A DNA stretch of 64,000 nucleotides from Gautieria morchelliformis (Eukaryota > Basidiomycota > Agaricomycetes > Gomphales > Gomphaceae), in NCBI GenBank assembly GCA_015179125.1, contig WHVA01000547.1, positions 1-64,000 of the forward strand, read 5' to 3'. Each line of letters opens with the position of its first letter. The first letter of the stretch is position 1. The translations under genes and the position numbers were made by a program. Positions 1 to 64,000 of the stretch are shown here, piece after piece. The notes beneath the pieces are model-generated. The model was not told where the DNA came from and did no database searches. It saw nothing but the letters and a program-made list of their open reading frames with translations.

Positions 1-39
1 ATGTTGTATCGGGATGCCTCCTCGATCATCCGGGCCATC

Positions 40-1947
40 TCAAAGAGTTGCTCTATTTGAGCTGCTCTCGGCATTGTAGCCCTTTTGAGGACCTCGTTGC
101 GCAGCGTTTCGCGTAGCGCCAATACGAACCGTCTCCGGAACGTATACTCGTCTGGCGGCTGTATCATACATGCCGCGTATTTCGTGAGCTCGTTCAGGCA
201 TCTCCTGAATGGTTTTCATGCCTTGCATGACCGCGTCAACTTATTCGATGTGTGATGGTATGTCAGTGTGTGCAGGAACCTCTTTTGAAGGCCTTGCATC
301 ACAGATTCCAGTGTCCAGCTGCGGACCTGGCGATCGAAGCGTTCAATGTTTCGAAGGAACCATTCCTGGGCTTCGCCAGTGAGGCGAGTGCCCACATAGC
401 CGACCTGCATGTCAATGCTGGTTGGCCCTAGGAGGCAGTTCATTTTCAGCCATCGTAGGATGGCTGCCACGAAGATTTCAAACTCTTCGAGGTCAGATCC
501 CCCGGCGTATGGCTCAGGTGAGCCAATTTCACGCCGGCTTTCGCTAGCACAGACTTCTCCGGGTCTGTGTCCGCAGCGTCTGCCAACGCACGCGGATCAT
601 CCGTGTGATCCCGTCGTACGGCTCCATTGGTACGACGTCGGCTTGGTCAGGGATTCCCTGGCCTTCCGTTGGGGCCATGGATTGCTCGCGCGGTTGTGAC
701 GCCGCACGGGGCAGGCTGTTATATGCCCTGACGGGCCCCGGGCCTGGATCGGGCTTGGGATCGGGAGCATTTGTGCCTGGTGTCCCCGGTCAGTCCCACG
801 TTGCAGATCCGTAGCCTGCTGTTGTAGGCAGCGCACGCTTGCCGTGCGTCCTGTACGGCTTGTGTGAGCTGCTCATCGGGCAGCTGAGTGGTGTGGCTGT
901 GGGCCACCGTTTCTTCGGCGTTCTTTGCTAGCAGCTCGAGTGCCCGTGTGTGGCGGCGCACGGCTGCGGCTTCTTTACGCTGCCAGTGTGCGACTTCGAG
1001 CTCTAAGCTCTCGGTCGTTGTTTCAGAGTCAGGCTCTGAGGTGACCTGATCCCTAACGATCTGTTGGATCGTTTTACGGCTGTCTGTTGGGGCAGCCGGT
1101 TGCTCCTGAGGTTCGTTCCCGAACCTTACATCCTGTTCGACCGGGACGGCTGGCGGTGGCATTCGCTGTTTGTCTCGCTCCTTTCGGAGCGCGTCGCGAC
1201 TGCGTTCGTTAGCTGCGGACTGTCGCGAGCTCGGACGAGTTGCGTCGCGTTCCCCGCGTGGGCGGAGTGCTTTCTGGACGTCCTCCAGCGTGGCTGTGTC
1301 TTGCAACCTGACCTCCTCCGCCTGGTGGAGTTCCTTGCCGATTGCCATTAGTGCGGCGGCGGCGTTGTCAGCTGCGATGCCAGCTGATCATGCTTGTGGC
1401 GCGTCAGCGTACTTCGGTGCAGTGCAGCATGCACCTGTTTGTTCAGGGCCTCTGCCGTCTCGTGGTCGATGGCATGAGCCCTCGAGCTCTTGCAACTAGA
1501 GCTCGAGTATTCCGAGTCCTGACCATCGTCTGGGGCTTGTCTCTTTTGCCGTCGTCCTCCTTCAGGGACGATCGTCGTCGCTCTACTTCATGAGCATCGG
1601 TTTGAGTCGTGGCTTTGTGCCCGCCTCGACGTTGTTGCTCTACCGTCCGGCGACGGCGAGACTTCTCTGCCCTTTCCTTTGTCCTTGGGCGGAGGGAGAT
1701 GGGGGGGCGGCGCCGGCTCGTTGCTCGGCGTCGTCTCTTCTTCGGCCACGCTCGACGAGACGTGGTCGGGGTTTTCCTCGTCCTCTACTGAGGTGACGAG
1801 GGCGGTGAGATCTATGATCTCTCCGTCTTCTATCGTCCTGTTCTCTTGGTCCAGGATAGCGTCAGCCATCGTGTCACTGGGCTGCGCCTGGGGTGAGGAC
1901 CTCGAGCTCGTCGCTCGTGTCCGTCTTCGACTGCGTGGAATCATCAT
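40..1947 (-). pseudogene. gypsy Gag polyprotein, decayed (copy G1)
   Basis: Capsid protein of a Ty3/gypsy element. Translation starts at an ATG pair at 1942-1947 with a basic, serine-rich N-terminus, then an acidic/proline-rich stretch. A coiled central part follows (719-1348, rich in E, R, Q). The conserved Gag core near 216-540 reads VGYVGTRLTGEAQEWF followed by LQKRFLHTLTYHHTSNK. The frame is broken in at least three places: a TGA near 1588, and frame changes near 720 and 230. Where copy G2 reads CGA, this copy often reads TGA or CTA, so the damage is mostly C-to-T at CpG. It is a family-level call (retrotransposon gag) made from the core motif. The zinc knuckle and pol lie outside the window. 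Confidence 0.75.
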
Positions 1948-1976
1948 GCTCGCAGCCGACAGTAGAGGGTCTACTG

Positions 1977-2298
1977 GAGGGTCTCAACGATGTTTAGTCG
2001 TCGACGCAGCGATCTTTTTCAAGATTGCTTCGAATCCACTATCGGTTGGTCGCGTGGCGATCAATCGCAGGATAGTTCAAAAAGGTGTAAAGATATCTAT
2101 CTTAAGCCTCAGGTCACAAGAGCACAACAGAACTTGACCAATGTGTGGTATTCTGATGCTACGTAGTGACAGTGTAAGGGTAAGATGCAATGGGGACCGC
2201 TAGCCAGTTCCCACGCATAAACTATACAGTGGGTCCTCAAGGGGCCCACTGGGATTATGTAATAACTAATGTACATGTAGATACACAGGTTATTTACA
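1977..2298 (-). repeat. gypsy LTR of copy G1
   Basis: About 320 bp shared with 5152-5454. The outer terminus (minus-strand TGTAAATAACC) is clear because both copies lose similarity there. The inner edge is approximate. A 10-bp-arm hairpin, CAGTGGGTCC with GGGCCCACTG, lies close to the outer end. Confidence 0.6.
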
Positions 2299-2944
2299 AA
2301 TGGCTGCCTATGCAGGCCAGCTGCAGCATGATTGGCTGCTCCAGGGCAAATGTTTTCATCCCTGTGGCTCGCGTGAATTCAGGGGATAATAGCACCCCTT
2401 CGCTCCCGCTATCCAGCAGGCAGTGGGCTTTTATGCCATTTATTTCCCAGTACCCCGAGAGGGTATGGTTTTCACTGCAGCGGCGCATTGGCCGCGTCCT
2501 GTGTTTGCTTTGGTGGTGATACACCGGCTCGGCTGCCTTGTCTGGGGTGACCGATGTACACGCCACCATGACCTTCATAGCGGCGTCGTCTTCCAGCATG
2601 ATCCTGATCGTGCTGGACCTGTAGGCGGTGTCTTCCGCCTCTTCGTCCCATTCATAATATTGGGATGGCTCGGGATCCCACTCTTCCGCAGGCGCGTCTC
2701 TGTTGTCCGGAGATTCGTTGGGTTGGGGATCACCCTCCCCCTCTTCATCAATCTGTTGAAGAGAATTTTGTCTGAGATCCGTCCGTATCCAGATCCTTGT
2801 TCTCATCGTCCTGCCTCGTGGCCGCTGTCTGTATACAAGACCTAAGCCAGGGGCACTCCGCTTTTTTGTGGCCCGGCTGGCAGCATTCAAAGCATGTAGT
2901 GCTGCTTTGGCCACCGCTGGTCGATTGTTATGTCGGCCTGACAC
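2294..2944 (-). pseudogene. gypsy zinc knuckle and retropepsin-like protease (copy G2)
   Basis: A CX2CX4HX4C nucleic-acid-binding knuckle (C-F-E-C, then CQPG-H, then KKAE-C) is encoded at 2853-2894, but in a different frame from the protease that follows. This implies a 1-nt frameshift near the A-run at 2863-2868. Downstream is an acidic linker and then a retropepsin-like domain with the catalytic-type motif CLLDSGSEGVLLS, preceded by GYWEINGIKAH. The frame ends in a TAA contributed by the inserted LTR of G1, so the protease is cut off after about 40 residues past the DSG motif and cannot be joined to RT. Non-functional as it stands. Confidence 0.75.
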
Positions 2945-3191
2945 TTTTGGCGGTGGGGCTGGTCGCAGTGACGACCTAACGCTTGAGGCTGTTTGGCTTC
3001 AGGCGGGCATCCAGCTTGGGCTGGGCATGGGGGCGGCGGTCGCTGCGACGCTCCACTCCTCGGAAACAGGCTGGGTCTGGCCAGGCCTGTCTGTGTCACC
3101 GGCTTACTCACTGCAAGCCGGGAAGCGCTTGCTGATGCCGCTGCGCCTTCTGCACGGCCCATCCCCATATTGTATCGGGATGCCTCCTTGA

Positions 3192-5119
3192 TCATGCGGG
3201 CCGTCTCGAAGAGCTGCTCTCGGCGTTATAGCCCTTTTTGAGGACTTCATTGCCCAGCATCTCACGCAGCGCCGACATGAACTGTCTCCGGAACGTGTAG
3301 TTGTCTGGCGGCTGTATCATACATGCCACGTATTTCGTGAGCTTGTTCAGCATCTCCTGAATGGTTTTCATGCCCTGCATGACCGCGTCGAATTTATTCG
3401 ATGTGTGATGGTATGTCAGTGTGTGCAGGAACCTTTTTTGAAGGCCCTGCATACTGTTTCCAGCGTCCAGTTGTGGACCTGGCGGTCGAAGTGTTCTACG
3501 TTTCAAAGGAACCACTCCTGGGCTTCACCGGTCAGGTGAGTGCCCACGTAGCCGACCTGCATGTCTATGCTGGTTGGCCCCAGGAGGCAGTTCATTTTCA
3601 GCCATCGTAAGATGGCTGCGACAAAGATTTCAAACTCTTCGAGGTCAGATCCCCCAGCGTATGGCTTGGGGTGAGCCAGCTTTACGCCAGCTTTTGCAAG
3701 CACAGACTTTTCCGGGTCTGTGTCAGCGGCATCTGCTAACGCCATGCGGATGATCTGTGTGATCCCGTCGTATGGGTCCAGCGGTACGACGTCAGCCTGA
3801 TCCGGTATGCCCTGGCCCTCTGTCGGGACCATGGATCGTTCGCGCGGCTGTGATGCCGCGCAGGGCAGGCTGTTTGTATGCCCTGATGGGCCCCAGGCCC
3901 GGGTCGGGCTTGGGATCAGGAGCATTTTGTGCTCTCGGATCCGGGGACGTTTTGTGCCTTGTGTCCCCTGTCAGCCCTGCGTTGCGGATCCACAGCCTGC
4001 TGTTGTAGGCTGCATGTGCTTGTCGTGCGTCCTGCACAGCGCGTGCTGCTGAGTGGCGTGGCTTTGTGCCACCACTTCCTCGGTGTTCTTCGCTAGCAGC
4101 TCGAGGGCCCGCGTGTGGCGGCGTGCGGCTGCGGCTTCTTTTCGCTTCCAGTGCACGGCTTTGAGCTCTAAGCTCTCCGTCGTTGCTTCAGAGTCAGGCT
4201 CTGAGGCGACTTGCTCTCTGACAATCTGTTGGATCGTCTTACGGCTGTCCGTGGGGGCAGCTGGCTCTCCTTGGGGTTCATTCCTGAACCGCACGTCCTG
4301 TTCAACTGGGGTGGCTGGCGGCAGCATTCGCTGCCGGTCCAGTTCCTTTCGCTGCAGTTCTCCCACGTCATGGCCACGTTCACTGGCTGCGGACTGTTGT
4401 GAGCTTTGACATGGTGTCCCACGTTCCCCGCGTGAGTGGAGGGCCATCTGGACGTCCTCCAGCATGGCCGCATCTCGCTGCCTGATCTCCTCCATCTGGT
4501 GGAGCTCCTTGCCAAACTCCATGAGAGCAGCGGCAATGTTATCAAGCTGTGATGCGATATGATCGTGCTTGTGGCTCGTGAGGGCGTTCCGGTGCAGTGC
4601 ATCCTGCACCTGTTTGTTCATTGCCTCAGCCGTCTCGTTGTCGATGGCGTGTGTCCTCGAGCTCTTGCAACTTGAGCTCGAGTATTCCGAGCCCTGACCG
4701 TCGTTGGGGGCTCGTCCTCTTTGTCTTCGTCCTCCTTCGGGGACAATAGTCGTCGCTCGACTTCGTGAGCAGCGGTTCGAGTCTTGGCTTTGTGCCCGTC
4801 TCGAGATCGATGCTCTGCCGTCTGACGATGGTGAGACCTCTCTGCCTTTTCCTTTGTCTCTGGGCAGAGGGGATTGGGGGGGCGGCGCTGGCTTGTCGCA
4901 CGGCGACGTCTCATCCTCAACCACGCTTGATGAGACATGGTCGGGGTTTTCCTCGTCCTCTATTGGGGGGACGAGGGCGGTGAGATCTACGATCTCTCCG
5001 TCTTCTGGCATCCTGGATTCTTGGTCCAGGGTAGCATCAGCCGTCATGTCACTGGGCTGTGCCTGTGGCGTGGACCGCAAGCTCGTGGCTCATGTCCGTC
5101 TTCAACTGCGTGGAATCAT
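3192..5119 (-). pseudogene. gypsy Gag polyprotein, decayed (copy G2)
   Basis: Counterpart of the G1 gag and the better preserved of the two. The ancestral start corresponds to the ATG at 5117-5119, but a TGA at 5102-5104 closes the frame after five codons. The remaining frame 3971-5080 carries the Ser/Asp-rich N-terminus and a long E/R/Q-rich probable coiled coil. The core at 3192-3925 has HPKPYAGGSDLEEFEIFV, then LRWLKMNCLLGPTSIDMQVG, then LTGEAQEWF, the usual retrotransposon gag signature. Frame changes occur near 3950 and near 3505. It would be followed by the zinc knuckle at 2853-2894. Confidence 0.8.
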
Positions 5120-5151
5120 CACACTCGCAGCTGACAGTAGAGGGTCTACTG

Positions 5152-5454
5152 GAGGTTAGTCGCCGACGCAGCAATCTTTTTCAAGATTGCTTTGAATCCA
5201 CAATCGGTTAGTCACATGGCAGTCAACTGCAGGATAGTTCAAAAAGGTGTAAAGATGTCGATCTTACGCCTTGTATCACAAGGGCACAGCAGAACTTGAC
5301 TAAAGTGTGGTATTCTGAATGCTACGTAGTGACAGGTAAGAGTAAGATGCGATGGGAACCGCTGGCCGGTTCCCACACATAAACTATACAGTGGGTCCCT
5401 AAGCGGCCCACTGGGATTATGTAATAACTAGTATACATAGACAGGTTATTTACA
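5152..5454 (-). repeat. gypsy 5' LTR of copy G2
   Basis: About 300 bp, alignable with 1977-2298. A perfect 7-bp stem with a 3-nt loop (CAGTAGA/TCTACTG, plus-strand 5135-5151; also 1960-1976 in G1) sits just inside the LTR, where a primer-binding site would be expected. No tRNA-type TGG primer site is obvious. Confidence 0.6.
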
Positions 5455-5457
5455 GTT

Positions 5458-5583
5458 CAGGAGGGACTGATCCAGGTCGATTATGTCCCAACAGCAGATA
5501 TGGCTGCAGATATGCTTACCAAAGCCCTCCCGCAGCACAAAGTCTTGCATCTGAACGCACTTGTTGGGCTGCGTTTGGCTTAA
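5458..5583 (+). pseudogene. copia polyprotein C-terminus (RNase H tail)
   Basis: Forty-one codons in one open frame ending at TAA 5581-5583. The translation contains VDYVPTADMAADMLTKALP and ends in HLNALVGLRLA. The pattern (V.YV.T..M.AD.LTK.L) is the hallmark end of Ty1/copia pol. The upstream part is absent because gypsy copy G2 ends at 5454. It is a fragment with no function of its own. Confidence 0.85.
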
Positions 5584-5647
5584 GGAGGAGTATTGAGACA
5601 TGGTACTGTTGGTAAGCGTGGAACGCAGCAGGGCCATGCCCGGCATG

Positions 5648-5665
5648 TAGGGCTCGGCGCCGTAC
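5648..5665. repeat. hAT terminal inverted repeat, left
   Basis: 18 bp, identical to the reverse complement of 9584-9601. Preceded by target duplication CCGGCATG. Confidence 0.92.
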
Positions 5666-5846
5666 CGTATACGTGTACGGCCGTACATTGTACGGCTACA
5701 TTATGGTCTCAACCGTAATGTATCTGTACCGTATGTTGGCCGCTGGAACGCTCGACAGTACGGGTATGGCGGCCATACGGCCATCATACAGAACATACGG
5801 GGTAGGTAGGTGTATTACAGAACTGAGAATAGTACTATGTCGGCAC

Positions 5847-8800
5847 TTACGTGTCGAATCCTTCCACTCTCCCCCGTGCCAATCTCAAGCTGTGCTTGAC
5901 TAACATGAGGGTACGTATGGTGTCTGCTTTCAAACTCGCGCGACGTAAAGAAATGGTGTCTCGACCACCAGAGAAAACCCTCTCCACAGCCACTGCAGAT
6001 CCTGTCAACGCTGACATTGAGCAAACACAGAAGCAGTGAGTAACAGACCACATACCAGGTATTGACATGATATCCTGTGCCAATTGACTCAACCTAGGGA
6101 ATTGCACGATGCGAGCACCCCACCATTTCACGGGGTCGCTTTGCTCCCATGCTTCTGGAGCGAGTCGAAAGAACTCTTCGAGTTCATTTTGATGGGCAGT
6201 GGGGGTACGTGTTTAGTATCTTGCAGTGAAATTGATTTTCACTGGGGATGCAGGACCATTCACCTGCGATGCAGCAAGGCCGGTAGAGCGGGATTGCGAG
6301 GTGGCTTTCTCAGTTGAGGCAAATGTTCAGCATAGTTATCATCATAATGTGGATGCCTCGACATGTGCCAGTATCTCCTCATCACTAGCGTAGTCACTGA
6401 GCAATTGCCTGTAAGTGATTCAAGGGTCAAGCACTAGGAAGGATGATGCTTCAGGATATCATGCAGATCAATGGAGTACATACTGGCTGCCCAAATGTAG
6501 TATGGTGATTTGTCGAATTTGTAGAAATAGTCACTCAATTTCCGATGTGCTCGAACTAAACTCTCTCGTATCTGTGATGGGGCCGTATCTGGAAGGTCAC
6601 GGAGGTTTTGCGCAAGCTCTTCTTGCAGGCCTTGGAAAACGGCGTGGGTTGAGGAGAGGATCGAGTGTTTGGTGGCTGACATCTGAGTGGTTGCATCCCG
6701 GAAACAGCAAAGCCATTGGATGACGATGCTGACACCCTCCCAGTCTTCGGGTGTCATTTCATAGGTGCATAGTTCCTTATTCTTGGCAACATAGTTGTCT
6801 ACATCTCGTCGATAATCAAACGCCCGACCTACAATGGTGGTCATTGAACATCGGCACATAATGAGGACAATGAACATATGAAGCATCTGGTGAGTTGAAG
6901 ACCAGCAAGTCTTGACATCGAGTATGAGCATCTTCGCAATCTCATCTCATTCATCATTAGTCGCCTTGTTATACATGGATGTCTCAACCTCTTCAAGCCA
7001 TAGACGGCGCCTTTGAGGGCTAGATCGTACAGCACGCACAATCTTGTGAATCTACAAAATAAGCAATAAGTTTATAATTGTGTCAATAAGATGATGGACA
7101 GACCTTAGCTACTGCACTGAGTATATGTCCAACATTATGCTCCTCAAGCACTCGGTCCTCTGGTTCATCTTCCTGGAATACTGCGTCTATATCGGCCTCT
7201 CGGTTGACCGGCAGCATGACACTGTCCTGATAATTTGCACGCTCGGCTTGTTGTCTCTGCAAGCTTGTGACAGCACCGATACCTTCAAGGAGCTAGGGAT
7301 TTGATGAGTAAGAGACCAATAATTGTGTGAAATAGAATGTACATGCCTTCAGAGCGGCCAAATGAATGGTGTGTGGGATGCAACGCATGCGGGCATCAGT
7401 GGCCGAAAACGGAATTCTATCTTTTGCACACAGGCGTTCAAGTGCCTCCATCATCGTGTCATTGTTGCTGGCATTATCAGCAACAATGGCCTGAACCTGT
7501 ATTCAGGATGGTCAGGACCATCCCAAATCATGGATCCAATGTGAGAGCAACGTACCCGCCCTTTCAACCCATATAGCCCTAGTGTGTTCCACACTGATGT
7601 CACCATGTTCTCACCTGAATACTCTCCAATAAGTTCCTGAAAATCAATCAGGACTTCCTCTAAGTATGGCTGTCAGTTAGCAATGCATTTCGAAGGGGGT
7701 ACCGTTACCTAGATTCCAACTATTTGACACGTAGTGCATGACAATAGCCAAAAACGCAAAGCCATTGCTCGATGTCCATGCATTGAGTGACAGGCTGACT
7801 TTTCCATGGAGCTCCTGATGTTGTGTATAGGTCTGTGCCGTAATCCCCTACTTGACAATGGCAGGCTCACAGCGATGAAAAGCTCCATTTCATCGATAGT
7901 ACTCTCTCCAAGCTTCATTACCTGTCTCCTGACTGCAGTGGAGCTAGGTATGTGCAGTGGGGTTGTGCGATGGTGGGTGTGCTCAAGTAACGCTTGAAAT
8001 TCAGGTTTTTCGACCTCATCGAAGGGCTGAGCACATGCCACTTGCCACTCGACCAGGAGCCGCTTAAATTTGTCTTGGTCCCAAGGTACCTATATTCACA
8101 TCGTGAGCATGGATCATTTTCTCATATGTAGCAATCACCTCGTTCTTTGCAACCTGACGCGAGAACGCCGCTGATAGGGGACCTTTTTGCTTTCCAGAGT
8201 GCGTAGGTATTCTTGGACTGTTTTGGAATCGATCGGCACCTTGTTAGCGGCAATCTGCAACTCTTTTGATGTAGGTCTCTGCTCCGGGCGGCTCTTAATC
8301 GTTTCATACAGCCGGTGCATTTCAGGGAAATGAGTACGCAAATATGTCACTAGACCTGCGACGACAAATGTGAGTACGGATATAACTCACAGCTTGTGTG
8401 CCCTTCTCACCATTCTGTGACCCTTTCATTTTCTTAGTCACAGTGAGAATCTTCCGCTGGCCATGGTAACAGCGATAATGTTTGTCTCCCATTTGTCCAG
8501 GCGCTCCATTGGAATTCTTTCCAACACTCTCATAGAAATGGTAAATAGGAGGTCTCACACTACGGTCACCGGGGCCTGGTTCATCTTCTGTAAATGTGTA
8601 ACCACCATATTTGTAATGACCCACCATGGGATCTATCTCAGCGTCATTGGCCGATTCCTCGGTTTCCACGGGTTTCCTCTTTTTGTTTGTGGGTTCGCCA
8701 TTGTCATTTCTTGGAGGTAATTCATCGTTCAATTCTTTCTCCTCTTCGTGGTGAGATTGCGAGACTTTTTTGGACCTACACTTATGCTTCTTTCCCTCCA

Positions 8801-9289
8801 CTCGAACCATGCTGCTAGCTGCACTCGCGGTAGCCCTCGGAGTACTTTGAGGGCCCAATCTCATGTGAGTTTCTGGAATAGTTTTGCGTGGAAGGAGGTC
8901 CGCCAGCTTGATGGTACTGGTAAGTGTCATTGTTCATATTTTAGCTATGATACACTTACTTCTGCATTTGGAACGAAGTCATCGCCATTACTGCTCGTCT
9001 CAGTTGTCATCTCCTCACTGCTTTCAGTAAAACATCCTGAATCACGCTGGGGTGAGTCCACGGCCTCAACCACCTTTTCTAAACTGTCTTCGGTCTCTTT
9101 GTAGCATTTCTGGCCCTTCGCCTTGGCTTTTGCTGCAGCATTGGCATCTGCAGCTTGCTCCCGAAGGAGGCTGAGCTTACTCGGTTGATGCATACAGCAT
9201 GACCTTGCCTGTACTGAGTCAGGTAACGATGCAGGCGGTTGTTCGAAGAGAGTCTGCAAGCGAGTGCGTTCATCGATAGATGTCGGCAT
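5847..9289 (-). pseudogene. hAT transposase (BED finger, RNase H-like core, dimerisation domain), decayed
   Basis: Multi-exon gene starting at ATG 9287-9289. Order: a variable N-terminus; a BED-type finger region near 8320-8560 (PPIYHFYESVGK, a Cys near HYRCYHGQRK, then LRTHFPEMHRLY); a helical part (DKFKRLLVEWQVACAQPFDE). The first catalytic block at 7700-7800 reads VSLSLNAWTSSNGFAFLAIV. The second is near 7440-7500 (IVADNASNNDTMMEAL). A KTCWSSTHQML block lies near 6900, and the C-terminal dimerisation block near 5870-6010 (AVAVERVFSGGRDTISLRR). A 54-nt GT-AG intron interrupts the last block. Damage: TGA at 6947-6949, KTCW where the family has KTRW, LNAWTS where the family usually has LDAWTS (the first catalytic Asp), and one intron needing a GC donor. 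These are C-to-T or G-to-A type changes. Family call is secure; activity is unlikely. Confidence 0.85.
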
Positions 9290-9583
9290 GGTAGAAAGAG
9301 ACAGGACAGGCTACAGGTACGGATGGTCTTTCGTCTCATGTCAAATCTGCAGGTACTCACCGAGAACAATCGATCATGGAGTGGGGTGACCACCATGGCC
9401 GACATCATGCACATGTGATATAGTCAAAACTAATTATAGTTACACTGGCACCGTACAATGCGTACATACGGCCTCATAGGGGGGTCATGCGTGCCGTATC
9501 CGTCATATGGTCGGAAGTGACCTCCTTAGCTTTGGTACAGGTATGGCTCAGTCATACGGCAGCCGTATGTACGGGTCATACGA

Positions 9584-9601
9584 GTACGGCGCCGAGCCCT
9601 A
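9584..9601. repeat. hAT terminal inverted repeat, right
   Basis: GTACGGCGCCGAGCCCTA, perfect inverse of the left end, followed by CCGGCGTG (9602-9609). Confidence 0.92.
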
Positions 9602-9760
9602 CCGGCGTGGCCGAACAGTCAGAGTAGGGAGGACACTAATAGCTTCGGTCTTGCATGACCAAAGCAGGTATATAGTTCAGATGCTTAGTTAGTCATACCT
9701 CAGTGAAGCTTCTGTTCACTGAGCACGTTTATTCTAGACTACTGCACATAACTGTTAACA

Positions 9761-10035
9761 CGAGGCACGGAGCAGCGGAAGTTGTAATGCTGTTGCATGC
9801 AGGGACAATGCTGCTCAGTCGAGAATACCAGGTGGAGGTTGTGTGGGTTAATGCTGGCATAGTTGCTACTTCCCTCTTTTGGGTAGATGTCCCAATGTCT
9901 AGTGAGCACATCAGGTTTTGCTCCAAGCTTTCCAGGGCAGAAGCGGATCACCATGTTGAACTGTGAGAGATATTCAGACCAGCAGACTTGACGGCGATCC
10001 CTTGAACCATGGAACAAATATGTGGACAAATACAT
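9761..10035 (-). pseudogene. gypsy pol fragment (end of RNase H)
   Basis: An open stretch of about 90 codons with SEYLSQFNMVIRFCPGKLGA, then KPDVLTRHWDIYPKEG. The RPGKLGAKPDALTRR-type motif marks the end of the RNase H of fungal Ty3/gypsy elements. The copia LTR ends at its low-coordinate edge, at 9760. No RT is seen upstream, so this is a short old remnant and the outermost layer of the nest on this side. Confidence 0.75.
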
Positions 10036-10425
10036 GGACCAGGATATGATGGAAATTCCACTTATATATGGATTATACCATGGCCTCCTGGTATTTCTGG
10101 TGGGAAATTTTCCCAGAATGCTGGCTCGGGCTTTTGGCAGCTCAGCCCAACTCAGGCCGCGGCCTGGGAATCAGTCACGGTTTGTTATCATGCAGGACGT
10201 TTTTATATATTATATGATGCGATAGGAGTTACAAAATGCTTAATAGAAAGATGTTCTAATCAGTGAGTATGGCCTGGGTTGTTGCAAACAATATATGGAA
10301 TGTGCATCCCCTTATTAGGAAGTGTAGGGGGCTTCGTAAGTTAAGTCATTTTCGGAGGTTGGTGGACGTGTGGGGAATGGAACGTGAAAATCCTTCTCCT
10401 GTATTAGGAGGCTTCGTAGATCAGT
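10036..10425. other. intergenic, no gene seen
   Basis: AT-rich sequence between the gypsy remnant and the transporter stop codon. The part nearest 10425 is presumably the transporter 3' UTR. No repeat or coding signal was recognised. Confidence 0.4.
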
Positions 10426-13400
10426 TTAGTGGTTCGAGCGGCGTAAGCGAGTCATGATAGAGCGGAAGGGATTGCCCGTTCTGATGCGGAAAATATAGGT
10501 GCAGAAGTATAAGATGAAAACCTGTAGCAAGGGGATTAGTCAAAAAAATAGTTGGGAATGTCACAAAGGCATACGTTGAAGATAAGGTATGCGGCGAGGA
10601 ACCCTACATTGCGCCATCGATGTGAGAAGAACATGTTAAGAGTTGCTCTGAAGCATGCAAAACCGTCAACCATCTGATATATTGAAGGTGTAGACGAACG
10701 TACAAGAAATCGTTTGACGAGCTGGTTGAGCAGAACTGGCAATTCGAAGTATCTGATGGATTGACCAAGTAGCCGCCATTTTTGTTGATGAAGTTTGACA
10801 TGTACCCTTGGCACGTTGTAGCAGACGGCGGCGTGATTGTCACTAGTTCCGTCGAAGAGCAGCGGATTTCTTGATTCCCCATGCCATTGGCCACCATGGC
10901 CTCAATCAAATCTAAGTGACGTAGTATGTATTAGTGCTCAACTGCGCGTAAAGAAGTAGAACACCTACAAGTGAAAGGAGATAGACGGTACATCCAATGC
11001 CAGAACGATACAAGTTGTGAGAAGGGTTGCAGAACCCCTTATTGCAGCATCAGCGTCCACCCATCAATGACAAACAAAAAAAATTTGCACACCATTGAAG
11101 GTGATAATAAAACTGAATAAGAAGCTGAACATAAGTCCGGCAATTTGGGCGTTAGGAGCACTAGCCGCTACAGCTTGGCTCAAAGTTATATAATATAGAG
11201 GGAAGATGATGCCATAATTAAGGTACTGAAAACGGGTCAGCTGTGAGTTCGACGAGGTAAAATTTGAACGCACCATGAATCCGACCCGGTTGGCCTCCCC
11301 CGGAAAGCCTACAGTCCAGTACCAGCACAGGAAATAGAGACTAGAGCCAAGAATGCCGAATGGTATCTCCACGATCTAGCAGGAACCAAGTCAGACAATG
11401 TTTCATCTTACAAGAACCATTAGTTTTACCAAGCTGGTGGTCACCAGGGCTATCCAATGGTACATCTTGGAAGCCTGCTCACGAGTTTCATATATTTGTC
11501 TATACCAGGGCTGTCATGCCATATCTGAATGAGTAAGGCGCGAAAAAACTTACCTGAAGCGAAGGAAAATTACTTGCAGCATGTTTGATTGTGGCACGGA
11601 GAGAATAACGCTCATGAAAACCGCAAACATGTGAGTCTGCGCCCCTTGCAAAGTGTTCTTTGCTTTGAAAAAGGAAAATCCAATAAATAACCCTGTCACG
11701 GCATATCAGCACCCAAATCTACGCATCCAACTTCTGCACCTACCCGCAAAGATATTGATCGCGTATTTGCTGATAAGATAGGTTGGGTTTCTGAAATAGT
11801 TTAGGAAAGCGCGCCGAGTCAACTCAGATAGCTGGACACCAAATGAGGCAGCAAATTCTGCTTGGGACGACGTCTGGACAGCAGAGGACTCTTTGCCCTT
11901 CCGAAGAATTTCCTGAAGCTGGTTTTCCATTTCTTGTCGTTCCGGAGACTTCATCCACATGGAATACCAGTCTATGTCAGTGTGCGCAGTGGCACCTGCT
12001 CCAATTACGTCGAGCATGTCTGCAGAATGCCCGAGTCAGCAACAGCGGACATCAAGTAACCGTCACTAAACGCACACTCTGCAGGATTTTCACCTTCTTC
12101 GCACTTCCTTCCGCCGTTGGCCTCAAAATAATCAATCAGGGTAGTAGCATTGTTGCCAAGGTCGCCAAAGTAGCAGGTTTGCCCTCCTTTGCGCAACAGA
12201 AGTAGCCTATCGAAAGCCTGGAATAGCTCTGCAGACGGTTGATGAATCGTGCAGAGAATGGCCTGTCCACGATCGGCGAGGGACCGGAGGAACTTAATGA
12301 TGGCCCATGCGCTCTGGGAGGAGAGTCCCGATGTAGGCTCGTCTAAAAAGAGGAGGAGCTGGGGCTAATTTCATAGAATTACAGCAATTTTAGTTATCGA
12401 TGTCATAGCATGAAGGCGGGGCTTACCTTTGCTGCCAGCTCGACGCCAATCGTGAGTCGCTGGAGATAGGTGAGAACAAATTCTTGGATATGTCAAAAGG
12501 CCCATACTTTACGCTGTTCAACGTTCAGACCCTCCCCGACGATACCGACAATGGCTTCGGCGTAATCTTCCATCTCACACATCCTGATTACTTCTTCAAC
12601 ACTGAAACCAGCTCAGATGCCGCTTGCAGCCAGAATATCAGCACAGACGCACTAATCATATTTTTCCTGCCTAGACACTGAGGCAGGCTGGCGAAGTACC
12701 GCACTGAACCGCAGGGCTTCTCGAACAGTAGTTGTCTCAAGGTGTATATCCATTTGCTGGCAATAGCCCGTCTGACCAGCGAAGTCGGCAGGAAGTATGT
12801 TGCCATTCACGAATCGGTCGCCTGTGATCACACCAGTTCGAACACGTTCGGCCAAAGCGTTGAGCAATGTCGTCTTCCCCGCTCCGCTTTCGCCCATGAG
12901 TGCTGTCTATATACGAAGATGAACATTGATCCTGGCACATCCAAACAAAACAGGAAACATACCAATTTGCCAGGCATAACATAACCAGAAACGTCATCGA
13001 GGAGACGGCGAGTTTGCCCTCCGTGCACGACGATATCGTAGTTCAAGTGATGCCATGAAAAGACGCCTCTGGACGCAGGAAGGGCCTCCTCGGCGCTATC
13101 ACCTTTAGGAGCCGCTTGGGTCTTTGCACCGTCGCCAACAGATGATGACGTGGAGGACCCCTTCTCCTCGTCTTGCGCTGAGTTTGGTGCCAGGATCTTC
13201 GCACCACGCTTGAAAATAAGCTGGGTGGCACCCCCTGCCGTGCCGTGACCACGCTCCGTCATGTAGAGGAACCACACTAAAAAGCCTATCCAGAACGCCA
13301 TGGTGATGCCGCTAACCATTTATTTGAGTCATTGAGATGTCTAGACAGTTACGGAAAGCACTCACAGGTTACGCCATTCATTAGAATATTGATAGTTGTA

Positions 13401-15910
13401 ATTAAGGTCAATGAACCGGTCGCCATCCACTGTGGTAGAACTTGGTTCGGAACCCAAAACAGGGCACACTTGGTTGGCAATCGTCACATTTTCGTATCCT
13501 GGACCCGATGGCACCAACCCTGAGCACTGCCCATGCAGGCCGTGAAACTCGTTGGAGATTAGTGATTCGAAACCATATTTCATTGGGTTGATAAATGTCA
13601 GCCTGTAAGTGTCAACGAGGTTTTAATATACTGCACTGAAGCTTCTCAGTTAGTCACATACCATCTGAGTGCGCCAATCATACTCGGTTTAGGAATAGTG
13701 AACCCAGTGTAAATGACCAGGACGAGTGTCCCGAGACCTGCGACAGCCTGTGCTTGTGCCTCTTGCGCGAAACTCGCTGCAAGCCCTCGGAAAAAAGCCT
13801 TCATGGTCAGAGATATTGTAAACGTGAATAGTACAAAGATGAAAAAGTTAGAGGGGTGTCGTTGAAGATGCGTCATGAAATACAGGATGAGATCGAAGCA
13901 CAGTATGGTAAACGCGGTGATAGGCTACGACGAAAAAAATCAGTCACAGATCTCGAGGAGCGAGGGAATGGGACTAACAATGTCCACAATAGTCATGGCA
14001 AGGGCGTCCACGAATGGGTGATATAGGGCAGCTTTATGATGTCGTGTAACGATAGGTCGCTGAGTGTACAGTGCGGGAATTTCCGCCATGCTGGACAATG
14101 CACCAAAGAGGATAGCAAAGAAAAGAGTGCCTCCCCGAGAGAAGTACGCGATAGTAGCATTCGGCATATTATAGAAGACAGAGCCCATAATCAAGCCCTG
14201 GGCAATGAAGTTGAAGAGGATGATAGCTGTCGTGTAAATGAGTAACCACAATGGGTGGAGAAAGGTCAGCTAGCCAACCTTGAGTTGTGATGTCGCCGCG
14301 AATGATCTGTATCCGACGTCGCATGAGGATTCGGGCTTGCATCGCCAAACTGACCGTATATGCCGAACCTGGAGGCATGTGCTTGGCGCGCTCGGCGTGA
14401 GCGGAAGCCTTGTAGCTGGAGATCTTTTCTTCAAATCCTGTGTCGTACAGCTGCCTGGCGACCTCCTGTGAATTCTGCCTTCCCAAAGGACTCTTGGCAA
14501 AGTACTCTGCAAACTCGGCAGGAGTCCTTGGGACGCGAGACTCGAATCCGGCACGAGGGGTACGGGATGGCCCGTGGGTAACGCCGACGAGAAAATCGGC
14601 CGTGGTCTGTCGATTGGCAGGTTCGTAGCCCATATCAATGAAGTATTGCCTCGCCTGGTCAGCGGGACCAAAATACGACATGCGGCCCTCGTCGATGACA
14701 GCCACCTTATCAAAAAGCTGATAGATGTTCTCGGATGCTTGGTAAATGGACACGACGGACGCGACTCTCGCGATATCCGTAGCAATCCGAACTGCGCGAG
14801 TAAACTCCAAGGCGGTTGATGCATCTAAGCCTCGGGTTGAGCTATATTGCGGTATGTCAGCACACATCTCCAGCAAAACAATCCACCCACTTGTCCCAGC
14901 ATGCCAAACGAACACGCATGCTCATCATCTCAGCAATGCTCACCCTCTTCTTCTCACCCCCACTCACCCCTCGGATGTTCTCATCGCCGACAGGCGTGTC
15001 GAAGGTATGAGTCAAACCAAAAACTATTCCCAGCGTTTCGACGATCGAGTCGACAAATCGCTTCCTGGAATAACCTGCAATGCGCTTATGGGGAGTACGT
15101 GCAGCGGCCGCAACACTCTAAAAGCGATATGTGAGAAATGTGAGAAGCGGGGATGATATGAAAAGTACCAGGGTCTGTCGGACGGTCAAGGAGGGAAAAT
15201 GAATGTCATCTTCTGGAGCATAGCCAACGTCTCCCCGATAATGCTTCCCCATGTACTCCGGGGTGATACCGTCGTAAGAAATTTCCCCTTGGACCGCGTG
15301 GAAACTTGCGCGCTGGTTGGCGAGAACCTTCAAGAGTGAGGTACAGCCAGAACCGGGCCTTCCCAAGACCAGAAGCATTTCTCCCGGACGGACAGTGCCT
15401 TCAAATCCGGAAAGGATGTCCTTGACGGGAGGATGACGTACGTTTTGAATCGCATGGACGAGATTTAGAGGGTTGAGAGTAGAGAAGATTGTATTTTGGT
15501 ATTTAGCATCCGCACCAAGACCTACAACCCTCAGGTCCTGAAGTGGATGAGTAAAGGAAAGGGACTGAGATGGAGCCACGGCATACCTTGAAAGTGACGC
15601 CTGTCTCACGGGAATCGATGCCTTCCTCGATGGCCTTGTCCCATTTCTCTTGTAAAACCTTGTCGAAGCGAAATTCGTCTCCTATGAGAGTATTTGCGGC
15701 AGAAGCGCCGCCACTTTGATCGTTGAAGATAGCTTGCTCAACAGGCGACATGACTGAAGAGTCAGTCCGGGAGAAGTAGTCAAATGGAACATGGCGGGAA
15801 GCTGTAGGAGAATGTGATTCTGATTTAGTGAGGGCGAGGTCGAGGTTGAGTGTGGGACGTTTCTCGGCTGGAGAGGACGATGAAGCCTGTATGGAGTCGC
15901 CTGAGGACAT
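10426..15910 (-). CDS. PDR/ABCG-type full-size ABC transporter
   Basis: Plasma-membrane ATP-driven efflux pump of the pleiotropic drug resistance type, layout (NBD-TMD)2. Start is ATG 15908-15910; upstream in-frame codons contain no ATG. Roughly 20 introns of 48-60 bp can be placed. Examples are 15538-15586, 15118-15168, 14842-14890, 10648-10703 and 10522-10574, giving a protein of about 1,470 residues, normal for the family. NBD1: degenerate Walker [10 protein letters not shown] (about residues 167-175), signature [10 protein letters not shown] (about 282), then [12 protein letters not shown] after a splice. NBD2: canonical [12 protein letters not shown]-specific [19 protein letters not shown], Walker [12 protein letters not shown], and [17 protein letters not shown]2 includes [17 protein letters not shown], and a Cys-containing loop ([12 protein letters not shown]) precedes the last helices. 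The true C-terminus is reached only by splicing 10522-10574; it ends near [10 protein letters not shown] at 10426. No break was found, so it looks functional. The substrate cannot be read from sequence. Confidence 0.92.
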
Positions 15911-16155
15911 GGTTGGCGGGTTGGAATACTCCACGCTCAGGGTAGTATCTGAATGAGCCTGAACGCCTGAAGGATGTAGCGAGGAACTGGGGAAAATCTA
16001 TCTCAGACGCTCCCATTATAAGAGGGGCGGAGGGTTTGAGCTTGTCGGGTTCGAGCTTGGTAAGGGTCTTTGGTTACGTGTCTTACCAAATGATGATCAC
16101 AATACGCATGGAGGGCGGCGCCTGGCACTAGCGGGGGAGGCGCGTCCGGACGGCA

Positions 16156-16165
16156 GTCACGTGAC
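16156..16165. promoter_or_regulatory. GTCACGTGAC palindrome (E-box type)
   Basis: Ten-base perfect palindrome about 250 bp upstream of the transporter ATG. CACGTG is the core bound by fungal bHLH factors (Cbf1/Pho4 type). A role here is inference. The same word also occurs inside Helitron 5' regions. Confidence 0.35.
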
Positions 16166-16435
16166 GGCCGTACTAGGCCTTGTCTCTGATTGTTCGTCAT
16201 ATCGCTTACCGGATGGGTCATCGTTTTTGAAATGTTTCGGCTACAGGTCAGACCAACTCTCCAATTTTTTAAAAATCTCTCTCTATGCCAGTAGAACGAC
16301 CGCACACTGAATACGCACCCAACAAAGCCACCGGAGTGGGTCACCGGCAGCGGCTGCATACGCAACACGGCTCCATGGGCAACGCACATGGGCACTGCCC
16401 TACGCAGCCGCCGTCCTGACTTCCGAGGCGTCAGC

Positions 16436-16460
16436 TAGGCGTCAGCGAGGCTGACGCCTA
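16436..16460. repeat. perfect 11-bp inverted repeat, TAGGCGTCAGC/GCTGACGCCTA
   Basis: 11-bp arms, loop GAG, preceded by another GGCGTCAGC at 16427-16435. Three TGACG-type half sites therefore lie within about 35 bp, in the shared flank of the two genes. It could be a bZIP/CREB-like site cluster or a small hairpin; sequence alone does not decide. Confidence 0.6.
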
Positions 16461-16593
16461 GTAAGCTCATCAAGGCACAGATGGCCTCATAAGATCTTGA
16501 GTATACTGTTTGCTGTTCTTACGTGGTCCCACGCCGTACACGCCTCATACAAATCCGCAAGAGACGTCCGTGCATGACACTTGGGCGGTCTGA

Positions 16594-17771
16594 CTATGTA
16601 AGTGCGGGTGTCTTCCCCACACCTCTCATCCGCATTTTCTCGGCAAAATACTCTCCGACACTCTTTCCACTTTTTCGGAGCAGTTCCTTCCCGTCCTGCC
16701 CAGCCTCATGCCCTTGCGTGGCTTCCTGTTCCGTCGGACAGCGGAAGCCCAGGCCTCCTAAGTCCATCCCTGATATATAAGAAGCATCGCTTCTCACTGC
16801 AAGCTTTTGAGGTGGATTGTTCACCGGAGATGAATTTGAGCTCGCCGTGGAAGACGTTATGCCTAAGATTTCGTTCATCCCCGTCACAGAAGCTGCAGCC
16901 TGCCGTTTAGATGCAAGATTGCGCGCCCGATGCCTGATGGTACATTGAGTATATGAAAACTTGGAAAGCAACAGAGACATACGCTCGGTATCGTGGCACC
17001 CGCATGCCTTGAACAGGCTCACCGGACACATGCTCACCGGACCCATCTCCAAAATTCTGGCTAGTTTGCGGCCTCTTGGTCGCCTTCTCGGCTTTCCTCT
17101 GCTCCTTCTTTCTCTTTTTCTCCTCTTTACGCCTCCGTTTTGCTTCCTTCGCATCAATTTCTTCATCCTCCGTGGTCGACCTCTTTCGTTTCTGTTTCCG
17201 TCCTCCATCTCCCTTCGTTTCCATATTACCCTCCTTCCCGTTGACATTTGGCTCTAATGGATCATCATTGCCCTTTACCAGTTGCTGTATGGATTCCACT
17301 CCTTTCGCTGAACCATTCTCGCCCGTCGCATCTCCATCGTCTACGGGTATATCCGGGGTATCCGCTTGTGCTTGGTTCAATCTAGCAAGTAAACGCTCGA
17401 ATTCGCGGCCACCTCTCCATCCGGCATCGTCGCCCTCTGGTGCGTGTCTATTGGCGCCAATCCCCATAAGATCCAGCTTTTGGTGGACCTTGAGTGCGAA
17501 ATCATTGGAGCTGTCAGCGTTAGACTTGCCGTACCACAACACTGCTCGAACCTTGAGATTGCTAGTTCGTCCTTCTCCAGATACACCCAGTCCGGTGCCA
17601 GCCGTCCATCCCAGACTCTGCAGATATTTGGCACCGAACTTTGACGAGTCTATGACAGAAATCAGCACTGCAGGCAGAGTTGAATGACTGGAATTGCGTA
17701 CCATCGCTCCATGTTAGATTGCGAGGGTCAGCGCCGAGGCGCTGTTTGGTCTTTCGACCAGCCAAGCCCAT
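16594..17771 (-). CDS. PXR1: PXR1/PinX1-like G-patch protein
   Basis: Nucleolar G-patch protein. The yeast and human relatives act in rRNA/snoRNA maturation (as cofactor of the Prp43 helicase) and restrain telomerase. Three exons: 17771-17702, 17649-16983, 16933-16594, with introns of 52 and 49 bp that keep phase, giving 358 residues. The N-terminus MGLAGRKTKQRLGADPRNL, then WSDDSSKFGAKYLQSLGW and GTGLG, is the family's start and G-patch. A GIGANRHAPEGDDAGWRGG segment follows (about residues 75-110). Next is a long Lys/Arg/Glu tract (KRRRKEEKKRKKEQRKAEK), typical of the nucleolar C-terminal half, and a final exon with HRARNLASKRQ and MNEILGI. No lesion seen. The start is only 106 bp from a Helitron end at 17877, so its promoter must be very short or lie in transposon sequence. 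Confidence 0.93.
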
Positions 17772-18708
17772 CGAAATTCGATGGTTGACTTCAACGTCGA
17801 TGGGCGTCTATTGACTTTTTAGAGCTTTCTGGGCAATGTGATTACATAATCATGCTGATGATGATATATTAGAGTACTAGCCAATAGACCCGTGCTTCGC
17901 ACCGGGTTAGTTAAGGTTAACATTGCACATGGGTGAATCAAAGAATTATTTGGTGAAATGAAACTACATACATTAAATACAAATGGAAATACATATTTAA
18001 TCAGGCTTCAGCAACACTTCTTTGTTTACAATATTAGAAGTTTTGTTCCCCTCCCCTAAAGAACATGGACTCCGTTCCAATTAGTGCAACGCAAAACTGC
18101 CCATGGGAAAATGCTGCATATTGCAAGTCTATTCCTACCGTGCCCCTGTGCTGCACACCAGGATGACAGCACTGGGTAGGGACCGCCAGTGCAAGAGAGC
18201 TATGCTCTCTAGTTGGAGATTATAGGTTTTTCTTGTCCTTTAGTCTGATGTCATGTTGTGCCACCCATGGGTCCACTTAGATTAGTAATAGAGACTCCTC
18301 TTTCCTGCTCACTATCAGCAGTGTTTGTAGTTCTGCACAGTTCGTCACCACAGGGAGGCATCCCTCCTTACACCGGGGACCCATGGGATGAGCCTGAATG
18401 TGCTTGGACCACGGCTAGGGTGGATACCCATGGTTAGGTCAAACACATTGGGTAAATAAAACTTGGGATAAGTAAAATCATTTGGATAATTAAAACACAT
18501 CTTATCACAATTGAAAGTAGCTCTAAATAACGCATCAGAGTAGGTAATATCTCCACCCATTTCTCCCATATCTGTGTGCCCCTCATGGGTAGCATGTCCC
18601 TATGTATGGCATGTGTTCCCAGAGTGTAGTGTGTCCCGCAAGTATAGTGTGCATAGCATGTCCCCCATGCATAGTGTGTCTCCCAAGTATATGTGCATTA
18701 TGTCCCTT

Positions 18709-19353
18709 TGTTACGACCATGCATTTTCGACTTCTGACACTCAGTTCCGCCTCCTTTCCGACATCCCAATAATTCCGACAATCCCACCCCTTGTCATATC
18801 CTTTCTTCTTTCAACTCTATTACTTGGACCTATCAGATGCAACTCGCAGCACAGCAAGACCATATGACCGGCCCCTATTGTTCCATTATGTCAGATATGC
18901 TTCCCGTCCCCTTGTTCTTTTGCCCATTGTTCTTGACTCTACCCTACACCCCCTTGTAGTTCTTTGTTCTCAATTAGTTACTTACCCCATATATCTTATC
19001 TGACTTCCACTTTCTTTGGAATATGCTTAGTACTACCCCATTACCTGTTGTCTCAGCTCTTTGTATAAAAGCCCTCACGTATGCTCGTTATTCTGCAATC
19101 AGATAATCACCTTCAATACATGATTTCCTTTGCTCTATCTCCTGTTCTTAGCACAGTGAGTAGCGTAGCTCACCTCCGTCTCTTAGCCTTCCGCCTTCCG
19201 ACTTAACTCTTGGCCTTTAACTTACTTCGATACTTTCCGACTTTGGACTTGCAATCTGAAATACTTAAGAGGATAGTTCATTAGGGGTGCAACACATAAG
19301 TTGAAGCCACCGTCCTTTCGAATTCTGACTTCCAGAAATCACAATACATAACA
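18709..19353. repeat. solo LTR, 645 bp, with 5-bp target duplication
   Basis: Starts TGTTACGACC and ends ATACATAACA (TGTTA/TAACA termini), flanked by CCCTT at 18704-18708 and CCCTT at 19354-19358. It contains a TATA-like TTTGTATAAA near 19060. It is inserted in the CATGTCCC minisatellite, which resumes at 19354. No internal retrotransposon region remains. Related LTRs are at 33908-34800 and 37558-38492. Confidence 0.88.
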
Positions 19354-19499
19354 CCCTTGTGCATAGCATGTCCCTTGTTTGTAGTATGTCCCCATATGTA
19401 GCATAACCCTAAGAGCCTAAAAGTGAACTTATTGTAGGGGCAGAGAATGTCAGAGGGTTTACAATGGATAATAGAGAAATAGACTTACATTTTGCAAGC

Positions 19500-20515
19500 A
19501 GAGGCTGTTGTCATTAATTTTTAGCAAAGTCAAAGAAATTTTTTGATATCTATTTTGACAAATATACAGTATATATATACATAAAAAAAAAAAAAATAAC
19601 AATTAAAAACAAAGAGACACTGATCCTAATAAATATCAAAAAAGAAGGAGATATGAGAGCAAGAAACATACCACTTGCAGCCATGACACACAGGAATGGT
19701 GGGAGCCCTGAACCTGGGCTAGAAAAAAAAAAAAAAAAAAAAAGGAGGATAAAAAAGCGAAAACTTATTGCAAGAAATGTCAGAAAAAAATGCACCATAG
19801 GCTATGATGATGATCAAGAAAGGTGGGAGGAAATAAGAGGAGCAGGCCAGGCTGAAAAGCAGTCAAAAAGTGGTTAAAAAAGCGAAAATGTTAGAAGAAA
19901 TACCATGGACAGAAGCTGATCCTAATAAATGTCAAAATAACACAAATATGATAGCATGACACACATCAGATGCAGCAATGGCAGACAGGAAAGGTGGGAA
20001 ACACTGACAGGAGGAACCTGGGCTGAAAAGATGGCAAAAAGAGGATAAAAAAGCGAAAATTAGGGGAAGAAATGACTGATATGATAAAGAAAGAGCACAC
20101 AGGAGGCAGTAGTGATGACCAAGAAAGGTGGAGGAGGCAATGAGAGGAGCAACCTAAGCTGAAAAGAAGTCAAACAGAGATTAAAAAAGCGAAAATTACA
20201 GCAAGAAATAGCAATATTTACCATGGAGAGAAGCTGATTCTAATAAATATCAAAACACATGATAGCAAGACATACACCAGATGCACCAATATCAGACAGG
20301 CAAGGTGGGAGGCATTGAGAGAGGGGGCTGAAAAGAAGACAAAAAGAGGATAAAAAAGCGAAAATTATTGGAGGAAATGATAGATATGATAGGAAAAAAC
20401 ACACCAGAGCCAGTAATGACCATCAAGAAAGGTGGGAGGCAATGAGAGGAGCAGCCTAGGGTGAAAAGAAGTCAAAAGAGGATAAAAAAGCGAAAATATT
20501 AACAATATTTACCTG
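19500..20515. repeat. imperfect tandem repeats of about 140-180 bp in unit Z
   Basis: Each unit contains GGATAAAAAAGCGAAAA (near 19745, 19875, 20047, 20183, 20348, 20484), a poly-A or purine-rich part, and AAGAAAGGTGGGAGG. The run is A-rich on the plus strand and has no coding look. It probably forms the subterminal part of the non-autonomous Helitron. Confidence 0.65.
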
Positions 20516-20949
20516 AGGGGGCTGTAGAGAGACAGAGAGCCCCAGTAAGAGACACAGAAAGAGCCACAAAGCCAGACAGAGAGATAGCCAGCAACAGACA
20601 GAGAGCCAGCAGCATAGACAGAGAGCCAGCAGCAGACAGACAGATCCAGCAGGCACAGAGACAGTGGACAGGAGAGCCAGAGGTTGCCAGTTGGACCAGA
20701 GGAAATGGCAGCAGGAGGGTTGAGGGAAGGTGGGTGCGCGCGCGCAGCAACGTTGGACGCGAACCGGTCACGTGACCAGGAACGCTGCTTGGTCGCTCTG
20801 CGCCGCTCGCATTCAAACTCCACCATAGTAGAAAGTTGCGTGGTTTGTTTGCATCTTAGTCAGGATTATGTCAGCAGGACGTGCTGTTTTCATATAGTGA
20901 GGCCCACAACTGCCCCCCCTAGAACTTTATACTATTGACTAGGTGGATA

Positions 20950-20966
20950 CCCGCGCTTCGCGCGGG
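20950..20966 (-). repeat. Helitron 3'-terminal hairpin, unit A
   Basis: Perfect 7-bp stem with loop TTC, seven bases from CTAG. Matching hairpins: 27682-27698 (B, one wobble pair), 33719-33735 (C), 37371-37387 (D), 40911-40927 (E) and a bulged one at 17889-17906 (Z). Confidence 0.9.
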
Positions 20967-21735
20967 GGTGTAGGTCAAACACCTCGGTAAGGTCAAACAC
21001 ATCAGTAAGTCTAATGCATCAGTAAGTCTAACACATTGGTAAGTCTAACATATCAGTAAGGTCAAGTGCATTGGGGAAAATCACACGCACTTACGTCCTG
21101 CAGCAGATCACAGGTTTGTGCTGTGAGAACATTCTAGGTTCTCACTAGCGTGCGGACTTGTAACTGGACGTAGCACCGCAATGGCCTTCCTCCATGTATA
21201 ATTGTTTGCTCTTGGCGTGAGTAGCTAAACACCTTGAACGTGTTGCATACGCCACCATTCCACATACCAATAGCTCAACTTCCATTCCGCCCCTTTTTGA
21301 CCCTACGCCCTTGCGTTGCGAGGAAGGCCTGCGGGAAGCTTATTCTGCAAGCAAGACATCATTCATAAGTATCCGGAGAGGCGTGTAGAGTTTGGAGGCG
21401 ACGTTTGGTGCCTTCGGAATACGCTTCCAGCGGGAGGTCTGCATATTGTAATTTCGCTGCTGCGTCACCGGTGTATGAGGGTTCCCGGTGGGCGCGGAGG
21501 CGTGAAGGTGCGCAGGGGAAGATAATGCGGATGTGATACGGCTGGTCAGGGGCAGCCGCGGATGGAGTGCGTGGTTAGGATGCTGGCGATCAGGTAGGGT
21601 GGGAAGAGCCTGAGGGGGCCGGAGGAGGAACATGATGGATGCAGGCGTGTGGATGGCCGCGCTGTGCACTGTTCGCGAATGTGAATAGGCTCGCGCTCAC
21701 CATGACGTGGCGTATACGAAGATGGGTTTGAGAAA

Positions 21736-23043
21736 TCAAGGAGCTCTAAGTAATACATCTTTATATACAATGTTGGTTGTGTTCAAACCATCCTCAAGCA
21801 AGACCTTCACTTTGTTCCAGCTTGTTCCCCTTGAAACACCAACATACAACTGACCATGTCCAAACACTGGATATCTCAGGTCCAGCCCAACCGTACCCAA
21901 AGACTGTCCCTGAGACTTGTTGATGGTCATTGCAAATGCCACACGCACTGGAAACTGTCTCCTCTGCAGCACAAATGGTAATTCTCCCTCTGATGGTGAA
22001 ATGGTGATCCTGGGGATGAAAGCAGTATTTCCTGCACATGGACCTGAGATGATCCTGACCTCCAACACTCTATTCCTCATCCTCACCAACCGCAACCTTG
22101 TCCCATTGCATAGTCCTTGCTTCTTATCCAAATTGCGCAACATCATCAGAGGCACTCCAGGCTTGACTTCCAAGTGAGCAGGAGGAAGACTGCCCATCTC
22201 TATGGAATTCAGATACTCCACAGGATACTGCTCTGCAAAGTCGGTTTCCTTGACAGAATCTGCACAGTGGAAGACCTGAGCATCACCTGGAAACTGCCTC
22301 AACACCATGGAATTGATCTCATTGACCTCAATATTTCTGGGACAGAGGATGGCCCGCTCTAAAAAATAATTGTCCAGGGCAGGGATTGCATTGCCAATGC
22401 CAGGATATATTTCCTGGATCAGCTCTGCAATTCCAGGGCCACAAACCATGTGAGGAGGGAGTGAGAACGTATGATCTAGTGGGAGATCCTTTCCCTGACC
22501 CACATTCTGCAGCCATTCTGCAAACCTGGCTCTGTCAGGGTCATTTCTCACCCACATATTCTCTGTCAGATGGATGACCTTGATCTTTGGCCACAGATAT
22601 GACTTCTGAAGGGTAGCTCCCACGATATCCTCCTTGGAGCCTTTGGGGACAATTGGGAGAGTCTGCTGAAAGTCACCTCCAAAGGCAACTGTGATGCCAC
22701 CAAAGGGTCTGTCAGGCTGGTCAAGGAAATCCCTCAGTGTCCTGTCAATGGCCTCTATGGCATGGCGATGCTGCATTGCAGCCTCATCCCAAATGATGAG
22801 CCTGGCCAGTCTCAACATATCAGCCTGGTCAGAGTTCTTTTTGATGGAGGAGAGAGAGCCCTCATGGACAGGAATTGGAATTCCAAGCATGCTGTGAGAG
22901 GTTGTCCCATTAGTGAGGATAAGTGCAGCCATTGCAGATGAGGCTACAGCAAGCACAATGAGACTCTCTGCTCTACAGGAGTGGATTAGGGTGTTCCATG
23001 TGAATGATTTCCCAGCGCCCCCTGAGCCAGTGACGAAAAACAT
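21736..23043 (-). CDS. Helitron PIF1-like helicase domain (unit A)
   Basis: 435 codons from ATG 23041-23043 to a stop near 21736. Superfamily 1B DNA helicase that unwinds DNA during rolling-circle transposition. Motif I TGSGGAGKSFTWNTL (residues 5-19), motif II RLIIWDEAAM (about 80), motif III FGGDFQQTLPIVPKGS (about 125), LCNGTRLRLVRMRN (about 308), and motif VI-like [16 protein letters not shown] (about 380), then YVGVSRG. In an intact Helitron this is the C-terminal half of the Rep-Hel protein; here a TGA three bases upstream of the ATG separates it from Rep. All helicase motifs are present, so a stand-alone helicase might still be made. It is the best preserved of the three copies. Confidence 0.88.
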   Translation of the reverse strand: MFFVTGSGGAGKSFTWNTLIHSCRAESLIVLAVASSAMAALILTNGTTSHSMLGIPIPVHEGSLSSIKKNSDQADMLRLARLIIWDEAAMQHRHAIEAIDRTLRDFLDQPDRPFGGITVAFGGDFQQTLPIVPKGSKEDIVGATLQKSYLWPKIKVIHLTENMWVRNDPDRARFAEWLQNVGQGKDLPLDHTFSLPPHMVCGPGIAELIQEIYPGIGNAIPALDNYFLERAILCPRNIEVNEINSMVLRQFPGDAQVFHCADSVKETDFAEQYPVEYLNSIEMGSLPPAHLEVKPGVPLMMLRNLDKKQGLCNGTRLRLVRMRNRVLEVRIISGPCAGNTAFIPRITISPSEGELPFVLQRRQFPVRVAFAMTINKSQGQSLGTVGLDLRYPVFGHGQLYVGVSRGTSWNKVKVLLEDGLNTTNIVYKDVLLRAP

Positions 23044-23046
23044 TTG

Positions 23047-25179
23047 TCAGTTAGGTTTCCCCTGAGCATCTATGTCCAGTGCCGACCGTAATACCTGATC
23101 ATGCGCAGACCTTTGCCCCTCATTCAGCTTGGGAATCTCCTCATCAGCCTTCTGCCTCTCTTGAACAGGGTCAAAGTCCCTCTGCTCAGCTATGAACCTG
23201 TTTCCAATCAGGACCTCCCACTCGCCTACCACCCGAGGCATATCTTTAAAGCTGCTCAAGGACATTCCATTACGCTGAAGGAGTTTATCCAAGAGAAAGA
23301 GGCCAAAATCATAGACCTGATCATCCTGTGGCTCTTGGATATTGTGTCTGGTTTGGAGCCGATGTCTGAGATCATCACATATGTGCTCCTTGAAGGTGTC
23401 CCATAGTCTGTCAGGTTGTGAGGGAATGCAATGGCCAAGGATGGTGGCAAAGAGATGTCTGAGCTGAGCGCCTGTTTTCATGCCACTGGCTTCCTGGAGA
23501 CACAACCTCCACTCTTGATCATCCTCCAGAAGTCCCCTGGCAAGACAGGCCTCCTTGTAAGTAGCACATTGTATGCCATCCACTGTCCTAAGCTCCTCAA
23601 AGGATCTGGCCCCCTTGACCACCGTGAGGAGAGTGCGCAAATAAAATCTCTCTCCTGATTTTGGGCTTGCAAAGTGAAGGCGTCCAATGCTATATCCCCT
23701 TTGACGTGGTGTCCATACCCTTTCCTCTTTTTTCCAGGTAAAATGCTCAGGAAAATCCACATAGAGCACATCGCGTGCATGAGGGTAGGCAGCATTGGCC
23801 TCAAAGTAAGCCATGAGCGCTGTCTTTGACCCCTTGACCCTGTTCATGATGGTGAGCGGATCAGCATCAGGATTGAAAACGACTGATTGCTGGTCTTTTT
23901 CATGGACTGGCAGTGCCATGACTGCAGGCACCTGGGTGTGGATTTCCCGCTCCAGCAACCTCCAACAGGCCTCATGAGCACTGACATAGCGAGCGTCCAG
24001 GTACTTCTTTATCTCATCATGGTTGACACCAAACTCCATCGTGGTCCGATCGTGGCCCTTGTATAGATACTTGTGGATATACTTGATGCACCTCACACTG
24101 AAGGTGAATTCAAGGTTGATGTGACACCGGAGTTTGAGCAAGAGCAGAGGAGAGTATGGCACAACCCATCTGTTGTCCAGCATGTCACCTCTGACATTGT
24201 GCAGCCTTCCATCATTGCGACGACGATATTTTGGATATCCATCTACATTCACAATGGTCTCCTCACAGAATGGCTTTGGGAAGCCTTTCTTGCACTTGCC
24301 ATTTTCCATGCAGGGTGCATTTGGATTCATTTGTCCACAGGGACCATGTGTCATCAGCTCACAGACCAACTGGTAGAGGACAGGATGTGTCTCTGGATCA
24401 GGGAACTCTGCTGAAATCATAGAATCCACCTCATGTGGATGTTTGACCTTGGACTCCCTATCAAACCAGGTCAGCAGGTGCATGTGTGGGAGCCCCCTCT
24501 TCTGGAATTCAATAGTGTGAACGCAAGCGACAGTTTCTCCAAAGATCTTGTCCTTGACAATCAAGTCAATGAGGTATTTCTTTTTCAGGTGAAACACCCG
24601 CGACACCAGGTCAGGTCTGTCCTGAGCAGTTTGTCCAGGGAGCAACTCGGCCACTATCTCATCCCACTTTGGATTGGCAGTCATGGTAATAAATAAATCA
24701 GGGGGACCCTTCTTTGTTGTAATGGCCAGGGAGTTCTGGCAGTTTTGATTCATGTCCCGTGTACTTCCTTGAAATGTCGCAGGCAGAATGACTTTTATGC
24801 CCAAGCTGTTTGCATCTCCCATGTCATTGTCCAAGCCTCCATATGAATCTACCATCTGGTTATACTGCTCAGCACGCAGAGTGTGTTGATTGGCCCTGAT
24901 CCACCTCAGTCTGCTTTGCTCTGCAGCAGCCCAGGAGTCTACAATGTACTGCTGGAACAATTTGCCACCACGCAGGAGTGTTGTAGGTTCTCTCTCTCTC
25001 TGGAACAGACGATATGCATGGTACTGTATTTGGGTGACCTGGCTCCGTCGGTTTGGATTGGGATTGGCCTGCTGAACACGCTCTGGCTCATGATAAGGAA
25101 TACCTGGTTCCCATCCCAACTCTCCCTTGGGAAAGAGCAAGACATAGTGCAGAGAGGCATAGTTTGCATTGGTATCCAA
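23047..25179 (-). pseudogene. Helitron Rep domain (unit A), ends at TGA before the helicase
   Basis: 710 codons open, in frame with the helicase except for one TGA (GKPN-stop-QMFFVTG; copy E has a Gly codon there). The Rep nuclease nicks and joins DNA in rolling-circle transposition. The HUH metal site is at about residues 233-237 (KRGLPHMHLLTWF). The tyrosine motif is CIKYIHKYLYKGHDR at about 340. A Cys-rich segment (CMENGKCKKGFPKPFCEE) lies between them. The N-terminal extension is in another frame, because a base was lost at about 25213 (GAGCTGACAA here, GAGCTGGACAA in unit E). No native ATG is expected at 25179. Confidence 0.87.
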
Positions 25180-25184
25180 TACCC

Positions 25185-26743
25185 TTATGAAATGTCCACC
25201 TCTGAGCTGACAATAATATCCCTAGGTCCAGGGTCAATGCCATCTCCAGGAAGAACGACTGCAATCTCATCTGCAGTTGGGACATTATATCTCCTAGGAT
25301 CCCTGTGTTCCCTGTATGTGAGCCTTGCCTGGATGTCACCATTCTGTTCTTGAGCTCTGAGCCTCTCAGCTGCTTGTTTATATGTGCGCACATGAGGATT
25401 GCATAGCAGGAGCATTTCCTGCAAGTCTCCTATGATAGTTGGAGACAGACGCTCATTACGATTTTTTCTCTTTGCCAAAGCCAGTGCAGGATCATATATG
25501 TAAAGCTGGGCATACTTTGGATCGTCTTCATTGTCAGGGAGGAGAGAGCCATGGAGATGATACAGTTCACCCTGTAGCTTGAGCACATATGGACCACGAC
25601 CCTCCCGAAGCAAATCTTGGTCAAAGTTGGCCCCCACAGAAGTGAATGCAAACGCAGCATTATACTGCCTGATATTCTGGCGAAATCCTTTTGCATCAGG
25701 GTCCTGGCCTTCTAAAAGCTGTTTCAATGGCTGAGGGGGCTCTGGCAGGTCTTCCAGCTGCACCTTTCCTTCCATACAGCAATCACCAAACCTGGGCCGC
25801 ACATTTGAGGATTTCTGCAGACGTTCTGCCTCCAGTGTAATGCTCCACAGTCAGGGCAGGGAATAACCATGGGACCCAAATCATGACGCTGCACATCTGC
25901 CTCAATTATTCTAGAGCGACCAAGTGGAATAGGAGGAGGAGGTCGCTGAGGACGCTACCGAGGTATAGGGAGTGGCTGAGGAGGCTGAGGAGGTGCAGGG
26001 AGTGGCTGAAGAGGCTGAGGAGGTTCAGGGAGTGGCTGAGGAGGTGCAGGGAGCAGCTGAGGAGGCGCAGGGAGCGGCTGAGGAGGTGCAGGGAGCGGCT
26101 GAGGAGGTGCAGGGAGTCGCTGAAGAGGCCGCAAAAGCGCAGGGAGTAGCGGAGGCATTGGTCTTATTGCATTGGCCTGAGCACGCAATGCTGCCACTCC
26201 TGCAGAACCTACTACAGGAGGATTAGCTGCCTGTCTACCTCTTCCCAATTGCTGCAATATAGCAGACTGCTCAGCAGCCTAAGCACACAACTGTGCAATT
26301 CCTGCAGAACCAACCACAGGAAGATTGGGAGGTGGCTGTATCGGCTCCTGCCTGTATCTTCTCAAGGGCTGTGCTGCTGGTATTGCTGCTAACTGAGCAC
26401 GAAGGGCTGCCACCTGCTGTCCAGGACTGGGATTGGGAGGACGTGACGGCCCTGCAGGCATAAGAGGATGTGGTGGCCCCGCAAGGATAGGAGGACGTAA
26501 TGGCCCTGCAGCAGGTTGTTGAAAAGGATCAGCCGCAGTGCTTCTAGGAGGAGGGTGAGGGATGGCAAAAGGAGGTGGTGGAGGGGGTGGCTGGTTCCGA
26601 GCTCTGACAGCAGCCACAGCAAGGGCACGCGCTCTCCGATCAGTAGGCGACATCATACGACCCTCCTGCTCCTCCCTCGCCCTTTCACGCTCCTGCTGAC
26701 GATTTCTCTCTGGAGTAGAAGGATCCCTGAGAAATGCAGACAT
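25185..26743 (-). pseudogene. Helitron N-terminal region (unit A), broken
   Basis: N-terminal part of the same Rep-Hel protein. It begins MSAFLRDPSTPERNRQQE at 26743, a charged segment, then a Pro/Ala-rich region with short tandem PAPPQPL repeats (25970-26130). The Helitron N domain follows (25185-25802: FRQNIRQYNAAFAFTSVGA, then YLQ-like GPYVLKLQGELYH and IGDLQEMLLLCNPHV). Lesions relative to unit E: CAG to TAG near 26280, a missing base near 25846, and another near 25213. Confidence 0.8.
25965..26140 (-). repeat. in-frame proline-rich microrepeat of the Helitron protein
   Basis: About 15-27-nt units, plus-strand form GAGGAGGTGCAGGGAGTGGCT, coding (minus) PAPPQPL. Copy number and spacing differ between units A, B (32040-32220) and E (45280-45430), as expected of slippage. 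Confidence 0.75.
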
Positions 26744-26749
26744 AAGCTT

Positions 26750-27670
26750 AGAGGAACAATCAAGCTACCCCACTTCAACTTACATTTGCAAGCAGATTTT
26801 TCTTGGGCAAAGTCAGGGGAATTTATTAATTTCTAATTAAATCAATGTCAGACAGCTCACACCAGACCACAGAGAAATACATACATACCAAGGAAGGGAC
26901 AGGGAGTCTGTTTGTTAGGCAAAGTCACGGGAATTTATTAATTTCTATTTAAAAAAAAAAAAAAAAAAAAGTCAGATGGCTCACACCAGACCACAGACAA
27001 ATATATGTACCAAGGAAGGGATGGGGAATTTTTTGATGAAAATATCCAAGTCTTCTTTGGCTATCCAACTGGAATAATTCCAGTAAAAGGTCCTGGTCCT
27101 GGTCCTGGGGAGATGTCTTCTTCAGCCACCAGTAGTGCAAGTGAACACTGAAAGAACTGCAATGCAATTGTGGCTCCCTCTAAGGCAGCCTGGGATGACT
27201 ACCTGGCTCCTTAGCAGAGAAAAAGCTGCCCCACTGAAGGGGTCAACCCCAATAGTTCACTGCAGAGATCTCCCTGGGAAGAGATCTTTTGTGTACTACA
27301 CTATATAGGCTATCTATTAATTCACTCTCACGCAATTTTTATTCTATCTAGTAGTGGGCAGAGAGGAGAGGAGAGGAGGGTGGTGGTGGAGTGCGCAAAG
27401 CGGCAAAGCGGCTGGCTGCGCAGCAATCTGCTAGCGCAGCACTGCTTTGAGCGCCTGAGCCGGCAGACCGGCCTAAACCGCTCGCGGCTGCGCCGCTCGC
27501 ACGCTCCAGAACGCTGCGCAGCGCTGGAGCCGGAAGAGTGGCGCAAACCGCTGGTGGGGCTTGCGGCTGCGCCGCTCGCGCGCTCCCGCTGACAAACTAA
27601 TGACCAAGCATTGGTCAGCATTGGTCAGCGCGCCCACAACCTCCCACCATGCTACTTTCACCTATAGGAA
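26750..27670 (-). other. 5' noncoding part of Helitron unit A
   Basis: Two copies of a AAGTCA..GGAATTTATTAATTTCTA block, an A18-20 run at 26951, a block with GGTCCTGGTCCTGGTCCTGG, a TATATA-containing stretch near 27300 and GC-rich palindromes near 27480-27580. A conserved CCCACAACCTCCCACC box lies at 27632-27647, near the outer end, and is present in all units. It presumably holds the element's promoter. No ORF was believed. Confidence 0.6.
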
Positions 27671-27853
27671 CTAGGTGGGTACCCGCGCTTCGCGTGGGGG
27701 TGTAGGTCAAACACCTCAGTAAGTCTAACACATCAGTAAGTCTAACATATCAGTAAGGTCAAGTACATTGGGGAAAATCAAAGTAATCAATTTCCATCAA
27801 GTAAAATGAAGTAAAACACATAAACCATATCAAGAGAAGTGGATATAACAAAA

Positions 27854-29160
27854 TCAAGGAGCTCTAAGTAATACATCTTTATATACAATGTTGGTTGTGT
27901 CCAAACCCTCCTCAAGCAAGACCTTGACTCTGTTCCAATTGGTCCCTCTTGATACACCAACATACAACTGACCATGTCCAAACACTGGATATCTCAGGTC
28001 CAGCCCAACCGTACCCAAAGACTGTCCCTGAGACTTGTTGATGGTCATTGCAAATGCCACACGCACTGGAAACTGTCTCCTCTGCAGCACAAATGGTAAT
28101 TCTCCCTCTGATGGTGAAATGGTGATCCTGGGGATGAAAGCGGTATTTCCTGCATGTGGACCTGAGATGATCCTGACCTCCAACACTCTATTCCTCATCC
28201 TCACCAACCGCAACCTTGTCCCATTGCATAGTCCTTGCTTCTTATCCAAATTGCGCAACATCATCAGAGGCACTCCAGGCTTGACTTCCAAGTGAGCAGG
28301 AGGAAGACTGCCCATCTCTATGGAATTCAGATACTCCACAGGATACTGCTCTGCAAAGTCGGTTTCCTTGACAGAATCTGCACAGTGGAAGACCTGAGCA
28401 TCACCTGGAAACTGCCTCAACACCATGGAATTGATCTCATTGACCTCAATATTTCTGGGACAGAGGATGGCCCGCTCTAAAAAATAATTGTCCTGGGCAG
28501 GGATTGCATTGCCAATGCCAGGGTATATTTCCTGGATCAGCTCTGCAATTCCAGGGCCACAAACCATGTGAGGAGGGAGTGAGAGCGTATGATCTAGTGG
28601 GAGATCCTTTCCCTGACCCACATTCTGCAGCCATTCTGCAAACCTGGCTCTGTCAGGGTCATTTCTCACCCGCATGTTCTCTGTCAGATGGAGGACCTTG
28701 ATCTTTGGCCACAGATATGACTTCTGAAGGGTAGCTCCCACGATATCCTCCTTGGAGCCTTTAGGGACAATTGGGAGAGTCTGCTGAAAGTCACCTCCAA
28801 AGGCGACCGTGATGCCACCAAAGGGTCTGTCAGGCTGGTCAAGGAAATCCCTCAGTGTCCTGTCAATGGCCTCTATGGCATGGCGATGCTGCATTGCAGC
28901 CTCATCCCAAATGATGAGCCTGGCCAGTCTCAGCATATCAGCCTGGTCAGAGTTCTTTTTGATGGAGGAGAGAGAGCCCTCATAGACAGGAATTGGAATT
29001 CCAAGCATGCTGTGAGAGGTTGTCCATTAGTGAGGATAAGTGCAGCCATTGCAGATGAGGCTACAGCAAGCACAATGAGACTCTCTGCTCTACAGGAGTG
29101 GATTAGGGTGTTCCATGTGAATGATTTCCCAGCGCCCCCTGAGCCAGTGACGAAAAACAT
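27854..29160 (-). pseudogene. Helitron PIF1-like helicase (unit B), one frameshift
   Basis: Same protein as the unit A helicase, with the Walker A (GSGGAGKSF), RLIIWDEAAM, FGGDFQQTLPI and NKSQGQS motifs. A single missing C near 29024 (GTTGTCCATTAG here, GTTGTCCCATTAG in unit A) splits it into 28930-29160 and 27854-29008. Unit E has the same missing base. Otherwise it differs from unit A at only a handful of residues, e.g. the C-terminal LLEEGLDTTNIV. Confidence 0.87.
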
Positions 29161-29163
29161 TTG

Positions 29164-31988
29164 TCAGTTAGGTTTCCCCTGAGCATCTATGTCCAGTGCC
29201 GACCGTAATATCTGATCATGTGCAGACCTTTGCCCCTCATTCAGCTTGGGAACCTCCTCCTCAGCCATCTGCCTCTCTTGAACAGGGTCAAAGTCCCTCT
29301 GCTCAGCTATGAACCTGTTTCCAATCAGGACCTCCCACTCGCCTACCACCCGAGGCATATCTTTAAAGCTGCTCAAGGACATTCCATTACGCTGAAGGAG
29401 TTTATCCAAGAGAAAGAGGCCAAAATCATAGACCTGATCATCCTGTGGCTCTTGGATATTGTGTCTGGTTTGGAGCCGATGTCTGAGATCATCACATATG
29501 TGCTCCTTGAAGGTGTCCCATAGTCTGTCAGGTTGTGAGGGAATGCAATGGCCAAGGATGGTGGCAAAGAGATGTCTGAGCTGAGCGCCTGTTTTCATGC
29601 CACTGGCTTCCTGGAGACACAACCTCCACTCCTGATCATCCTCCAGAAGTCCCCTGGCAAGACAGGCCTCCTTGTAAGTAGCACATTGTATGCCATCCAC
29701 TGTCCTAAGCTCCTCAAAGGATCTGGCCCCCTTGACCACCGTGAGGAGAGTGCGCAAATAAAATCTCTCTCCTGATTTTGGGCTTGCAAAGTGAAGGCGT
29801 CCAATGCTATATCCCCTTTGACGTGGTGTCCATACCCTTTCCTCTTTTTTCCAGGTAAAATGCTCAGGAAAATCCACATAGAGCACATCGCGTGCATGAG
29901 GGTAGGCAGCATTGGCCTCAAAGTAAGCCATGAGCGCTGTCTTTGACCCCTTGACCCTGTTCATGATGGTGAGCGGATCAGCATCAGGATTGAAAACGAC
30001 TGATTGCTGGTCTTTTTCATGGACTGGCAGTGCCATGACTGCAGGCACCTGGGTGTGGATTTCCCGCTCCAGCAACCTCCAACAGGCCTCATGAGCACTG
30101 ACATAGCGAGCGTCCAGGTACTTCTTTATCTCATCATGGTTGACACCAAACTCCATCGTGGTCCGATCGTGGCCCTTGTATAGATACTTGTGGATATACT
30201 TGATGCACCTCACACTGAAGGTGAATTCAAGGTTGATGTGACACCGGAGTTTGAGCAAGAGCAGAGGAGAGTATGGCACAACCCATCTGTTGTCCAGCAT
30301 GTCACCTCTGACATTGTGCAGCCTTCCATCATTGCGACGACGATATTTTGGATATCCATCCTCATTCAGACTGGTTTCCTCACAGAATGGCTTTGGGAAG
30401 TTTTTCTTGCACTTGCCATTTTCCATGCAGGGTGCGTTTGGATCATTTGTCCACAGGACCATGTTCATCAGCTCACAGACCAACCGGTAGAGGACAGGAT
30501 GAGTCTCTGTATCAGGGAAACTCTGCCGAAATCATTGAATCCACCTCATGTGGATGTCTGATCTTGGAATCTCTTTCAAACCAGATAAGAATATGCATGT
30601 GTGGGAGTCCCCTTTCTGGAATTCAATGGTGTGCACGCGAGCGACGGTTTCCCCAAAAATCTTTTCCTTGACGATCAAGTCAATGAGGTATTTCTTTTTG
30701 AGCTGGAACACCCGCGACACCAGGTCAGCCTGTCCTGAGGAGTTTGTCCAGGCAACAACAATCCAATATCTCCTGCCAGTTGGGATTGGCAGTCATGGTA
30801 ATAAAGAGATCAGCCACACCATACTTCCTTGAAATGGCCAGAGAGTTCTGCAGGTTTTGCTGCATGTCCCGTGTCCCCCCCTGAAATGTGGCAGGCAGAA
30901 TGGATCTTGCGCCCAAGTTGTTTGGATCTCTGTCATTGTCATTGCGATGAAAGGCATCCATCATCTGGTTATACATCTCAGCACGGAGAGTGTGTTGATT
31001 TGTCCTGATCCACCACAGCCTGCTTTGCTCTGCAGCGGCCCAAGAGTCTACAATGTACTGCTGGAATAATTTGCCAGCACGCAGGAGTGTTGTAGGTTCT
31101 TCTGTTCTCTGGAAGAGACGATAGGAATGGAACTGAATTTGGGTGACACGCCCAGGTCGCTCACGCCCGCCTGGTAATTGGCGATAGCGAATACCAGGTT
31201 GCCACCCCAACTCTCCCTGGGAAAGAGCAAGACATAGTGAAGAGAGGCATAGTTTGGATTCATATCGGATACCCTTTTAAAACGTCCACCTTTGAGCTGG
31301 ACAATAATATCCCTAGGTTCAGGGATGATGCCATCTCCAGGAAGAACCACCGCAATCTCATCCGCAGTAGGGATATTATACCTCCTAGGATCCCTGTGTT
31401 CCCTGTATGTGAGCCTAGCCCAGATCTCACCATTCTGTCCCTGAGCTCTGAGCCTCTCAGCCGCTTGTCTATATATGGAACATGAGGATTGCATAGGAGG
31501 AGCATTTCCTGCAAGTCTCCCATGATAGTTGGAGACAGACCTGGGTTACGCGCGTTCCTCTGTGCCAAAGCCAATGCTGGATCATATATATAAAGTTGGG
31601 CATACTGTATCCGCCTCCCAGGGTTAGGGATGAGAGAGCCATGAATATGATACAGTTCGCCCTGCAGCTTGAGGACATATGGACCACGACCCTCCCGAAG
31701 CAAATCTAGGTCAAAGTCGGCTCCCAAGGAAGTGAATGCAAATGCAGCATTGTACTGCCTGATGTTCTGGCGAAACTGTTTGGCCTCAGGGTCCTGGCCC
31801 TCTAAGAGCCGTCTCAGTGGCTGAGGGAGCACTGGCAGCTCTGGAAGCTGCACCTTTCCTTGTATACAGCAATCACCAAACCTGGGGCCGCACATTTGAG
31901 GATTTCTGCAGGCGTTCTGCCATCCAGTGCAATGCTTTACAGTCAGGGCAGGAAACAACCATGGGACCCAAATCATGACGCTGCACAT
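29164..31988 (-). pseudogene. Helitron Rep and N domain (unit B), several frameshifts
   Basis: The C-terminal part (29164-30350) matches unit A, including the tyrosine motif CIKYIHKYLYKGHDR. The N-terminal part (30360-31988) has subfamily-specific sequence such as GWQPGIRYRQLPGGRERPGR and DAFHRNDNDRDPNNLGAR, where unit A has quite different residues. The HUH motif frame near 30590 is disrupted. Frame changes occur near 30490, 30600, 30725 and 31210. The N domain (31260-31900) has FRQNIRQYNAAFAFTSLGAD and DLQEMLLLCNPHV. Confidence 0.82.
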
Positions 31989-32745
31989 CTGCCTCGATTA
32001 TTCTAGAGCGACCAAGTGGAATAGGAGGAGGAGGTTGCTGAGGACGCTGCGAGGTACAGGGAGTGGCTGAGGAGGCTGAGGAGGTGCAGGGAGTGGCAGA
32101 GAGCTGAGGAGGTGCAGGGAGTGGCAGAAGACGCTGGGAGGTGCAGGAGTGGCTGAGGAGGGGGAGTGCAGGGAGTTGCTGAGGAGGCTGAGGAGGTGCA
32201 GGGAGTCGCTGAAGAGGCCGCAGAAGCGCAGGGAGTAGCCGAGGCATTGGTCTTATTGCATTGGCCTGAGCCGGCAATGCTTCCACTCCTGCAGAACCTA
32301 CTACAGAAGGATTAGCTGCCTGTCTACCTCTTCCCAATTGCTGCAATATAGCAGACTGCTCAGCAGCCTGAGCACGCAACTGTGCAATTCCTGCAGAACC
32401 AACCACAGGAAGATTGGGAGGTGGCCGTATAGGCTCCTGCCTGTATCTTCTCACAGGCTGTGCTGCTGGGATTGCTGCTAACTGAGCACGCAGGGCTGCC
32501 ACCTGCTGTCCAGGACTGGGATCCGGAGGACGTGACGGCCCTGCAGGCATAGGAGGACGTGGTGGCCCTGCAAGGATAGGAGGACGTGATGGCCCAGCCA
32601 CAGGTTGTTGAAAAGGATCAGCGACATTGCTTCTAGGAGGAGGGCGAGGGATGGCAAAAGGCTGTGGTGGAGGGGGAGGCTGGTCCTGAGCTCTGACAGC
32701 AGCAGCAGCAAGTGCACGCGCTCTCCGATCAGTGGGCGACGTCAT
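31873..32745 (-). pseudogene. Helitron proline-rich N-terminus (unit B)
   Basis: Open frame of 290 codons, starting near a MTSPTDRRARALAAAAVRAQ segment. The true first Met is probably upstream at about 32830, by analogy with unit E, but out of frame here. Pro/Ala/Gln-rich, with PAPPQ repeats, VVGSAGIAQLRAQAAEQ-type repeats and an R-R-Y-R-Q-E segment. It has no recognised fold. It leads into the N domain at 31900, where one base is inserted relative to unit E. Confidence 0.7.
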
Positions 32746-32829
32746 ATGACCCTCTTGCTCCTCCCTTGCCCTTTCACGCTCCTGCTGACGATTTCTCTCT
32801 GGAGTAGAAGGATCCCTGAGAAATGAGGC

Positions 32830-33707
32830 ATAAGCTTAGAGGAACAATCAAGCTACCCCACTTCAACTTACATTTGCAAGCAGATGCTGTTGTTGTTAAT
32901 TTTTCTTGGGCAAAGTCAGGGGAATTTATTAATTTCTAATTAAATAAAAGTCAGACAGCTCACACCAGACCACAGAGAAATACATACATACCAAGGAAGG
33001 GACAGGGGGTTTGTTTGTTAGGCAAAGTCAAGGGAATTTATTAATTTCTATTTAAAAAAAAAAAAAAATGTCAGATGGCTCACACCAGACCACAGACAAA
33101 TATATGTACCAAGGAAGGGATGGGGAATTTTTTTGATGAAAATATCCAAGTCTTCTTGGCTATCCAACTGGAATAATTCCAGTAAAAGGTCCTGGTCCTG
33201 GTCCTGGGGAGATGTCTTCTTCAGCCACCAGTAGTGCAAGTCAACACTAAGAGAACTGCAATGCAATTGTGGCTCCCTCTAAGGCAGCCTGGGATGATTA
33301 CCTGGCTCCTTAGCAGAGAAAAAGCTGCCCCACTGAAGAGGTCAACCCCAATAGTTCACAGCAGAGATCTCCCTGGGAAGAGATCTTTTGTAGTCTACAC
33401 TATATAGGCTATCTATTAATTCACTCTCACGCAATTTTATTCTATCTAGAGGGCAGAGAGGAGAGGAGGGTGGTGGTGGAGTGCGCAAAAGCGGCTGCGC
33501 AGTGTTCTGCCAGCGCAGCGCGGCTTTGAGCGCTTGAGCCACCAGAACGCTGCGCAGCCTCGAGCGCTGGAGCCGGCAGACCGGCGTGAACCGCGGGTAG
33601 GGCGTAGGGCTCGCGGCTGCGCCGCTCGCAGGCTCCGCTGACAAACTAATGACCAAGCATTGGTCAGCGGGCCCACAACCACCCACCCCCCGCGTTTAAC
33701 TCTTAGA
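32830..33707 (-). other. 5' noncoding part of Helitron unit B
   Basis: Homologous to 26750-27670 of unit A: A/T repeat block, poly-A at 33054-33068, CCTGGTCCTGGTCC, TATATAGG, GC palindromes, then GGGCCCACAACCACCCACC near the end. No gene. Confidence 0.6.
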
Positions 33708-33907
33708 CTAGGTGGATACCCGCGCTTCGCGCGGGGGTGCAAGTCAAACGGCCCTCGGTAAGGTCAAATGCATCAGCAAGGTCAAACGCCTTGGGAAATC
33801 AAACTTGGGATAAGTCAAACACATTCAGATAAGAAAATTTCATTCAGATAAGTAAAACACATTTTATTGATTGAAAGTAGCTCTAAGTAACACATCAAGG
33901 TAGGTAA

Positions 33908-34800
33908 TGTTATGACCATGCTGCTTGACCAACTCTGGTACCTCCATGCCTCCTCTGGCTCTATTCCACAATGTCCACACTTTGACCTTTTGATCCCCTT
34001 GTTCTTTACTATTCACATACTTCCCCTTTTGACTCTATTCACCGGCCTTCCCTACTTGACCCTTAGCATAGCAAGTCCGGAGCATCAGGAGATCCATTTG
34101 TTCCACTATCAATGTTACGACTGTTCCGCTCAACCATCTCCACCATATCCGCATATCCTCCACACCACCTCTGCACCGCCTCCGCACCACCTCCGACTCT
34201 ATTCCACAACATCCGCACCATCTGCAACCCTCTACCTCGACCCTTGTGATTTCAGTACCCCTGGCCACCTCCAGATACCGGCCCCCATACTCAACCCTGA
34301 ACACAGCAAGATACCATTTCCGTAATTCCGTTTCTTCCGAGGCCTATTGTACATACTTGCCTTGTTCTTTCCCATTGTACTTACCCTACCCTGCACCCCC
34401 GTTGTCATCCCATTGTTCCACATTAGTTACTTGCCCCGTATGTCTATCCGATTCCTGCACTCTCCAGAATTTGCTTAGTACCATACCATTACCTGTTGCT
34501 TCAGCTCTTTGTATAAACCCCCTCATGTATGTCTCCGTTCCTGCAATCAGATAATCAACTTCGATATGTGATTCCCTTGGCACTGTCTCCTGTTCTTAGC
34601 ACAGCGAGTTTTGCTAGTCTTGTCTCCTTCCGCTCTCGACCCTCTGTCCTCCGCCTCTTCCGACCTTTGTTCTCCGGCCCTCGAACCTCGACTCTCAGTA
34701 CTCTGTTCCCGACTTCTGCCTAGTTCATCAGGGGCGCAACACATAAGTTGAAGCCGTTGTCCTTTCCAGTTCCGACCTCTGGGAATTCCAATACGTAACA
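33908..34800. repeat. LTR captured in unit C (893 bp)
   Basis: TGTTATGACC to ATACGTAACA, same family as the solo LTR at 18709-19353, with a TTTGTATAAA box near 34510. The flanks GGTAA and ATCAA do not match, so it is not a simple solo-LTR insertion; a recombination or capture event is likely. The same junctions occur in unit D. Confidence 0.75.
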
Positions 34801-35158
34801 ATCAATTAGACCCACATTCCCCTTGTTCTTTTGCCTATTGATTGTTCTTAGTTCTACCTGGCACCCCCTTGTAGTTCCTCTTGTTCCATATTAGTTACTT
34901 TACTCCATTTATCCTAGTTACTTTTGCTTGCACTGGAATTGCTTACCTCTACCTTCTGACATGTTGTCTCAGCTCTTTGTATAAACCCAGTCATGTGTGC
35001 CTCTATTCTGCAATCAGATAATTGGACTTTGATATGTGACTCCCTTTGCACTGTTTCCTATTCTTACCACAGCAAGTACTTGCAAGGCCTCTGTCTCTCT
35101 GACGTCTGCCTTCCAACTCGATTTCTGATATCCAACTTAACTCAATTCTTGACCCCTT
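34801..35158. repeat. 5'-truncated related LTR
   Basis: Aligns with the middle and end of the solo LTR in unit Z (CCCCTTGTTCTTTTGCC, CTCAGCTCTTTGTATAAA, CTGCAATCAGATAAT) but lacks the first about 190 bp. It ends where a degenerate Helitron terminus (CTAGGTGGATACCCATGC) begins. Confidence 0.7.
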
Positions 35159-35296
35159 ACCTCTAGGTGGATACCCATGCTTCACATGGGGGTGTAGGTC
35201 AAACACATTGGGTAAATCAAACTTGGGATAAGTAAAACACATCTCATTGCAATTGAAAGTAGCTATAAGTAACACATCAAGATAGGTAATGTCTCT

Positions 35297-36135
35297 ACAC
35301 ATGTCTGCATGTGCCCAAGTATAGCGTGCATAGCATGTCCTCCATGCATAGCTCGAATATGATGCTTATTGTGTCCTGGTTTGTAACATGACCCAACATA
35401 ACATTCCAAGTATAGTGTGTGTAGCATGTCCTCCATGCATAGTGTGTCTCCACATGTAGCATGTCCCCAAGTACAGTGTGCATGGCGTGTCTCACATGCA
35501 TAGCATGTCCCTGGTTTGTAGCATGTCCCCAAACATAGCGTGTCCCTAAATTATAGCATGTGTGTCCCCCATGCATAGCGTGTCCACATGTGTAGCATGT
35601 CCCTACATGTAGTGTGTGTAGCATCTCCTCAAGTAAGTGTGCAAAGTGTGTCCCCGATGCATAACATGTCCCCCAAGTATAGTGTGCATAGCATGTCCTT
35701 TGTTTGTAGCGTGTCCCCCCAAGTATAGCATGTGTAGAATGTCCCTTGTTTGTAGTGTTTTCCCCTGTAGTGTGTCCCTTGTTTGTACCATGTCCCCCAA
35801 GCATAGTGTGTCCCCACATATAGTGTGCACATCCCCATGGATCAGGTAGCTGCGTGTCCCCAAGCATAGCGTGTTGTCCCCTATAGCATGCGTTTGCGTT
35901 GTCCCCACGCATAACAGATGTTCCGCTGGTGTCTCCCATGCATGTCCCAAATTGACGTGTCCCCCATACATGCTCATGTAAGCATGGCATGTCCCCAAGC
36001 ATAGCGTGCGTGTCCCACCATAACATGCATGTCTCCATGCATAACATGAGTGTCCCCATGCATAGTGTGTGTAGCATGCCCCTCAAGTATGTAGCATGCC
36101 CAATGCATTGTAGCATATCCCCAAGGGCCTCAAAG
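35297..36135. repeat. CATGTCCC minisatellite, unit C
   Basis: Degenerate units of about 20-45 bp built from GCATAGCATGTCCCCAAG and TATAGTGTGTAGCATGTCC. Translation gives only MLCMGDTLCTLYLGD-like low-complexity strings. Also at 18571-18708 and 19354-19405 (unit Z) and 38985-39650 (unit D). Confidence 0.85.
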
Positions 36136-36159
36136 TGAAGCAAGCAGAGGCTGTTACTA

Positions 36160-36960
36160 CTTATTAAATTTTAGCCATGTATCAATATCTATTTTGTGAC
36201 ATATACAGACATAAATAAAATAGTCAAGGAAACCATATTTAAGCAGCTGCTGTCATTAATTTTTAGCAAAGTCAGGATTATCTATTTTTCGAAAAAATGT
36301 CAAGAAAATGTCCAGTACATGTACGCTGAAGCTGTTATTAATTTTAGCAAAGTTAGGATTATCTATTTTTCGAAAAATGTCAAAAAAATGCACTGTACAT
36401 TTAACCTGGAGCTGTTGTCAATTTTCACAAAGTCAGGATAATTTATTGATATCTATTTGCGAAAAAATGTCAAAAAAGTACAGTACATTGAAGCAGAAGC
36501 TGTGATTAATGCCCAGCCAAAGCCAGAGAAGCCCAGAGACTGACAGAGAAACCCAGAGCCCAGCCAAAGCCATAGTAAGCCAGCCACCAGTATAGCCAGA
36601 GAGGAGTGCCTGGTAAGCAGCTTTACAGTAAATAAAACAATAAAACAAACCACATTTAAAAGCAGAATCTATTGTCATTAATTTTAGAGGAAACTTATTG
36701 ATGTCAATTTTCGAAAAAAACCTGAAAATATTGATATTAAAACTTTTTTTCAGCAGTCTTTGGATGTTATTTAAATCTATTTTCGAAAAAAATCACAAAA
36801 ATATAATACACATGTGACAATACATATGATGAAAAAAAAAAGAACCAATAAAATTACCAACACAAATAAAATACATGGCAATGCATTAACAAAAAGATAT
36901 TACCTACCAATAGATAGCCAGCCTTCCAAAGCAATAGACATCCCAGCCAGCTAAAGGAGG
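36160..36960. repeat. AT-rich tandem repeat, Helitron subterminal block, unit C
   Basis: About 90-bp units with TTAATTTTTAGCAAAGTCAGG, TCTATTTTTCGAAAAAATGTC and AGTACATT. A comparable block lies at 39680-40330 in unit D, and shorter forms in Z, A, B and E. Confidence 0.7.
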
Positions 36961-37045
36961 AGACAGCAGACAAAGCAGACAGCAGACAGCAGACAGCAGA
37001 CAGCAGACAGCAGACAGCAGACAGAGCAGACAGCAGAGAGAGGAA
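36958..37045. repeat. CAGACAG microsatellite
   Basis: About ten 7-8-nt AGCAGAC units in unit C. A more degenerate counterpart lies at 40478-40580 in unit D. Replication slippage is the obvious origin. Confidence 0.85.
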
Positions 37046-37557
37046 TCGCCAGTTGGGCAGGTTCCTGGCGTTCCCTCCTTACCGTTCGGCCTTTATACCG
37101 CGTGCGCGTGTCGTGCACGGACCACGCTCGCATATGTGCGCTCTGGTCACGAACAGGTCACGTGACCGCTGCGCAGCGTTCTATGCTCGCGGCTGCGCCG
37201 CTCGACGCTGACCTTTTGGAACGCAAACGGTCACGTGACCATGCTGCGCAGCGTTCTTGGCTCGCGGCTGCGCCGCTCGTGTCCGATTGGCCAGCTGACT
37301 AAGGCTGACTAAAACCTGACATAAGCTCGACGCCCACAACCCACCGAGGCGCTTTCATACTAGGTGGATACCCGCGCTTCGCGCGGGGGTGCAAGTCAAA
37401 CGCCTCGGTAAGGTCAAACGCATCAGCAAGGTCAAATGCCTTGGGTAAATCAGACTTGGATAAGTCAAACACATTTGGATGAGAAAATTTCTTTTAGATA
37501 AGTAAAACACATCTTATTGATTGAAAGTAGCTCTAAGTAACACATCAAGGTAGGTAA

Positions 37558-38492
37558 TGTTATGACCATGCTGCTCGACCAACTCTGGTACCTTCATGCC
37601 TCCTCTGGCTCTATCCCGCAACGTCCACACTTTGACCTTTTGATTCCCTTGTTCTTTACTATTCACATACTTCCCCTTTTGACTCTATTCACTGGCATTC
37701 CCTACTTGACCCTTAGCATAGCAAGTCTGGAGCATCAGGAGATCCATTTGTTCCACTATCAATGTTACAACTGTTCCGCTCAACCATCTCCGCCATATCC
37801 GCATATCCTCCACACCACCTCTGCACTGCCTCTGCACCACCTCCGACTATATCCAGCAACATCCGCACCATCCGCAACCCTCTACCTCGACCCTTGTGAT
37901 TTCAGTACCCCTGGCCACCTCCAGATACCGGCCCCCGTACTCGACCCTGAACACAGCAACAGACCATTTCCGTAATTATGTTTCTTCTGATGCCTATTAT
38001 ACTTACTTGCCTTGTTCTTTGCCATTGTACTTACCCTACCCTGCACCCCCTTGTCATCCCATTGTTCCGCATTAGTTACTTGCCCCGTATGTCTATCCGA
38101 TTCCTGCACTCTCCGGAATTTGCTTAGTACCATACCATTACCTGTTGCTTCAGCTCTTTGTATAAAACCCCCTCATGTATGTCTCTGTTTGTGCAATCAG
38201 ATAATCGACTTCGATACGTGATTCCCTTCACACTGTCTCCTGTTCTTAGCACAGCGAGTTTTGCTAGTCTTGTCTCCTTCTGCTCTCGACCCTCTGTCCT
38301 CCACCTCTTCCCTACCTTTGATCTCCGACCCTCGAACCTCAACTCTCAGTACTCTGTTCTCGACTTCTGCCTTCTCCAATATCCGCAAGTCAATCCCGAA
38401 ATACTTAGGATGGTAGTTCATTGGGGGCGCAACACATAAGTTGAAGCCGTTGTCCTTCCAGTTCTGACCTCCGGGAATTCCGATACGTAACA
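37558..38492. repeat. LTR captured in unit D
   Basis: Homologous to 33908-34800, about 42 bp longer (extra segment near 38375-38410). Same TGTTATGACC/ATACGTAACA ends and same non-matching flanks GGTAA/ATCAA. Confidence 0.75.
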
Positions 38493-38984
38493 ATCAATTA
38501 GACCCACAGTCCCCTTGTTCTTTTGCCTATTGATTGTTCTTAGTTCTACCCGGCACCCCCTTGTAGTTCCTCTTGTTCCGTATTAGTTACTTACTCCATT
38601 TATCCTAGTTACTTTTGCTTGCACTGGAATTGCTTACCTCTACCTTCTGACATGTTGTCTCAGCTCTTTGAATAAAACCCAGTCATGTGTGCCTCTGTTC
38701 TGCAATCAGATAATTGACTTTGATATGTGACTCCCTTTGCACCGTTTCCTGTTCTTACCACAGCAAGTACTTGCAAGGCCTCTGTCTCTCTGACCTCTGC
38801 CTTCCAACTTGATTTCTGATATCCAACTTAACTCGATTCTTGAACCCTTACCTCTAGGGGATACCCATGCTTCACACGGCGGTGTAGGTCAAACACATTG
38901 GGTAAATCAAACTTGGGATAAGTAAAACACATCTCATTGCAATGGAAAGTAGCTATAAGTAACACATCAAGATAGGTAATGTCT

Positions 38985-39650
38985 TTACACATGTCTGCAT
39001 GTGCCCAAGTATAGTGTGCATAGCATGTCCTCCATGCATAGCCTCGAATATAGCATGCTTATTGTGTCCCTGGCCCACATATAACATGTCCCCAAGTATA
39101 GTGTGTGTAGCATGTCCTCCATGCATAGTGTGTCTCCACATGTTGCATATCCCCAAGTACAGTGTGCATGGCGTGTCCCACATGCATAGCATGTCCCTGG
39201 TTTGTAGCATGTCCCCAAACAAGCATAGCATGTCCCTCCATGTAGTGTGTGTAGCATCCCCCTCAAGTATAGTGTGCAAAGTGTGTCCCCAATGCATAAC
39301 ATGTCCCCCAAGTATAGTGTGCATAGCATGTCCTTTGTTTGTAGCATGTCCCCCAAGTATAGCATGTGTAGAATGTCCCGTGTTTGTAGTGTATTCCCCT
39401 GTAGTGTGTCCCTTGTTTGTACCATGTCCCCCAAGCATAGTGTGTCCCCACATATAGTGTGCACATCCCCATGCATAGCATGCTTGTCCCCATGCATAAC
39501 ATGTGTGTCTCCACGCATAACATGGGTGTCCCCAAGCATAGCGTGTGTGTCCCCATGCATAGCATGCATGTTAGTGTGTGTAGCATGCCCCTCAAGTATA
39601 GCATGCATAGCATGTCCCAATGGCATGTGTAGCATATCCCCAAGGGCTTC
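38985..39650. repeat. CATGTCCC minisatellite, unit D
   Basis: Same degenerate repeat as in unit C, shorter by several units. Confidence 0.85.
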
Positions 39651-41060
39651 AAAGTGAAGCGAGCAGGGGTTGTTACTTATCATTAACTTTTCGCAAACTC
39701 AGGACATGTATCAATATCTATTTTGTGACATATACAGACATAAATAAAATAGTAAAGGAAGCCATATTTAAGCAGCTGCTGTCATTAATTTTAGCAAAGT
39801 CAGGATTATCTATTTTTCAAAAAATGTCAAAATAAATGTTCAGTACATTTAAGCTGAAGTTGTTATTAATTTTAGCAGAGTCAAGATTATCTATTTTTGA
39901 AAAATGTCAAAAAAATGCACTGTACATTTAAGCTGACAATTTTCACAAAGTCAGGATAATTTATTGACATCTATCTGCGAAAAAATGTCAAAAAAGTACA
40001 GTACATTGAAGCAGAGGCTGTTATTAATGCCCAGCCAAAGCCAGAGAAGCCCTGAGACTGACAGAGAAACCCAGAGCCCAGCCAAAGCCATAGTAAGCCG
40101 CCACCAGTATAGCCAGAGAGGAGTGGCTGGTAAGTGGCTTTACAGTAATAAAACAATAAAACAAACCACATTTAAAAGCAGAATCTCATTAATTTTAGAG
40201 GGAACTTATTGATGTCTATTTTCGAAAAAAACCTGAAAAATATTGATATTAAAATACATTTTTTTCAGCAGTCTTTGGAAGGTATTTAAATCTATTTTCG
40301 AAAGAAATCACCAAAATATAATACACATGTGACAATACTATGATGAAAAAAAAAAGAACTAATAAAATTACAAACACAAATAAAATAAAATACATGGCAA
40401 TGCATTAAACAAAACATATTACCTACCAATAGAAAGCCAGCAAAGCAATAGACAGGCAGCCAGCTAAAGGAGGAGACAGCACCAGAGCAGACAGCAGAGC
40501 ACAGAGCAGACAGCGGACAGAGCAAAGACAGCACAGAGAGACAGAGCAGACAGAGCACATAGCAGACAGCAGACAGAGGAATCGCCGGTTGGGCAGGTTC
40601 CTGGCGTTCCCTCCTTACCGTTCGGCCTTTATACCGCGGCGCGTGTCGTGCACGGACCACGCTCGCGTATGCGCGCTCTGGTCGCGAACGGGTCACGTGA
40701 CCGCTGCGCAGCGTTCTATGCTCGCGGCTGCGCCGCTCGCGCTGACCTAATTTGGAACGCAAACGGTCACGTGACCATGCTGCGCAGCGTTCTTGGCTCG
40801 CGGCTGCGCCGCTCGTCCGATTGGCCAGCTGACTAAGGCTGACCTAAAACCTGACATAAGCTCGACGCCCACAACCCACCGAGCCGCTTTCACTATAGAC
40901 TAGGTGGATACCCGCGCTTCGCGCGGGGGTGCAAGTCAAACGCCTCGTAAGGTCAAAGCATCAGTAAGTCTAATCACATCAGTAAGTCTAACATATCAGT
41001 AAGGTCAAGTGCATTGGGGAAAATCAAAGTAATCAATTTGCATCAAGTAGATATCAGAAA

Positions 41061-42355
41061 TCAAGGAGCTCTAAGTAATACATCTTTATATACAATGTTG
41101 GTTGTGTTCAAACCCTCCTCAAGCAAGACCTTCACTTTGTTCCAGCTTGTTCCCCTTGAAACACCAACATACAACTGACCATGTCCAAACACTGGATATC
41201 TCAGGTCCAGCCCAACCGTACCCAAAGACTGTCCCTGAGACTTGTTGATGGTCATTGCAAATGCCACACGCACTGGAAACTGTCTCCTCTGCAGCACAAA
41301 TGGTAATTCCCCTCTGATGGTGAAATGGTGATCCTGGGGATGAAAGCAGTATTTCCTGCACGTGGACCTGAGATGATCCTGACCTCCAACACTCTATTCC
41401 TCATCCTCACCAACCGCAACCTTGTCCCATTGCATAGTCCTTGCTTCTTATCCAAATTGCGCAACATCATCAGAGGCACTCCAGGCTTGACTTCCAAGTG
41501 AGCAGGAGGAAGACTGCCCATCTCTATGGAATTCAGATACTCCACAGGATACTGCTCTGCAAAGTCGGTTTCCTTGACAGAATCTGCACAGTGGAAGACC
41601 TGAGCATCACCTGGAAACTGCCTCAACACCATGGAATTGATCTCATTGACCTCAATATTTCTGGGACAGAGGATGGCCCGCTCTAAAAAATAATTGTCCT
41701 GGGCAGGGATTGCATTGCCAATGCCAGGGTATATTTCCTGGATCAGCTCTGCAATTCCAGGGCCACAAACCATGTGAGGAGGGAGTGAGAAGGTATGATC
41801 TAGTGGGAGATCCTTTCCCTGACCCACATTCTGCAGCCATTCTGCAAACCTGGCTCTGTCAGGGTCATTTCTCACCCGCATGTTCTCTGTCAGATGGAGG
41901 ACCTTGATCCTTGGCCACAGATATGACTTCTGAAGGGTAGCTCCCACGATATCCTCCTTGGAGCCTTTGGGACAATTGGGAGAGTCTGCTGAAAGTCACC
42001 TCCAAAGGCACCGTGATGCCACCAAAGGGTCTGTCAGGCTGGTCAAGGAAATCCCTCAGTGTCCTGTCAATGGCCTCTATGGCATGGCGATGCTGCATTG
42101 CAGCCTCATCCCAAATGATGAGCCTGGCCAGTCTCAGCATATCAGCCTGGTCAGAGTTCTTTTTGATGGAGGAGAGAGAGCCCTCATGGACAGGAATTGG
42201 AATTCCAAGCATGCTGTGAGAGGTTGTCCATTAGTGAGGATAAGTGCAGCCATTGCAGATGAGGCTACAGCAAGCACATGAGATCTCCGCTCTACAGGAG
42301 TGGATTAGGGTGTTCCATGTGAATGATTTCCCAGCGCCCCCTGATCCAGTGACGA
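41061..42355 (-). pseudogene. Helitron PIF1-like helicase (unit E), frameshifted
   Basis: Readable as pieces 42231-42355 (Walker A), 41865-42212 (RLIIWDEAAM, end of motif II region), 41252-41947 and 41061-41297 ([12 protein letters not shown]). Frames break near 42225 (shared with unit B), near 42290, 42000 and 41970, and near 41310. Unlike units A and B it reads through from Rep (GKPNGQMFFVTG) without a stop, so this copy shows the fused Rep-helicase arrangement. Confidence 0.85.
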
Positions 42356-44010
42356 AAAACATTTGTCCATTAGGTTTCCCCTGAGCATCTATGTCCAGTG
42401 CCGACCGTAATATCTGATCATGCGCAGACCTTTGCCCCTCATTCAGCTTGGGAACCTCCTCATCAGCCATCTGCCTCTCTTGAACAGGGTCATAGTCCCT
42501 CTGCTCAGCTATGAACCTGTTTCCAATCAGGACCTCCCACTCGCCTACCACCCGAGGCATATCTTTAAAGCTGCTCAAGGACATTCCATTACGCTGAAGG
42601 AGTTTATCCAAGAGAAAGAGGCCAAAATCATAGACCTGATCATCCCGTGGCTCCTGGATATTGTGTCTGACTTGGAGCCGATGTCTGAGATCATCACATA
42701 TGTGCTCCTTGAAGGCGTCCCATAGTCTGTCAGGCTGTGAGGGAATGCAATGACCAAGGATGGTGGCAAAGAGATGTCTAAGCTGAGCACCTGTTTTCAT
42801 GCCACTGGCTTCCTGGAGACACAACCTCCACTCCTGATCATCCTCCAGAAGTCCCCTGGCAAGACAGGTCTCCTTGTAAGTAGCACATTGTATGCCATCC
42901 ACTGTCCTAAGCTCCTCAAAGGATCTGGCCCCCTTGACCACCGTGAGGAGAGTGCGCAAATAAAATTCTCTCCTGATTTTGGGCTTGCAAAGTGAAGGCG
43001 TCCAATGCTATATCCCCTTTGACGTGGTGTCCATACCCTTTCCTCTTTTTTCCAGGTAAAATGCTCAGGAAAATCCACATAGAGCACATCGCGTGCATGA
43101 GGGTAGGCAGCATTGGCCTCAAGTAAGCCATGAGCGCTGTCTTTGACCCCTCGACCCTGTTCATGATGGTGAGGGATCAGCATCAGGATTGAAAACGACT
43201 GATTGCTGGTCTTTTTCATGGACTGGCAGTGCCATGACTGCAGGCACCTGGGTGTGGATTTCCCGCTCCAGCAACCTCCAACAGGCCTCATGAGCACTGA
43301 CATAGCGAGCGTCCAGGTACTTCTTTATCTCATCATGGTCGACACCAAACTCCATCGTGGTCCGATGTGGCCCTTGTATAGATACTTGTGGATATACTTG
43401 ACGCACCTCACACTGAAGGTGAATTCAAGGTTGATGTGACACCGGAGTTTGAGCAAGAGCAGAGCAGAGTATGGCACAACCCATCTGTTGTCCAGCATGT
43501 CACCTCTGACATTGTGCAGCCTTCCATCATTATGAGACGATATTTTGGATATCCATCTACATTCACAACGGTCTCCTCACAGAATGGCTTTGGGAAGTTT
43601 TCTTGCACTTGCCATTTTCCATGCAGGGTGCATTTGGATTCATTTGTCCACAGGGACCATGTGTCATCAGCTCACAGACCAACTGGTAGAGGACAGGATG
43701 TGTCTCTGGATCAGGGAACTCTGCTGAAATCATAGAATCCACCTCATGTGGATGTTTGACCTTGGACTCCCTATCGAACCAGATAAGCAGGTGCATGTGT
43801 GGGAGCCCCCTCTTCTGGAATTCAATAGTGTGAACGCGAGCGACAGTTTCTCCAAAGATCTTGTCCTTGACGATCAAGTCAATGAGGTATTTCTTTTTGA
43901 GGTGAAACACCCGCGACACCAGGTCAGGTCTGTCCTGAGCAGTTTGTCTAGGGAGCAACTCGGCCACTATCTCATCCCACTTTGGATTGGCAGTCATGGT
44001 AATAAATAAA
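42356..44010 (-). pseudogene. Helitron Rep C-terminal two thirds (unit E), frameshifted
   Basis: Contains the HUH region (KRGLPHMHLLIWFDRESK near 43790) in frame piece 43563-43997, the Cys-rich segment, and the end of Rep at 42231-42959. Single-base losses near 44012, 43600, 43530, 43368, 43172, 43120 and 42965 break it. The tyrosine motif region near 43380 is shifted. Confidence 0.83.
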
Positions 44011-46150
44011 TCAGGGGACCCTTCTTTGTTGTAATGGCCAGGGAGTTCTGGCAGTTTTGATTCATGTCCCGTGTACTTCCTTGCAATGTCGCAGGCAGAA
44101 TGACTTTTATGCCCAAGCTGTTTGCATCTCCAATGTCATTGTCCAAGCCTCCATATGAATCTACCATCTGGTTATACTGCTCAGCACGCAGAGTGTGTTG
44201 ATTGGCCCTGATCCACCTCAGTCTGCTTTGCTCTGCAGCAGCCCAAGAGTCTACAATGTACTGCTGGAACAATTTGCCACCACGCAGGAGTGTTGTAGGT
44301 TCTCTCTCTCTCTGGAACAGACGATATGCATGGTACTGTATTTGGGTGACCTGTCTCCATCTGTTTGGATTGGGATTGGCCTGCCGAGCACGCTCTGGCT
44401 CATGATAAGGAATACCTGGTTCCCATCCCAACTCCTCCTTGGGAAAGAGCAAGACATAGTGCAGAGAGGCATAGTTTGCATTGGTATCCAATACCCTTCT
44501 GAAAGGCCCACCTCTGAGCTGGACAATAATATCCCTAGGTTCAGGGTCGATGCCATCTCCAGGAAGAACGACTGCAATCTCATCTGCAGTTGGGACATTA
44601 TATCTCCTAGGATCCCTGTGTGCCCTGTATGTGAGCCTTGCCTGGATGTCACGATTCTGTTCTTGAGCTCTGAGCCTCTCAGCTGCTTGTTTATATGTGG
44701 CAACATGAGGATTGCATAGCAGGAGCATTTCCTGCAAGTCTCCCATGATAGTTGGAGACATATGCTCATTACGATTTTTTCTCTTTGCCAAAGCCAGTGC
44801 AGGATCATATATGTAAAGCTGGGCATACTTTGGATCGTCTTCATTGTCAGGGAGGAGAGAGCCATGGCGATGATACAGTTCACCCTGTAGCTTGAGCACA
44901 TATGGACCACGACCCTCCTGAAGCAAATCTTGGTCAAAGTTGGCCCCCACAGAAGTGAATGCAAATGCAGCATTATACTGCCTGATATTCTGGCGAAATC
45001 CTTTTGCCTCAGGGTCCTGGCCTTCTAAGAGCTGTTTCAATGGCTGAGGGGGCTCTGGCAGGTCTTCCAGCTGCACCTTTCCTTCCATACAGCAATCACC
45101 AAATCTGGGCCGCACATTTGAGGATTTCTGCAGACGTTCTGCCCTCCAGTGTAATGCTCCACAGTCAGGGCAGGGAATAACCATGGGACCCAAATCATGA
45201 CGCTGCACATCTGCCTCAATTATTCTAGAGTGACCAAGTGGAATAGGAGGAGGAGGTCGCTGAGGACGCTGCCCAGGTACAGGGAGTGGCTGAGGAGGCT
45301 GAGGAGGTGCAGGGAGTGGCTGAAGAGGCTGTGGAGCTGCAGGGAGTGGCTGAGGTGGCTGAGGAGGAGCAGGGAGTGGCTGAGGAGGAGCAGGGAGTGG
45401 CTGAGGAGGCTGAGGAGGAGCAGGGAGTCGCTGAAGAGGCCGCAAAAGCGCAGGGAGTAGCGGAGGCATTGGTCTTATTGCATTGGCCTGAGCACGCAAT
45501 GCTGCCACTCCTGCAGAACCTACTACAGGAGGTATAGGAGCTGGTTGTAAAGGTGCCTGCCTGTGTCTTCCCAAGGGCTGTGCTGGGATAGGCTGTATCC
45601 CAGCAGCCTGAGCATGCAAATCTGCCACCGCTGTAGAGCCTACCACCGGATGTCCAATTCCAGCTGCCTGAGCACGCAACTGAGCAATAGCCGCTGAACC
45701 TACTATGGGAGCGGGCTGTACAGGGTCTGGCCTATTTCTTCTCAGGGGCTGTAATGGTGGGATAACTGCTAACTGTGCACGAAGGGCTGCCACCTGCTCT
45801 CCAGGACTGAGATTAGGAGGACGCGATGGTCCTGCAAGCATAGGAGGATGTGACGGCCTTGCAGGCATAGGAGGACGTGGTGGCCCCACAAGCATAGGAG
45901 GACGTGATGGCCCGGCCACAGGTTGTTGAAAAGGATCAGCGACATTGCTTCTAGGAGGAGAGTGGGGGATGGTAAAAGGCTGTGGTGGAGGGGGTGGCTG
46001 GTCCTGAGCTCTGACAGCAGCAGCAGCAAGTGCACGCGCTCTCCGATCAGTGGGCGACGTCATATGACCCTCCTGCTCCTCCCTCGCCCTTTCACGCTCC
46101 TGCTGACGATTTCTCTCTGGAGTAGATGGATCCCTGAGAAATGAAGCCAT
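43994..46150 (-). pseudogene. Helitron N-terminal region and Rep N domain (unit E)
   Basis: 718 open codons from MASFLRDPSTPERNRQQE at 46150. Charged N-terminus, Pro-rich region with PPMPARPS and PAPPQPL repeats, three VVGS-type repeats, then the Helitron N domain (CPDCGALHWRAERLQKSSN, FRQNIRQYNAAFAFTSVGAN, GDLQEMLLLCNPHV). The part up to SLAITTKKG belongs to Rep. A missing G at about 44015 shifts the frame and ends it. The CPDC..H..C-like cysteines (CPDCGALHW, FGDCCMEG) may form a small zinc-binding unit. This is the best template for the family's N-terminus. Confidence 0.85.
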
Positions 46151-47050
46151 AAGCTTAGGGGAACAATCAAGCTACCCCACTTCAACTTACATTTTCAAGC
46201 AGATGCTGTTGTTGTTAATTTTTCTTGGGCAAAGTCAGGGGAATTTATTAATTTCTAATTAAATAAATGTCAGATGGCTCACACCAGACCACAGAGAAAT
46301 ACATACATACCAAGGAAGGGATGGGGAGTTTGTTTGTTAGGCAAAGTCAAGCGAATTTATTAATTTCTATTTTAAAAAAAAAAAAAAATGTCAGATGGCT
46401 CACACCAGACCATAGAGAAATATATGTACCAAGGAAGGGATGGGGAATTTTTTTGATGAAAATATCCAAGTCTTCTTCAGCTATCCAACTGGAATAATTC
46501 CAGTAAAAGGTCGTGGTCCTGGGGAGATGTCTTCTTCAGCCACCAGTAGTGCAAGTCAACACTAAGAGAACTGCAATGCAATTGTGGCTCCCTCTAAGGC
46601 AGCCTGGGATGACTACCTGGCTCCTTAGCAGAGAAAAAGCTGCCCCACTGAAGAGGTCAACCCCAATAGTTCACTGCAGAGATCTCCCTGGGAAGAGATC
46701 TTTTGTGTTCTACACTATATAGGCTATCTATTGTTTCACTCTCACACAAATTTATTCTATCTAGTGGGCAGAGAGGAGAGGAGGGTGGTGGTGGAGTGTG
46801 CAGATGCGGCTGCGCAGCGTTCTGCCAGCGCGTTCTGCCAGTGCAACGCAGGGTTGAGTGCTGGAGCCGGAAGATTGGCGTGAACCGCCAGGGGGCTCGC
46901 GGCTGCGCCGCTCGCGCTCCAGGTTCACGCCGGTCACGTGACCGCTGTGCAGTTGGTGCTTGCGGCTGCGCCGCTTGCCGCTGACCTAACTTTTACATAA
47001 TATTATTTGTCAGCGCGCCCACAACCTCCCACCGAGCCGCTTTCATATAG
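46151..47050 (-). other. 5' noncoding part of Helitron unit E
   Basis: Same layout as 26750-27670: repeat block, poly-A (46375-46388), GGTCCTGGGG, TATATAGG, GC-rich palindromes including GGTCACGTGACC at 46932-46943, CCCACAACC box. No gene. Confidence 0.6.
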
Positions 47051-47093
47051 TGTAATTTACACCCTCCCCCTCTATAGACAACTATAGACAACT

Positions 47094-47495
47094 TCAAGAG
47101 TTATAGAGGTCCTCCATGATGGAGTCCTCTAGTGATTCCGATAGGATGATGTGGGCATCATAAGGGGCCGGCGGAGCACGTGACTCCACTGGGGGCACCT
47201 CCACATCTGCGGGGGTGGTTGGGTGCAGTGGCTCTACCTCACCACTGGTGGGGGCTTCTGCTTGGTCGTCGAGGCTGGTGTCCTTGTGGAGTATGGCCTC
47301 GATGGCCAGGTCATTGGCCTGTGGGGGAGGCCGGATGCTCACAAGCTCTTGGTAGAGCTGAGCGTGAGTGAGCGGTAGTGGCACTGCGGCTCTCACATGG
47401 CTGGTCTCGAGGATCTTGTGTTGACCCTCCCAGGCGGTGGCACTGAATGCCGCGCCAGTGAGACTGCAGTGAACATAATGTTCAATGCGAGCCAC
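47094..47495 (-). pseudogene. unknown acidic protein fragment
   Basis: About 133 open codons, Ala/Pro/Glu-rich, beginning near MARIEHYVHCSLTGAAF and ending EDSIMEDLYNS. The upstream in-frame sequence lacks a good start (the first codon here is GTG), so this is probably a last exon or a remnant. I do not recognise the family. The stop lies 44 bp from the end of Helitron unit E, which may have removed or replaced neighbouring sequence. Confidence 0.35.
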
Positions 47496-48052
47496 TTGGG
47501 CGGATGCTCACAACTTTTTATTACCTGTAGCTTCACCCATTTTATTCTCAGATTATAGAAAAGAAGAGGATGAAAGTACATGCCAATCTTATTGTTGGGA
47601 TATAAATAAATTTACGTTTGTCCCTCCCTGAGCGGCGGCTCCGCCGACGAGAATGCTTCTTCTTATTTTCACGCCTCTTCTTATTTTTTCTACCCACTTT
47701 TAAGATACACTATATCATTATAACTATTCATACTAATACTCCTACTCATATCTATTAGAAGTATCTATCCAACTATCTGTTATTCTGTCTTGTAGTCAGA
47801 TACTCTCTCATATGGATATATATCTCCGAGATGTTTAAACATATACAGAATATTCTAATAACATCTATTATTCTCCTTATAAATACTACTATATATTCCT
47901 ATATGTTGTTATTAATACTCTTATAATATATATTATATACTCATATATGCTGTATCACATGACCATTTCGATTATCCTCCTTGCTTGCAAGTGATGCCTG
48001 CGTAGTAGGCCAGCCATCGCGCGATCTCGGCGAGCGGGATGTCTGGGCCAGC
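47496..48052. other. AT-rich intergenic sequence
   Basis: Very AT-rich with TATATA runs (47800-47960) and one GC hairpin GCGGCGGCTCCGCCG near 47632. No coding or terminal-repeat signal was found. Confidence 0.5.
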
Positions 48053-49051
48053 TCAGCCTCTCACAGGATATGGACCCGTGATGGACAGCCGCATGCTGGT
48101 GCTCTGCGGCATCAGGCATTCCCTGGCATTGACGAAGCTCGACCATTGGTCGGTCGAGCCAAACAAGTCAAAGAGCCTTGACTTGAGAGGTGATGTGACC
48201 CCCTTGACTTGGGGTGCGAGGGCTTTCAACCACATCCAGACATCCATGTCTGCGAGGTTGAGGGTTCCATCCGCGTTGTCGTGGATGGCGGAAGGAATCC
48301 CTTCAGGGTTGTGTATCCAACCCTTCAGGAAAGCCGGGAGGTCGAGCGGGGTACCGCTCGCTATCATGAAACAATCCCGTTTGGGATTGCGAGCACGTTT
48401 CTCACGCTTGATGTGCTTGAACACGCCGATCATATCATGTATGTACAGGTACTGTGGCATGTCCTTCGCATGCAGTCAGAGCTTGACAAAGCGTGTGTCG
48501 TTGAGCGGGCAGGCATCGTACCATTGCATACACCTCTGCGGTGCCTTTCCTACTGGTCATGGTAGGAGGCCCATCTCGGAGATCGGCGGGTCTCCGAGTG
48601 GCATGATCACCCCTTCCCCCGGGTAGGGAGGGTGAACTGTCCCCACTGGTGGTGGCAGGTCCATGTGAGGCCCGATGTACTGGGCCTTGACCAACACTAC
48701 CTGCCATTGTAGGGCAGGGTTGTTGATGGTGTGCGATGGTGACGCCACCAGGTATGTGCTGATCGCGCTCTTCCTTGCAATGGCCAGACCATTGTAGGTG
48801 TTGGGGGTGCTGCGCAATTTCTTGCGCTTCGTGTCTGGCTGCTCAGCCATACGCTGAGCTCTGTCCACATCGTACATCTTCCAGACTGAGGAGTCGGACT
48901 TCCATCCGTCCAGGATGTTGTACGCCATGTCGGACGGTGCGCTCTGCCCCTCCATTGATGTTGGGGTGGGAGCCGATATTTGGGAAGCCAGTCCTGAGGC
49001 TGCGCGTGCTGGCAAGGGTGCCGTCGCGCGAGGTGATGACAGGTGGGCCAC
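48053..49051 (-). pseudogene. unknown protein, decayed by in-frame TGA stops
   Basis: One continuous frame of about 330 codons broken only by TGA codons (near 48554 and 48485, ending at 48053). Readable parts include YNILDGWKSDSSVWKMYDVD, KSAISTYLVASPSHTINNPA and KAQYIGPHMDLPPPVGTV. After the stops come RCMQWYDACPLNDTRFVK, DMPQYLYIHDMIGVFKHIKR and LDLPAFLKGWIHNPEGIPS, then WMWLKALAPQVKG. Conserved-looking Trp/Tyr-rich blocks suggest a real folded protein. I cannot assign a family. Upstream it begins after a TAA, so a 5' exon is missing. TGA for CGA fits C-to-T decay. Confidence 0.5.
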
Positions 49052-49229
49052 TGGGTCTGTGGGCAGGTCATGGCTGTCATGACGTGTTTATTTCCCATAC
49101 TCAGATGCTCTGTTCTCATAGCCACACCGTCAAAGCACGATCGACGTCCTTGGACTGACTTGGCAGTCATCGCTGGGCCTATCACCTCCTCTGCTCAACC
49201 CTCTTTCGATGGTGTTCCTATGATCAGAC

Positions 49230-50054
49230 TGTCATGACTTGTGTATTTCCTGGACCTTGTTATCCCCATTTCCCCTTTCGCCACTCCTCCCCCGTGTTCG
49301 CTTGGCTTCGCCCTCCACTTCAACCACTTCTCCCCTATGTCATCTCCGTTCGCCCTTCCTTGCATTTCTCCAAACCGCTATTCGCTGCTCACGCATTTTG
49401 CCAGCAGCCACGCCATCAAATACGATCGATACCATTTACCTGGCATGATGGTTCATCACTAACCCCATCATTTTCTTAATCTAACCCCTTTGGGTGTTCG
49501 TATGGCCAAAGTGTGTTCGCAGGATGTCCCTTCCGTAGGTCATGTGGGATCAACCCAGTAGACGAAGAGTCCATGCAGGGTAGCATGTATGCGGGTCCCA
49601 AGACATGGTTTTGTACATAAGTGCCTTCACCACCTTTACTTTCCGTCGTTTCATGTTCGCACTCTTCCCTCACTCTATTGTATGTTTATTCCATCTACTT
49701 AGTATCATGACTGTGCACCCCTATCCAACCCTGACTCAGGACGGCCTCTTTCCTATTCGCTGATACCTTACGAGCATTCGATATAAGTAGTTTACATTCG
49801 CATGTATCTCTCCAGTTCAATTATCATACGTCATCCATCTTGTGAAAACTTGACCTCACTGTGATCATCGTCTTGAGCCTTCTCCTGGAGATTTCTATCT
49901 TCGACCAGAAGAGGATTTAGGCATCACTGGTGAGTTCCCATACTCCATCATCGTTACCTTAGCCTTCGAACCATTTTCTGTGCTGACGGCGAAGGGATTG
50001 TCTGTAAAGGCAACCCTGGCTGGTTGTGGAGATCACACTACCACACAACTGACA
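49230..50054. repeat. putative LTR (825 bp)
   Basis: TGTCATGACTTG start and CACAACTGACA end give inverted termini TGTCA/TGACA. It contains GATATAAGTAG (49788) and CAGTTCAATTATC-type sequence expected of an LTR promoter region. Flanks (CAGAC, AGGGG) do not match. A similar start, TGTCATGACGTGT, occurs 155 bp earlier at 49075, so a partial older LTR may flank it. No retrotransposon genes adjoin. Confidence 0.45.
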
Positions 50055-50376
50055 AGGGGAAATCCAAAGTATGTATAAATGAACAGAGTATACAAGAGAG
50101 GGGATTCTCACCTGACAAGGGGAAATCCAAAGAGAAAAGTCTAAGGACCCCCAATGTCAGCGAGCCCGTATTATACTACGCTGTGCAGCCAGGGACAACA
50201 CTTGGCACCCGCCATCAACCCTGCATCCTCCTGACCTCCCTGACCCTTGATCGACCCTTGATTCCACCTATTACGCGAGTCGCTTGATTTCCGACACTGT
50301 TCCGAGAGTGGAAGTTGGAAATTGGAGTGGAACTGGCAAGGCGAACAGAACTGGTGGAAGTTCTCCCAGAAGCGGA

Positions 50377-50475
50377 ATCATTTCCGAAAGCGGAGGCGGA
50401 GATGGAATCGGAACTGGAAGCGGAGTCGGAAATGGAGTCGGAACTGGGTGTGGTGTCGGAACTGGAAATGGAAAA
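50377..50475 (+). repeat. GGAAxTGGA/GCGGA-type minisatellite, Gly-rich coding
   Basis: 6- and 12-nt units such as GGAGTCGGAACTGG, translating in one frame to a GTGSGVGNGVGTG-like string and in another to an E/S-rich string. Simple-sequence expansion; the reading frame is uncertain. Confidence 0.7.
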
Positions 50476-50837
50476 CAGGGTGTCCCCTCACACAAACTGA
50501 CCCTGTTCGACACTTTGACTCACACGTGTGTACCTCTCTATTTCACTGCAGTGCCCAGAAGTAACTATTTCTGTACTACAGCATTGATGGCAAATCAGGT
50601 CTCGGTGACAAAGGTCGCGCTGGCATCGCGCAATTTAAGGACCAGCACCAATGCAATGAAATTTGCCATGCACTCGGCTTTCCCAGGTTCTCCCCTGCTA
50701 GGCCTAGCTCTGGACGGGTTTCCATGCGCATGCGTAACCGAGAGCAGCCCCTTTTTGAAACTGATAATGTGTCATCAGCCAGCGAAGCCTCAGCTGACGA
50801 AGAGCCTCATTTACAGCAGCAAATTGTGACACTGACC

Positions 50838-51951
50838 TAGTGATGGGCATGGCCTGGCCCAGGCCATGGGCCAAGCCAGGCCGAGCTGCCAATAGGCCGG
50901 GCCAAGCCAGGCCAAAGCTGTCGGCGCAGCCGGCTCCATGGCCCGGCTCAGGTTTTGCCAGGCCAAAGCCGAGCCAGGAAGCCGTGGCCTGACGAGCGCC
51001 TAAATACAAGATCTTCGGTCACAAAAAAGGATATGTCTGCTCTGATACTGGCAGCAAATATAATTTTTTTCGATGATAGCGTAGTTACAGTCTCCTTATC
51101 CCTTACTCTTTACCCCACTTGCTATGCCCCACCCTCGCATCGCTGATTCTGATAGCGAAATTGAGGCAGTTAACGGCGCCGACAGTCACAAGCACCAGAT
51201 GTACGGTGAAACCCAGTGCGGCGTTGCGTGATCGTTAGGATCCCCTAACGATCAAAAATGTCCCGCTCATGCTGCTTCTCCTCCGCGCGCGCGACACCTC
51301 GAGCTTCTTCCTAATCGCTGCGTGCTCCCTCTCGTGCTCCCCATCCTCCTCGTCCGCGCTGGATGCGTCGATGTCCATGCCCGCACCTGCAGCGCCCAGC
51401 TAGCCGCGCGTCGCCGCGCTCCACAATGCTAATCCGCACGCGCTTCATCTGCCTGCCGTCCGCGTCCCCGCGCTCGGCCTCTGCGACCCGAGCAGCTCAT
51501 GGCCCGTCCCCGGTGCCCCGCCGCGCTCCGTGCGTCGCGGATGCGCACTGTCTGGACCGTGGGGTTGTGCTCTGCGCGATGGGCCCGGGCATGCGTCGCA
51601 GTCACAAGCACCGGACGTGTGGTGAAACCCAGTGCGGCGTTGCGTGATCCCCTAAATGTGACCCGGCAACGCATCAAGAAGACAGGTGCAGGAGACAAAA
51701 CAGCCCCGATGATATCATCGACAACGAGGAGGAGCTTGAATACCTTTTGGTATGCTACATACAATATAAGAATGATATCTTGTCTACAAGGCTATTCCCC
51801 CACCAACAGGCCATGGCCCAAGCCAAGGCCAAGCCAGAGCCGAGCCAGGCCAAGTGCTAATGGCCTGGCTCAGGTTTTTAGCAAGCCAAAGCCGGGGCGA
51901 GCCGGGCCAAAGCCACGGCTTTCAGGCCAAGCCAGGCTGTGCCCATCGCTG
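50838..51951. mobile_element. non-autonomous hAT-type element (MITE-like), 1114 bp
   Basis: Ends TAGTGATGGGCA and (inverted) CAGCGATGGGCA, 10 of 12 matching. Flanked by an exact 8-bp duplication CACTGACC at 50830-50837 and 51952-51959. The outer 150 bp on each side are packed with GGCC/AAGCC words in inverted arrangement (GGCCTGGC, GCCAAGCCAGG). The inside has a 50-bp direct repeat (51184-51232 and 51600-51650) and no transposase. Removing it with one target copy joins QQQIVTLT to SGGYTPEGDL in one frame, so it landed in an exon of the gene above. Confidence 0.9.
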
Positions 51952-53104
51952 CACTGACCTCAGGGGGCTACACTCCTGAGGGTGACTTGGGAGAGATACA
52001 TGGAGACATACCCAAAACCGCTGGCATGCGTATTGGTACGAGGTCACAGAGCTATGATGGAGGCCGCTATGTATTTTTCAAGGTGCGTCAATTAGACCTA
52101 AGGCCATGGCCCAAACTCTGAACGACGATCAGGCCAAATTATATTTCAGTGGACAACAAGCGGCAGACTATCTAGCCATTAGAGCCCCAGATGACAAGGC
52201 TGAACGGTTTTCCCATTATATGTCCTACGAGCTCCATCGCTTTTACCTAATGAAAGACCTGTTCGAAGATTTTGAGACAGCGGCCATGGACAAGACCGTT
52301 GAACTCGCTGGTATGTGCTATTTGGCTGACTATAACCCCTGTTCAGGATGTGCTGATTGTCGCTGGAGATTTACGCTGGAGCTATGAGATGGTCCAAGTT
52401 CCGGCTTCATATCCAGGGTGTCAGTGGCTCATGGCACCTGCTCCAACAAGGTTGAAAGTCATGCCGGAGGGAGACCAGCAGAATAACAATGCCACACGAC
52501 TTGTAGCTCAAACCTTGCCTGCTTTTTCTCATTTTGTCTGGGTTGTGAAGAAAGGACACACTGTTCATACTAACTTCTCCTGTATGTCACAATGTCCGCA
52601 CTGAAAATTAGGCTAATCATGCGTGACAGACATGCCGGATGGGACAAACAATGCCTTGGTTGTTGGTGCTACTACGCACCATGATCGAGAGTACGTCTAT
52701 TCATACTACAATGTATTCGCTCTGACCTAGTTTCACAGTGAGGACGAAGCTCCGTTCCCGTGCAATGAAGGTGCCGCTGGTCTGAAGGATTTCAAAGATA
52801 TGCATGTTTGTAACCACGTTTGCAAGGGGCTGGAACTTCAAGGTTTAGACACAGTATCTTAGTCGGCAGATATCAAAGGGACCTTTCTATAGTTAGTAAT
52901 TACTGCTTCAATTGACATGCGTGACTCCCTTAAATATCCCAGCACGGGTACTCAGCACTATCATCTACTGCGATTGGAATTCCCCGAAGGGGTGTATTCC
53001 ACGCAAACCTCATTTATTCATCACAGTTCACTAACGCAAGAGCTACCTGTCGCCGATACGTCACTCTCAGAAGATGTAGTTATCGTCCTAGCTATTGATT
53101 ATGA

Positions 53105-54301
53105 CTATACGATAACCATGTTCGTCCTCCATAGGGATGGAGACACACATAATACTAAATAGGAAGCGGAGTGTGTGCTCCTGTCAGCCACAAACTGGGT
53201 GAGGGAGCGCAACAGAGAAGTTCCGCGTACCATGTAAGGTAATGATAACTCGGTCACCCGGGCCCAGGTTCCTGTGATCCATGCGTGAAAAAGGGAGCTC
53301 AGGGAGAGTATCAGACATGAAGAGGGAGTACAAGGACATTCGGCTGTGCCAAGGGAGGCGCCGCAGCCAGAAAAACATGTCAATTGGTCACAAAATACAA
53401 TTTTATATGAGTGACAAGCTAATGGGATAAGACGAGACCTAACGTACTTCGGGTAATCATAAACCCAGTGGGAAAAGGCGTTTACGCCATGCAGGGGTAA
53501 AAGCACGAGTAAAAGATCTATGCGACGGTCAGTGCGAATACGGGTCAGCGAGCCAAGGCCAGCTTACCTGTCCTGTGCGAAGGTGAGGGAGAAACAAGAC
53601 ATTGTTTGACCTGTTCTCTTCGCAATACAACGCTACCCTACTCGTCAGCAAAGTCGCCTTCTTCAACAGCGCCGGGACGCAACACAGGAGCCACACCAGT
53701 TAAAAGACAACTGATGGTTCTTGCCCGGTCTCGCACATCGTAGTCCAGGTCATAGCGAGCCCACGAGAAGACGTAACGAGATAAAAGACGTAGGATCTGG
53801 TAATAAAAGCACGAGTAAAAGATCCATGCGAAGGTCAGCGCGAATACGGGCCAGCGAGCCAAGGCGAGCTTATCTGTGCGAAGGTGAGGGACAAACAAGA
53901 CATTGTTTGACCTGTTCTCTTCGCAATACAATGCTACCCTACTCGTCAGCAAAGTCGCCTTCTTCAACAGCGCCGGGACGCAACGCAGGAGCCACACCTG
54001 TTAAAAGACAACTGATGGTTCTTGCACGGTCCCCCACATCGTAGTCCAGGTCATAGCAAGCCCACGAGAAGACGTAATGAGATAAAAGACGTAGGACATG
54101 CTGAGGTGGATTAAGAACGAAAACCTTCGTGACTTTGCGCAATGGGGAGCCCGACGCGGTCTGATCACGTACATAAACAGAAATTGCAACGGAGATAAAC
54201 ACCCTGGTTCCCCGACTCCGACTGAAAGGAGGGGAGGGTTCTGTCAACACAACCTGTAAAGGATTCCTGCTGTACCTGTAATGTTCATGTTTTATGATCA
54301 A
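53105..54301 (-). pseudogene. unknown minus-strand gene with a duplicated exon segment
   Basis: Exon-like stretches on the minus strand: 54301-53939 (VFISVAISVYVRDQTASGSP, VLNPPQHVLRLLSHYVFSWA, RARTISCLLTGVAP); 53997-53638 (a hydrophobic WPVFALTFAWIFYSCFYY followed by a second LRLLSRYVFSW, RARTISCLLTGVAP block); and 53440-53184 (MFFWLRRLPWHSRMSLYS, HRNLGPGDRVIITLHG). A small membrane-associated protein with an internal duplication is possible. The exact exons are not solved and stops end each block. No family recognised. Confidence 0.3.
53498..54095. repeat. tandem duplication, about 302-307-bp period, two copies
   Basis: TAAAAGCACGAGTAAAAGATC at 53497 recurs at 53804; CTCGTCAGCAAAGTCGCC at 53641 recurs at 53943. 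Copies differ by scattered substitutions and one small indel. The repeat covers the putative exon block RARTISCLLTGVAP, which is therefore present twice. Confidence 0.85.
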
Positions 54302-54792
54302 GTTTGTCCTTTTTTTTTTTATCCCTGCGTGATCTGTTACCTGTTGCAGTCATGATACTCCTAACATTTGGCACGTGTCAGCCTTTTTGTATTCCCCCAT
54401 CATAATCTCCCGCTTTTTCATAATCCATTTTCCCGTATTTTCTTGTCCCTGCATAATCCTTGGTCACCATGTTCTTATTAATAGTTGGTCTCCCCGATCG
54501 TATGGTACCGTTGTGCCCTTGCCCTCGTTATCTTGGTGTCATCATGCCGTTTTCGCCTTCCCACAGAACAGGTATAAAAGAAGTGGTTATTCTTTTATAC
54601 CTGTTCTCATTTAAATGTGCCTTCACATACTCCTGTGCACCTCGTCTTTCCTGACTTGTCCCGCATGTGTCTAAGGTGTGTTTTCTCCATCCTCTGTACC
54701 TTGTGTGCTGTAACTGACGTCTTCGGTTCTACCTTGATTTTGTGTCGTGCTGTGTCGATCTTACACGTCCTCAGTGACTGCTATCCATCTCC
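54302..54792. other. intergenic; contains a 15-bp-arm palindrome
   Basis: Starts with a T-run (54309-54320), C/T-rich, ends at the start of the DUF6570-type ORF. The only strong feature is the palindrome 54568-54604. Confidence 0.5.
54568..54604. promoter_or_regulatory. perfect palindrome with a TATAAAAG box on both strands
   Basis: Arms ACAGGTATAAAAGAA and TTCTTTTATACCTGT, 15 bp each, loop GTGGTTA. It lies 189 bp upstream of the 54793 ORF. Each arm carries TATAAAAGA, one reading rightwards and one leftwards. Confidence 0.5.
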
Positions 54793-56470
54793 ATGTCCCT
54801 GTTACTCTTCGACTCCTCCCTTCCCTCGTCTCAATGTCCTCCCGTCGTTGCATCTCCTGTATTACCCTATTGGTGCAGTCCTCCTTATGAAATCCTCACA
54901 ACCCATCTGTTGCATCGTACCTGTTTAGATTTGATGTCGTTGTCTTCACGTCTCGAACTTTCCTTGTCTTCTAGTGATCGTCGTGCAAAGATAAATATTG
55001 TTCATTGCATTGTACCGTGTTTTCGTGAGGACTGTCACTTTTTTGAATGTTCGTCTCTTACCTCTCTTCAGCAACGTTGCGCTAACTACATATCGTCCTC
55101 TCACATTTCCCCATCTGCTGATCATTCCTCCTCGCGTTTTCACTTAGTTTTACTATGCGTCCTCACTAAATACGGTGACGATTTTGTTGAGTTGTTGTGT
55201 TCCCTCCCTTTCTCCGTGCGTCCGCTTCCTGTTACTGACCCGTGCGAATTGGTTTGCATGCTCGTCGATCCCGTCGTTCAGATGACTAACGTTCAGATGT
55301 TGCCGCAGCGTGCTTTGACAGCTTTGTGTTCGCGATTAGACCTTTCTGTCAGTGCTAAGGTTCCCAGTCGTGCTTCCTGCGTGACACTTCTTGTCCCTCA
55401 CTTCCGCGCTCGTTGTTGTAAGCTTGAGTTCGTTGTCACTGAGGACATTCTTGCCGACGTGCACGTGTCATTTCCTGATCAGTCCGTGCCTGTTTCTCGT
55501 CATGATAAGCTCGTCTTCTTGCTGAACTCTGTCTATTCTACTGATTTCGTCATGGAGATGTTCAGACTTTCAGCACTACGTGACCATGCAAGAACTAAAG
55601 TGCTCCGAACCGAACACAAACTTCGAAAACTGGATGAGTCCGCTGTTCGTTCTGCTGCTGACTTGGCTGGTTGGCCTAAGGTTATTCCTAATGATACGAT
55701 CCTTTCCTGCTGTCGTGATTATTACGACGCCACTACCTGGTCTCCACCTCCCATGTGCGCTTCTTGTGGACGAAGGTCTTCGCGCACCTTTGATTTCGTG
55801 GCTGCACGTGGATTACCTGCCCCGTACAATTTAGAGCTCCTACGGCTGACAGATCTGTTCATTATTACTCGTTGCATTGTTCAAACGTGTTCTAATGCAT
55901 TCATGTTTGAAGATGAGGTGATCAATGACCTTATGCTCCACCGTGATGGTACTCAACGTCTTCCAGACGGAACCACAAACTTATCCCTGTGCCCCAATTG
56001 CCACTCTTCGTTGAAGGTTGGCAAAGTTCTGCGTTTCGCTTTCAAGAATCAGCTGTATCACGGTCAATTACCTGTCGAGTTTATCGACTTGACTTGGGTT
56101 GAAGAGATGGTTTGTTCCTTTTATCGTATCACCGCGCATGTTACACGACTGTATGATTCAGGTGATCCTGCGCAACCTCGCGTTTTCCACAGGAATACTT
56201 GTGCTCATGACATGAATGTCATATCCGTTGCCGACTCACTTCCACGTTCTCCTGCGGATTTGAATGGTGTGCAGGTTCCGTACTGGTCATTATCCCACCC
56301 GTCCGCGATTCACAAGGGGAGACGATTACGCCACTTCAGTACAACTCTTCGCTGACAGATGGATTGCTCGTCGATGTACTAACTACGCTTCGCATGTACG
56401 TGTCCAAATGGGCTATGCCGTCGACGTGCTGACACTCGCTGTAACGAAGGTGGCACATCAAACCCTATGA
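54793..56470 (+). pseudogene. Helitron-associated DUF6570-like protein, N-terminal part
   Basis: 520 open codons to a stop near 56355, then a second overlapping frame to 56470. The C-terminal third has the layout of the domain found N-terminally in fungal Helitron proteins. A C-x2-C pair (LCPNCHSSLKVGKVLRFAFK) is followed by LYHGQLPVEFIDLTWVEEMV, a Cys/Arg region, then TCAHDMNVISVADSLPRSP. An earlier Cys pair is PPPMCASCGRRS. A frameshift near 56270 precedes VQLFADRWIARRCTNYASHV, which resembles the continuing domain. No HUH or helicase follows, so it is a truncated, separate lineage from the array Helitrons. The true start is unclear; 54793 is the first ATG of the frame. Confidence 0.5.
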
Positions 56471-56479
56471 CAAGAATCC

Positions 56480-56765
56480 GAATGGATCCAGGGCTTACCA
56501 GCTCATTCTCAAGCGTATGCAAGTCCTGCCAACGATACAAGACGGTATGAAGACGATGACATCCACTTCACCGGCTACTCCGATGGAATCGACTAGTTCA
56601 CGTGCACCGCCTGAATCTATCGAGTCATCCCTTACCCCCCTGACTCCCACCCCAGCTCCTCGAGGAGGCAAAACCGCCGCTAAACACAAGCGTCCTCCGA
56701 CCGATTCAAATGACAAAACGGCCCCTCTGCCAAAAAGGGCGCTGCGTGTCCCTGGGTCAAGTTAA
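56480..56765 (+). pseudogene. Ser/Pro/Thr-rich coding remnant downstream of the DUF6570-like ORF
   Basis: The frame reads NPNGSRAYQLILKRMQVLPT, then SSRAPPESIESSLTPLTPTP and KRPPTDSNDKTAPLPKRA, ending at TAA 56763-56765. It probably continues the same decayed protein. Low-complexity; function unknown. Confidence 0.3.
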
Positions 56766-56923
56766 TGCGTGTCAGCAACGATTTACTGTTCCAGGCCCTT
56801 TCTCAATTACCGCCAGCAACAACCTACCTTTGTCGTGTGCTTCACCGGATTCAACTCCGGACCGATGAGTGACAATGACCCAGACGTACCGCACATGACA
56901 AGTATCGGTATAAATGTAATCGT

Positions 56924-57030
56924 TAAATGTAACCAATTGTTTAAGAACCATAAATGTAACCCTTTGTTTAAGAATCCGAAATGTAACCCATTGTTTTTGA
57001 TTCATAAATGTAACCGGTAACCGATTGTTT
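56924..57030. repeat. AAATGTAACC-type tandem repeat, four units of about 26-29 bp
   Basis: Units share AAATGTAACCNNTTGTTT, at 56936, 56963, 56990 and, more diverged, 57008. A short AT-rich minisatellite with no coding sense. Confidence 0.8.
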
Positions 57031-57808
57031 ATACTCAGCCCCACCAGGAGTCGGGGACTGGCGCCAATGCGCCGCTACCGATATGTAAAGCGCACAATTG
57101 GTAAGTGCAAATTTGCGTTTTTTAACCTGGCGGCTTATGGACACGATAGCTAGCCTAGTAATTACCTTTGCAATAACATTACACGATATGTATTAGAGCG
57201 TCCGCCCAAGTTGGCCAGCGTAGTTGAAATATGCCAGTAAAACCCCCGGACAAGACGCAGGGACACGCAGCGCAGCACCTGGTGAGTTTTGTACAGTTTG
57301 CGCTGAACCGAAATCAGATGAGATAATAATAATAGATGGAATCATGTTCTCCCTGCAGTTGCAGGAAACCATTGATAATCTCAACTGAGGTCATTGCCAA
57401 TAACAAGGCAAGACCTGGGCCTGAATCTCCAGGTGGTAACATTCGCAATACATATGATCCACGTTCACTATTAACTGCAATATCGTTACATTAATTGAAC
57501 AAACCCACTTGGTACCTGCAGAAAGTTAGTCATGTTTTCCTTTCGATGTCTCCACTCACGGATCTATTAACGTCTCCTCACTTGGGCAACGGTCAACATA
57601 CGCCAATCCGTCGGATAAGTAGCCCCACTGGCAGACAAAACCGCTGAGTCTGACCGGTGACCGGTGAACGTCAGCATGTCCCTGTATTGCCAACGTGTGA
57701 TCGTTGAGCATATGCTGAGATTGCTTCACTAGGGCGGCATTTTCTTGTAGTGTTAACTCGAATTGCTCTTGAATTAACTTGTCCTGGTATGGTCCTTCGT
57801 AGAGAATA
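57031..57808. other. intergenic, no gene seen
   Basis: Mixed-composition sequence. Near 57655 a TGACCGGTGACCGGTGAACG direct duplication is visible. It may hold the 3' end of the minus-strand gene at 57809-58855, but no further exon could be supported. Confidence 0.4.
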
Positions 57809-58855
57809 TCATCCTGTTGAATTCGGGCTGTTTACAAGCTGTATTAACCTCGGGAAAGGTGCCAAATCGGAAAACACACAGGAATCCTCCAGTGGCGGAA
57901 AAGCTAGTAGCGGGATATTGTCGGCATGTTTGCATATTTTCGTGCTGAGTATGTTGAGCCTATACAGGCATTGCTTGAATTTGCTGTCAATATATAGATT
58001 CTTCTCAGTTTGTTTCCCTGAACAAAGGTCAACAAGGATTATCGCCGCCTGACATAATGAGACAACGTCCTCGTTTGCCATGTAGCCGCTGATCAAGTAG
58101 GCGCAGTCATGCGTCTCTTGCGCCAAGGCCTTGAACATTAACATTTCCGATTTAATTCTCTTCAACGGGTCTTCCAAGTGGACGAATGCGTAGATGTCTC
58201 CAATACTCTTCACAAGCCTATTGAGATCATCGTCCTCGTCCGTCTGAGCAATCATTCTATGCATATAGTCGACCCTGATATCAGATACAGCTATCTCGTT
58301 GGTGCAAGTGATAGATATACCTTGTGCTCACTGGACAAGACGGATAATGCCAGTATTGCATCACCATGCATCTAGAAACAGGTCATGTGTCATTATCAAG
58401 TGATCAGGAAGGCTGACCGATGGCTTGATTACCTTTGGACTTGGTATGTTCTTCACAATATCTGTAAAGCGCGTGATATTGTACAAGAGTAGACGCCAAG
58501 CCGCGTCCTTTGTCACATTGATAGTGTTGGTGGTGGGAGGGATGCCGTCAGCCACATTCCCTGCATCAATGATTGGGAAAGGCGTGGGGTCCATACTAGT
58601 GTCATCTTTCGCTTCACCGACAATCGCTGCCTTTCGTGTTTACGCAGTGATTACTGTGTGGACTGTGCTCGGGGATGACATGTGCATGGAATCGATGAGC
58701 AAACAGGACTGACCTCCTGTTTCTCTATCTGCAATGTGATGAAGCAACTCGATCGTTGTCTTCACACCACCTCTAGGTCGAAGTAGATTTGGAGTACGGG
58801 GTTGATTCGATAGTGAGCAGCGACCTCGGGCTGCCTTAAATATCTCTCTCCTCAT
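57809..58855 (-). CDS. hypothetical intron-containing protein, possibly a STAND/NLR-type N-terminus
   Basis: Start ATG about 58853-58855: MRREIFKAARGRC, then RGGVKTTIELLHHIADRETG. A splice to 58631 gives AIVGEAKDDTS joined to MDPTPFPIIDAGNVADGIPP. Then DAAWRLLLYNITRFTDIVKN, a small exon (MHGDAILALSVLSSEHK), and 58264-57809 (DDDLNRLVKSIGDIYAFVHL, LKRIKSEMLMFKALAQETHD, CAYLISGYMANEDVVSLCQA). Introns are about 60-75 bp. Helical, Leu-rich N-terminal segments of this kind precede NACHT domains in many basidiomycete STAND proteins, but no P-loop is visible here and the frame ends soon after. One splice phase is unsolved. It could be a truncated NLR-like gene or an unrelated orphan. Confidence 0.45.
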
Positions 58856-59480
58856 TGTCTGCCCTACGCCTTGTCTCCTCCACATTCTTTGGCCGCATAC
58901 GTACCTTGTCGCCTCAACATCCTTTGTCCACTCCGTACTTTGTCTCAACTGTAAGTTATTGTATAGGCTGTGTCATTGCACCGAAGTGCCGCCAAGCACA
59001 ATTACCTAAGTGCCCACACTCCCCTGAATGCCAAGCCCACGGGTGCAGGAGGGCCCAAACAGCCGGCAGATCCCTCTGCAACTGGAAAATCGTGAGAAAG
59101 GCGCCAGACGGGAATCCCGAGCTCGGGTGCCTCGATCATCCTCGGAACCGAAGGGCGCGCGATGACATCACGTGCCCTCCAGCCGACAACCTGACGCCCT
59201 CGAGCGTGAGTGCGAAGGGAAACTCCAACACCCAGACGGTAAGAGAAGAGGAACAGGGAGAGGTGTGTGGGAGAGAATTTGAGACTTTGTCCCGGAGAAC
59301 GATGTTGTAAGTAGCGCAGTATCTAGAGACGAAGGAGCTCAGTGAATGGACAATTCACTGAGCATCTATTCACCGCATTTTGGCGGTTGAAAATCGGTTT
59401 GAAAGTAAATATTAGTCAATGCGGCCAGCCATAAGCTGCCGGCTGACACGGATGTATAGTTACCCTACCAAACGTTCACA
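58856..59480. other. intergenic with one hairpin
   Basis: Open reading on the plus strand (58855-59310) has no family resemblance or good start and is not called. Contains the 11-bp-arm hairpin at 59337-59363. Confidence 0.4.
59337..59363. repeat. hairpin GCTCAGTGAAT/ATTCACTGAGC
   Basis: Perfect 11-bp arms, 5-nt loop GGACA. The word TCAGTGAAT also appears near the copia LTR at 62530-62660, so this may be a small transposon end. Confidence 0.5.
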
Positions 59481-59489
59481 TATGGCATC

Positions 59490-59880
59490 TATTCTCAGGC
59501 TATGATTGCCTCCGAAAGGGATCGACCTGATGCATCTAGACCAGGCATTCGAACCCGAGAATAACTGATAAGCACATTATCCAACTGTATCTAGCCGACT
59601 ATTCTATTGTTTGCTCGACTGCCTCGGCCTGCTTCCGAAAGGGATCAAACAGATGCATCCAGACCGGGCATTTGAACCTGAGAAAAACACATAAGCATGC
59701 TGTCCAACTATATCTAGCCAGCTCCACCCAACTACTCTATTAATTGTTCGAGTGCCTCGGCCTGCTTCCGAAAGGGATCGACCAAATGCGTCTAGACCAG
59801 GCATTCGAACCTGAGAATAACGCACAAGCATGCTGTCCAACGGTATCTAGCCAGCTCCAGCTGGCTACTCTATTGATCCA
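59490..59880 (-). repeat. three tandem units of about 122-133 bp with tRNA-like promoter boxes
   Basis: CTTCCGAAAGGGATC recurs at about 59510, 59632 and 59767. On the minus strand each unit has TGGCTAGATA (A-box-like) about 35 nt before AGGTTCGAATGCC (matches the B-box consensus GGTTCGANNCC; 59545, 59667 and 59800 on plus). No foldable complete tRNA was found. A tRNA-derived SINE or tRNA-like satellite is the most economical reading. Confidence 0.5.
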
Positions 59881-60239
59881 TTGCATCACAACGCTTTTGG
59901 GCAAATGCAAGCCCATATGGGGGGGTCATATGCTGGACTTCAACAAATTATACTCCTCCTGACCTGTCTTTTGCACACTATGATAAATGTATTTCTCTTA
60001 CATAAACAGAAATGTCATTTTGTAATCACATGAGCTTTTTTTTGCTTTTATTTACTCTCACAACCACCCGCTGGCAGCCCGTTTCTTGTTTTGAGATCTG
60101 TGAGCTGTTATGGGACTGGGGAGAGGCTCCTCCCTGGCCACCCTTTGAACCGGTGTTAGGCAGCAGGTGCAAGGCTTCTGGAGAGTTGACTTAGGTCAGG
60201 TCTTGGGAGCGGCTGGGACCAGGTATGTTGTGCCTGATT
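59881..60239. other. intergenic, no gene seen
   Basis: Nothing beyond ordinary composition was recognised. Confidence 0.4.
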
Positions 60240-61545
60240 GTCTACAACATGGACCACTCGTCGTCGACGCAGTGGGGGAAGCCGACAGGCGCACAGGAGG
60301 ATGCAATGATCCGCAGCACGCCGTGGTGGACCACGGCCATGCTGGCGCACGGCACATCCCCGCACCCCCACACACACATGCCGCCGGTTCCCTCAGCACC
60401 TACAGGCTCACCCGCAGCGGTACACACGCCCCGCAATCGGCCTTACCCGCGCCTACCGCCGCCGCCGCCACCGCACCCTTGCCCTTATCCGGCCCCTCCC
60501 AGAGCCCCCCAAACCCCGCCGCCGACCCACGGGCAAATGAAATGTGTCTTCACGATCCCGCCCCGCATGCCACCTAGGAACGGGAACGGACCCACGTGGC
60601 ACCCAACGCGTACCCCACTCCACTCACACATGCTCTCCCGCCCTCGCCCATGCAGCACGCGCACGCCTACCCGCTCGCAGGGTCGCCGCCTCCCCACCCC
60701 CACACACACCTGTACCCAAACCACAGCTCGAACAAGCTCCCAGAAGGCATGGTATCGGTGGAGCCGGTAAGTGCACTGTGCTGCGGCGGGGCTTTCTTCC
60801 AGTGCTGAGGCTGCTGCTGCGCTCTGCGTGGCACATCATGTTGACGACGCGCATTCCGGCGGGCAGGTACAACCACACGCACGACGGACCCCTCGTGGCA
60901 TACATGGGGCTGCTGTGCTTTGTGTCACATTTCCACGAGAAAGTCTACTCAGATCCGAAGGCACTGAACAACCTCAACAAGGTATGTCACGCGTCAGGGT
61001 CTGCTGTAAGTTGTGCGGCCTGCCTTTGCACTGACGGCTGCTTGGCTGCTTTAATTTGATTTACTTTCTGCTATCTACAATGGCAGCTGCGCTTCCTTGC
61101 TTCTATTTGATATACTTTCTGATGTCTACTCGCTAGCAGTGCGACCTTCAGGCAATCATGGAGGAGACAGAGATCAGAGCGTGGCACGACAAACTATGGG
61201 AACGAGTCCAATCACAATGGTCCGTTTATTTGTGCATGCACCCATCCTAACCCCCGTCCCGTCCTCGCGCTTGCACCGACGCTGACGCTGCACAGACATG
61301 GTGTGCCTATTCCACACCATGGGTGTCCTGATATTCGAGGACTACATGCATCTGGTGATATTCTTGTTCAGCTTTGGGATGGCATGGACGTGCTGCGGCG
61401 TCGAGCTGGGGGACATGTTCTTCGCAGAGGTGCGTGGGGCGGACGGGATGGGATGGTTTGCCTGACTTGCATCTTGCTAGTGTCTGCAGCCCTGGGGATC
61501 CTGCGGTATGCACCTGAGTGCTTCTTCCTGATGGGCCGGTTCTGA
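60240..61545 (+). CDS. hypothetical plus-strand gene, several exons
   Basis: A His/Pro-rich N-terminal part (60596-60770: PTPLTHALPPSPMQHAHAYP, HTHLYPNHSSNKLPEGMVSV) ends at a GTAAGT donor (60769). Later exon-like stretches are 60808-60981 (LRLLLRSAWHIMLTTRIPAG, LVAYMGLLCFVSHFHEKVYS, PKALNNLNK, followed by GTATGT), then LQAIMEETEIRAWHDKLWER (61148-61220). Last is MVCLFHTMGVLIFEDYMHLV with FLFSFGMAWTCCGVELGDMF (61300-61430). The hydrophobic last part suggests membrane segments. Splice phases were not all reconciled and a 60244 start is only a guess. Not recognised. Confidence 0.35.
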
Positions 61546-62661
61546 GGCGCATTTCTGCTCAGGTGTGTTGGCTGCCATTTTGCTTCTGCACGTGTTTCGC
61601 TGAATGGTGTTGTTCCTCCCGATGCCCACGGCGTCAGTTGACGAGACGCTCACCCCGAGGATGTATGGGAGGTTCCTGCACTAGCAGCTGCAGCATGGCT
61701 CGGTGGCCGTTCCCTGACGACAGGCTGCAGCCACACCACATGACGCAACGTGTTGAGGTCGTATTTAATTTGGATTGAACTACTATATATATGTGAGCAA
61801 TAATTATATGTTTACGTGCTGTGCATATACCGCTGTATGTCGCTGTGGCCTGAGTTGTCCAATTGAGATAAAGTGGTGATTAGCAGTCTTATGTATTCAA
61901 AATGCGTAAGTGCCGCCTAGGTGTAGGTCGGAGCATGTATTTGCTCTGTGATCATGAGCTGTGTGCGGACTGGGGCAATGTGGACAAGTATATTTGGTAC
62001 TCCAGCATAGCTATCTTTCGAACTTAATTAGATGCCAGGGAGCTAAAATACTTGACGAGGGAGTTGGACAGTGTATCTAGAGCATTGGATAAATTTGGAT
62101 TTTTGGCCCAAAGATATGGGGGCGGATCTACTGAGTGTTCGGTGTGTTGGGGTAATCACACTGTAATACGGCGCTAAATGCCCGGCTGGACTCATCTACT
62201 TGGACGGCAAATTTGACCCCACAAAACACGGTGATTGCTACTATACACTGTAGGAAAGATCGGAACTTAAAATACGCACCCAAACCCAATGCACTTGCCC
62301 TGAATATCAGTTCCAGTTTGTACTGTTATAGCGTTCCAGATTTTCCGAAAATATAGAACTTATTTTCAGTACCTATTAGAACTCTAGAAAAGTCCCCTTT
62401 TTTTCTTTTGAGACTGTCGCCGGGAACTTTTTTTAAGTGCAAAAGCGCACTTTTTTGTGGAGGACAGGAATTATAGGCAGTAGGAATGGACTTCTTGCTC
62501 AAAAGAATAGACTAGAAATTAATTCACTCTCTCAGTGAATTTAGTTGTCACTGTAAATATATTATACACTACCTAGAAATTAATTCACTACAGAGGATTT
62601 CTAGGTCAATAAATCGAAAGAATGCTAGACTAATTTACTTGCCTCTCTCAGTGAATTTAGT
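61546..62661. other. noncoding sequence left of the copia element
   Basis: AT-rich. A degenerate duplicate of the sequence beside the copia LTR (CTCTCAGTGAATTTAGTTGTCACTG at 62528 and 62644) is present, with the palindrome ATTCACTCTCTCAGTGAAT at 62521-62539. No coding signal. Confidence 0.45.
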
Positions 62662-62952
62662 TGTCACTGAGAGAGGGGGAAACTGTTTCACTGCGCATGT
62701 ACTACTACCCGGCCCTTTAGCGCCCAAGAGCTCGCGCGTCGAAGTCATTTCAGACTCCACTGGGTGCAGCCGCTTGTGAAAGTAGGAATAACAAAATGAA
62801 ATAGAGAGACAGGGAGTGAGTGGAAAATTTCGAAAATAACCAGAGAAATGGATGCATGATACAAGAACAACATGAGAAGAAATTGAGAAAGCACACAACA
62901 AATTGGATATATTATGCTTGATTTTGGTGCAGGAGCATCAATGCACCCAACA
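62662..62952 (-). repeat. copia 3' LTR, 291 bp
   Basis: Minus-strand start TGTTGGGTGCATTG lies just after purine tract TTGAGGGGGCG and 17 bp after the pol stop. The end is CAGTGACA at 62662. The position, directly after the polypurine tract of the copia pol, fixes it as the 3' LTR. The partner LTR is off the window. Confidence 0.7.
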
Positions 62953-62965
62953 CGCCCCCTCAAGC

Positions 62966-64000
62966 TTAATATATTCCGATTTGCTTGTTGAGGATCTTCA
63001 CTCTAGGACTAGAAAGTCCTTTGGTGAGGATATCTGCCAACATTTGTTCGGTTGGCAAATAAACGAGCTTGGCTTGTTGATTTTTGATTATATCTCGAAG
63101 GAAATATAATCTGATGTCGAAATGTTTGGTTCTCGTGTGTTGTTGAGTGCCATACGTGATGGCAATGGCTGATTGATTGTCTGAATAAATTTTGATGGGT
63201 CTGTTCAGTGGTTGGAATATTTCAGAAATAAAATGGCGCATCCAAAGAGCCTCTTTGCCCGCATGGGTCAGGGCGACGAATTCGGCTTCAGTTGATGAGA
63301 GGGCTACTATCGACTGTTTCTGGCAACTCCATGAAACAGTGCCTCCATCAATCTGAAATAAGTATGCCGAATACGAACACCTATGACTCTGTGAACCCCA
63401 ATCCGCATCTGAATACCCCATCAAGCCGTCTCGATTTCTTCCAAGTGTGAGCTTGTAATGCTCCGTGCCTTTCAAATATTTGAAGACACGTTTGACTGCA
63501 TTCCAATGTGTGCCACCTGGATTTTCGAGGAATTGCGAAAGCAATGACACCGCAAATGCAATGTCAGGTCGAGTGGCTACAGCTGCCCACATCAGTGATC
63601 CTATGGCTTGCCTGTATGGAAACTTCGACATGGCTTTCTTGCCTCTCTCTGTAGAAGGACACTGGTCTTTTGATAATTTTAACAGCTGGATCAAGGGGCG
63701 TAGCATAAGTCTTTGCATCTTCGAGATTGAATTTCTTGATGATCTTCTCGATGTATGCAGGTTGTGAAATTGCAATAGTTTTCTTCTGCCAGTCTCTTTC
63801 GATTTTGAGATTCAATAGCCAATGAATCTCGCCTAGATCTTTCATACTGAAGACCTGAGCAAGATCTCGTTTGACTTCGTCCAGGACTGACTGATTCTCA
63901 GCTGTGATGGTGAGATCATCCACAGCTGTTGCAATGATCACATGCCCCTTTCCGCCACGTCTATAAAATACAGCCCCATCTGTGGCTGACGTAGTGAATC
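62966..64000 (-). pseudogene. copia pol: reverse transcriptase end and RNase H, one frameshift
   Basis: Read from 64000 downwards: TDGAVFYRRGGKGHVIIATA, the RT catalytic box VDDLTITAEN, FSMKDLGEIHWLLNLKIERD and AYIEKIIKKFNLEDAKTYAT. Then, after a frame change near 63690, SKFPYRQAIGSLMWAAVATR, PDIAFAVSLLSQF and RVFKYLKGT. RNase H follows with GYSDADWGSQSH, SIVALSSTEAEFVALTHAGK and IYSDNQSAI, ending in HTRTKHFDIRLYFLRD and LADILTKGLSSPR, stop at 62966. The family's RT box normally reads YVDD; AVDD here may be drift. The single frameshift in an A-rich run is the only lesion seen, so the copy is fairly young. Gag, protease and integrase are outside the window. Confidence 0.9.

Follow-up and report, generated by a model that had tools for sequence, protein, structure and literature searches.

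Tandem or adjacent Helitrons have been reported or cited, in the sections of the literature available to us, for plant centromeres as well as for bats, maize, silkworm and Metarhizium. In the maize r1 region, two adjacent Helitrons stand head to tail, with the CTAG of one followed directly by the 5' end of the next in a G/T junction, just as at the locus described here (PMC2267711). That pair was judged to represent two separate insertions and both insertion orders were discussed, the argument being that a newcomer entering at an A|T just before a resident 5' end leaves the same join as one entering behind a resident 3' end (PMC2267711). Maize r1 is nonetheless one case of two units, whereas here we find hundreds of joins and a family-wide bias. 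Perfect head-to-tail junctions and arrays are also described for the tandem Helitrons of the bat Myotis lucifugus and of Bombyx mori, where they were explained as tandem repeats or as bypass of the termination signal (cited in PMC2267711, PMC4067079); here, in contrast, the units are mixed and their neighbours independent.

Maize Helitrons likewise show a preference for the neighbourhood of other Helitrons (cited in the review PMC12477314), although that preference is one of nearness and is not described there as base-exact joining of ends. Fungal Helitrons in tandem are known from the FoHeli elements of Fusarium and from a three-copy tandem in Metarhizium acridum, but as single cases with Helitron2-like ends rather than the hairpin and CTAG found here (PMC5148889). 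Helraiser, with its TC..hairpin..CTAG ends, shares with our elements the HUH Rep and helicase, the 3' hairpin and CTAG and the A|T target (a 5' TC is seen here in B, D and F), and its circles contain a head-to-tail junction; the portions of these reports at hand mention no preference for resident Helitron ends, unlike what we propose below (PMC4778049, PMC5876387).

The array analysed here lies in the window, by which we mean the whole 64,000-nucleotide stretch of Gautieria morchelliformis DNA under study, part of a 122-Mb assembly of 1113 contigs. We know of no Helitron target beyond the A|T dinucleotide and an AT-rich neighbourhood. In the bacterial HUH transposons IS200/IS605 and IS91, target sequences look like the flank at which the element itself is cleaved; there, the target is a short motif, whereas here it would be the end of a resident element.

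A base-perfect array of six Helitrons

Read 5' to 3' on the minus strand, from 47055 to 17877, the window contains six Helitron units, A to F, arranged head to tail and joined base-perfectly at CTAG|T. The array is confirmed as real: all six CTAG|T sites that the first-pass annotation had placed here were located, with the last G of CTAG at plus-strand positions 40900, 37360, 33708, 27671, 20939 and 17877. That annotation had given the span as 17877..47050, of which the 17877 end stands and the other is corrected to 47055, where the array begins behind a host A (GGTGTAAA|TTACACTATATG). Six CCCACAAC boxes (minus-strand GTTGTGGG) lie at 47018, 40868, 37333, 33672, 27633 and 20903, with GTTGTGGG 19 to 30 bases inside each of the six unit 5' ends.

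Unit A (40900..47055, minus strand, as are all features that follow) is the 5'-most, with its free 5' end behind the host A and Rep/PIF1 sequence in broken frames. It is followed by two non-coding units, B (37360..40899) and the B-like C (33708..37359; about 81-90% alike), whose decayed internal 3' ends are near 38860 and 35170, respectively. Unit D (27671..33707) carries PIF1 and Rep-motif sequence in broken frames, unit E (20939..27670) has HUH, double-Tyr and Walker A motifs in a single frame, and the non-coding unit F (17877..20938) ends in GGCTAG, then a host T. The head-to-tail mixture of coding and non-coding Helitrons noticed at first pass thus holds, with Rep/PIF1 sequence in A, D and E, and with B, C and F non-coding. 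The view that all six units are of one kind does not, as the GGCTAG of F stands behind a different hairpin from that of A-E, and we place F in a second family. At each internal junction, the hairpin and CTAG are followed immediately by the T of the next unit: A|B at 40892..40907 (CCACCTAG|TCTATAGT), B|C at 37352..37367 (CCACCTAG|TATGAAAG), C|D at 33700..33715 (CCACCTAG|TCTAAGAG), D|E at 27663..27678 (CCACCTAG|TTCCTATA) and E|F at 20931..20946 (CCACCTAG|TCAATAGT). A distance of 163 b separates the 3' end of the array from the upstream edge of a G-patch-domain open frame (16907-17713, minus). Among the best 40 candidates scored per search, no allelic or empty site of the array was found.

Canonical ends and enzyme

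On folding, the 3' hairpin of the A-E type has a 7-bp stem and a 3-base loop (-9.6 kcal/mol, z -3.7), and in both families a hairpin and then CTAG form the 3' end, in keeping with the Helitron pattern of a 3' hairpin plus CTRR. The units begin with TC in B, D and F and with TT, TA and TT in A, C and E, respectively; the initial T may be part of the target. Unit E has an open frame at 23047..25221 (minus) that contains Helitron_like_N (PF14214) and aligns with Helraiser 7lcc at E 1.5e-163, and another at 21736..23046 (minus) for a PIF1 helicase (PF05970, PF21530). It has both the HUH Rep with two Tyr and the SF1 helicase. A domain search matched PF14214 in E and A and PF05970 in E, D and A, while the motifs PHMHLL, KYIHKYLYKG and GSGGAGKS stand in a single frame in E only and in split frames in A and D. 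Named relatives of the Rep, among the 120 listed of 3239, come from the mushrooms Candolleomyces, Lyophyllum, Sphaerobolus and Trametes, from a moss and from flowering plants.

Insertion is at A|T, with no target duplication. At one locus (L027), a 3125-b element (TTCC..CTAG) interrupts a copy of F at A|T and F resumes on either side, the interrupted copy differing slightly in repeat length from F in the window. In the fetched loci, family-1 3' ends that lack a 5' box behind them are followed by T. By enzyme, hairpin-CTAG end and use of A|T, these are canonical Helitrons. At C135 there is probably also a coding element bounded by F-type ends: in L028, an F-type 5' end at 3762 leads into sequence with about 65% likeness to E, and C135:10523-10544 holds an F-type 3' end.

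Joins across the genome

The exact 24-base 3' end of family 1 (the A-E type) has 384 copies in the genome, of which 327 have the GTTGTGGG box 16-46 bases downstream, such that most of these ends are joined base-exactly to another 5' end. Random A|T insertion would lead one to expect about 0.03 to 0.23 such joins among 384 ends, assuming 667 to 5000 resident 5' ends. The array had been called unusual at first pass, a judgement that is not supported in this genome, where 327 of 384 family-1 ends are in such joins. For family 2, on the other hand, only 15 of 147 3' ends have a 5' box behind them and 132 do not (Fisher p 1.5e-60 for the two families' shares).

Among 100 joins listed, T stands directly behind CTAG in every one, and the 5' ends that follow comprise 54 of TCTAA, 16 of TTAC, 15 of family-2 type, 14 of TTC and 1 other; one of these joins, on C142, has a 7-base partial start ahead of the full start. 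The first 26 listed family-1 3' ends (25 of them fetched, C101 being left out) divide into 17 with the exact box, 3 with a clear but diverged 5' end, 2 uncertain (C42 and C43), 1 nested in an F element and 3 with no recognisable 5' end. C42 and C43 look like one duplicated locus. Because diverged boxes are missed, the true joined share is probably higher than 327/384; 82 of 100 listed exact family-1 3' ends appear among the joins. Of 25 neighbour pairs no more than 12 kb apart (first 100 sites), 24 have both members on one strand. That most sampled family-1 copies lie flush against another Helitron suggests that the end of a resident copy serves as the landing site.

The joins can also be viewed from the 5' ends. 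For TTCC/TTAC starts (100 listed of 393), 69 are behind CTAG and 27 of the other 31 behind A, and for family-2 starts (100 listed of 128) the figures are 61 and 37 of 39, with the CTAG share somewhat overstated because the search pattern excluded contexts with T at -12. One further start has 146 exact copies, with CACCTAG immediately before it at 120 places, the patterns used for these two counts differing at their right end. With 64 of the 70 listed 5' ends that lack CTAG preceded by A, free 5' ends look like ordinary A|T insertions, and the joins are G|T. Two pairs are joined 5' end to 5' end, one of different elements with zero bases between them (C269) and another with 2 bases between (C139).

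Which end is the target

We propose that the stack was assembled by one Helitron insertion after another, and consider it reasonably likely that family-1 elements insert mostly at the A|T where the 5' end of a resident Helitron begins. A family-1 newcomer would land, with strong preference, at the resident's 5' boundary, the target being the A|T in which a host A meets the first T of the resident, and the newcomer's CTAG would then abut the resident 5' end to give CTAG|T. The reason may be that cleavage at the A|T of a 5' end is an ordinary part of the transposition that the transposase carries out, in which case a resident 5' end bound by transposase would offer a site prepared for integration. 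Family 2 would make far less use of such sites. Helraiser transposase is reported to cut between the flank and the 5'-TC, with determinants in the terminal 40 bp (PMC4778049), and in Fusarium one FoHeli4 precedes the 5' end of another by 2 bp (PMC5148889).

The two families behave in a manner that fits this proposal. Of the 100 family-2 5' ends listed, 61 stand behind CTAG, yet only 15 of 147 family-2 3' ends are themselves joined, which is what one would predict were the newcomer the upstream unit and family 1 responsible for most of the targeting. The 5'-to-5' pairs at C269 and C139 are consistent with insertion, in either orientation, at the A|T of the 5' boundary.

The same head-to-tail joins would result if both families instead entered behind a resident 3' end, at the CTAG|T of a family-1 element, with the hairpin end as target. 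We regard this as possible but doubtful. Helraiser transposase is reported to make a precise cut at the 3' end as well (PMC4778049), and a simulation of this rule gives 27% free family-1 5' ends at p 0.72, a closer match to the 31/100 listed than the 15% predicted by 5' targeting (its match for free family-2 5' ends is by construction; 5' targeting predicts 54% there against 39/100 listed). Insertion behind a 3' end would, however, need a G|T target, yet 64/70 listed 5' ends without CTAG follow A. It also predicts about half of family-2 3' ends in arrays (45-54% free), as against the 132/147 that lack the box, and it does not give the 5'-to-5' joins. In this simple simulation neither rule fits all the figures, and 5' targeting fits the 3' ends better.

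Two age tests gave no support to growth from the 5' side. Along arrays, the upstream 3' end was closer to its nearest relative in 11/22 pairs and the downstream one in 11/22, in a set that leaves out L015 (a duplicate of L014) and includes some decayed internal ends. Units with a free 5' end were no younger: their median nearest identity was 93.9, versus 95.1 for internal units (p 0.48), with L008, a mutated join, counted as internal. That the target is the 5' boundary and not the 3' end is inferred, as is the reason for it.

How the arrays grew

Among 39 three-prime ends, 33 pairs of upstream ends are at least 97% identical in their last 400 bases, and in 32 of these the downstream sequences differ, with no alignment over 280 bases or at most 90.5% likeness; the exception is one duplicate contig pair, and for the few ends that are free the downstream side is host. 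This comparison left out the window itself (L001) and lost L005-L008 through hairpin variants, while L002-L004 came from the junction query and are biased to that kind of join. Elements about 99% alike at the 5' end are in some cases free and in others behind other units. Since near-identical upstream ends have different sequence downstream, the arrays grew mainly through separate insertions, the units mostly moving one by one. Of the two routes offered by the first-pass annotation, repeated insertion at a Helitron end is the most likely, and read-through is plausible inside B and C, with their decayed internal 3' ends.

Multimers, in which end bypass or rolling-circle read-through makes or moves several units together, are an improbable source of the arrays as a whole. 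About 11.7% of Helraiser events are reported to bypass the 3' end (PMC4778049), the decayed internal 3' end of B and C recurs in L013, L014, L015, L017, L023 and L027 and may record one old bypass, and the non-neighbours A and E show 97.3% likeness across 4.5 kb. Against this stand the 32 of 33 pairs with different downstream neighbours and the likeness of the units themselves: for 400-b windows of A-E, the best match in the rest of the fetched sample reaches medians of 97.3-98.5%, whereas matches to the adjacent unit within the array (B, C, D, E) have medians of 92.1-94.5%, or there is none. For the 59 A-E windows with both kinds of match, the best was elsewhere in 47, in another array unit in 11 and tied in 1, the outside sample being larger than the array and so favouring outside matches. 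The units, being of different families and sizes, are not copies of one circle. Single-circle concatemers and block copying were accordingly rejected as the main route, and concatenation of one element by rolling-circle replication does not explain the array.

Separate insertion at resident 5' boundaries remains our preferred reading; the base-perfect joins, canonical ends, A at most free 5' ends and different neighbours are the parts of it seen directly. Misjoining of repeats at their ends during assembly, which the 1113 contigs and the look of L014 and L015 as duplicate contigs of one locus might bring to mind, is most improbable, as the join is found 327 times, ahead of 5' ends of several kinds, misjoins would not hold to one base, and joins on many contigs cannot be explained by a single misassembly.

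Implications

Adjacent and tandem Helitrons are already known, and it is base-exact end targeting as a main mode of insertion that would be new. In the literature searched, which took in few of the subscription papers, we found no report of base-exact end joining or targeting in that role for any family. Targeting may be what is new in these otherwise canonical Helitrons. A practical warning for annotation is that what looks like a single long repeat may be several separate elements stacked together.

With slightly less confidence than in the insertion preference itself, we lean to the view that for family 1 the 5' ends of residents, both its own and those of the second family, are the main site, keeping Helitrons in growing stacks such that most new copies miss genes. 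If true, tandem Helitrons would be explained without concatemers, and the family would offer a natural system for studying how a HUH transposase chooses its target. It would also provide an example of a transposon homing to copies of itself and thereby sparing genes.

Surroundings of the array

On its downstream side, the array is closely adjoined by a minus-strand open frame (16907-17713) in which a Pfam search recognizes a G-patch domain (PF01585), and upstream of the array lies a repeat of about 490 b (47494-47983) that recurs, at 91-98% identity, in at least 39 further places in the genome. Elsewhere in the window, positions 1-2298 and 3167-5454 form a direct repeat, the copies of which are 81.5% identical, and the three open frames inside it found no match in Pfam. 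A plus-strand open frame of 525 aa (54778-56355) does match Pfam, with DUF6570 (PF20209). The minus-strand open frame at 62966-63811 reads like the terminal part of a copia-type retrotransposon polyprotein; a Pfam search with it returned no match.

Related Helitrons and internal ends

Elsewhere in the genome, Helitrons also occur in pairs with 5' end facing 5' end, separated by 2 bases in one case (L045, contig C139:16302) and by none in another (L055 and L057, C269:119318-119319). The second family, defined by ends of the unit F type, probably has a coding member (L028:3762-10000 and C135:10523-10544), the DNA likeness of which to coding unit E is about 65%.

Within the array, the non-coding units B and C each contain a decayed internal 3' end on the minus strand (near 38860 and 35170, respectively), where CCACCTAG or CCCCTAG precedes AGGTAAGGG. 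The same internal end is present in other stretches of the genome (L013, L014, L015, L017, L023 and L027). Perhaps the B/C subfamily was founded by an old end bypass, the source of this recurring internal 3' end.
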